From Terramyces sp. JEL0728 (Eukaryota; Chytridiomycota; Chytridiomycetes; Rhizophydiales; Terramycetaceae): 37,068 nucleotides of DNA. Under the pieces are notes generated by a model. That model was not told the origin of the DNA. It ran no database searches and saw only the letters and a list, made by a program, of their open reading frames with translations. The stretch spans positions 1-37,068 of the forward strand of contig JADIIU010000122.1 of NCBI GenBank assembly GCA_027603945.1, read 5' to 3'. A program made the position numbers and the translations under genes. Positions 1-37,068 of this stretch are shown in pieces; the stretch's first letter is position 1, and each line of letters starts with the position of its first letter.

Positions 1-1
1 G

Positions 2-55
2 AAATCTAAAGGCTCATCAAAAGCAAAAAGAACTGATTATTTATCTTGGAATTGA
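2..55 (+). CDS. C-terminal end of an unidentified gene (partial)
   Basis: An open frame enters from the left edge and ends at a TGA at 53-55. It encodes 17 residues ending in KAKRTDYLSWN. The lysine- and serine-rich tail looks like a protein C-terminus, but it is too short to assign and could be chance. The following 225 bp up to the RPS4 stop codon would then be a shared 3' region between convergent genes. Confidence 0.25.
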   Translation, partial: KSKGSSKAKRTDYLSWN

Positions 56-280
56 TGTGTGCACCAAGCAGTAGTATAAGTGAATGGTCCACAACCCGCC
101 ATATTTTATGCATTCCTGCAAGAAAATATATACCTCAAAGTACATTCCAAGGAACAGAGACCAACCTCCACAGTCTAGTTTCAGCTACTAGTAATTTCTG
201 CATGCAGTCACAGCAACTTCATCAGTTCAATAACATAAAAGCAATTTAGCATATGCACTTTATTTGAAAGCATTACAAAT

Positions 281-1115
281 TTATTGTGAAGCGAGTAAAC
301 GTTCACGGCGACGGTCACGTTCTTCAGAGATAGAAAGTTTGACACCCTTTCCTTTTGGAAGAGAGATTAATGGCTTGTTTCCTTGCCCGATAACAAAGAC
401 GTTTCCAATACGGGTAGCAAAGGTGTGGCCAAGAGCATCTTTAATGTGAACAATTTCGAAACCACCTTGGTGCTTTTCACGGTGGGTAATGACACCAATA
501 CGTCCCATGTTGTTACCGCCAGTAACGTAAGCTACGTTTCCGTTGTCGAATTTAACGAATTCAGTAATCTTTCCGGTTTCAATATCAATCTTGACAGTGT
601 CGTTGACTTTGACTGCTGGATCTGGATAACGAACAGTTCTTCCATCGTGAGTAACAGCGTATGGGATAGCTTTTTGTCCAAGTTTGACTTGCTTAACTTT
701 GCAGAGTTTGTATTTTGCTTCTTCTTCAGTAATACGGTGAATTGCAAATCTTCCCTTAACGTCGTAAATCAAACGGAAGTTTTCTCCAGTCTTTTCAATG
801 GAAATAACATCTACAATTAAAATCTAATTACCCATGAATCCGGCTGGGTAGGTGATATCAGTACGGACTTTTCCATCGACTTTAATCAAACGTTGCATAA
901 CAATGGATTTGGTTTCCTTGTTGGTGAGTGCATAACGAAGACGGTTGCGGATGAAAACAATCAATGGAAGACATTCACGGGTCTTGTGTGGACCAGCAGA
1001 TGGTTTTGGTGCCCATGTACCAGTGAGTTTGTCCAACATCCAGTGCTTTGGAGCATTTAAACGCTTCATGTGCTTCTTTGGTCCTCTTGCCTACCGTTAA
1101 TGTCTAGTGTACCAT
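281..1115 (-). CDS. RPS4: 40S ribosomal protein S4 (eS4)
   Basis: The spliced CDS is complement(281..810, 832..1090, 1113..1115), giving 263 aa, the usual length of eukaryotic S4. The protein starts [20 protein letters not shown] and contains the conserved stretches [20 protein letters not shown] and [11 protein letters not shown], with a basic C-terminus. It is a structural component of the small ribosomal subunit with an S4-type RNA-binding domain, a central domain and a KOW-like region. Two tiny introns interrupt it: 22 nt at 1091-1112, immediately after the ATG so that the first coding exon is only the start codon, and 21 nt at 811-831. Splicing restores the frame exactly at both sites. 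It diverges from the EF-P-like gene. Confidence 0.97.
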
Positions 1116-1491
1116 CTTAAAAAAGTGAAGTTGGATTTTTTGAAGTTTTCTTTTTCTTGAAAAAACTGTGAATTTTCATTGGCTGAAAAAAATTAATTCC
1201 CCGAAACTACTGGGATTAGGGTTAGTCTCAGCCTGCCACATGAAATTATAGTGGCTGGTATGCGAATCTTCAGAATATTATCTGGATAGATATTGCAGGT
1301 GCCGTGTTTGACTCTCACAATCAGCACTTGTCTCTGTGTATCTCGCGCAGATAAAGACATAATAAATTAGGCATTGGTATTTTGTTTCAGAGACAGAGGT
1401 CAGTATTCCAGGTTATAATCCAATTCAAGCTTACCTTTAGATAGTCTCATTACCAAGACCGTGAAATCATTTTTTTGAAAAATTCCATCAC
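1116..1491. other. intergenic region between divergent RPS4 and EF-P-like genes
   Basis: These 376 bp hold the promoters of two divergent genes. T-rich runs lie next to the RPS4 start (about 1135-1165). A short inverted repeat, GCCAC at 1236-1240 and GTGGC at 1251-1255, is visible, and a telomere-like TTAGGGTTAG occurs near 1216-1225. I see no tRNA, no convincing snoRNA boxes and no coding exon. Confidence 0.4.
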
Positions 1492-2108
1492 ATGCAACTC
1501 AAATACATTCGCCAATTCACCAGACAGTTAAAAACGGAAATATCAAAAATAAAAAAAGGAAACATTGTCAAGCACAACGACAAGCTGTACCTAGTAGTCC
1601 TAGCGCAAGCAAGATCTCAGGGAAGGGGAGGAGCAATTCACAAACTGGATTTAAAAGACCTGAATTCAAATTCAAAAATAACTGAGCGCTTTAATGCCAA
1701 TGCCAATTTGGAAACTGTTGAGCTTGAACAGAAGCGATTGAATTACTTGTACACCGATGAGCAAATTATTCTTGTGGATGAAGATTACAAAGAGTACAAT
1801 GTTCCCTTGGACCTAATTGACTGTAATTCAAATTAATGCTAGCCAAAGTATTACCATTCTTGAACAGCGAAATGGAATTCAAAGTTGATTTTCATGAAAG
1901 TAAACTAGTCGGGGTAAAGATCCCAGACAAGACGGTTGCCAAGGTAGTCAGCAGTGGAGTAGTTAAAAACTCTACTGGCGAATCATCAAAAGCACAAAAG
2001 ATGGCCGAGTTGGAGAACGGGGTCAAGATTAGCGTTCCGGAATTTGTCAAGGATGGTGATGAAATTGTAATTGATTTGAATGAAATTGCTTATCTATCAA
2101 GGAAATAA
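1492..2108 (+). CDS. EF-P-type translation elongation factor, probably mitochondrial
   Basis: The CDS is join(1492..1822, 1843..2108), giving 198 aa, with a 20-nt intron at 1823-1842. Splicing yields the junction LDLIDSKVLPFL and rejoins the KOW-like N-terminal domain (IKKGNIVKHNDKLYLVV), the central OB domain (FNANANLETVELEQKRLNYLY) and the C-terminal domain (KISVPEFVKDGDEIVID) of bacterial-type EF-P. EF-P relieves ribosome stalling at polyproline. About 15-18 basic residues precede the EF-P core and look like a mitochondrial presequence, so action on mitoribosomes is inferred. The tip of the modified loop reads SQGRGGA, with Arg at the position that is Lys in E. coli EF-P. It converges with the Zds-like gene, with 76 bp between stop codons. 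Confidence 0.85.
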
Positions 2109-2184
2109 ACTTATTTTGAAACTAGGACCGAGTTTTTCCTGTAAAAGGATAATTGAACAGACGTCTACTAAATCGTATGTATTT

Positions 2185-4209
2185 TTATTCTTTTTTAGCT
2201 TGCAACATGCCTAATGGTACATCATCTTCTTCGTCACTATCATCTTCAGTAGGAGGAACACGCCTTCCAGGAGCAACAGCTTTTGGTTTGCGCGGTTCAT
2301 CATCGTCATCTTCTTCGTCACTGCTACTTTCACTTGAGTCGCTGTCTGCATTCTTGACAGGTATCTTTTTCTTTTCACCAAACTCTACCAACGGCTGAAC
2401 AGGCTTTCTACGTTTCTGTTTGCGGCGATTTCGCCTTGGGCCTCTACCGCGCAAAGTGACATCAGAATGTACTGATAGGATATATAACATCAAGTTTGAG
2501 ACTTGAACTTGCTGGAGTAGTGGTCGACCTATTTGTGATAGTTTGATGTGCGAAAGAGAATACACAAACTTTTCTTTTTCTGGATCCAATCTGTTATTTG
2601 GAAGATGTGACCAATCTGGGTATGGGTTCCATTCGGATTCTGATTCAATGATTTTTGGTTTGAGTTTTGGAATGAATTTAGTGATCCACGACCATGGACT
2701 TTTTGGTTGTTTCTGTGAAGTTTGTGCCCATTGAACTGGAGGCTCCTGTGAAGTTGGAAGAGAGAATCGTTCCTTATTGAATTCTCTTAGACTCAAGTCT
2801 ATATTTTGTGAAGATCCGTCATAGCTTTCGCTCATCACTGGTATCGATTCTTCAACAGGTGCAGATATTTCTGCTGTTTCCACTTTTCCAACTGTTTTAA
2901 TTGTTTTCAGTTCGGTAGAAACTGCCAATTGCTTTTCTTGTATTTTTGGCAATTCGAACTGGATTTCGGGCTTGTCTTCCTTTTCGGCAATATCGGGCAG
3001 ATTTTCAGTAGTGGGAGTAATATTAACATGAGAGTCGCTGAATTTCGTTGGTCTATTGGCTGATTTTCTTCGCGATAAACTGGGAACTGGAATGACTTCT
3101 TCTTCATCTTTCTGATCTGTAGTCAACAGCCATTTTTTCATATCAAAAATATCTTCGTGTGGATCAATAGGATTTTCAAATGAATCCAGAGTAAGAAACC
3201 TTGGAAGCGAAGTCCTGGAAGGCGAAACAGAGAGGTGGTCTGATTTTCGTTCTAATGACGGATGTCGCTTCAATTCCTTGGAGATATCAATATCAAATTC
3301 AGATGAAAACGAAACACTTGTTCTTGCCGGGGTAGTATGCATTCGTTTTAGAATAGGTGATTTTTGAATTTTCGGAGTATCGGGTTCTGTATTGCTTGGA
3401 CCAGTCTTATCAAATGACGTGTGTAACTGCAAGTCTTTCAGCAAGTCAATATCAAGCCCGCTAATGTCTATCTTTGGTGGCAAGTAATGTTCCGCCTTTT
3501 GCCCACTTGTAAAGCTTTCCGGGCGAACTGCTTTCTTTTTTGCAGCTGGCCTTCTCGACAAACTGGGGACAGAAGTAGTGGGGCTCTTTAATGAGAAAGG
3601 GCTTGTCGCAGTCGAGTTGGATCCGTCTGATTCTGCTTTTTCTGTAACACCTTCGCTAATTGCACCGTATTTTGGATCAAGTGAAGGCCGTAGCTGCAGC
3701 GGCGGACTTACGGCCTCCTTTTTCAAGTTCTCAATAGTGGTTTCCTTTGAATGAAAAGTAGGGGCTGGCATTCTTGATATATCCAAACTACCGGTTCGGT
3801 TTGCGTAAATATCTCTTGGATAGGTCCTCTCGTCAATGCTTGATCGCACATCCTTTGCAATTTCGTCCGGTGTTAGCGAATCCCAATTTCTAATTTGTGC
3901 AACTGTTGATGCCTGTTGGAAATCTAACGCTCGGATATCCTGTGGTTAGCATTCACTTACAGGCTCACTGTTTTCCTTCTTTTTGCCAAAGAAGAACGAT
4001 CGTTTCTTGAGAGATTTAAATAAGCTCTTTTCCTTGTCGTCATTTTGAAACATTCCAAAAAACTTTGAAGTTTTCTTTGATATTGTGCTTATTGCTGGTG
4101 AGGATTGCGACATACTGGGCTGCTGGTAAAATGAGGTTGAGAGCGATGAAGATGTCCTTGAATTTTGCCGGTACATTGGCTCTTTTCTATCCTGTTCCCT
4201 CTCGCTCAT
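2185..4209 (-). CDS. Zds-like protein (Zds C-terminal motif)
   Basis: The CDS is complement(2185..3939, 3961..4209), giving 667 aa, with one 21-nt intron at 3940-3960. The N-terminal half is Ser/Thr/Pro-rich and disordered. Around residues 542-575 lies YSLSHIKLSQIGRPLLQQVQ followed by VSNLMLYIL, which resembles the Zds_C domain of yeast Zds1/Zds2, regulators of PP2A-Cdc55, Cdc14 release and polarity. It is followed by an RG/KR-rich segment (RGRGPRRNRRKQKRRK) and a long Ser/Asp/Glu tail, so the motif is internal rather than at the very end as in yeast. A conserved-looking segment, NWDSLTPDEIAKDVRSSIDE, lies just after the intron. The family call comes from motif memory; the role in this organism is inferred. 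It diverges from CDC73. Confidence 0.55.
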
Positions 4210-4311
4210 AAAGTAAAACTATTTTTTCTCGATTTTCAGTGGCGAAATCTGTGGGATGAAACCAAACAGAAAAGGGATCAATTACCTCATTCAACGAGCG
4301 ATGAGGCATAT

Positions 4312-4368
4312 TGCCTTTTGTATGTTAGAATCCCTAGGCAGTGTGCCTTTTGTATATTAGGCAGTGTG
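4312..4368. repeat. imperfect tandem repeat in the Zds/CDC73 intergenic region
   Basis: Two overlapping copies of a TGCCTTTTGTAT(g/a)TTAG...GCAGTGTG unit lie at 4312-4345 and 4344-4368. The second copy lacks about 9 bp of the middle. The unit sits in the 304-bp gap between the divergent start codons of the Zds-like gene (4209) and CDC73 (4514). It could be a regulatory duplication or simple replication slippage. Nothing else is recognisable in this gap. Confidence 0.5.
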
Positions 4369-4513
4369 CAATCTGCGCGAATGGAGATTCAAGTACTCCC
4401 AGCATAGTTCAATATGAGAGTCCTGCATATTTCAATAGCGTCTCGCATATATTATGGCAAAAGCACGGCGGGGTAATTTGATTATGCCAACTGTTAAATT
4501 TTTCCTAATCTCA

Positions 4514-5723
4514 ATGTCGAAATTTCAGTTTGTCAGAGACTTGCGAAATTCAATAATAAATTCAACTTCATTTCAGCTCTGGGTTGATCCAAATCAAAAA
4601 ACAAACGATGTACTTGCAGCTACCCTAATCTCATTTGAAAATACTCCACCGCTAAAATTATCGGATCCTTCTGGGTATAACGAATACGATTCATGGACTG
4701 TACTATTCTTTTATTTGAACAAGCAATTAGATCACCCAACGTATTTACAGTTGTGCGCAGGGAAAAACAAGGAGAGTGTTTCTTTCTTGGATCGAAGAGA
4801 TTTGCTGGATTTCCTAACTGGCCAAACTGCCGAAAGCGTCCATGTAAAGAAAGCAATTGTTCAAGATGGTACGGAATTTCTAACCAGACAAAATGAATCA
4901 GGAAGCACAGATATTTGGATTTGATTTGAGCAAGAAACGCGAATTAGTTACTGAAGAGATGCAGCAGGTGGCCAATATTAATATCAGGATTACCAAATCG
5001 TAAAGAAAATCAAGACATATCAAAGGACTATTGTAAGTCAAATTAATGCAGAATACAAGCAACAGTATCCTATGTATCAAGAGCAGCAAGAATTTTGCGA
5101 ATATCGAAAAGCCAGCTTTCCATTCTTTCATGTCCGGAAAAGACAAGAAAGATGTCAAGCAACAAAAGCCAGCGGAAAAAAAGAGTAACTATTTAGTAAT
5201 CCAGAAATCGTTCCAATTATTATTGTTCCCGCTGCTTCCCAATCACTATTAACATTGTACAATGCACAACAGTTCCTTATTGATCAAAAGTACTCTGGAT
5301 TAACAAAGGTTCATCTCTTCAGAAGAAATTAGACAGAAAGGAGAAAAGAAGCCAATGCAGTTGACAATCACCCGAGATCCAAAGAAACACGCAATATCGA
5401 AATTCCTGGTTATTGATTCTATTGACACCATGACGGAAAAAGACTGGGGTAGAGTTGTAGCTGTATTTACATGTGGACAAGAATGGCAGTTCAAAGGATG
5501 GAAGTGGGAGAAACCCGTGGATATATTTTCCAAAGTGCTTGGATTCTCTTTGAAATTCCAAGATGAACCACCGAGTGGAAGTTTGGCTCAATGGAATGTA
5601 AAAATACTGGATGTAAATCGTTGTTGATCCTAGATTAATCGAACTAGAAGATACTTGGATGTTAAAGTAATTCATTCGTTTTGGCATGACCTTGATCAGT
5701 TCTTGCTGAGCAAAAAGTTTTAA
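4514..5723 (+). CDS. CDC73: Paf1 complex subunit Cdc73 (parafibromin)
   Basis: The spliced CDS is join(4514..4868, 4888..4967, 4988..5032, 5052..5184, 5205..5289, 5309..5612, 5634..5723), giving 363 aa with six introns of 19-21 nt. Cdc73 is part of the Paf1 complex that travels with RNA polymerase II. The N-terminal domain contains YDSWTVLFFYLNKQLDHPTY and a DRRDLLDFLTG block. The Ras-like C-terminal domain begins near residue 205 (IVPIIIVPAASQSLLTLYNA), continues through QKGEKKPMQLTI and ends in RRYLDVKVIHSFWHDLDQFL, all typical of the family. Every splice is required to keep the conserved blocks in frame. The start is uncertain: upstream in-frame ATGs at 4454 and 4484 exist, but 4514 (MSKFQF) best matches the family N-terminus. 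Confidence 0.93.
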
Positions 5724-5900
5724 TATATAACACTTGTCGTCTGAGTGCCTAAAATACCTGTGGAGATGTTTTTTGATATGCTATCTCGACAGGAGATATC
5801 TTTCTATTGTGCGACAGTCTCTACTCAAGTGATCTCACACGGCTGCAAGTCGGCAGGATTTGCTACACAGTGCAAAAGGTATTATTATATTATTAGTAAG

Positions 5901-6512
5901 TTAGACCATCCCAGCATACAAATTAAGAGAATTCATTATCATTGGATCGCTCCTTGCTCCGTCCAAAAATTCTTGTTTACTCAAGAAGCCGTCGTTATCC
6001 TTATCCATCAACCGAAATACTTTTTCAACTCGCTTATTTGGTGTATCTTCATCTTCTCCCAGCACTTGTGTGGGTCTATCTTAGTAATAAAGTACCCCAC
6101 CATTCTGTAAATTGAATCGACTACTGCTAGCATCTCCGCAGGTGATATCCGGTCATCCTCATCCAAATCAAACAACCTGAACGATACTTCCAGCCGTTCT
6201 TCTAATGTACCCCTCGCACTGACGTCCAAAGCCTGTATAAATTCGTAGAAATCAATTTCGCTGTTCTGGTCTCTATCTATCAGCTGAAAAATCAAAGAAG
6301 CGTATTTTGTTGAATCTCCGAATGGGAAATAGTTTTTATAAATTGCTGAAAATTCTGGTTTGGAAATGTAACCTTTTGGACAGTCTCGCATGAAGCCGCG
6401 ATACCATTGTTGAAGTTCTTTTTAACTCTAATGTACCTTTTTCCGTGAAGCGGGTTTTCTGGCGCAGCTCTTGGACTGTTTCGTTGGATAGCTTTGAACT
6501 TGCTTTTCCCAT
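5901..6512 (-). CDS. NCS1: neuronal calcium sensor 1 / frequenin
   Basis: The CDS is complement(5901..6075, 6096..6417, 6437..6512), exactly 190 aa, the length typical of NCS-1/Frq1. Introns of 19 nt (6418-6436) and 20 nt (6076-6095) are removed. The protein begins MGKASSKL, an N-myristoylation signal. The first EF-hand is degenerate (DCPKGYISKPEF), and three EF-hands look competent: DRDQNSEIDFYEF, DLDEDDRISPAEM and DKDNDGFLSKQEF. NCS-1 binds and activates phosphatidylinositol 4-kinase (Pik1 in yeast) at Golgi membranes. An in-frame ATG 24 nt upstream was rejected because it would bury the myristoylated glycine. It converges with CDC73, with 177 bp between stops. Confidence 0.95.
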
Positions 6513-6763
6513 TTGGAAAAAAAGCGCGACCATCAATGTTGATGGAGCAGAGATGACTAATCGTTACAAGTAAACAGACTTGACATTTATTTAAATTAGT
6601 GCCTGCTACTTGCTAAATCATTGGAATTCAAGCGCTCGATATTCATTTAAAAATTCAACTATTGCTCCGATTAGAACTGCAGCGGATATAATTCATTTTT
6701 TGCAGGTATTTGAATAGTGTCTCACTATGAATGGAATCCCCATTTCTGTTTTTACTTTTTTTC

Positions 6764-8491
6764 ATGGCAGTTCCAGATCTCAATACAATAAATGAGCAGG
6801 AGCTCCAGCTATTTGCAAAGGGCTTGGGACTGGACCCGGTTGGTCCTCGTTCAGCAGTAAAAGATAGAGTTATACGATATTTGAAACAAACAAATCCGTC
6901 GCTGCTTCCGCAATCAAAGAAGAGGAGATCAAAGAAAAAGAAGAGCGAGAAGCAAGAACCACAAGCAGAGAAAATCGAGCCAATACAGGACGAGGCGGAG
7001 GCGGTAGATGCAGAGGTTGAAATCGTACCAGAGACATTAAGGGTTGTAGGAACATTTGAAGAATTTTCCCAAGTATTTCAAAAATTCAATACACTCTCCA
7101 CTAGAAGATACGAAAAAGACGACGAGGAGGAACAGGTGGAAGAAGATGACGATAATGAATTTGTCGACAAAGAAGAAATAAGGCAAACAAAAAAGAAATT
7201 AAAAAAGCTGAACAGAATGACTGTTGCGCAGTTGAAACAATCTGTACGGAAACCTGAGGTTGTTGATTGGGTTGATGTTACTTCGTCTGACCCGTTGCTA
7301 CTAGTACAACTTAAATCTACACGAAACACAGTGCCAGTGCCCTCTCACTGGTCCCAAAAGAGGAAATATCTGCAAGGTGATTGAAATTAATATAGGGAAA
7401 AGAGGCATAGAGAAGCCACCATTTGAATTGCCGGAATATATCAAAGCCACTGGTATTATGCAGTTAAGACAAAGTGGTCAAGGTCCACATTCGCTACAAG
7501 GAAAAGCCAGGGAAAGACACAATCCGAAACTAGGCAGATTAGATATTGATTATCAAAAACTGCACGATGCATTCTTCAGATACCAAACCAAACCACTGTT
7601 TTCTCAGCATGGCGATATATATTTTGAGGGTAAAGAATTTGAAACCAGACTGAGGATGAGGAAGCCTGGTGTCTTGTCTGAAGAGTTGAAAATTGCATTA
7701 AACATTCCGCATTTGGCACCGCCTCCATGGTTAATCAACATGCAGAGATACGGACCACCGCCATCTTATCCGCAATTAAAAATACCTGGGTTAAATGCTC
7801 CTATTCCTGAAGGTGCTCAGTGGGGATTTCATCCTGGTGGTTGGGTACATTTTATTAATCTAGGGTAAGCCTCCATGTGATGAATTCAACAGACCGTTAT
7901 ACGGCGATGTATTTGGGACACACAAACCACAGGTATCCAGTGAATTTGTTGCTGAAGTTGAAAGTAAGCTATGGGGTGAATTGGATACTGAAGTGGAAGA
8001 AGAGGAGGAAGAAGAAGACGAGGAAGAGGAAGACGATGAAGAAGAGGAACAAGGTAATTGCAATTAATATAGAAAGCGTATCCGGCCTGGAAACGCCTTC
8101 TGGAATTGCTTCGGCAGTGCCAAGTGGTATCGAAACTCCGGATTTCGTTGAAATGAGAAAAGAAGAACGAGTGATGGAAACCAGAAAAGAACAAAAATCT
8201 TTGTATACTGTCTTGTCCTCTACTGAAAAAACCACATCTGGATTCATGGCGTCCACACATACATACCAGGTCAAAGACAAACTAGGTTTAGCAAACAAGC
8301 AAGTTGATGTGTCCCTTAACCCCGAAGAACTTGAAAATATTGATCAAGAGACGCTCAAACGCAAGTATGAAAGCAGCAAACCACAACAGCAGCAGAAAGA
8401 AGATTTCAGTGATATGGTAAACGAACATGCAGAGAAACAGGCATTTAAACGTCAAAAGAAGGAAGAACCCAAAAAAAAGTTTAAATTCTAA
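6764..8491 (+). CDS. CUS1: splicing factor 3B subunit 2 (SF3b145 / Cus1)
   Basis: The CDS is join(6764..7376, 7396..7844, 7864..8053, 8073..8491), giving 556 aa with three introns of exactly 19 nt. It is a U2 snRNP SF3b subunit acting at branch-point recognition. A SAP-like segment (about 5-45) is followed by a basic/acidic stretch, then the DUF382 core with VPVPSHWSQKRKYLQGKRGI, the PSP domain with PPPWLINMQRYGPPPSYPQL, the glycine-rich block WGFHPGGWGKPP and the C-terminal KEDFSDMVNEHAEKQ. An acidic tract is encoded around 8000-8050. An in-frame ATG at 6731 could add 11 hydrophobic residues (MESPFLFLLFF), but 6764 fits a nuclear protein better. It is notable that a branch-site factor is encoded here, given the tiny introns. 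Confidence 0.95.
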
Positions 8492-8503
8492 TAAAAAAGC
8501 TCA

Positions 8504-9223
8504 CTATATTAAATACGATGATGGGAATTGGGTAAGCAACGTATCTGTGATTGATGGAAAGTGGATTCGGGGGTACGTTGCTGGCGACTGAAAATAGTCT
8601 AATTGTAACGAATGCAGTGTCAATTGTGAATATTCTTGATCATGATTTAAGAGCGCTCTGTCTTGGTTGTTGAATAGTTGTACCCCTTTTTCCTGCTGGA
8701 TATACGGCTGGATTGATTGACAGCCAAATTGATTTGCATGGCCCGTTGACGCACTTTGGATCTCAAACTCGGACAATTTGGGACTGTCAAGTTTCCGTTT
8801 TTTCTCGCCTTCAGTTACCTCTGTCCCTTTTCGTTTGAGTACTGGTATTATCGTGTAAGCACCAGTTACAAAATTAAACTTTTCGCTTGGCATGTCAAAC
8901 ACAGTGTCGTTGTAGTAAATAACAACGTGGTAGATGGATTGTCTGTATAGGATTGATACCGTTTTCTTTCGTAGATCAGAATGGAGATTCTTGTAGCAGA
9001 GGTAAATAGAGTACATGCGTGATGGCGACCATTTCAACCCGTCTGTCCATCTAATTATTCCTGAACAAGATTTGTAGACATAAATGTGCCCAGCAGCAAC
9101 TTTATCCTTTTCCAACCGAGTGCCAATCAATGGCAAAATGCCCAGGTAAACACCTTCCAAGATCAAGATGATATCTTGCACAGATTTTATTGTCCCAGTG
9201 AACGTTGGTTTCATCATGTCCAT
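8504..9223 (-). CDS. WOPR-domain (Gti1/Pac2 family) transcription factor
   Basis: An intronless gene of 239 aa. The N-terminal half matches the fungal WOPR domain: PTFTGTIKSVQDIILILEGV (about 6-25), then IIRWTDGLKWSPSRM (about 55-69) and KKTVSILYRQSIYHVVIYYN (about 86-105). WOPR proteins such as Wor1, Ryp1 and Gti1/Pac2 are fungus-specific DNA-binding regulators of morphology, development and nutrient responses. The C-terminal half is low-complexity and Gln/Ser-rich, as is common in the family. The stop codon lies 12 bp from that of SF3B2 on the other strand, so their 3' UTRs must overlap. Confidence 0.9.
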   Translation of the reverse strand: MDMMKPTFTGTIKSVQDIILILEGVYLGILPLIGTRLEKDKVAAGHIYVYKSCSGIIRWTDGLKWSPSRMYSIYLCYKNLHSDLRKKTVSILYRQSIYHVVIYYNDTVFDMPSEKFNFVTGAYTIIPVLKRKGTEVTEGEKKRKLDSPKLSEFEIQSASTGHANQFGCQSIQPYIQQEKGVQLFNNQDRALLNHDQEYSQLTLHSLQLDYFQSPATYPRIHFPSITDTLLTQFPSSYLI

Positions 9224-9385
9224 TCACTTCTTCCTGGTATTTATGCGTTAAATTTTGCATATGAATATCACGTTCATCTTTTGATTGGCTTAACCTAAAA
9301 ACTTAATATAATTATTTTGGGATGGTCGTCAGACCTTGTAACTTTTATTTTAACTTTAATCTCGTTTCAGCCGTTTAACTTTGGT

Positions 9386-9457
9386 ATGAGTGCACACCAA
9401 GAATTTGAACAAAAAGCAGCTAGCAAGGCCACTTACGCTCAACTGCCAGGTATCTAA
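9386..9457 (+). other. 23-codon ORF, coding status unknown
   Basis: A short ORF starting MSAHQEFEQKA lies upstream of the WOPR gene on the opposite strand and overlaps the last bases of the 247-aa gene's 3' end. It vaguely resembles the start of acyl-CoA-binding proteins, but no downstream exon continues it; removing a possible 21-nt intron at 9451-9471 only adds a few residues before a stop. Probably not a gene. Confidence 0.1.
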
Positions 9458-10197
9458 AACCGTTTATTAGAAGGCTGAAGCAATGGAAACCGAATGTCAA
9501 ACTTGTCCTTGACCTTGGACTTTTTTTGCAGCGTATTCTTTAGGAAAATCTTATCCAGCACATCACCTTCAATACGAAACGTAAACATATCCAACTTGAT
9601 AAAAGTATAAACATCGTAATGAATGAGGAAATAGGGGCACGAGTAATCTTGTTGCTTCGTTACTTTGATTTTTGGCAGTTTCAAATCAAATTCATATTTT
9701 CTTGAAAAGGCTGGTATGGCGGATTTGTATTGCGAGTGTAAGAATTGTGTTGGTTGACAGCCATGTTTGAGCTTTTGTATTTGCGGGAAATAGTGCAGGA
9801 TAGATTGGGTTGGGTCCGCGCATACCGATTCTTTCGGTATTCCGATAGAGTAATCATCCTGTACTAATGCTTTACGATTCTCACTTGGTGTTTGTACGTG
9901 GTATTTGAATATTAGGATGTCGGATGGGACGACAGCATTGTCATGTTGTATGCGCGCAATTTCATTCTGTAAATGCAATATCTTTGCGGTTTTAGAAAGT
10001 GTAAGTATGAAATCGTGCTGTGGGAATCCTAATTGTTGTATACGAAGTGTGATCAGCGGGTTCTCGCTGTTTTCACATAGTTCTTTGCGGACTTTATGAG
10101 CGAATTGGCTGAATAGATCTTCATTGGATATCTTACCTGGCCATCTTGATGGCATTGGAATGAATTTCGGCAGCACTGCTTCTTTCTTTTTTGACAT
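9454..10197 (-). CDS. hypothetical protein, 247 aa
   Basis: An intact intronless frame beginning MSKKKEAVLPKFIPMPSRWP. I do not recognise it. A segment around residues 57-102 (LGFPQHDFILTLSKTAKILH, then NAVVPSDILIFKYHV) has the alternation of a small alpha/beta fold and could be ubiquitin-like, but this is a guess. The protein is rich in Lys, Phe and Ile, with no signal peptide or membrane segment. It lies downstream of SER3 on the same strand with a 180-bp gap. Confidence 0.7.
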   Translation of the reverse strand: MSKKKEAVLPKFIPMPSRWPGKISNEDLFSQFAHKVRKELCENSENPLITLRIQQLGFPQHDFILTLSKTAKILHLQNEIARIQHDNAVVPSDILIFKYHVQTPSENRKALVQDDYSIGIPKESVCADPTQSILHYFPQIQKLKHGCQPTQFLHSQYKSAIPAFSRKYEFDLKLPKIKVTKQQDYSCPYFLIHYDVYTFIKLDMFTFRIEGDVLDKIFLKNTLQKKSKVKDKFDIRFPLLQPSNKRF

Positions 10198-10377
10198 TTT
10201 GGAATTTGACGTGGATAAATAAAAAAGTTAGTGACACTTGGATGGATAGCAAGTAATGTTCCAAGGGCCGCACTTAAAAGCACCTCTTGCTATGTGTTGG
10301 CGATCACCATCTCACATTCAGGTATTTATCGCTACCACATAGACAGAATACGTCGATAATAATAATGGTTTATTAAA

Positions 10378-11675
10378 CTAGTACAAGACCCTAGTTTGAA
10401 TATTTTCTAAATTAATAAAAATTACCTGGCATTGCGTTGAGCGCATTATGAATGGAAACAAAGTCTTCTTCCTTTTCTACCGTTACATCTGCCATGAAAT
10501 AAGCTACCGCATCTTTGGAATCACAAATTTGCTTTTCAATGTTGTAATCTGAAAGTACTTTGTTGATTTGCTTCAATACACCAGGAACATTTTGATGGAT
10601 ATTGATTACACGGATAGTAAGCGAGTCTGCACTTGGGGATCGAATATCTACCTCTGGGAAGTTGACCGAGCCTAATGTGGACCCAGTGTTAATGTACTTT
10701 ACAAGAGCAGATCCTACTTCAATACCAATAGAAGACTGTGCTTCTTCGGTAGAACCACCTAGATTAATGGCAATTACCGATATGAGGAGTCAAGATAGTG
10801 TTTGGACATCCAATTAAATCAGATTCAAATCCAGGTCCATTTTTAAATGGTTCAACTGGGAACACATCCACAGCTGCACCAGCCAAGTGTCCGCTAACAA
10901 GAGCTTCTTTCAAGGATGGAATATCAACAACAGTACCTCTTGAAGCGTTAATGAAAATGGCACCCTTCTTCATCAATCCAAATTCTCTTTTCCCAACCAT
11001 GTTTTTGGTTTCTGGTGTTTCTGGGACATGTAGCGAAATAAAATCACATTTGGACAGCAATTCTTCTAATGACGGTAACGGAACTGCAGAACCTAGAGGC
11101 ATGGTTTGTAAAATATCAAAAAAGTAGATTTTCATACCAAACGAGTCGGCAAGAACAGACAACTGAGATCCAATGTGTCCATACCCAATAATGCCCAAAC
11201 TCTTTCCTCTAATTTCGTGGCAGTTAGATGAGACCTTGTTCCATACACCGTTATGCAATTCAGTATTACGATCCCCCATTTGTCTCGACAAGGCAATAAT
11301 TTGTGCAATAACCATTTCAGCTACACTTCTACTATTACTGAACGGGGAATTGAAGACGGAAATACCCCGTGAAGCAGCAAATTGTAAATCGACTTGGTTG
11401 GTACCAATACAGAAACAACCAATAACACGCAACTTTTCGGCATGCTGCAATATTTCCTTGGTTAATTGGGTCTTTGAACGGATCCCGATTGCATGTACGT
11501 CCTTGATTTTTTCTTTTAGAGTTTCAATATCAAGAGCTTTAGGATGTGATTCAACCTGATAACCAGCATTGCGCAGGATATTTTGACCAGTTTCATTTAG
11601 TCCTTCTAGTAAGAGCACTTTGATATCACCGGAATTGAATGGCTTTAGGGTCTTTGAACGGATACTCGCACGCAT
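10378..11675 (-). CDS. SER3: D-3-phosphoglycerate dehydrogenase
   Basis: The CDS is complement(10378..10406, 10426..10758, 10778..11675), giving 419 aa with two 19-nt introns. It catalyses the NAD-dependent first step of serine synthesis from 3-phosphoglycerate. The substrate-binding domain is followed by the Rossmann motif GIIGYGHIG (about 161-169), the catalytic set Arg246 in NASRG, Glu275 in VFPVEP and His298 in LTPHIG, and a C-terminal ACT domain (about 345-419) ending in QTRVLY. The last exon is only 29 nt and supplies the conserved C-terminus; without it the protein would end at MPGN. An ACT domain suggests serine feedback control. Confidence 0.96.
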
Positions 11676-11737
11676 ATTGAATTATTTTTTATGAAAAATT
11701 TCCTTATATTTCAATGATGGAGTTGAAAGATCTCTTG

Positions 11738-11743
11738 CACGTG
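11738..11743. promoter_or_regulatory. CACGTG E-box upstream of SER3
   Basis: A palindromic CACGTG followed by AC sits 63 bp upstream of the SER3 start codon. CACGTGAC is the reverse complement of GTCACGTG, the yeast Cbf1 / CDEI-type bHLH site (RTCACRTG). Cbf1 controls amino-acid metabolism genes, so a role at SER3 is plausible but inferred. Confidence 0.3.
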
Positions 11744-11927
11744 ACCATAGACTCACAATTGCTTAGTAATCCAAAGTCAAACACAGTGCGGAATCGTTTG
11801 ATTGCAAAATGTTCCTAGAAATACTTTAATCTCGAGGAATATTATTTCTTGTTCCAGGCGCTGTCAGTTTGCTTGGACAATTATCTTGCTACAATATCAA
11901 ACCCAACTATGTTTGTATACATGTTTA

Positions 11928-12887
11928 TTATATGAACAACGTAGTATCGGCATTAGCGCAAATCCTGGTGACATCCGCCTTGTTCTTTGCAACTTCCTTT
12001 GTGTTTTGATCAATTTCACTCTGATCTCCCTTAATTTTAGCTGCATTCAACTCGCAAGTGTTTTTCAAGACCTTGTTGCGTTGTTTTTGGCAATTAATAG
12101 CAGTCTTAACTTTTGGATCAGTGGCACTTTGGATTGCTGGGTCAAAGGAGCTGTGTTCGTTTGCATTTGCGGTTTTTCCGTCTTGAGCAAGTGTCTTTTC
12201 GTCACCGTTTTCTGGACACACTTTATTCGCGTTAATTACTGCTTGGTCTCCATCACCAGGTAATTTAGAAATGTCGATTGCGTCAAAGCCAGAAGCTTTA
12301 GTTCCGCTTGCAGTTAAAGAACCTGCAGCCTTTGTTGCTTTCTTGGCATTCTTTTTTCCTTTGGTTTTCTTGGTTGCTTTTGCCTTTGTTGCTTTTGCTT
12401 TGGTTGTTTTAGCTTTGGTTGTTGCACCAGTTCCAGTTGTAGCTACTGCTGCAGCACTTCCACCGGTTGAAATAAATAATGAAGTATCGACATTTGCACA
12501 AGCAGTGTTGACAGATGCAATGTTGTTTTTGACGTTTTTGGAGTGATCAGCGATTTTGGCTTGGTCGCCAGTAATATTGGCTTCGTTCAGCAAGCATTGG
12601 TTCTTTAACACTTTGTTGCGGAGTTTTTGGCACTGAATGGCAGCTTTGGTCTTGGCATCTTTGGCTGCAGCTATTGCAGGATTGAACAATTGCAATTCAG
12701 CAGATTCACCAAGCTCACCTTTTTGGGATAGGGTTTTTGGGTCAGATCCAGGCGGACATACCTTGTCAGCATTAGCCAGTGCAGCATTCCCATCGCCAGG
12801 AAGGGTAGAGATATCAACGGCAGAGAAACCAGCTGGAGCTGAAGGGGTAGCAGCGAGGGCAATAGATACTAATACTATAAATTTCAT
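11928..12887 (-). CDS. secreted protein with two 119-aa tandem repeats, unknown function
   Basis: An intronless gene of 319 aa. Residues 1-19 (MKFIVLVSIALAATPSAPA) are a signal peptide. Two repeats of exactly 119 residues follow, at 21-139 and 201-319, without gaps; both begin F(S/D)A(V/I)DIS(T/K)LPGDG and end in D(T)(S/T)LFI. Each has four cysteines at equal positions (44, 86, 98, 130 and 224, 266, 278, 310), likely forming two disulfides per unit. The linker (140-200) is made of Thr/Lys/Ala repeats (TKAKATKAKATKKTKGKK) and is strongly basic. I do not recognise the domain; a cell-surface or extracellular role is inferred from the signal peptide. A TATA-like GATAAATA lies about 25 bp upstream of the start. 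Confidence 0.85.
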   Translation of the reverse strand: MKFIVLVSIALAATPSAPAGFSAVDISTLPGDGNAALANADKVCPPGSDPKTLSQKGELGESAELQLFNPAIAAAKDAKTKAAIQCQKLRNKVLKNQCLLNEANITGDQAKIADHSKNVKNNIASVNTACANVDTSLFISTGGSAAAVATTGTGATTKAKTTKAKATKAKATKKTKGKKNAKKATKAAGSLTASGTKASGFDAIDISKLPGDGDQAVINANKVCPENGDEKTLAQDGKTANANEHSSFDPAIQSATDPKVKTAINCQKQRNKVLKNTCELNAAKIKGDQSEIDQNTKEVAKNKADVTRICANADTTLFI

Positions 12888-13409
12888 GTTAATGAAAAAT
12901 AGTTTTTGGTGTATTTATCATCGGTTCCTGGATTAGGCTACATATCAAGGGTCTGCTTTTTGATTTGGGCTTTGTTTCATCATTGGTAGGAATTTGTTGC
13001 AGGATAAATATATTGATAGAGCGCTTTCTTTAAAGCCAGAAAGGAAACACTCTCACACATGCGGTATTTTTTTCTTGTAATTCTAATTTATACTGCTGGT
13101 ATAGTGGATTTTTTGGCTGCGGGCTCATTCCAACCCCACTAAAGATCCCTATATCACTATCAGCAGGAAAGCCCAAAGATCCTTGATCCATCTTTCCGGT
13201 TCCTAAAGGCTCAAATAGATTGGTAACATTTCATTATGTACATTTTTTGAATAGTCATTTCAATAAGGGTGGAACTAGAAACCAGTGATTCGCATTGTCA
13301 ATGAATAAACTAATTGGAACATGTCCAGAGAGTATGTCCATCAAAAATGACTGTTCAAATGACTAACACCACGTGACTTGTATATGTCTTCTCACTTCTC
13401 AGAAACTTT
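12888..13409. other. divergent promoter region of the secreted-protein and RBR genes
   Basis: A 522-bp gap between divergent start codons. It contains an AT-rich AAATATATTGA near 13006-13016, a TATA-like GATAAATA on the minus strand at about 12912-12920, and a CACGTGAC at 13370-13377 just upstream of the RBR gene. No coding exon or RNA gene is apparent. Confidence 0.35.
13370..13375. promoter_or_regulatory. CACGTG E-box upstream of the RBR ligase gene
   Basis: The same CACGTGAC sequence as upstream of SER3, here 35 bp before the start codon of the RBR ubiquitin ligase. Its position suits a bHLH (Cbf1-like) site, but a six-base palindrome can occur by chance. Confidence 0.25.
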
Positions 13410-14853
13410 ATGAATGAACAAGAGCAAGAAATAATTGCATTAAAGGTGCCCAATTCTAATCCAGGGCATATACGAGGATTTATTCCTTACCGACAACACT
13501 CTTTCAATCCCCATAGAAAACAACACTAATTTAAAAATTGAAAATCAAATTTACGAAATTAATCACTTGCCGGATATCCAATTACACTTTGAATACAATC
13601 CAAACTATCCGGAATCTGAATATTTAACATTGAAGCTGGAGTGTGCATGGATTTCCAATTTGCAGGAGCTTTACGATTTATTTTATTCATGGTGGGAAGA
13701 ACAACGGACAGTAGTTTTATTTCAGATCATTGATTTCTTACAGCATGATTTATTCAATCATTTTGATTGGGCAAAGGAGGTTGATGTGGATTCGTTTGGG
13801 GCTATCATTGAAAAACTGCAGCCTGGCACTGATACAGCTCATTCTGCGAATCCAGCTATTGAAAATACTGTAAATTCAACCCCTTCCAACTGTCCGGGAG
13901 CACGGCCGAAGGATATTGAAAGTCAAAACAACCCAAACAGAGCCAAAGTCACTGTACTTGAAATTCCAAACATCAGCTACGAAATATTTGATTCGTTATT
14001 AGAGTTCCACAAATTCAAGACAAAGCAGGTATTTGAAGGTAAAAAGCATACTTGCGGTATTTGCATGGAGTCAAAACCAGGAACAGAATGCTTTCAATTC
14101 CAGTTATGCAAACATGTGTTTTGCACTGACTGCATCACTACTTTTTTCAAGTATCTGGTGGAACAAGGAGATGTTGCTCAAGTATGTTGCCCAGATCAAC
14201 AATGTAAGAAAGAATCTCTCAATAATCCTATTAATAACGGCCTACACCATATTCCGTATTCAGACTTGCAGAAATTATTAACAGAAAAAGAACTAGATCG
14301 ATACTATTTGCTTTTTTACAAACGTTCATTGCAAGACCGCAAAGATGTTACTTATTGCCCGAGACCAATGTGCCAATACCCATGTACTTTAGAAGGTGAA
14401 AAGAAACTAGTGATTTGCAAAGCTTGTGACTACTGCTTCTGTTTTTACTGCAACCAAACATGGCACGGCTACTCTCAAGCCTGTCAAATGCGAAAACAAG
14501 ATCAAATCATTATAGATTATATGAACAGTGAAGATGAAGTCAAGGAACTATTTGAACTTCAATTTGGCAAAGAGAATTTGGTGCGAATGGTTGAACGCTA
14601 CCACAGCGGCGTGCTCACTGAAGAATACCTACATCAAAATTCACAGAAATGTCCACGGTGTAGCACATGGATTGAAAAGCATAGTGGTTGTAATCACATT
14701 ACTTGTACCTGCAACTGCCATTTCTGCTTCTTGTGCGGAAATGAACTTGGGCTAGATCCACTTTTGCATTACTCTTCTGGGCCATGTAAAAACAAACTAT
14801 TTCATGGCGCGAAACAAGAGTTTGATGAGGATGGAAATCCAATATTCCACTAG
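13410..14853 (+). CDS. RNF14-type RBR E3 ubiquitin ligase (RWD + RING-IBR-RING)
   Basis: The CDS is join(13410..13445, 13465..14853), giving 474 aa. A 19-nt intron at 13446-13464 follows a 12-codon first exon; splicing creates EIIALKGIYEDLF, the typical start of an RWD domain (about 1-110). RING1 begins at CGICMES (about 209), followed by an IBR with CPRPMCQYPC and CKACDYCFCFYC, and RING2 CPRCSTWIEKHSGCNHITC, whose Cys421 in SGCNH corresponds to the catalytic cysteine that accepts ubiquitin from the E2. The domain order RWD-RBR is that of RNF14/Itt1, linked to translation termination and to clearing of stalled or crosslinked ribosomes. All zinc ligands appear present. Confidence 0.94.
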
Positions 14854-14946
14854 CAAGGCCAGCTTGCTAGTATTACGGGAAATGCAGTTATGCGCATTGG
14901 TCTCATGTAATAAATACCCGTCAGAGTTGTCACTTTTTTTTTGAAA

Positions 14947-15117
14947 ATGTTGAGAACATTCAGGACAATCAGAAATATCAGACCTAAACTAAGGACAATA
15001 GCAATAAAACCAAAACCAGCACAAATTCAACTACGTGCGATTAATGTTTCAACTTGCCCTACACTTTGTTTCTCTACCAATTTATTAGATGACGGGGTAA
15101 TTTGTTTTTTATATTAG
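14947..15117 (+). CDS. possible 56-aa mitochondrial microprotein
   Basis: A short ORF starting MLRTFRTIRNIRPKLRTIAI: an N-terminus rich in Arg, Lys and Ile with no acidic residues, like a mitochondrial targeting peptide. It follows a T-run at 14934-14942. A GT at about 15097 and AG at 15117 could form a 21-nt intron, but the next exon would stop at once. I recognise no family. The rest of the 14854-15262 gap shows nothing else, only A/T-rich sequence full of stops. Confidence 0.25.
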   Translation: MLRTFRTIRNIRPKLRTIAIKPKPAQIQLRAINVSTCPTLCFSTNLLDDGVICFLY

Positions 15118-15278
15118 TAGGGTTAAGATAGGAATTGTTAATAAAGAGAGGATATTTTAGTTTTTAATTAGTTCTTTGGAGTTGATTAGGATACAAACGA
15201 GAGGTGAACTGATAACCACCGCAATAAATCAAAGAGTTTGGATTAATCTAGAGAATTGTTTATTAAAAGATTGGAGCA

Positions 15279-16780
15279 TCAGGCGGGCAAATTCCTTTGG
15301 CTGGCAGCTTTCCACTGAAATATTGTTATTGTGCAGCTGTTTGGACTAATAACAGAAGAATGCCCTGTTGCATTATTGCGGACAAGAATAGCGTTCTTGT
15401 CGCCATTCGAGTTCATCAGTGACGTTACCGCTTGGGCACTAGAGAATGGAGTTACAGGGTCAAACGTGTTTCCAACGAGCATGATGGTATTGGCAAACTT
15501 TTTGTTCCATGGGCCAGTATATCTCTCCTGCTTTTCGTAGAATGGCCAAGTACGGCTGGATTAGCAATAATTTACCATGCAGATAGCTCCCATCCAAGTT
15601 GTTTTGCACCCAATTTAGAAATCTTTGATTTTTCATCTACCAACGATACCCATTCGTTCAAAGAGTGTTTTCTTGTTGAATCGCCAGTATCAGCACATAC
15701 AATTGCCGATGCCTTTTGTATTTGATCCAAGAAACTTGATTGTAGACTGCACTTGTCTGAAATCAGCTCGCCAAATTGGTTTGAAAACAAATCAGTTACA
15801 TTTCCTTTAAGGGCAGCTTGGATTGCAGCAGCCAGTGGTGGCCATTGTGCAGGACTGTACATCATTGTGAATAGAGTTGCGTCCAGCATTTCAGCGGTAA
15901 ACATTAGAGGAACATTGGTGGTCGTAAACATTGGATTTTCCTCTAATCTTTTCTTTAATTCAAAAGTAGCCTGTTTGGCGGTTTTGCCAGAAACTTTTAA
16001 AGGGCAGTTTGGAGATCTATCACACTGCAGATAGAACTGGTCCAGTGTCCTATCGAGGTCCTTCAAACCGTTCAAGAAGCTACAGTCAGTGAATAGTTAC
16101 TTGGATAAATCAGTAGTGTAGAAATCTGGATGCACAACACCATCGAGAACCATTTTCCCCACTTTATCTGGAAAGAGATTTGCATAAACATTCCCAAGAA
16201 AAGTGCCATAGGAAATCCCCATATAATTCATCAGATCCATTCCAAGAGCTTGTCTAATCAAATCCATATCTCTAGCCGTGTTTGGAGTGGAAACGTATCC
16301 CAACGTGTCGTTGCTGTATTTTTGACATTGCTTTCCCAATAGTTCAGTATACCCGGCAAACTTGGATAATTGGGCCTTGGTGGGATTGTAAGGCAGGAAT
16401 TGAACTCCTTGTTCAAATAACCCATTTATAGTTTGTGAGGCATGGGCAGCATCGGTTCCACAAATAATAGGAATTGCATTCCCAACGCCTCTAGGATCAA
16501 ACCCAATGATATCGTATTGTCCACCAGCTAACTTATTCAGCAGTTTTCCACGTCGTTCAACACTGTCCACACCAGAACCACCTGGACCGCCAGGGTTATG
16601 CAGAATGTATCCTTTGCTGTTACTAGCCTTGTAATTTATCAATGGGATGCTTATATGACGCGAATCTGGATTAAAGTGATCCAAAGGCACCAACAACGAG
16701 CTACACTCCAAATTGTCACCGCAAGGAGTCCAAATCAAGTTTGAGGCAGAGGCAAGAGAAGTTAGTAGAGTAAATTGCAT
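15279..16780 (-). CDS. secreted alpha/beta hydrolase of the tripeptidyl aminopeptidase (TAP) family
   Basis: The CDS is complement(15279..15555, 15576..16079, 16101..16780), giving 486 aa, with introns of 20 and 21 nt. MQFTLLTSLASA is a signal peptide. Family motifs are HNPGGPGGSG (oxyanion region), nucleophile elbow GISYGTFLG with Ser190, Asp427 in DPVTPF and His460 in TGHSS, a complete triad. The upstream in-frame ATG at 16840 is rejected because a TATAAATA lies between the two ATGs. Oddity: the last residues in this frame (FQWKAASQRNLPA) are unlike the family, while a +1 shift near 15335 reads QYFSGKLPAKGICPPDAPIF, a typical TAP-like C-terminus, and ends at 15263. This suggests a one-base insertion, a frameshift or a base-call error. 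Substrate is unknown. Confidence 0.88.
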
Positions 16781-16803
16781 TGTTGGTGCTTGTTTTCTGC
16801 CTC

Positions 16804-16811
16804 TATTTATA
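16804..16811 (-). promoter_or_regulatory. TATA box of the TAP-like hydrolase
   Basis: TATAAATA on the minus strand ends 24 bp before the chosen start codon at 16780. Transcription would begin close to the ATG, giving a very short leader. This placement argues against the alternative start 60 nt upstream. Confidence 0.5.
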
Positions 16812-16930
16812 AACTTGCCAAGGTCGACACTAAACACCAATTGCCATTTTGAACATTAGACTCACAAGGGCTAAAGCAATCACCACTGAAAGAAATTATC
16901 TAGTTTTGCATTCGGCCTAAAGGGTATTAA

Positions 16931-17236
16931 TGGTCCGATATTTTCCCGTTCCAATTTAGGAACATAATAGATGTTTTATGGTTGGCAAAGGATAGCGAGC
17001 ACCTAAGAGAATCTCCTTTATTAAACCTTCAAGTAACCACTAGAAGCACCAAGAGACATATCCAGATATTTGCTCAAAGAGTGGCGGATTACTTTCCTTG
17101 CTGCTCAAATCTGAATCTCCTTATCCTACTAGAGTTTAAATTTGGATATAAACCAATATTTCCCTACATTGACACTACACGTGAACTATTGTGCAATCCA
17201 CAATTCTCACTGACAAGTTTATTACCTAATAATTGA
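16931..17236 (+). pseudogene. open frame without start codon, possible gene relic
   Basis: In the 637-bp gap between divergent hydrolase and carrier start codons, one frame stays open for 101 codons (DIFPFQFRNIIDVLWLAKD ... CNPQFSLTSLLPNN) with no plausible ATG and no upstream exon that I can connect by a short intron. The leucine-rich composition and spacing vaguely recall F-box/LRR proteins. It may be a truncated pseudogene, an unrecognised terminal exon or chance. The remainder of the gap (17237-17417) is AT-rich promoter-like sequence. Confidence 0.25.
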
Positions 17237-17417
17237 ATATGAAGCTCGTGTGGTAGATTTTTCAGCATCGAGTTCGAAAAAAAGGTTAATTGACCCAAGT
17301 ACGAGTATTAGGATACGGCGGGTTAGTAGTTCCCTTCAATACAACTTGACAAGTGATTTATCACAATCTTTAAATAATATTTAAAATTTTTTTTGTCAAA
17401 TTCAAATTCGCGTAGCA

Positions 17418-18398
17418 ATGCGGAAAAAAGAAGTACCATTACATAAAGTAGCGATTGCTGGCGGGTTAGGAGGAACGATGGCCGATGCCCTTCTCCATGG
17501 GTGATTATTGACTAACTAGCAGCATGGACACATTAAAAACAAGGATGCAAGGTCAACTAACGTCAAAATCAACAAAGTATACAGGAATATACCCTTCACT
17601 AACCATATTATACAAAGAAGAAGGGATACGCGGCTTCTTTGGCGGATTTTCCGCTTCATTAATTGGGTCATGTCTGTCAACTACCGTATATTTTGGGCTA
17701 TACGAGACATTTAAAAGGGATTTTATTGGGAACGGATTTAATCAGGAATTATCATTCTTTGTCGCAGGAGGTTTGGCTGATACTGTTGCTTCAGTATTTT
17801 ATGTGCCGTCAGAAGTACTCAAGACTAGGCTGCAGCTACAAGGAAGACACAATAATCCACACAGTTTATCTGCACACAACTACAGGAATACATATGACGC
17901 ATTCATGAGTGTAAGTGTATCTTAATCCAGATTTATACAAAACGGGGGTTGCGTGGACTTTACTACGGGTGGGGTGCTACTCTTCTTAGAGATGTACCCT
18001 ACTCTGCAATCCAATTCACAATATACGAGACAATCAAAAAATATTTCAAACGATTCACAGAAGATGGAAAGCTGACTTCATTACATGATTTGGTTGCAGG
18101 TGCTTGTTCCGGAGGGATTTCTGGAGCAGTTACTACTCCGCTAGACGTAGTTAAAACATACTTGCAAACACAAAAGAGAATACCAAAGACAACTGCGTTC
18201 TTGAACATGAATGATCTGACTTTGGTAAAGAGTGGCCATATGTACACTGGAATATTCAGTGCATTTAGAGGTATTTATAAGCAGAATGGTATGAATGGTT
18301 TGTTTAGCGGCGTACTAGTGCGCAGCGTATGGACTGGCTCTCAATCCATGGCAATGTTTTTCTTGTACGAATATTTCATTTCTTTAATGGAGGAATAA
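17418..18398 (+). CDS. mitochondrial carrier family transporter
   Basis: The CDS is join(17418..17500, 17520..17910, 17931..18398), giving 313 aa; introns are 19 nt (17501-17519) and 20 nt (17911-17930). Three carrier repeats are visible with signature motifs MDTLKTRMQ, VPSEVLKTRLQLQG and TPLDVVKTYLQTQ, each with downstream glycine-rich helices (GIRGFFGGF, GLRGLYYGW, GMNGLFSGV). The family moves metabolites or cofactors across the inner mitochondrial membrane. The order of motifs resembles the yeast Ymr166c/SAM-carrier-like branch, so the substrate stays open. The first intron has two adjacent acceptors (TAG and CAG, 3 nt apart); use of the second gives a 22-nt intron and loses one residue. 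The stop codon is 5 bp from that of the convergent 2OG oxygenase gene. Confidence 0.93.
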
Positions 18399-18403
18399 AG
18401 CGT

Positions 18404-19760
18404 TTATTTTCTAACATGATGTGGGATTGTGTACAATACTTCTGTTCTGATTACATATTTTGCATCGCCCAATTGTCCTAGCGTATCCATCACCGCACTA
18501 CCTTCGTGTAGCATGCTTCCCTCAGTGTCGCCGTGGGGGAATACCAATATATCGCCCATTTTTGGCAAAATTGGCCTAGCATCAAGGAACCCTATGTCTA
18601 CACTAGGAGTGAAGAACGTGGTTGCTCCTCCTTTAAAGTCATCGTTCAATCTGATCAAGAATGTCAGTTTACTCCATCTATCTCCGTAATTATCATATTC
18701 ATATTTACCATCTTTGCTAATTCCACTTCCAGGCCAAGCTCCGTCAATATGCGGTCTATATACTGACCCAGGAGTATATCTGTAAACCCTCCATCTGGCA
18801 TTGATACCAGCAACTTCTCCACCGATGACCTGAGGCAGCAAATGTTTACATCTATTAAATATAGTATTATTTAATTCTTCGTCTGCCAGCCAAAAGAAAT
18901 TATGTGCTAGAACACTCTTTAAATCTTTTGCTGATCCTCCAGCAGGCGTATCTGGAGTGAATCCCACTATCTCTGCCATTTGCCTGATAGTATTACATTC
19001 ATAAGGCGATAATACCGACTGTAAGACAAACGCTCCGGGTAAAAATGGCACATCGTGCCTTTTGACAGTAGAATCATATTTCGTCATATCCACAGTTCCA
19101 GATTCAGATAAATATAGTGTCATCGGATGAAGGTTCGGTGGCTTTCTATCAGGACCAGACTCTTTGTAAATCATTTTGAATTTAGATTTGACAGAGTCCG
19201 AATCTAATGTTGGGGCATCTGTTGGATCCCAAAAGCCAACTTTTGGCGGAGGAGACCATGGTTGATGTTTTCGGAGTGGATGAGAAGTCTGCTTGCCAGG
19301 ATTAGCTACCAAAACCAGTCCTGGATCGGCAGTTCTTAGAATAGCATCTAATGCTTGGTATACTTCTGGCGGAGCAAAATTATCGTCATAGCCGGCTGCA
19401 TCACAATCTCTTGTCCACCGCTGCAGCGCTCCAAGCTTTGGTACTTGTCCTCTAGCTCGCATTTCATCCAATGAGTGAATGGCATCTCTCCACCTTTTTA
19501 AAATTAATGTACCTTCCGTCTCGCAATGCATCCGATACTTTCCCTGAAGCTGTTTGGCCTTTTCTTTGGCTCAGTTGATGCAAATACACTCTAATTTGTT
19601 TGTATCTTTGCTCGTGAATCATGTCTTCGTTCTTTGCAAGAATTGCCAAGGTTTTGGTAGTAATTTCGAAATCCTCGTTGCTGATTTCCTGGATATCGTT
19701 TTCATTGAGCTCTAGCTGTTGCAACTTTCTCTTTTTCTGCTGTTTTGCAAGCTTCCCCAT
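18404..19760 (-). CDS. 2OG-Fe(II) oxygenase with N-terminal PPR-like segment
   Basis: The CDS is complement(18404..19493, 19513..19760), giving 445 aa with one 19-nt intron. The C-terminal half is a prolyl-hydroxylase-type double-stranded beta-helix: His331 and Asp333 in RPHIDGAW, His412 in LHEGS bind iron, and Arg432 in YVIRTEVLY should bind 2-oxoglutarate. The N-terminus is a Lys/Gln-rich coil (MGKLAKQQKKRKLQQLEL). The intron junction creates ALRDGRWRDAIHSLDEMRA followed by GQVPKLGALQRW, which has the spacing of a pentatricopeptide-type helical hairpin. Substrate unknown. It shares a 79-bp divergent promoter with the KNL2-like gene. Confidence 0.88.
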
Positions 19761-19839
19761 TTTAAATTGAAAAATATTTCAGGTGAAACTCAAGCCACAC
19801 AAATACTTGCTCTGAAATCTCGAGTGTTGGTTGAAAATA

Positions 19840-21129
19840 ATGGAACGCTCGACAAAGCCAGAATCTATTGAACTGGACTCTATTTTTGAAGATATTAATG
19901 TTATACTGCAAGAAGTAACGAACGGCTGATAATTAGGACTCTTTCTATAAACCGCAGATATTATCAGAATATGAACTGCTTAGTTTAATGGACGACACAT
20001 TCTCTACGCTGTCCAACTGGTACCTGAAGCTGAAAAGTAACTGGTATTTGATATAGGCGACGAGTTGGTCCTGGTTGGAAATTGCAGCAATCAAATTATA
20101 GGTTCAAACCAGCTAATAGTAGAAACAGCGCATATAGCTAGAGCAAGAAATAAAAACATTCAGACTGTTGATGGAAAGTGCTGGCTGCTAAAGGGGGAAA
20201 TGGATATGGTCCAAATGTTGATCGCAGGAGAACCAACCCTGGAGCAGTTTCAAAATGGATTTCCTTCCAATTGGAAAGAGATTATTAGCGAACTACGCGA
20301 TAAACAGCTAAAAGAATTGCAAGAAAGTGTCGCGTTGGAAGAGGCAGATATGGACCTAGAGAGCGACGACGATACAACAGTTAAAAAAATTCAAGAGCAA
20401 ATGGAACCGGCCGAAGCGATTAGTATGGCAAAAACAGTGGATTGTCAAGAAATCTCGGATCCAAATGATAAAGCAACTGAACAGCCAGCAACGCCAAAGG
20501 AGGGCCAAACAGAGCAGAAAGAGCTACTTACAACAAACGAAACGAATATTGATATTGTACATCCAGTTGAAACAAAAATGATACCCGAATTGGATCGTAC
20601 AGATTCCAACATTACTCTTCCAGTAGAACTGTCGGATGTACAAAATGAAATGGATTTAGATGCAGATATCGTCAATGCTGCTGGTTCAATCTGCGAACCT
20701 GTTAATATATATCTGGAAGAAATAGTATCTGAAGGTACCACACACAAAGTAACTAGCATCCCTGAAGAGAAAGACGATTTGATCCAAGCTAGGATCCCGG
20801 TAATCCCAAGGAAAAAGAAAAGGCATGCTGAATATGTACCAGAAAAACATGTATATATGTCGCCTCCAAGGTCTGCTCATGAATCAGTCAAAGGATATGA
20901 AGAATCTACGCCAAAAAGAAACTATTCCGATAGCGAAGATGAACTGTTGAAACCAACTAGCATCAAGAAAAAGAAGCGCGCAATAAAACCACCAGCAAAT
21001 ACACCACTCAAAAGTCGAAGTGGTAGGACCATCATCAAACCGCTGCAGTATTGGAAAAATGAAAAAGCTAATTTAACAATTGTGGATGAACAAGGAGAAA
21101 AACAATTTCAACTTGCTGTATTAAAATAA
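19840..21129 (+). CDS. KNL2: KNL2/M18BP1-like centromere protein (SANTA domain + CENPC-k motif)
   Basis: The CDS is join(19840..19914, 19937..20036, 20057..21129), giving 415 aa, with introns of 22 and 20 nt. A SANTA domain spans about residues 50-135: NWYLKLKSDELVLVGN at its start and the hallmark FQNGFPSNWKEII (about 123-135) at its end. The middle is acidic and disordered. The C-terminus (378-415) carries RSGRTIIKPLQYWKNE, closely resembling the CENP-C motif (R-x-K-P-L-x-Y-W). This combination is characteristic of KNL2/M18BP1, which binds CENP-A nucleosomes and helps load new CENP-A. The introns have weak branch sequences (CTGAT, TTGAT), but splicing joins the SANTA strands correctly. RAD54B starts only 44 bp downstream. 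Confidence 0.82.
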
Positions 21130-21173
21130 ATTTGAGTTGTATCGACTTTTTCTTGATTTCGGACATTTAAATC

Positions 21174-23599
21174 ATGTTCAAATGCCTCTATCGAAAAAAG
21201 CAGACCAAGAAGCACTCAACTTGGGATAGCGATGGATATTTGAAACTAGGAGCAAGCATTACACTCCTGGATGAGGACAAGCAGATATTAAAGACTACCG
21301 CCATGAAAAAGATTGATACCGAAATTATCAATGTTGGTGGGCTTGAAGTACTCGTTCCCCTAGATGAAATTACTGTATACATGGCGAATGGCACTGGTAG
21401 CTTGCCAGACGACCCAGTAGTAGTGCAGAAACAATCAAGCAACGCTCCTCTTAAACCAATGAACAAGACATTGAAATCGCTGCCGAATTTAAAGAAATTG
21501 GCCACAGTTGGATTAAAGAAACCTCTTGCAAGAACCTCCTCGAACGTCATTGAGAAATTCAAAGTTATTTACAAGAAAAAGGGATCAAAAAATTGGGAGA
21601 ATGATGGAATATTAACAGTTGATGGACCTCAAAGTACAATCACCAGTGATACCGGAAATGTTATTGCTTCAATTTCGACGCCTGGCACGACGAACGGAAC
21701 CGAGTTCACAGCTGGCTCAAGGACTTTCCAAATTACGGATACCTTCTCTGCAAACAGCCCGAAAAAGACAAAGCTTGTGCAATCTGAATTCAAAACACCT
21801 TTAATTGGATATAAAAAACCGCAATTGCACGGATCTACTAATGTTATAAAACCAGGATCTGTTTTAATGACGCGTCCAAATAACGGAAATGTGCGAGATG
21901 TGGTATTGGATCAGTTCATAGCAAGTAAGCAATTTCTAATTAGAACACTTAAGACCACATCAGGTTGATGGAGTTAAATTCTTGTATGAGTGTGTGATGG
22001 GATTCAAAGGGCAATCTGGGGCAATCCTTGCGGGTAACCAACTTTAACATAGACGAGATGGGTCTAGGTAAAACTGTTCAAGCCGTTACGCTAATCTGGA
22101 TCCTCACAAAGCAATCGCCATATGTCAATGTTGCACCGCCTGTCAAACGCACTCTGATTGTTTGCCCAGCATCTTTGGTGTCAAACTGGCACAAGGAAAT
22201 CAAGAAATGGCTGGGTATTAGAATGAATGCGTACAAGGCCGGTGATTCAGTGCGAGATTTCTTTGTTGGACGTATTTATTCAGTTTTGATTGTTGGGTAT
22301 GAGAAACTGAAAAAATTCCAAGATGAAATCCTAAAAGGAAATTTTGATCTATGTATCTGTGATGAAGGTATTTAATTCTAATGTAAGGTCACCGCATCAA
22401 AAATGGTAACATCCAAGCTTCCCAGATCCTGTCCAATCTCCCCACAAAACGTAGAATTATTTTATCAGGCACTCCTGTTCAGAATGATCTTATAGAATAC
22501 TATCATATGATTAATTTTGTAAATCCAGGTATTTGTAGGTTAAAGTAGATCTACTTGGTTCTATCCCTGACTTTAAACGAAAATTTGAAAAGGAAATTAT
22601 AGAAGAAAAAAGTAGGGAAAAGATCAACCAATTCCTTAAACTAAGCTCCAGTTTTGTGCTGCGAAGAACAAGCGAAATTAACCAGAAATTCCTGCCTCCT
22701 AAAGTCGAATCAGTCGTATTTTGCGAAATGTTTGAAAAACAAACAGAATGTTACAAGGAAAAGTTGGATATGCTAGATGAGGATGAAAACATTCTATCAT
22801 CTCTTCAAGATTTGCGCAAAATCTCAAATTGCTCGAGCCTGTATGATGAGAACCTGAAGGGCGGATCAGGAAAATTTAGGGTTATCCGGAACCTATTGCG
22901 CAAGATCAAAGATGCAGGCGAAAAAGTTGTAATTGTGTCCCATTATACGAAAACGCTTGATGTGTTTGATGGCTTTCTTGCCACTATGAGTTGCAGATTC
23001 AATCGATTGGACGGGAGCACCGCATCTACAAAGCGACAAGAGTACTCACTATTAACTTTAGATTGGTTGATCACTTCAATAATGACAAGAATATCTTTGC
23101 ATTTCTCCTAAGCGCCAAGGCTGGTGGAGTTGGGTTAAATCTAATAGGAGCTTCTAGACTGATCCTCATTGATATTGATTGGAATCCTGCTGTAGACCAG
23201 CAAGCAATGGCTCGTATTTGGCGTGAAGGTCAAAAGCACCCGGTGTTCATTTACAGATTTATTTCTTCTGGAACTATTGAAGAACGAATTTTGCACAGAC
23301 AAATGTATAAAACAGAGATAGCCAATCAAGTTATAGATTCACAAATATCTACTAAATCCTTCTCAAAAGAAGAAATGAGGGAACTGACTACTTTGCACGA
23401 AGGTGAATGTCTAGTACACGAGCTTAGTGAATGCACTTGCATGGATGGTTTGGATGATGGGATTGTTGATAGAAGACATTTCAACAGACACCATGTTGAC
23501 TCGAATGAACTGCTGGATTACAGAGACATTCTCTTGAACGAGGTATTAAAAGAGAACAAGAATGTTTCTTTTCTAATGATTACAAACACAACCAAATAA
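21174..23599 (+). CDS. RDH54: Rad54B/Rdh54 family SWI2/SNF2 recombination ATPase
   Basis: The CDS is join(21174..21924, 21944..22033, 22053..22367, 22388..22528, 22549..23041, 23062..23599), giving 775 aa and five introns of 19-20 nt. Two copies of the Rad54B-type N-terminal domain (DUF2439) appear at about 1-70 ([16 protein letters not shown]) and 129-190 ([13 protein letters not shown]). The ATPase has DEMGLGKT (281-288, Lys287), DEGH (384-387), SGTPVQN and the C-terminal helicase block [18 protein letters not shown] with a Q-x-x-AR-x-x-R-x-GQ motif. It should remodel Rad51 filaments and D-loops in homologous recombination. The doubled N-terminal domain separates it from Rad54. It ends 14 bp from the stop of the convergent gene. 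Confidence 0.93.
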
Positions 23600-23613
23600 A
23601 TATTGCAATTTAT

Positions 23614-25137
23614 TTAATCTGATCCCCTGGTAATATGCATCTGTGTCCTGAAGGATCTGTTTGGAAATTTGTGATCAACTCGCAAATTAGAAAAGTCAAG
23701 GTCAGCCCAATCGTAATTGGAATTTATCGTGCTTATAGTAGGTATATGTTCTTGGGTCAGATCCGCCAGTTTAGATACAGCGCACTGCTGGTTCGGTACC
23801 TTTACCGTTTTAAACCCGTATGGTGATAATTTCTTTGGTCCGCGTCTTACAGCCGGCGCGATGGGGGTAATCAATGCCCCTTTATCTGCCAACCAACTGA
23901 CTTCTTCCACAGCGCCTGGATTGTGTGATATTGTAGTTTGTGAATTATTTGGATATCTTTGGTTATTTGGGTTGCTAGATGTGGATATATTAACTTGTGA
24001 AACGCCTTTAATTATGCCCCAAGATTGACTTTGCAGCGATTCTTGTAAGCTGCTAGGTGTTGGTGGTGTAATTACTGGCAAGACTGTTCTGGATGTACTT
24101 AGTTTCGGACCGGCTGTTTTTGCTCGGAGGGTTTTGATTGTTTCTGTTTCTTGACTGTAATACTTTTTGCCTTTTAAGCAAGGTATTCCCAGGCTTCGAT
24201 CTTTCATATTTAATTTATACGACTTTGAAGGTGATGCAGATGTACATAGCTTTTTCCGCAGGGATGCAATTTTGCTCATATGAGAGTATTCTGCAGGTAT
24301 GTTTTGTGCGATTTCAGGTTCATTTTTCAAAGAAATTAGCAGTAATTCTTTCGAAGGGTTGAATATTGGTAGAATATGTTCTTGCTCCGCCGTCGTGATT
24401 GGTTTTGGAGAGAGAGTCATATGCAATTTCTTTTCAATCAGAGTAGCTCTAGTTCCGCCGGAAAAAGTATCGGCTATTTCTACTGGGACCGTGGTGGATT
24501 GATTTGGTGTCGATTGCTCAAACTCTGCTGCTTTATCTCCGTTGTTGTCCAGGTCTTCCTCGTTTTCCATTTGGGGATTGGTTTGTAACGCAACATTGAT
24601 AGCTGGAGCAGCTGCCGACTTTTTTTTCCTAACGCATTTCTTTCTTGTAGTTGGTGCATTAGTCTCTTGGTTACTCTCACAGGTAAGGTATTTGTAACTG
24701 ACTTTTGAGGAATCCGTAATTAACTTTAAAACCAAATCTTCGCACTTGTCTTCGTCCCAGCCTTTTATATCATCAAAAAATGTTGCGTACGGATCCTGAA
24801 ATGATTGCCCTCCTCTTACCAACTCTGAAAATAGGGATGGCTCGTCATTTTCTGCTGAATCCATCGTGATATCATTTGGAGGGTGCGGAGGAGGTCTGGG
24901 TTTTAATGGCAGAGGTGCTCCAGCTAAAACTGCGTGATTCGATTTTTTGAATCTATTGAGATATTCTTCATTAGTTTCAATCTCGGGACATTGCGTAATC
25001 ACCAGCTGCGGAGCATCCTTTGCTGCTTTCTTTGCCTTTCTCATATCTACGGGAAGGAACCCAGGTCCTAGTTTACTTGCTCCTTGTACTGGTTTAACAC
25101 TATTGCCAAAGGATATTTCATATTCTGATTTTGACAT
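23614..25137 (-). CDS. hypothetical protein, 507 aa, largely disordered
   Basis: An intact, intronless frame starting MSKSEYEISFGNSVKPVQGA; an upstream in-frame ATG at 25230 would add 31 residues, but the nearer one fits the 136-bp divergent gap with SLH1 better. Composition is Ser/Thr/Pro/Lys-rich with a polyproline stretch (KPRPPPHPP, about 108-116), a basic patch (RKKCVRKKKS) and an ordered-looking acidic/aromatic segment DPYATFFDDIKGWDEDKCED. The C-terminus holds YDWADLDFSNLRVDH. No known domain. A nuclear regulatory protein is a guess. Confidence 0.75.
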   Translation of the reverse strand: MSKSEYEISFGNSVKPVQGASKLGPGFLPVDMRKAKKAAKDAPQLVITQCPEIETNEEYLNRFKKSNHAVLAGAPLPLKPRPPPHPPNDITMDSAENDEPSLFSELVRGGQSFQDPYATFFDDIKGWDEDKCEDLVLKLITDSSKVSYKYLTCESNQETNAPTTRKKCVRKKKSAAAPAINVALQTNPQMENEEDLDNNGDKAAEFEQSTPNQSTTVPVEIADTFSGGTRATLIEKKLHMTLSPKPITTAEQEHILPIFNPSKELLLISLKNEPEIAQNIPAEYSHMSKIASLRKKLCTSASPSKSYKLNMKDRSLGIPCLKGKKYYSQETETIKTLRAKTAGPKLSTSRTVLPVITPPTPSSLQESLQSQSWGIIKGVSQVNISTSSNPNNQRYPNNSQTTISHNPGAVEEVSWLADKGALITPIAPAVRRGPKKLSPYGFKTVKVPNQQCAVSKLADLTQEHIPTISTINSNYDWADLDFSNLRVDHKFPNRSFRTQMHITRGSD

Positions 25138-25273
25138 GTAAATGTTTGGGCTGACAATGAAAAAGAAATCAGTTGCGTGCAAACAATGGAAAACATCTCC
25201 AAAGACAAATAAACTACTGTCACTTCTCAATTTATCCCCATATTTAAAATTTTGATTTTGCCGAAAATCAAAA

Positions 25274-28200
25274 ATGACTCTTCTCGAACTGTATGGAGAA
25301 TTTCACCCAGACGCAGCTTTTGACTTTGAGGAATCATTAAAGAAATTCAAGTAAGCACATATTTATGCAGTAATCATTTGGAATCATTCAAAGAGATTTT
25401 GAATTTGGAAGAAGAAATTCCTTTCAATGACCCATTCGCTGAAATTGTTCCAAGCCGAGAATCAACTCCACAGGCAGTTGAATTGTCTTTGGAAAATAAG
25501 GGAAATTATGATCGCGATTGGTTGTTAAACCAGTGTGAGGTTCACACCGCTGACTCTGGATCTGTATTGGAACCTGAACAACTGTGTACAGACTTATTTT
25601 CAATACTGCGACGACCAGTGAGTGAAGACATTCAAAATGCGCTAGTGGATTTACTTGGGTATACGAATTTGGAGTTTATTGGAACATTAGTTGAAAACAG
25701 AACGGCGATTGTGGAAAATATCATGCGCAATGTAGTTGACTTTTTGACTTTAGGCACCGGTTGAAAAGGAAGTTGTGCAGGATAAACAACCGAGAGTGAT
25801 GAGGCCAACTTATGGAACTCAAGTCACGGTTCAAACAGAAGCCGAAAAGCAAGCCAGTAAGCAAGCAAGAAAAGAAATGAAGAAACAGAAAAAATTGACC
25901 AGCGGTACTTTAGTTTTTATCCAGGCGAAAACGAAATCGTAGCTTCAGCAAATATTTTGGGCTTTGGAGGGGAAAGGTTGAGAGATATTCGAGCTCAACA
26001 ATTAGCAGACAATGTAGCTAGGCCGAAAGTATCGAATAGCAGGCCAAAAGTAGAAACTCCAGTGTATCCTAATGTTTACCAATCCGGCGATGGAAACTCT
26101 CATTTGTCCATGTTTGACACACAGTATGTTCTCCCGATTGGAACGGAAAGAATCGATGAGAAGGATTTCGAAGAAGTAAAGATCCCCGTATCAAATCCAG
26201 CCCCAGTTAGAACTACTGAAAGCAGCATCACGGTTGGCATGTTTGAGGAGTGGATCAGACCAACTTTTAAAGGATATACAGGATTAAACAGAGTTCAATC
26301 AATTGTCTATCCGATTGCATTCCAAACGAACGAAAATATGTTGGTTTGTGCCCCAACTGGTGCTGGTAAAACAGATGTTGCCATGTTGACAGTTTTACGA
26401 GCCATCTCTCAAAACAGACAAAATGGTGTCATTGACTTGGACAGCTTCAAAATTATCTACGTTGCCCCAATGAAAGCCTTGGCAGCAGAAGTTGTCCGCA
26501 AATTCTCTGGAAGACTTGCACACATGGGTATGAAGGTTAGAGAGCTAACTGGTGACATGCAAATGACAAAAGCAGAAATCGTGGAAACGCAGATGATTGT
26601 TACTACTCCAGAAAAATGGGATGTCGTTACTAGAAAAAGTGTTGGCGATACGGAATTGGTGCAAAAAGTTCGTTTGCTGATTATTGATGAAGTGCACTTG
26701 CTTCATGAAGATCGCGGTGCTGTGATTGAAAGCATAGTCGCACGTACTTTGCGTATGGTTGAATCAAGCCAATCAATGATAAGGATTGTCGGGTTATCCG
26801 CGACTCTTCCAAATTATGTTGATGTAGCATCGTTTTTAGGTGTCAATCTTTACAGGGGATTGTTTTACTTTGATTCTGGGTTCCGCCCTATTCCTTTGGA
26901 ACAAAACTTTATTGGTATTAAATCCAAGGCTGGGTCTCCAAGCTACAGGAGTAAGTTGAACGAAATCACATATTCAAAAGTATCTGAATTAGTGAGGGAT
27001 GGCCATCAAGTGATGGTGTTTGTCCATTCAAGAAAGGATACTGTCAACAGCGCAAAAGCCCTGCTTGAAGAAGCAAGAAACTACGGAGAAGAATCACTAT
27101 TTTCAGGAGAAACCCATGAGCAATATGGTATATCCCTTAAAGATACACAGAAATCCAGAAATAGAGAATTAAAGGAGTTGTTTCCGTTCGGGCTAGGTAT
27201 TCATCATGCAGGTATGTTGCGCAGCGACCGAACAATGACTGAGCGTATGTTCGAAAAGGGTGTGCTGAAGGTGCTATTTTGTACTGCAACTTTGGCTTGG
27301 GGAGTCAATTTACCTGCCTATGCGGTAGTAATTAAAGGTACGCAATTGTACAATGCAGAAAAAGGTGCATTTGTAGACTTGTCAATCTTGGATGTTTTGC
27401 AGATTTTCGGAAGAGCCGGAAGGTTTGTTTAATTGCTAACATAGACCTCAATTCGAAGATCGCGGTGTTGGATTCATCGTAACTTCTCATGATCGTCTTA
27501 ACCATTATGTTTCTTCAATGACCCGACAGCATCCTATCGAATCATCATTTGGCAAGAACTTGGAAAACAATTTGAACGCAGAGATATCGCTCGGAACCAT
27601 CACAAACATCGAAGAAGCAATTAGATGGCTATCCTACACATATTACTTTGTTAGAATGCGCAAGAATCCATTCCAATATGGAATAGACTGGAAAGAATTG
27701 GAAAGTGACCAAAATTTGGTTGGGAGGAGGCGAGATATGATTGCAATCACTGCGAGAAAGCTACACAAAGCTCAGATGATTGTTTTTGATGACAGAACTG
27801 GATATCTTACTTCCAAAGACCTTGGCAGAATCGCTAGCAATTTTTATATCAATTATGATACAGTTGGAGGGATCAATTCTGTGATGCGGCCACAAATGAC
27901 TGAAGCAGATGTGTTTGCTATGCTCAGCAAAAGTACCGAATTTGAAAATATCAATGTTCGTCAAGAAGAGATTGTTGAATTGAAAAAATTGGAACAAAAT
28001 TGTGAATGTAAAGTTAAAGGCGGAACAGATACAAACTATGGCAAGACAAATATTCTATTGCAGGCGTATATTTCCAAATCAAGGATTGATGATTTTGCAT
28101 TGATTTCTGATTGTGGATATGTTGCTCAAAACTCTAGTAGGATTTTAAGAGCACTATTTGAAATCGCTCTCAGCAGAAATTGGGGCCCAGTTGCCTCTGT

Positions 28201-31200
28201 GATTCACTCGCTCTGTTTATCTGTTGAAAAGAGATTGTGGTCCTTCCAGCACCCGTTAACTCAGTTTGATTTGCCGGCAGATATCTTGTACAAGGTAGAT
28301 CAAATCCCGACTACAATCAGTATTGAAGAAATGCGAGATATGAACGAAAACGAGTTGGGCGAATTGATTAGGCATGTCCGTATGGGATCCCTGTTAAAGA
28401 AGTGTGTAAAGCAGTTCCCCGTATTGCATTTATCAGCATCAATCGCACCAATCACCAAAACGGTACTACGTGTGACTCTGGAAATAACTCCAGATTTCCA
28501 ATGGTTCGATCGAATGCATGGAAATATGGAGCCGTTCTTTATTTGGGTGGAAGAATCCGAAAATGCAGAAATTTTATATACAGAAACCTTCTTGTTGCAT
28601 AAACGCCAAATCAAGGAAACTCAGAAGCTTGGGTTTACGATTCCTATCCCAAGATCAAATTCAACCGCTGATGGTTTGCCTTCGCAGATTTTCATCAGAG
28701 CGCTATCTGATCGCTGGCTAGGGGCTGAGACAATACTTCCGGTTTCTTTCAAGCATTTAATATTGCCCGATCAACATCGTACAACACATACGGACTTGCT
28801 GCACTTGGATCCTTTACCTATTTCTGCGCTGCATAATCCTTTGTTGGAGGCAATCTGCGAGCAAAGATTCCAATTCTTCAATCCGGTCCAAACTCAGGTG
28901 TTCCACACATTGTATAACACTTGTCACAATGTGTTACTTGGTGCCCCAACCGGTTCGGGGAAAACCGTTGCTGCAGAATTGGCCCTGTGGTCTGCGTTTA
29001 GAGATTTCCCAAACTCAAAGGTGGTATACATTGCCCCGTTAAAAGCCCTAGTTCGGGAACGAGTGCAAGATTGGGGCAAGCGATTAGCTCCAGCTATGGG
29101 GAAACGTTTGGTTGAACTGACTGGCGACACGACGCCGGATCTTTTGACAATTGAAAAGTCGGATATTATTATTGTACCTGCTAATTAACATTAGACTACT
29201 CCTGAAAAGTGGGATGGGGTTAGTAGATCTTGGAAAAAGAGAAAGTACGTATCTCAAGTATCATGTGTAATAATTGATGAAATTCACTTGCTTGGAGGTG
29301 ATCGCGGGCCAATCCTCGAGGTTATTGTGTCGCGCATGAATTACATTTCTGCATTTACTCAAAACAAGATTCGGATTGTTGGGCTTTCTACCGCGTTGGC
29401 GAACGCGACTGATTTAGCTGACTGGCTTGGCATTGGAAATGTAGGATTGTTCAATTTCAGACACAGTGTTAGACCGGTTCCGTTAGAAATCTATATTGAG
29501 GGATACCCTGGAAAGCACTACTGTCCCAGGATGATCTCTATGAACAAGCCTACTTATGCAGCGATTATTACACATTCACCGACTCAGCCGGTAATTGTTT
29601 TTGTTTCTTCAAGAAGACAGACAAGATTGACTGCTCAAGACTTGATATCTCTGTGCTCCAACGATGAAAACCCTAAAAGGTTTTTGAACATGCACGAAGA
29701 AGAAATGGAATTTATCTGCTCTCAAATTAAAGACCAGGCATTAAAAGTCACGCTGCCATTTGGTATTGGGCTGCATCATGCTGGCATTGTTGACAAGGAT
29801 AGAAGAATTGTCGAAGAGCTATTCTGCAATGGTAAAATCCAAGTATTGATTGCAACATCTGTAAGAAAATGCTAACTGTAGACTCTTGCGTGGGGAGTAA
29901 ACTTTCCTGCTCATTTAGTGGTGGTAAAAGGTACCGAATTCTACGACGCAAAAATTAAAGGCTACAAAGATTTCCCGATAACTGACGTATTGCAAATGAT
30001 GGGAAGAGCTGGAAGACCCCAGTTTGACGATTCTGGTGTGGCAGTAATTCTGGTTCATGATGTCAAAAAGGATTTTTACAAGAAATTCTTACATGAACCT
30101 TTCCCTGTTGAAAGTTCCTTGCACGAATGTCTTCATGAACATTTAAATGCGGAAATTGCTTCTGGAACTATAAAAAGCAAGCAAGATGCTATGGATTATA
30201 TGACCTGGACTTATCTTTATAGACGCGTTGCAATGAATCCTACCTTTTATGGATGCGAAGATGGATCAGAAGAGAAAGTAGGGCTTTATCTATCTCAACT
30301 GATTGAAAAAATTCTATTTGATCTGAATGAATCCTATTGCGTATCCGTAGAAGATGATTTGGTAAAAGCAACTCCGTTTGGCGCAATAGCCTCCTATTAC
30401 TATCTTCGCTATTCTACGATAAAGACTATGAAAAAAAGATTAGCAAGAAATTACTCCAATACAGGCAACCCAGAACTTGGCGAATACGAACATGGGCACT
30501 TTTCGAAACTGTTGCGTATTCTTTGTGATTCTGCTGAATATGATGACCTTCCATTGCGTCACAATGAAGACTTGGTAAATCAAGAATTAGAGCCTCAGTT
30601 GCCAATTCCGGTGCGAGAAAAGCGCGATACACCGTTTGATGATACTAATCAGCCACCCTACAAGTATGATGATCCACATGTCAAAGCCTTTTTGCTTTTG
30701 CAAGCGCATTTATCAAGATTCACTAAATTCTCCTGCGCTGATTACATTACTGATACTATTAGCGTACTTGATCAAGCAATCAGAATCACCCAAGCAATGA
30801 TTGATGTTGCCAAATTCAATGGCTACTACCACCTGATAGTGGGGTTAATCAACGTGCTGCAGTGTGTTAAACAAGCAATGTGGCCAACTGAAAACATGTT
30901 TGGCTTGGAAACGAAATTGATTGAATTCAAAAACAAAGACCGGGAAGAAATTACCAAAATGCTTTCTGGGGTAAAGAATTCTAAAGAAATCATGAAAGTC
31001 ATTCCAAGATTACCTTTTATTGAAGTCGAACTCCAGGTGATTGATGGTAAGCACAAACAAGGAAGATGGTACTTGGAGTCTGGTAAAGAATACTCACTCT
31101 CAATTGCCCTCAAGAATTCAAAAATAGGAGAAAACATCTACTCTAAATTCCCTAAACCTCAAACTCAAGGCTACTTTGCAATTCTTTCAGATCGCAATGA

Positions 31201-31354
31201 AATTGTTGGGTTCTCTAGAATCTACAACCAGAATTCCAGATTGAAATTCAAGTGCCCGCTCAACTTTGGCGAACATGATTTTGCAGTTGATATCATGAAC
31301 GATGGGCACGTTGGGCTAGATCTATCTACCAACCTTCGGCTGGTAATTGTTTGA
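25274..31354 (+). CDS. SLH1: Ski2-like RNA helicase Slh1 / ASCC3
   Basis: The CDS is join(25274..25350, 25371..25731, 25754..25904, 25925..27422, 27445..29173, 29195..29860, 29882..31354), giving 1984 aa, close to yeast Slh1 (about 1967). Six introns of 20-22 nt are needed. Two full helicase-Sec63 cassettes are present: Walker A APTGAGKT (Lys345) with DEVH (451-454), and APTGSGKT (Lys1202) with DEIH (1300-1303); both keep [27 protein letters not shown] distinguishes ASCC3/Slh1 from Brr2. Slh1 is the motor of the RQT/ASC complex that splits collided ribosomes. The N-terminus ([10 protein letters not shown]) has no Brr2 hallmarks. Confidence 0.95.
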
Positions 31355-31453
31355 GGCCGTTTCGAATAAACAATGTTTCCGTATTAACAGCGCTGCCGTC
31401 CATTGCTGTGATATAATTTACAAATTTCAACTCAAAATCAATCCACGCCATAA

Positions 31454-31894
31454 ATGAATCTGGAAATTCAAACATTCAATAATGGCAAGTTATTCGTCAT
31501 ATCGCAGGATAAATATCACCCGCTGGATTTCATATTTGTAACCAGCACATCAATATTAATGTCCATCCTGTACTTTATAGATCAAACCTACAACGCTCCC
31601 CTCATATTTATAATATCGCTGTACATTTACATTCGCATTAATTCAATTTACAAAGAAACCCTTCTGGTATTTCCGTTGGGTATCCAGCTGGAACAGCACT
31701 CTATCCTCGCAAAGCAGATTAAATTTATACCTAAAGAAAAAACAAGAGAGATACTGATACTGGAGGGTATTTACAGGTGGCAGGTGGTGTTCTATCTGGG
31801 CATTTGTACAGATAATTCAATCTCTGTATGTTTCAAGAATTTACTGCCGCGACTCCATTTACTAGAGCGGGTGTACATTGAACTACAAAAATAA
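31454..31894 (+). CDS. GPI15: GPI-GlcNAc transferase subunit PIG-H / Gpi15
   Basis: An intronless 146-aa gene. Two hydrophobic segments (about 25-42 and 46-60) precede the PIG-H core: SIYKETLLVFPLGIQLE, then FIPKEKTREILILEGIYRWQ and VCFKNLLPRLHLLERVY, which match the conserved C-terminal domain. The protein is a subunit of the ER complex that adds GlcNAc to phosphatidylinositol, the first step of GPI-anchor synthesis. It starts 99 bp after SLH1 and converges with ATP19, with 35 bp between stops. Confidence 0.9.
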   Translation: MNLEIQTFNNGKLFVISQDKYHPLDFIFVTSTSILMSILYFIDQTYNAPLIFIISLYIYIRINSIYKETLLVFPLGIQLEQHSILAKQIKFIPKEKTREILILEGIYRWQVVFYLGICTDNSISVCFKNLLPRLHLLERVYIELQK

Positions 31895-31929
31895 ACAAGT
31901 CTTCCGGCAGTTGAATAAAAATCCTTTAT

Positions 31930-32207
31930 TTAGATTCTTTCGTCAAATTTAGTGCGCAACAATGCAGGCAAATGATCATTGTGTTCCTTATGAGAGATGT
32001 ATCTCTTTACATAACCTTCTTGCTCCTTTGTTTCAAATGTAACTGGTGGTTTTGCTTTCAATTGGTTGTATTTTGAAACAGAGTAATAGATACCGGCATA
32101 AATACCGACGGTGTATAATACGACCTAGAATTAATTGAGAGTACTCTGTATCTGTGGATTTTGAGACCAAAGACGTTGAATATTTCGTATGGATTACCTC
32201 CTCCCAT
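31930..32207 (-). CDS. ATP19: ATP synthase subunit k (Atp19-like)
   Basis: The CDS is complement(31930..32124, 32145..32207), giving 85 aa, with a 20-nt intron at 32125-32144. The protein begins MGGGNPYEIFNVFGLKIHRY, has one membrane segment (VVLYTVGIYAGIYYSV) and a C-terminal part with KPPVTFETKEQEGYVKRYI, similar in layout to fungal Atp19, where the membrane helix is followed by PPI-x-A-x-SKEEE-x-F. Subunit k belongs to the dimerisation region of the mitochondrial ATP synthase. The gene is small and the match is by pattern only, so the subunit identity is moderately sure. Confidence 0.65.
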
Positions 32208-32476
32208 TTTGCAAGATTTGTAAGATGAAAAAGAAAATTTTAGTTTGTGAACTGAATTTTGGAATTCAATTGGTAGAGGGATTATGGTGAAAATGCACAA
32301 AAGAGAGAAATTAAGAAAATCGACCCTTTCAGTGATACTCAACTTTAAAATCATGGTTTACAGCGGGATAGGTTTCTCACAAAGCCGAGCATGTGTAGAG
32401 TCTATTAACAACAGAATACAGCCTACCCACTTGAGAATTTTAGAGAATTATTCCTGTATTATTTTTATAATTTTCA
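32208..32476. promoter_or_regulatory. divergent promoter of ATP19 and VMA12
   Basis: A 269-bp A/T-rich gap between the two start codons must hold both promoters. Open frames crossing it are chance. Two ATP-synthase-type complexes (mitochondrial F-type subunit and V-type assembly factor) share it, which is probably coincidental. Confidence 0.35.
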
Positions 32477-33043
32477 ATGGTATTGCTGATTCAATCTCCT
32501 GAAATTAAAGAATTTCTCGCAAGCTTAAAAGATACCAAATCCCTGGATTCAAATAAAGATCTTACTCTGGAAACAACAGAAAATGCACCAGATGAAAAAG
32601 TTGCCAAACCAGCGTCAGATGTAATTGATCATACAGAGCTGGTGAAATTGTTGAAACTACAATCCAAATATACGCTGGCCAAACTTGTTAAAACCACTTC
32701 ATTCTACCATAAACCACTGCCAACACGAACCCCATCACCAGAATACGTTAAATTAATGGATCACTACAGACAATTAGCTGCGGAAAGAGAGTATAAAGAA
32801 ATGACGGGGAAGTACGACCGAGAATTTACTAGCAGTGATTGGAAAACTGTGAATAGTCTGATGGTTTCCATTGGTAATGTGTTTTTCAGTGTTGGCGCTG
32901 TATTTGTTGCTACGTTCATGTTGGGTGAATATGCAGGAGTGGATATTGCGATACGAGTGCTGGTTGGATTAGCTATGGGAGCAATTGTTTTCTTTGCGGA
33001 AGGATGGTTCTTTACCAAAGATTGGATTTCTACCAAAGTATAA
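32477..33043 (+). CDS. VMA12: V-ATPase assembly factor Vma12 / TMEM199
   Basis: An intronless 188-aa gene. The central segment SPEYVKLMDHYRQLAAEREY followed by KEMTGKY is the conserved Vma12/TMEM199 block. Two C-terminal membrane helices follow, at about 133-153 (IGNVFFSVGAVFVATFMLG) and 160-180 (RVLVGLAMGAIVFFAEGWFF). Vma12 works in the ER to assemble the V0 sector of the V-ATPase with Vma22 and Vma21. The N-terminal region is acidic and less conserved. Confidence 0.88.
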   Translation: MVLLIQSPEIKEFLASLKDTKSLDSNKDLTLETTENAPDEKVAKPASDVIDHTELVKLLKLQSKYTLAKLVKTTSFYHKPLPTRTPSPEYVKLMDHYRQLAAEREYKEMTGKYDREFTSSDWKTVNSLMVSIGNVFFSVGAVFVATFMLGEYAGVDIAIRVLVGLAMGAIVFFAEGWFFTKDWISTKV

Positions 33044-33130
33044 TAAACACTCTGCAAAACTAATATATTTATGGACATTTCATAAATACATTTGCATAAT
33101 TCACAAATGGACTCTAAATTTGAGAGTCGT

Positions 33131-33202
33131 GGGTTGATAGCACAACGGTAGTGCATCCGACTCCAGATCGGAAGGTTGGGGGTTCAAATCCCTCTCGGCT
33201 CT
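33131..33202 (+). tRNA. tRNA-Trp(CCA), copy 1
   Basis: A 72-nt cloverleaf: acceptor GGGTTGA/TCGGCTC (three G-T pairs), D arm GCAC/GTGC with loop AACGGTA, anticodon arm TCCGA-CTCCAGA-TCGGA with anticodon CCA, T arm GGGGG/CCCTC with loop TTCAAAT. There is no intron. The base after the acceptor stem (position 73) is T, unusual for Trp, where A is expected in eukaryotes. Box A-like TAGCACAACGG and box B GGTTCAAATCC are present, and a T5 run at 33206-33210 should terminate Pol III. It follows VMA12 by 87 bp. Confidence 0.93.
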
Positions 33203-33677
33203 CACTTTTTGCGACAATTGCACATCTAGAAATTACATTGCCCTCTAAATTATTTGGCGCAACTTTAGGGATTTCTCATGTCCTAAATAAACCTCTAACT
33301 TTTTTTAAATTTCCTTCCAAAATAGGCGGAATAGCAGCGGAAATCCGGACTAGTAACAAGATGCAATATCATTGAATCTTGAAATCATGGTGGGGCATTG
33401 TTGAATACCCGATGCGCCATATCCTTCCGATGTATTAGTCATTTCATCCGCGGAAAAATACGTCAAAATCATGCCCTAACAAAGACCTTAGCTGTCTATC
33501 CGCCTATAAACTATCCCATGGAAACTACAACCATAGCCGAGTTTCGAGATTTGAGAATGTGAATGGCTGTGGTAGCTTATCCCCGCATTAAGTTTCAAAG
33601 TAAAAAATTACCATGGATATTTTCCTTGACGGAAAATAATTCTTTATAAATCCACTTGAAATTGCACTCATTCAAAA
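33203..33677. other. intergenic region between tRNA-Trp and the ALO-type oxidase
   Basis: 475 bp with the tRNA terminator at its left end and a TATAAAT at 33645-33651 at its right end. Short frames here are chance. I see no further gene or repeat. Confidence 0.4.
33645..33651 (+). promoter_or_regulatory. TATA box of the ALO-type oxidase gene
   Basis: TATAAAT ends 26 bp before the start codon at 33678. As at the TAP-like hydrolase, this implies a very short 5' leader. Confidence 0.5.
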
Positions 33678-35111
33678 ATGTTTAATTGGGCAAGGAGTGT
33701 ACAATTGTGCCAAGAGAATCAAGTGGTCAAAATCAAGAATGTAGAACACCTTCGTGAAATTCTCGTTCATGTGAATTCAACTGGAAAGAAATTAAAGATT
33801 TTGGGTACTGGCATGTCGTTTGGTGGAATAGCGGCTATTGACGGGCCATTGGATGTCATGGTCGATTTATCAAGTCTTTCAGGATTAGCCAGCATGGAGA
33901 ATAACTTGGCTAAATTTGGAGGATCAACAGTGTTGCAAGAAGTCACGGATTCATTAATTCAACATGGTTTACAGATTGCTGCTTGCCCTGGTGTTTTGGT
34001 CGCACAAACACTCGCTGGCGCACTAGCGACTGGTACACATGGACAAGGATTGAAATATGGTGGGCTGTATGATATTGTGTATTCAATGGAAATCATGTTT
34101 GCGGACGGATCTCTCCATACATTCAGCAAAGACTCGCCATACTACAACGGCAAAGACGTTTTGCACGCTTTCCAATTGCATTTGGGCTGCCTTGGAGTAT
34201 TGGTGTCTGTAACCCTTGAGTGTGAACCACTCCAAATCTACAGATTGGATAAATCCGTAACTGATTTTGAAGATTTAAAAGAAAACTATATCAAATGGAA
34301 TCATGAAAATGAACATTGTAAAGCCTGGTGGTTTCCAGACACCAATCATATACAGGTATGGAAAACAAAACTAGCTTCTGAAAGTGAAATCTTACAGTAC
34401 AAGGAAAATAACAACACCATTTATGATTTGAAAGACAATGTTGCTGGTAGTTCTGATAGAGTTGGCTCAGCTGATCCAAAAAGAACTTTACAAGGAGTTA
34501 AAGGTACCGGGTTCAGCAATTCTCTGCAAGAGCTGCTCAGCAACATGGCAATTGATACTCAAGATGAATCGAGCGAAAAAACAGATGATTTGAAAGAGGC
34601 TAGATTCAAAACGGTTCAGAGATTCTCTAAACTTGATGCTAGAGTCGGCAACATTTATCAAATTTGGTGTAAAGGCATTCCCGCTCCTCAAATCAACTGT
34701 GAACTGGCGGTTCCTTTAGATAGGCTGCCAGAATTACTACAGATATTAAAGGATTTCTATGAATCTACCGATAAGAGCATCCACTACCCATTCATTCTCA
34801 GAACAGGTGGTTCAAGCCCGTCTTGGCTTAGCCCATCTTACAACCAGCAGGTCTGTTACGTTGGTTTCCTAGCATATCTCAATGACAAGACGTATAAAGT
34901 CCACCAAGATCAGATGGAGTTTGTATGCAAAATTGAAAAAGTAATTGCAGACTTTGGATGCTGGCCTCACTATGGAAAGTTCTTTACTCGGTCATTGTAT
35001 GATTTTGATTCAATGCTGCCTAGGCTGAAAGAGTTTAAACAGCTTCGAGATGAGGTTGATCCTAATTATGTGTTTGCCAACAAGTATATCAAAGATTTGT
35101 TTTCAATATAA
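33678..35111 (+). CDS. ALO1: FAD-linked aldonolactone oxidase (D-arabinono-1,4-lactone oxidase type)
   Basis: An intronless 477-aa gene, similar in length to fungal and plant aldonolactone oxidases. The N-terminal FAD domain has KILGTGMSFGGIAAIDG and CPGVLVAQTLAGALATGTHG, the PCMH-type pyrophosphate-binding region. The C-terminal ALO domain ends with CWPHYGKFF, the HW-x-K-type motif that shapes the active site (here HYGK), and PNYVFANKYI. It would oxidise D-arabinono-1,4-lactone or a related lactone to make erythroascorbate, an antioxidant. The usual histidine for covalent FAD is not obvious near the N-terminus, where the family motif HS-x-N reads MSFGG, so FAD may be non-covalent. It lies between tRNA-Trp copies. 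Confidence 0.88.
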   Translation: MFNWARSVQLCQENQVVKIKNVEHLREILVHVNSTGKKLKILGTGMSFGGIAAIDGPLDVMVDLSSLSGLASMENNLAKFGGSTVLQEVTDSLIQHGLQIAACPGVLVAQTLAGALATGTHGQGLKYGGLYDIVYSMEIMFADGSLHTFSKDSPYYNGKDVLHAFQLHLGCLGVLVSVTLECEPLQIYRLDKSVTDFEDLKENYIKWNHENEHCKAWWFPDTNHIQVWKTKLASESEILQYKENNNTIYDLKDNVAGSSDRVGSADPKRTLQGVKGTGFSNSLQELLSNMAIDTQDESSEKTDDLKEARFKTVQRFSKLDARVGNIYQIWCKGIPAPQINCELAVPLDRLPELLQILKDFYESTDKSIHYPFILRTGGSSPSWLSPSYNQQVCYVGFLAYLNDKTYKVHQDQMEFVCKIEKVIADFGCWPHYGKFFTRSLYDFDSMLPRLKEFKQLRDEVDPNYVFANKYIKDLFSI

Positions 35112-35190
35112 CCTTGCTATTTACCTGTTGTTACATTCGCAATTACTATCGATTATCAAAAACAAAATAGAAAGCTGGACTGAAAAAAAG

Positions 35191-35262
35191 AGAGCCGAGA
35201 GGGATTTGAACCCCCAACCTTCCGATCTGGAGTCGGATGCACTACCGTTGTGCTATCAACCC
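35191..35262 (-). tRNA. tRNA-Trp(CCA), copy 2
   Basis: Identical over all 72 nt to the copy at 33131-33202, on the opposite strand. The flanks differ, so the copies were made by duplication of the gene alone or are held identical by gene conversion. A run of seven T (minus strand) follows within 2 nt of the 3' end and should terminate Pol III. Confidence 0.93.
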
Positions 35263-35293
35263 ATGGACATTTTTCCTGCGTTTTTGTAACTAG

Positions 35294-35446
35294 CATCACA
35301 CAGAGTTAATAATATTAAATACTGCTAGGTACTGGGCTTTTTTCAGAAACAAACAAATTGATGATCCGCAAACATTAGAGTACTTGGCTATCCAATGTGA
35401 TAATTTGTACGCTGAATCCTTGGAGGTAAGCAATGTGTCACAGTGA
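35294..35446 (+). pseudogene. possible relic of an LYR-motif (Isd11-like) protein
   Basis: In the 363-bp gap between tRNA copies 2 and 3, a frame open for 50 codons without ATG reads RYWAFFRNKQIDDPQTLEYL and AIQCDNLYAESLE. The pattern FR-x-NK-x-x-DP-x-x-L-x-x-L recalls the middle helix of Isd11/LYRM4. No exon for the LYR N-terminus lies upstream, where tRNA copy 2 sits. If real, it is a fragment; it may be chance. The rest of the gap (35447-35625) shows nothing coding. Confidence 0.2.
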
Positions 35447-35625
35447 ATTGCCAAGCACTCTATTTGCGGATTTCCAAATGAAAGTACAGCAGATGGAATA
35501 CAATGCTAACCTCTAACTCTGGGTTAGAAATCCAGATTGCCAACTAAATCTGGAAATACCAATAAATATTATTCCAAATTGCGATAACAAATCCAAAATA
35601 GAACAATTTGCAAGAGAAAAAAAAG

Positions 35626-35697
35626 AGAGCCGAGAGGGATTTGAACCCCCAACCTTCCGATCTGGAGTCGGATGCACTACCGTTGTGCTATCAACCC
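35626..35697 (-). tRNA. tRNA-Trp(CCA), copy 3
   Basis: Identical over 72 nt to the other two copies, including T at position 73, and in the same orientation as copy 2, 363 bp away from it. A run of eight T follows on the minus strand as terminator. Only about 10 bp next to the mature ends resemble each other between copies, mostly the CTC-T tail. Confidence 0.93.
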
Positions 35698-35799
35698 ACG
35701 TGTCAACATTTTCAAATGACATTTTTCAATATTACTTTCAAACGATACCCAGCCAATGTTTTCTAACAGGAAACTTCAAATTTAACTCAAAAAGACTCG

Positions 35800-35967
35800 C
35801 TAATAAGTGTCAGAGAACACCTTGGCGTCACCTGGGTTCTCACTTTGATTCACTGATACAACAATCATACACTGCTGCCAACGACAATCGAGTTCATAGA
35901 TTTGGTCTACATGGCGATCTCTTTCAAATTCCACATCAAAAATATTGCTTGTAATTCGATATTCCGT
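35800..35967 (-). other. 55-codon open frame downstream of ATP synthase subunit e
   Basis: Directly after the subunit e stop codon another frame is open (RITSNIFDVEFERDRHVDQI, then YELDCRW) down to a TAG at 35800-35802, with no early ATG. It could be an alternative last exon, a relic or chance. The 270-bp stretch between tRNA copy 3 and the subunit e gene otherwise holds only a plus-strand frame of similar length with no recognisable content. Confidence 0.15.
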
Positions 35968-36322
35968 TTATTTTTGATTTTCAAGTTGCTTTGATTTCCA
36001 TTCAAAGTACAAATCATCATTAAATTTGTATGATTCAAAGTCGACACATGGAACTAGAATTAGTTGTATTTACCTCCATCCTTCTTTGCAAGTTCAGCTT
36101 CTTCTTTCTTTTCTTGGGCTTCAAATGCAAGTTTGGCTTCTTCAACCAAATCTTCATACTTTCTGCGAGCAGTTTGTTCATTTCTGTCCTTTACATAATA
36201 AGTGAGACTTCTTTGTTTAGAAAATCCGTAGGAGACTCCAAAAACAAGAGCACCGAGACGCAATAACTAATTTTAGTAATTCGTTGTACGTTGACTGAAT
36301 GGTGGTTGATGAGTGATGCCAT
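35968..36322 (-). CDS. TIM11: ATP synthase subunit e
   Basis: The CDS is complement(35968..36053, 36074..36266, 36290..36322), giving 103 aa; introns are 23 nt (36267-36289, the longest found here) and 20 nt (36054-36073). Splicing gives the N-terminus MASLINHHSVNLLRLGALVF, a membrane helix with the G-x-x-x-G motif (GVSYG) used for dimerisation, then YGFSKQRSLTYYVKDRNEQT and a charged coiled-coil (KLAFEAQEKKEEAELAKK). Subunit e sits at the ATP synthase dimer interface that shapes cristae. The first exon holds only 11 codons. It diverges from the inhibitor-2 gene with 59 bp between start codons. Confidence 0.85.
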
Positions 36323-36381
36323 CTGAATGGTTTTTGAAAAAATTTTGAGCAGTCGAAATTTCAGTTTCCCAACCCTAGACA

Positions 36382-36968
36382 ATGAAAAAGAATAGCATAC
36401 TGAAACGCCCAACAGATTCCCAGAATGGACAGAAAGGGTGGGTTGTATTAATATAGGATACGATGGGATGAAGATAATTTGGCCATCACCGAAGCACAAA
36501 AAGACTCTACGATGAAAATCTTGGAGCCAAAAACACCCTATATCCACTACGACGCATCTATGGATGAACTCAAAGGCACCTCCAGCCAAGGCGTGCCGCC
36601 AATGGAACTAGAGCGAGCGATTAATCTGCAGAATTCTCTTAAGCGTGAAAATTCCCAGGAGATTCCGTTTGATGTTGACAAGCAGTTGAATATCAGCAGC
36701 AAAGAGCACGACTGGTCGGAAGATGAAGAAGACCCAAAAGGTTTGGTTTGCTAATACAGAAAAACAAAAGCACCAGAGGTTCAAAAAGATGCGGGCAGAA
36801 CACTATGATATGAAAGAGGTTTTATCTCACGCAAAGGATTTATTGGAGAGCGAGCTGGAAGATGAGAATATTAATGACCCCAATAAGTATGAAGTTGAAG
36901 AAGCACAAACACCCAACGTTGAAACAGATTCCGAAGACGAATTATCGAATAATCATACCAGAAATTGA
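36382..36968 (+). CDS. GLC8: protein phosphatase 1 regulatory inhibitor-2 (Glc8-like)
   Basis: The CDS is join(36382..36437, 36457..36740, 36760..36968), giving 182 aa, with two 19-nt introns. The family's three PP1-contact regions are visible: SILKR (residues 5-9, equivalent to KGILK), GIRWDEDN (about 19-26, equivalent to KSQKWDE) with [13 protein letters not shown] next, and [17 protein letters not shown] (equivalent to the HYNE region) after the second intron. Inhibitor-2 binds PP1 catalytic subunit and regulates or chaperones it. The start codon is chosen because the first exon is needed for SILKR. The C-terminal tail is acidic. Confidence 0.92.
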
Positions 36969-36980
36969 ATAATAAACTGT

Positions 36981-37067
36981 CTATTTATATTCCGATTTGA
37001 GATTCAATGTTCTAGTGTCAGGATCCGTATACTTGGGCTGAAACAGGTAGCTGATGGTAACCTCTGT
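36981..37067 (-). CDS. C-terminal end of an unidentified gene (partial)
   Basis: A minus-strand frame enters from the right edge and ends at TAG (36981-36983). It encodes 28 residues, TEVTISYLFQPKYTDPDTRT then LNLKSEYK. The composition looks like a folded protein end, and the position 12 bp from the stop of the inhibitor-2 gene repeats the tight convergent spacing seen elsewhere in this window. I cannot assign a family. Confidence 0.4.
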   Translation of the reverse strand, partial: TEVTISYLFQPKYTDPDTRTLNLKSEYK

Positions 37068-37068
37068 T

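Follow-up and report, generated by a model that had tools for sequence, protein, structure and literature searches.

Introns of near-uniform 19–23-nt length resembling U2-type spliceosomal introns in the genome of a likely fungus

Ultrashort introns are already known from nucleomorphs, ciliates and mikrocytids. Chlorarachniophyte nucleomorphs are described as carrying more than 800 introns of 18–21 nt in ~300 genes, heterotrich ciliates (Stentor) as having introns of 15–16 nt, and mikrocytids as having 224 introns of 16–17 nt together with 17–19 spliceosomal proteins (PMC10245619). For Paramecium, the reported median is 24–25 nt, with a range of 15–100 nt in P. bursaria (PMC12862383), and ordinary fungal introns have reported means of 63 to 469 bp in four species (PMC8476143). 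Among the titles and abstract openings listed by searches of an open literature library, none described fungal introns near 20 nt.

Analysis of a 37,068-nt stretch of DNA (hereafter the window) and of a larger sample of the same 15.0-Mb assembly makes it very probable that a flagellated fungus, or a close relative of fungi, carries introns that, where sampled, form one narrow class of 19–22 nt, rarely 23 nt, which would be excised by a U2-type spliceosome. In its near-identical, narrow length window and many introns per genome, this system resembles the chlorarachniophyte nucleomorph as described (PMC10245619); the latter is a reduced relict nucleus, however, whereas the present genome is that of a 15.0-Mb flagellate with complete-looking SLU7, PRP18, U2AF2 and BRR2. 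With heterotrichs it shares uniform ultrashort introns in a non-reduced nuclear genome (PMC10245619), its introns being 3–7 nt longer than those of Stentor, and with mikrocytids a narrow length class and conserved motifs; unlike the latter, with their reported 224 introns, it has, in the sample, ~1.5 introns for every kb of sequence predicted to be coding, and reduction is not evident in the parts of the spliceosome that were checked. Microsporidia, which are kin of fungi, also have short introns but are reported to have few of them and a reduced spliceosome (PMC10245619), in contrast to the many introns found here, and in Paramecium short introns likewise predominate, although over the wider range given above for P. 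bursaria rather than within 19–23 nt. Ordinary fungal introns have GT-AG ends, a U2-type character and a CTAAC-type branch motif in common with those described here but are far longer. A preliminary description of the locus had placed its introns close to the physical limit, which is fair, although the lengths reported for heterotrichs and mikrocytids (PMC10245619) mean that they are not a record.

Forty GT-AG introns were rebuilt in gene models for 17 genes of the window, with lengths of 19 nt (17 introns), 20 nt (14), 21 nt (5), 22 nt (3) and 23 nt (1). The preliminary description had listed 41 introns (16, 14, 6, 4 and 1, respectively); its 17 genes and short GT-AG introns stand, but the forty-first intron was not found, and its observation that none exceeds 23 nt applies to all 40 rebuilt introns. 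The GT-AG ends interrupt coding sequence precisely in gene models and alignments of the window genes and of U2A′, and the spliced products match solved structures or Pfam domains. In RPS4 (eS4; minus strand), where intron 1 (1091–1112, 22 nt) lies immediately 3′ of the ATG and is accompanied by intron 2 (811–831, 21 nt), the spliced protein aligns to the solved eS4 chain 5oql, which we take to be from Chaetomium, with 459 bits and zero gaps at both junctions. With the single intron of the RWD/IBR E3 ligase-like (RBR) gene (13446–13464, plus strand, 19 nt) removed, its RWD domain scores 47.0 bits, against 31.0 bits when the first exon is left out, and the 2-Hacid_dh domain of the 3-phosphoglycerate dehydrogenase-like gene (minus strand) runs across intron 1 (10759–10777, 19 nt), intron 2 being at 10407–10425 (19 nt). 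Five introns interrupt the RAD54B-like gene on the plus strand (21925–21943 and 22034–22052, 19 nt each; 22368–22387, 22529–22548 and 23042–23061, 20 nt each), the second and third of which, once excised, rejoin DEMGLGKT and CDEGHRIKN. The SLH1/ASCC3-like gene (plus strand) has six, at 25351–25370 (20 nt), 25735–25753 (19 nt, or 22 nt if 25732–25753), 25905–25924 (20 nt), 27423–27444 (22 nt), 29174–29194 (21 nt, rejoining IIITTPEKWD) and 29861–29881 (21 nt, rejoining ATSTLAWGVN). Three 19-nt introns (7377–7395, 7845–7863 and 8054–8072, plus strand) lie in an SF3B2-like gene, the spliced product of which contains DUF382 and PSP domains, a combination that we take to be typical of SF3B2.

The remaining introns of the plus strand are found in an elongation factor P-like gene (1823–1842, 20 nt), CDC73 (4869–4887, 19 nt; 4968–4987, 20 nt, less certain; 5033–5051, 19 nt; 5185–5204, 20 nt, less certain and with a weak branch motif; 5290–5308, 19 nt), a mitochondrial carrier gene (17501–17519, 19 nt, or 22 nt if extended to 17522; 17911–17930, 20 nt), a SANTA-domain gene (19915–19936, 22 nt; 20037–20056, 20 nt) and a protein phosphatase inhibitor 2-like gene (36438–36456 and 36741–36759, 19 nt each). 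Those of the minus strand interrupt an uncharacterised gene (4209–2185; intron 3940–3960, 21 nt), an EF-hand (NCS1-like) gene (intron 1, 6418–6436, 19 nt; intron 2, 6076–6095, 20 nt), an alpha/beta hydrolase gene (intron 1, 16080–16100, 21 nt; intron 2, 15556–15575, 20 nt), a 2OG-Fe(II) oxygenase-like gene (19494–19512, 19 nt), a small gene (32207–31930; intron 32125–32144, 20 nt) and an ATP synthase subunit e-like gene (intron 1, 36267–36289, 23 nt; intron 2, 36054–36073, 20 nt). By eye, the hydrolase gene also has one apparent frameshift, with no splice signal, near 15330–15345. The RPS4 (811–831) and DEMGLGKT (22034–22052) junctions cited in the preliminary description are both correct; its broader statement that each removal rejoins a conserved block applies to RPS4, the RAD54B-like gene and others, but not to four weaker placements that were made from frame and signals without conserved residues (CDC73 4968–4987 and 5185–5204, the alternative for SLH1 intron 2, and mitochondrial carrier intron 1).

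Retention of any single intron would end translation at a premature stop codon in 40 of 40 cases, and 35 of the 40 lengths are not multiples of three. When all 256 pairs of terminal dinucleotides were scored for restoration of coding sequence in 24 genes, GT-AG came first (2011.9), followed by TA-AA (1992.0), with a median of 1768.3. Pairs of long coding frames were also fused by excision of GT-AG segments, in 26 cases at 19 nt, 40 at 20 nt and 19 at 21 nt, where seven control pairs averaged 5.6, 8.7 and 2.6, respectively; at 22 nt there was no excess (8 versus a control mean of 8.7), and no length from 23 to 160 nt deviated as strongly from its control. It is barely conceivable that the frame breaks are artefacts of assembly or sequencing, or marks of decayed genes: the signal-less frameshift of the hydrolase gene (~15330–15345) is of the kind expected from this, but the breaks described above bear full splice signals, fall in core genes such as RPS4, BRR2 and U2A′, have their protein restored exactly where it can be aligned and affect 20 of 21 stretches.

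Wider tabulation of intron lengths, which the preliminary description had proposed, was carried out on 237 kb (1.6% of the assembly) comprising the 17 largest contigs and the window, with one sample stretch (C16) picked for its BRR2-like matches. The gene finder used a flat length prior from 12 to 250 nt and no branch-point term, whereas its coding and 5′-site scores were trained on the same DNA, so that the 5′-site consensus is partly built in. Lengths of 19, 20, 21 and 22 nt account for 51, 77, 34 and 15 of its 379 introns, or 177 together, and the remaining 235 lengths for 202, on average less than one each. The sample thus displays a single narrow length class below ~25 nt, as ultrashort-intron genomes do; of the 21 stretches that were examined, one being the window, 20 show the short-intron pattern, and the observation holds beyond the window. 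The same finder overlooked 15 of the 40 curated window introns. GC-AG introns form no 19–22-nt peak in the 237-kb sample and must therefore be rare. Genome-wide, the pattern GTAAG...CTAAC...YAG gave 179 matches, 80 of the 100 listed being of 19–23 nt; a reversed control pattern is commoner (225 matches), so that the total is no evidence and only the length distribution of this search counts.

A branch motif, unused by the finder, is present in 139 of the 177 calls of 19–22 nt but in 35 of the 202 others (Fisher p ~1e-34). In 128 of the 139 motif-bearing introns its A occupies nt 14 or 15, and in 128 it precedes the intron end by 5 or 6 nt, so that most introns have only 13–14 nt between 5′ splice site and branch point. 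The consensus reads GTAA(G/T)T at the 5′ splice site, (C/T)T(A/G)A(C/T) at the branch site, which is complementary to the GUAGUA of U2 RNA, and (T/C)AG at the 3′ end. The segments resemble spliceosomal introns of the U2 type, and their length is nearly uniform. That they are one class only, alongside ordinary introns of 50–200 nt that were overlooked, is unlikely. Finding long introns from DNA alone is a weak procedure, and there are 149 calls of 61–250 nt, most of which cannot be judged singly; moreover, although seven of the nine motif-bearing calls of 24–60 nt hold a 20–22-nt alternative with the same 3′ end, two (40 and 33 nt) have no such alternative. The length background is nevertheless flat from 24 to 250 nt, and the motif is mostly near chance there (1/13 calls of 24–36 nt, 5/13 of 37–44 nt including two tandem cases in U2A′, 3/15 of 45–60 nt, 10/49 of 61–120 nt and 12/100 of 121–250 nt), for which reason the calls of 61–250 nt, probably bridges between genes, were set aside; in the window, none of the 40 introns exceeds 23 nt.

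For a single class of 19–23-nt introns, each would constitute a packed recognition unit of 5′ site, branch site and 3′ site, with no space left for a separate polypyrimidine tract. Removal would take place by splicing in vivo, with U2 on the branch site and U1/U6 on the 5′ site pairing almost end to end, and the 3′ site would be picked by its closeness to the branch point. Selection may keep the introns within the length window, because no class above 23 nt could be detected and the two longer interruptions that stand out most clearly consist of back-to-back tiny introns. These interruptions, of 41 and 42 nt, are in the gene for U2A′, where each can be cut at AG|GT into a pair of tiny introns (20+21 or 21+21), both complete, that have their own splice signals and abut at a zero-length exon. 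The AG|GT junction is common to these interruptions and to the ratchet points of recursive splicing, which is reported for large introns and, in one report, for a broader range of sizes, but the U2A′ units measure only 20–21 nt and lie end to end; stwintrons differ, being described as introns nested within introns. These tandems suggest that intron length is capped and that the units are removed one at a time. A more specific proposal, which we put forward tentatively and as somewhat doubtful, is that the spliceosome acts as a ruler accepting only units of ~19–23 nt, so that longer interruptions would persist only as chains of complete tiny introns, those of U2A′ being cleared unit by unit by recursive splicing, with SLU7 and PRP18 kept. 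The gene in question encodes a protein of the U2 snRNP.

The same genome encodes components of a U2-type spliceosome. U2 RNA is canonical (140 bits), with GUAGUA intact. SLU7, PRP18 and U2AF2, the three proteins searched for as families, were all found and look complete: SLU7 has 477 aa with a zinc knuckle (415 bits); PRP18 has 330 aa and the whole Pfam domain (178.5 bits) once two introns are taken out, one GT-AG of 21 nt and one GC-AG of 20 nt, its apparent truncation in GT-AG-only models being an artefact that the GC-AG intron resolves; and U2AF2 has two RRMs and a UHM, although on unspliced DNA it scores 251.7 bits, below the family cut-off of 310.3. BRR2 is distinguished from ASCC3 by 1655 versus 1258 bits, and the U2A′ gene is complete-looking, with its protein restored exactly where it could be aligned. 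Models of spliceosomal genes permitted introns of 18–24 nt only, and several of these genes carry introns of the same tiny kind. SLU7 and PRP18 are thought, from work in yeast, to matter mainly when the branch point is far from the 3′ site. The presence of both together with U2AF2 speaks against reduction as far as three families go, and no reduction is visible in the parts checked (U2 RNA, SLU7, PRP18, U2AF2, BRR2 and U2A′). An adapted spliceosome, which the preliminary description considered necessary, is not indicated by these parts or by the SF3B2-like protein, all of which are present and ordinary-looking. A model search of the genome gave no match to U1 RNA, a result that is uninformative. 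For U6 RNA, the best covariance-model hit in the genome reached 27.4 bits (gathering threshold 44) with an alignment unlike a working U6, a gapped pattern gave zero matches and a DNA query zero candidates, the last being uninformative by itself; the gene may be split by tiny introns or fall in an assembly gap. In a table for Stentor, by comparison, SLU7 and PRP18 are entered as not found (PMC9505925).

These components also bear on whether the segments might stay in the mRNA and be skipped by translation, or be removed from the DNA in another nuclear stage. The very uniform, short length and the 35 lengths that are not multiples of three are compatible with such processes, which are nonetheless extremely unlikely considering the GT-AG ends, the fixed place of the branch motif, the canonical U2 RNA and the several complete spliceosomal proteins, the genes of which contain the same kind of introns.

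The host is likely to be a fungus. Gti1/Pac2 and ALO domains are present, the former being known only from fungi; RPS4 scores 459.3 bits against 5oql and 458.3 against an eS4 X isoform, and 14 DHC_N2 matches in the assembly correspond to 12–13 dynein heavy chain genes. Membership of a non-fungal lineage in which such introns have been reported, namely nucleomorphs, ciliates or mikrocytids (PMC10245619), is very unlikely: the genome size of 15.0 Mb and the dynein heavy chains are unfit for a nucleomorph, conserved proteins are readable in the standard code, and the Gti1/Pac2 domain is present.

Most fungal introns are far longer than the 19–22 nt that is nearly universal in the genes sampled here, and annotation software that sets a lower bound on intron size will misannotate genomes of this type. 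In human, the minimum workable distance between 5′ splice site and branch point is reported to be ~46–52 nt (PMC11291888), and short distances are reported to depend on Smu1 and RED (PMC6692369); here the distance is 13–14 nt in most introns, with several key factors still encoded in ordinary form. In a fungus, kin to yeasts with solved spliceosome structures, the way in which the spliceosome assembles around such a short RNA would be directly testable, and the roles of SLU7, PRP18 and U2AF2 could be asked in introns that lack a pyrimidine tract and leave these factors hardly any distance to bridge. Such a system would part intron shrinkage from spliceosome loss.

With start codons fixed for 24 window genes, GT-AG introns were placed by a dynamic-programming model that allowed lengths of 10-400 nt and used a 5′-site score, without any length or branch-point preference. 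Of the 34 introns that the model returned, 24 are 19-22 nt long; several of its long introns jump over an exon lying between two tiny ones. Manual frame review of this output yielded a final set of 40 introns in 17 genes (17 of 19 nt, 14 of 20, 5 of 21, 3 of 22 and 1 of 23), the remaining 7 of the 24 genes having none. The preliminary description had reported 41 introns, distributed 16/14/6/4/1 over these lengths: its total of 17 genes stands, its count and length tally are amended, and no curated intron exceeds the 23-nt maximum that it gave. Retention of any single intron introduces a stop upstream of the normal one (40/40), and 35 of the 40 lengths are not multiples of three. When all terminal dinucleotide pairs were compared with a flat splice signal, GT-AG gave the best total coding score and the 255 others scored lower.

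Protein sequences fit across the predicted junctions. Spliced RPS4 aligns gap-free over both junctions with two solved eS4 chains, and the RAD54B junctions, aligned with a RAD54-like structure, restore CDEGHRIKN as well as DEMGLGKT, bearing out the earlier proposal that intron removal rejoins conserved blocks. Other spliced products contain EFP, CDC73, EF-hand, mitochondrial carrier, ATP-synt_E, IPP-2, RWD and SANTA domains, a complete 2-Hacid_dh domain in a dehydrogenase, and DUF382 and PSP domains in an SF3B2-like protein; a 2OG oxygenase match falls slightly below its cut-off, and one small spliced window protein has no domain match. Judged from its sequence, the long helicase gene of the window is SLH1/ASCC3; assignment as BRR2 was rejected because the first helicase half scores 783 bits to ASCC3 and 767 to SLH1 versus 604 to BRR2. 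By eye, an alpha/beta hydrolase gene has an apparent frame shift near its end (window 15330-15345), without an intervening splice signal, and a C-terminus resembling QYFSGKLPAKGICPPDAPIF lies in another frame; this seems to be a sequencing error or a real break. The SANTA domain (38 bits) belongs to the protein at window 19840-21129, near whose end lies what we take to be a CENP-C-like motif, as in KNL2/M18BP1 centromere proteins; such a protein is unexpected in a fungus.

Intron lengths were then tabulated in a 237-kb sample (1.6% of the genome), consisting of the window and twenty 10-kb stretches from contigs C1-C17, one picked for BRR2-like matches and 19 arbitrary, using two tests blind to intron length. 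Excisions joining two frames of at least 40 codons numbered 26, 40 and 19 at 19, 20 and 21 nt, versus control means of 5.6, 8.7 and 2.6 (7 pairs); there was no clear excess at 22 nt, and no length from 23 to 160 nt differs from control as much as 19-21 nt. The second test, a gene finder whose prior was flat from 12 to 250 nt and which scored no branch point, placed 379 introns, of which 177 peak at 19-22 nt (51, 77, 34 and 15, respectively), so that the near-uniform length first described for the window extends beyond it; the other 202 are scattered across 235 other lengths. The branch motif, unused by the finder, occurs in 139 of these 177 versus 35 of the 202: 2/9 at 12-18 nt, 2/3 at 23, 1/13 at 24-36, 5/13 at 37-44 (a class including two tandem cases in U2A′), 3/15 at 45-60, 10/49 at 61-120 and 12/100 at 121-250 nt. 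Of the 40 window introns in the curated list as it then stood, this finder recovers 25 and so undercounts. When branch-point scoring was added and lengths were confined to 16-40 nt, a run over the sample minus the window (200 kb) gave 252 introns in 111 genes, 223 of them 19-23 nt long, or 1.5 per kb coding, which would extrapolate to some 15,000 introns genome-wide, as an order of magnitude. In the whole assembly, the strict pattern GTAAG N1-31 CTAAC N0-3 YAG has 179 matches, against 225 for a reversed control, so its total count is not enriched; among the 100 real matches listed, 80 span 19-23 nt (22, 26, 16, 11 and 5), 4 span 15-18 nt and 16 are scattered over 25-47 nt, a length distribution obtained for the real matches alone.

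In the 139 motif-bearing introns the branch A lies at nt 14 (67), 15 (61), 16 (10) or 17 (1), and its distance to the 3′ end is 5 (74), 6 (54), 7 (6) or 4 (5) nt, with no space between it and the AG for a polypyrimidine tract. The consensus at the 5′ site is GTAA(G/T)T, which the finder's own score favors, and the 3′ site is mostly TAG (126/177) or CAG (37/177); an exon-final G precedes 100 of the 177, and the intron middle has 31% GC.

Two longer interruptions, of 41 and 42 nt, occur in the U2A′ gene (C12:50001-60000, forward strand, 0-based 5812-5853 and 6096-6138 within that stretch). They divide at AG|GT into 20+21 and 21+21 nt with a zero-length exon between, each of the four units being a complete intron with its own branch motif, and when exactly these stretches are removed, the protein aligns gap-free at both sites with a solved U2A′. 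The sample contains 9,506 segments 38-44 nt long with GT-AG ends; four of these can be split in this way, two of them the U2A′ pair. A coding-context scan found 2 pairs for AG|GT, both in U2A′, and 2 in total for seven other junctions, so what speaks for tandem units is where they lie, how the protein fits and the signals they carry, not their number. Each interruption could possibly be a single 41-42-nt intron; the simplest reading of the sequence is that longer introns would not be tolerated and that the U2A′ pairs would be cleared stepwise.

Several spliceosomal parts were located. U2 RNA gives a full-length Rfam match (140 bits) with its branch-pairing GUAGUA intact. SLU7 (477 aa, 415 bits) has its zinc knuckle, and PRP18 (330 aa) matches its Pfam domain over positions 3-142 of 143 (178.5 bits) after removal of two introns, a GT-AG one of 21 nt and a GC-AG one of 20 nt, the latter at 1790-1809 (forward strand) of L030, a stretch outside the window, where its excision makes the domain continuous; on unspliced DNA the match breaks into a 109-bit and a 55-bit piece. 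U2AF2 falls below the family cut-off on unspliced DNA (251.7 vs 310.3); in its product two RRMs are present, the end is UHM-like, and an N-terminal stretch resembles S. pombe U2AF59. The introns of these three gene models are 19-21 nt long, with a finder that permitted 18-24 nt only. BRR2, on contig C16, matches the U5 200-kDa helicase at 1655 bits and ASCC3 at 1258; its model (2,120 aa) has four introns of 20, 20, 21 and 21 nt. U1 RNA was not found in the assembly, and a covariance model, a gapped pattern and a DNA query revealed no convincing U6 RNA there, possibly owing to an assembly gap or an interrupted gene. Both SLU7 and PRP18 are present, unlike in Stentor, for which an excerpt of PMC9505925 gives them as not found; with SLU7, PRP18 and U2AF2 among the few components checked, the genome also differs from mikrocytids, credited with 17-19 spliceosomal proteins in part of PMC10245619.

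The assembly comprises 15,016,339 bases in 231 contigs, the window being the whole of one of them, C122. Pfam domains in the window include ALO, RWD with IBR, PIG-H, Vma12 and the presumably fungus-specific Gti1/Pac2, the last in a WOPR transcription regulator gene (8504-9223) modeled without an intron. DHC_N2, a dynein heavy chain domain, has 14 matches in the assembly; two are pieces of one gene and two are identical in score, implying 12-13 dynein heavy chain genes. Together with Gti1/Pac2, these make it most likely that the organism is a fungus with flagella or closely related to one. Matches that are identical or equal in score are paired at C37:38651-39838 and C56:16817-18004, and intron-pattern matches recur on C4, C18, C36, C42 and C44; such pairing suggests recent segmental duplications or unmerged haplotypes. 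Three tRNA-Trp(CCA) genes lie at window 33131-33203, 35190-35262 and 35625-35697, the third within a 145-codon open frame on the opposite strand (35517-35954), which may be a gene that insertion of the tRNA has broken up. At 11928-12887, a putative secreted protein of 319 aa without a Pfam match consists of two halves that resemble each other, with a linker rich in lysine and threonine between them.

Ultrashort intron classes are already known from other lineages. For fungi, part of a genome survey terms the 63-bp intron mean of Cryptococcus relatively short (PMC8476143), and searches of open-access literature listed no case near 20 nt. In introns of this size, nt 1-6 would be read by U1 and then U6, U2 would pair around nt 9-15, and the catalytic core would close over the 13-14 nt from 5′ site to branch point. 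Human cells need ~46-52 nt for this span according to an excerpt of PMC11291888, and the strain of short introns is relieved by Smu1 and RED, as stated in part of PMC6692369. Because other lineages splice shorter spans, no new chemistry would be required; the early assembly path, we infer, must differ from the human one.
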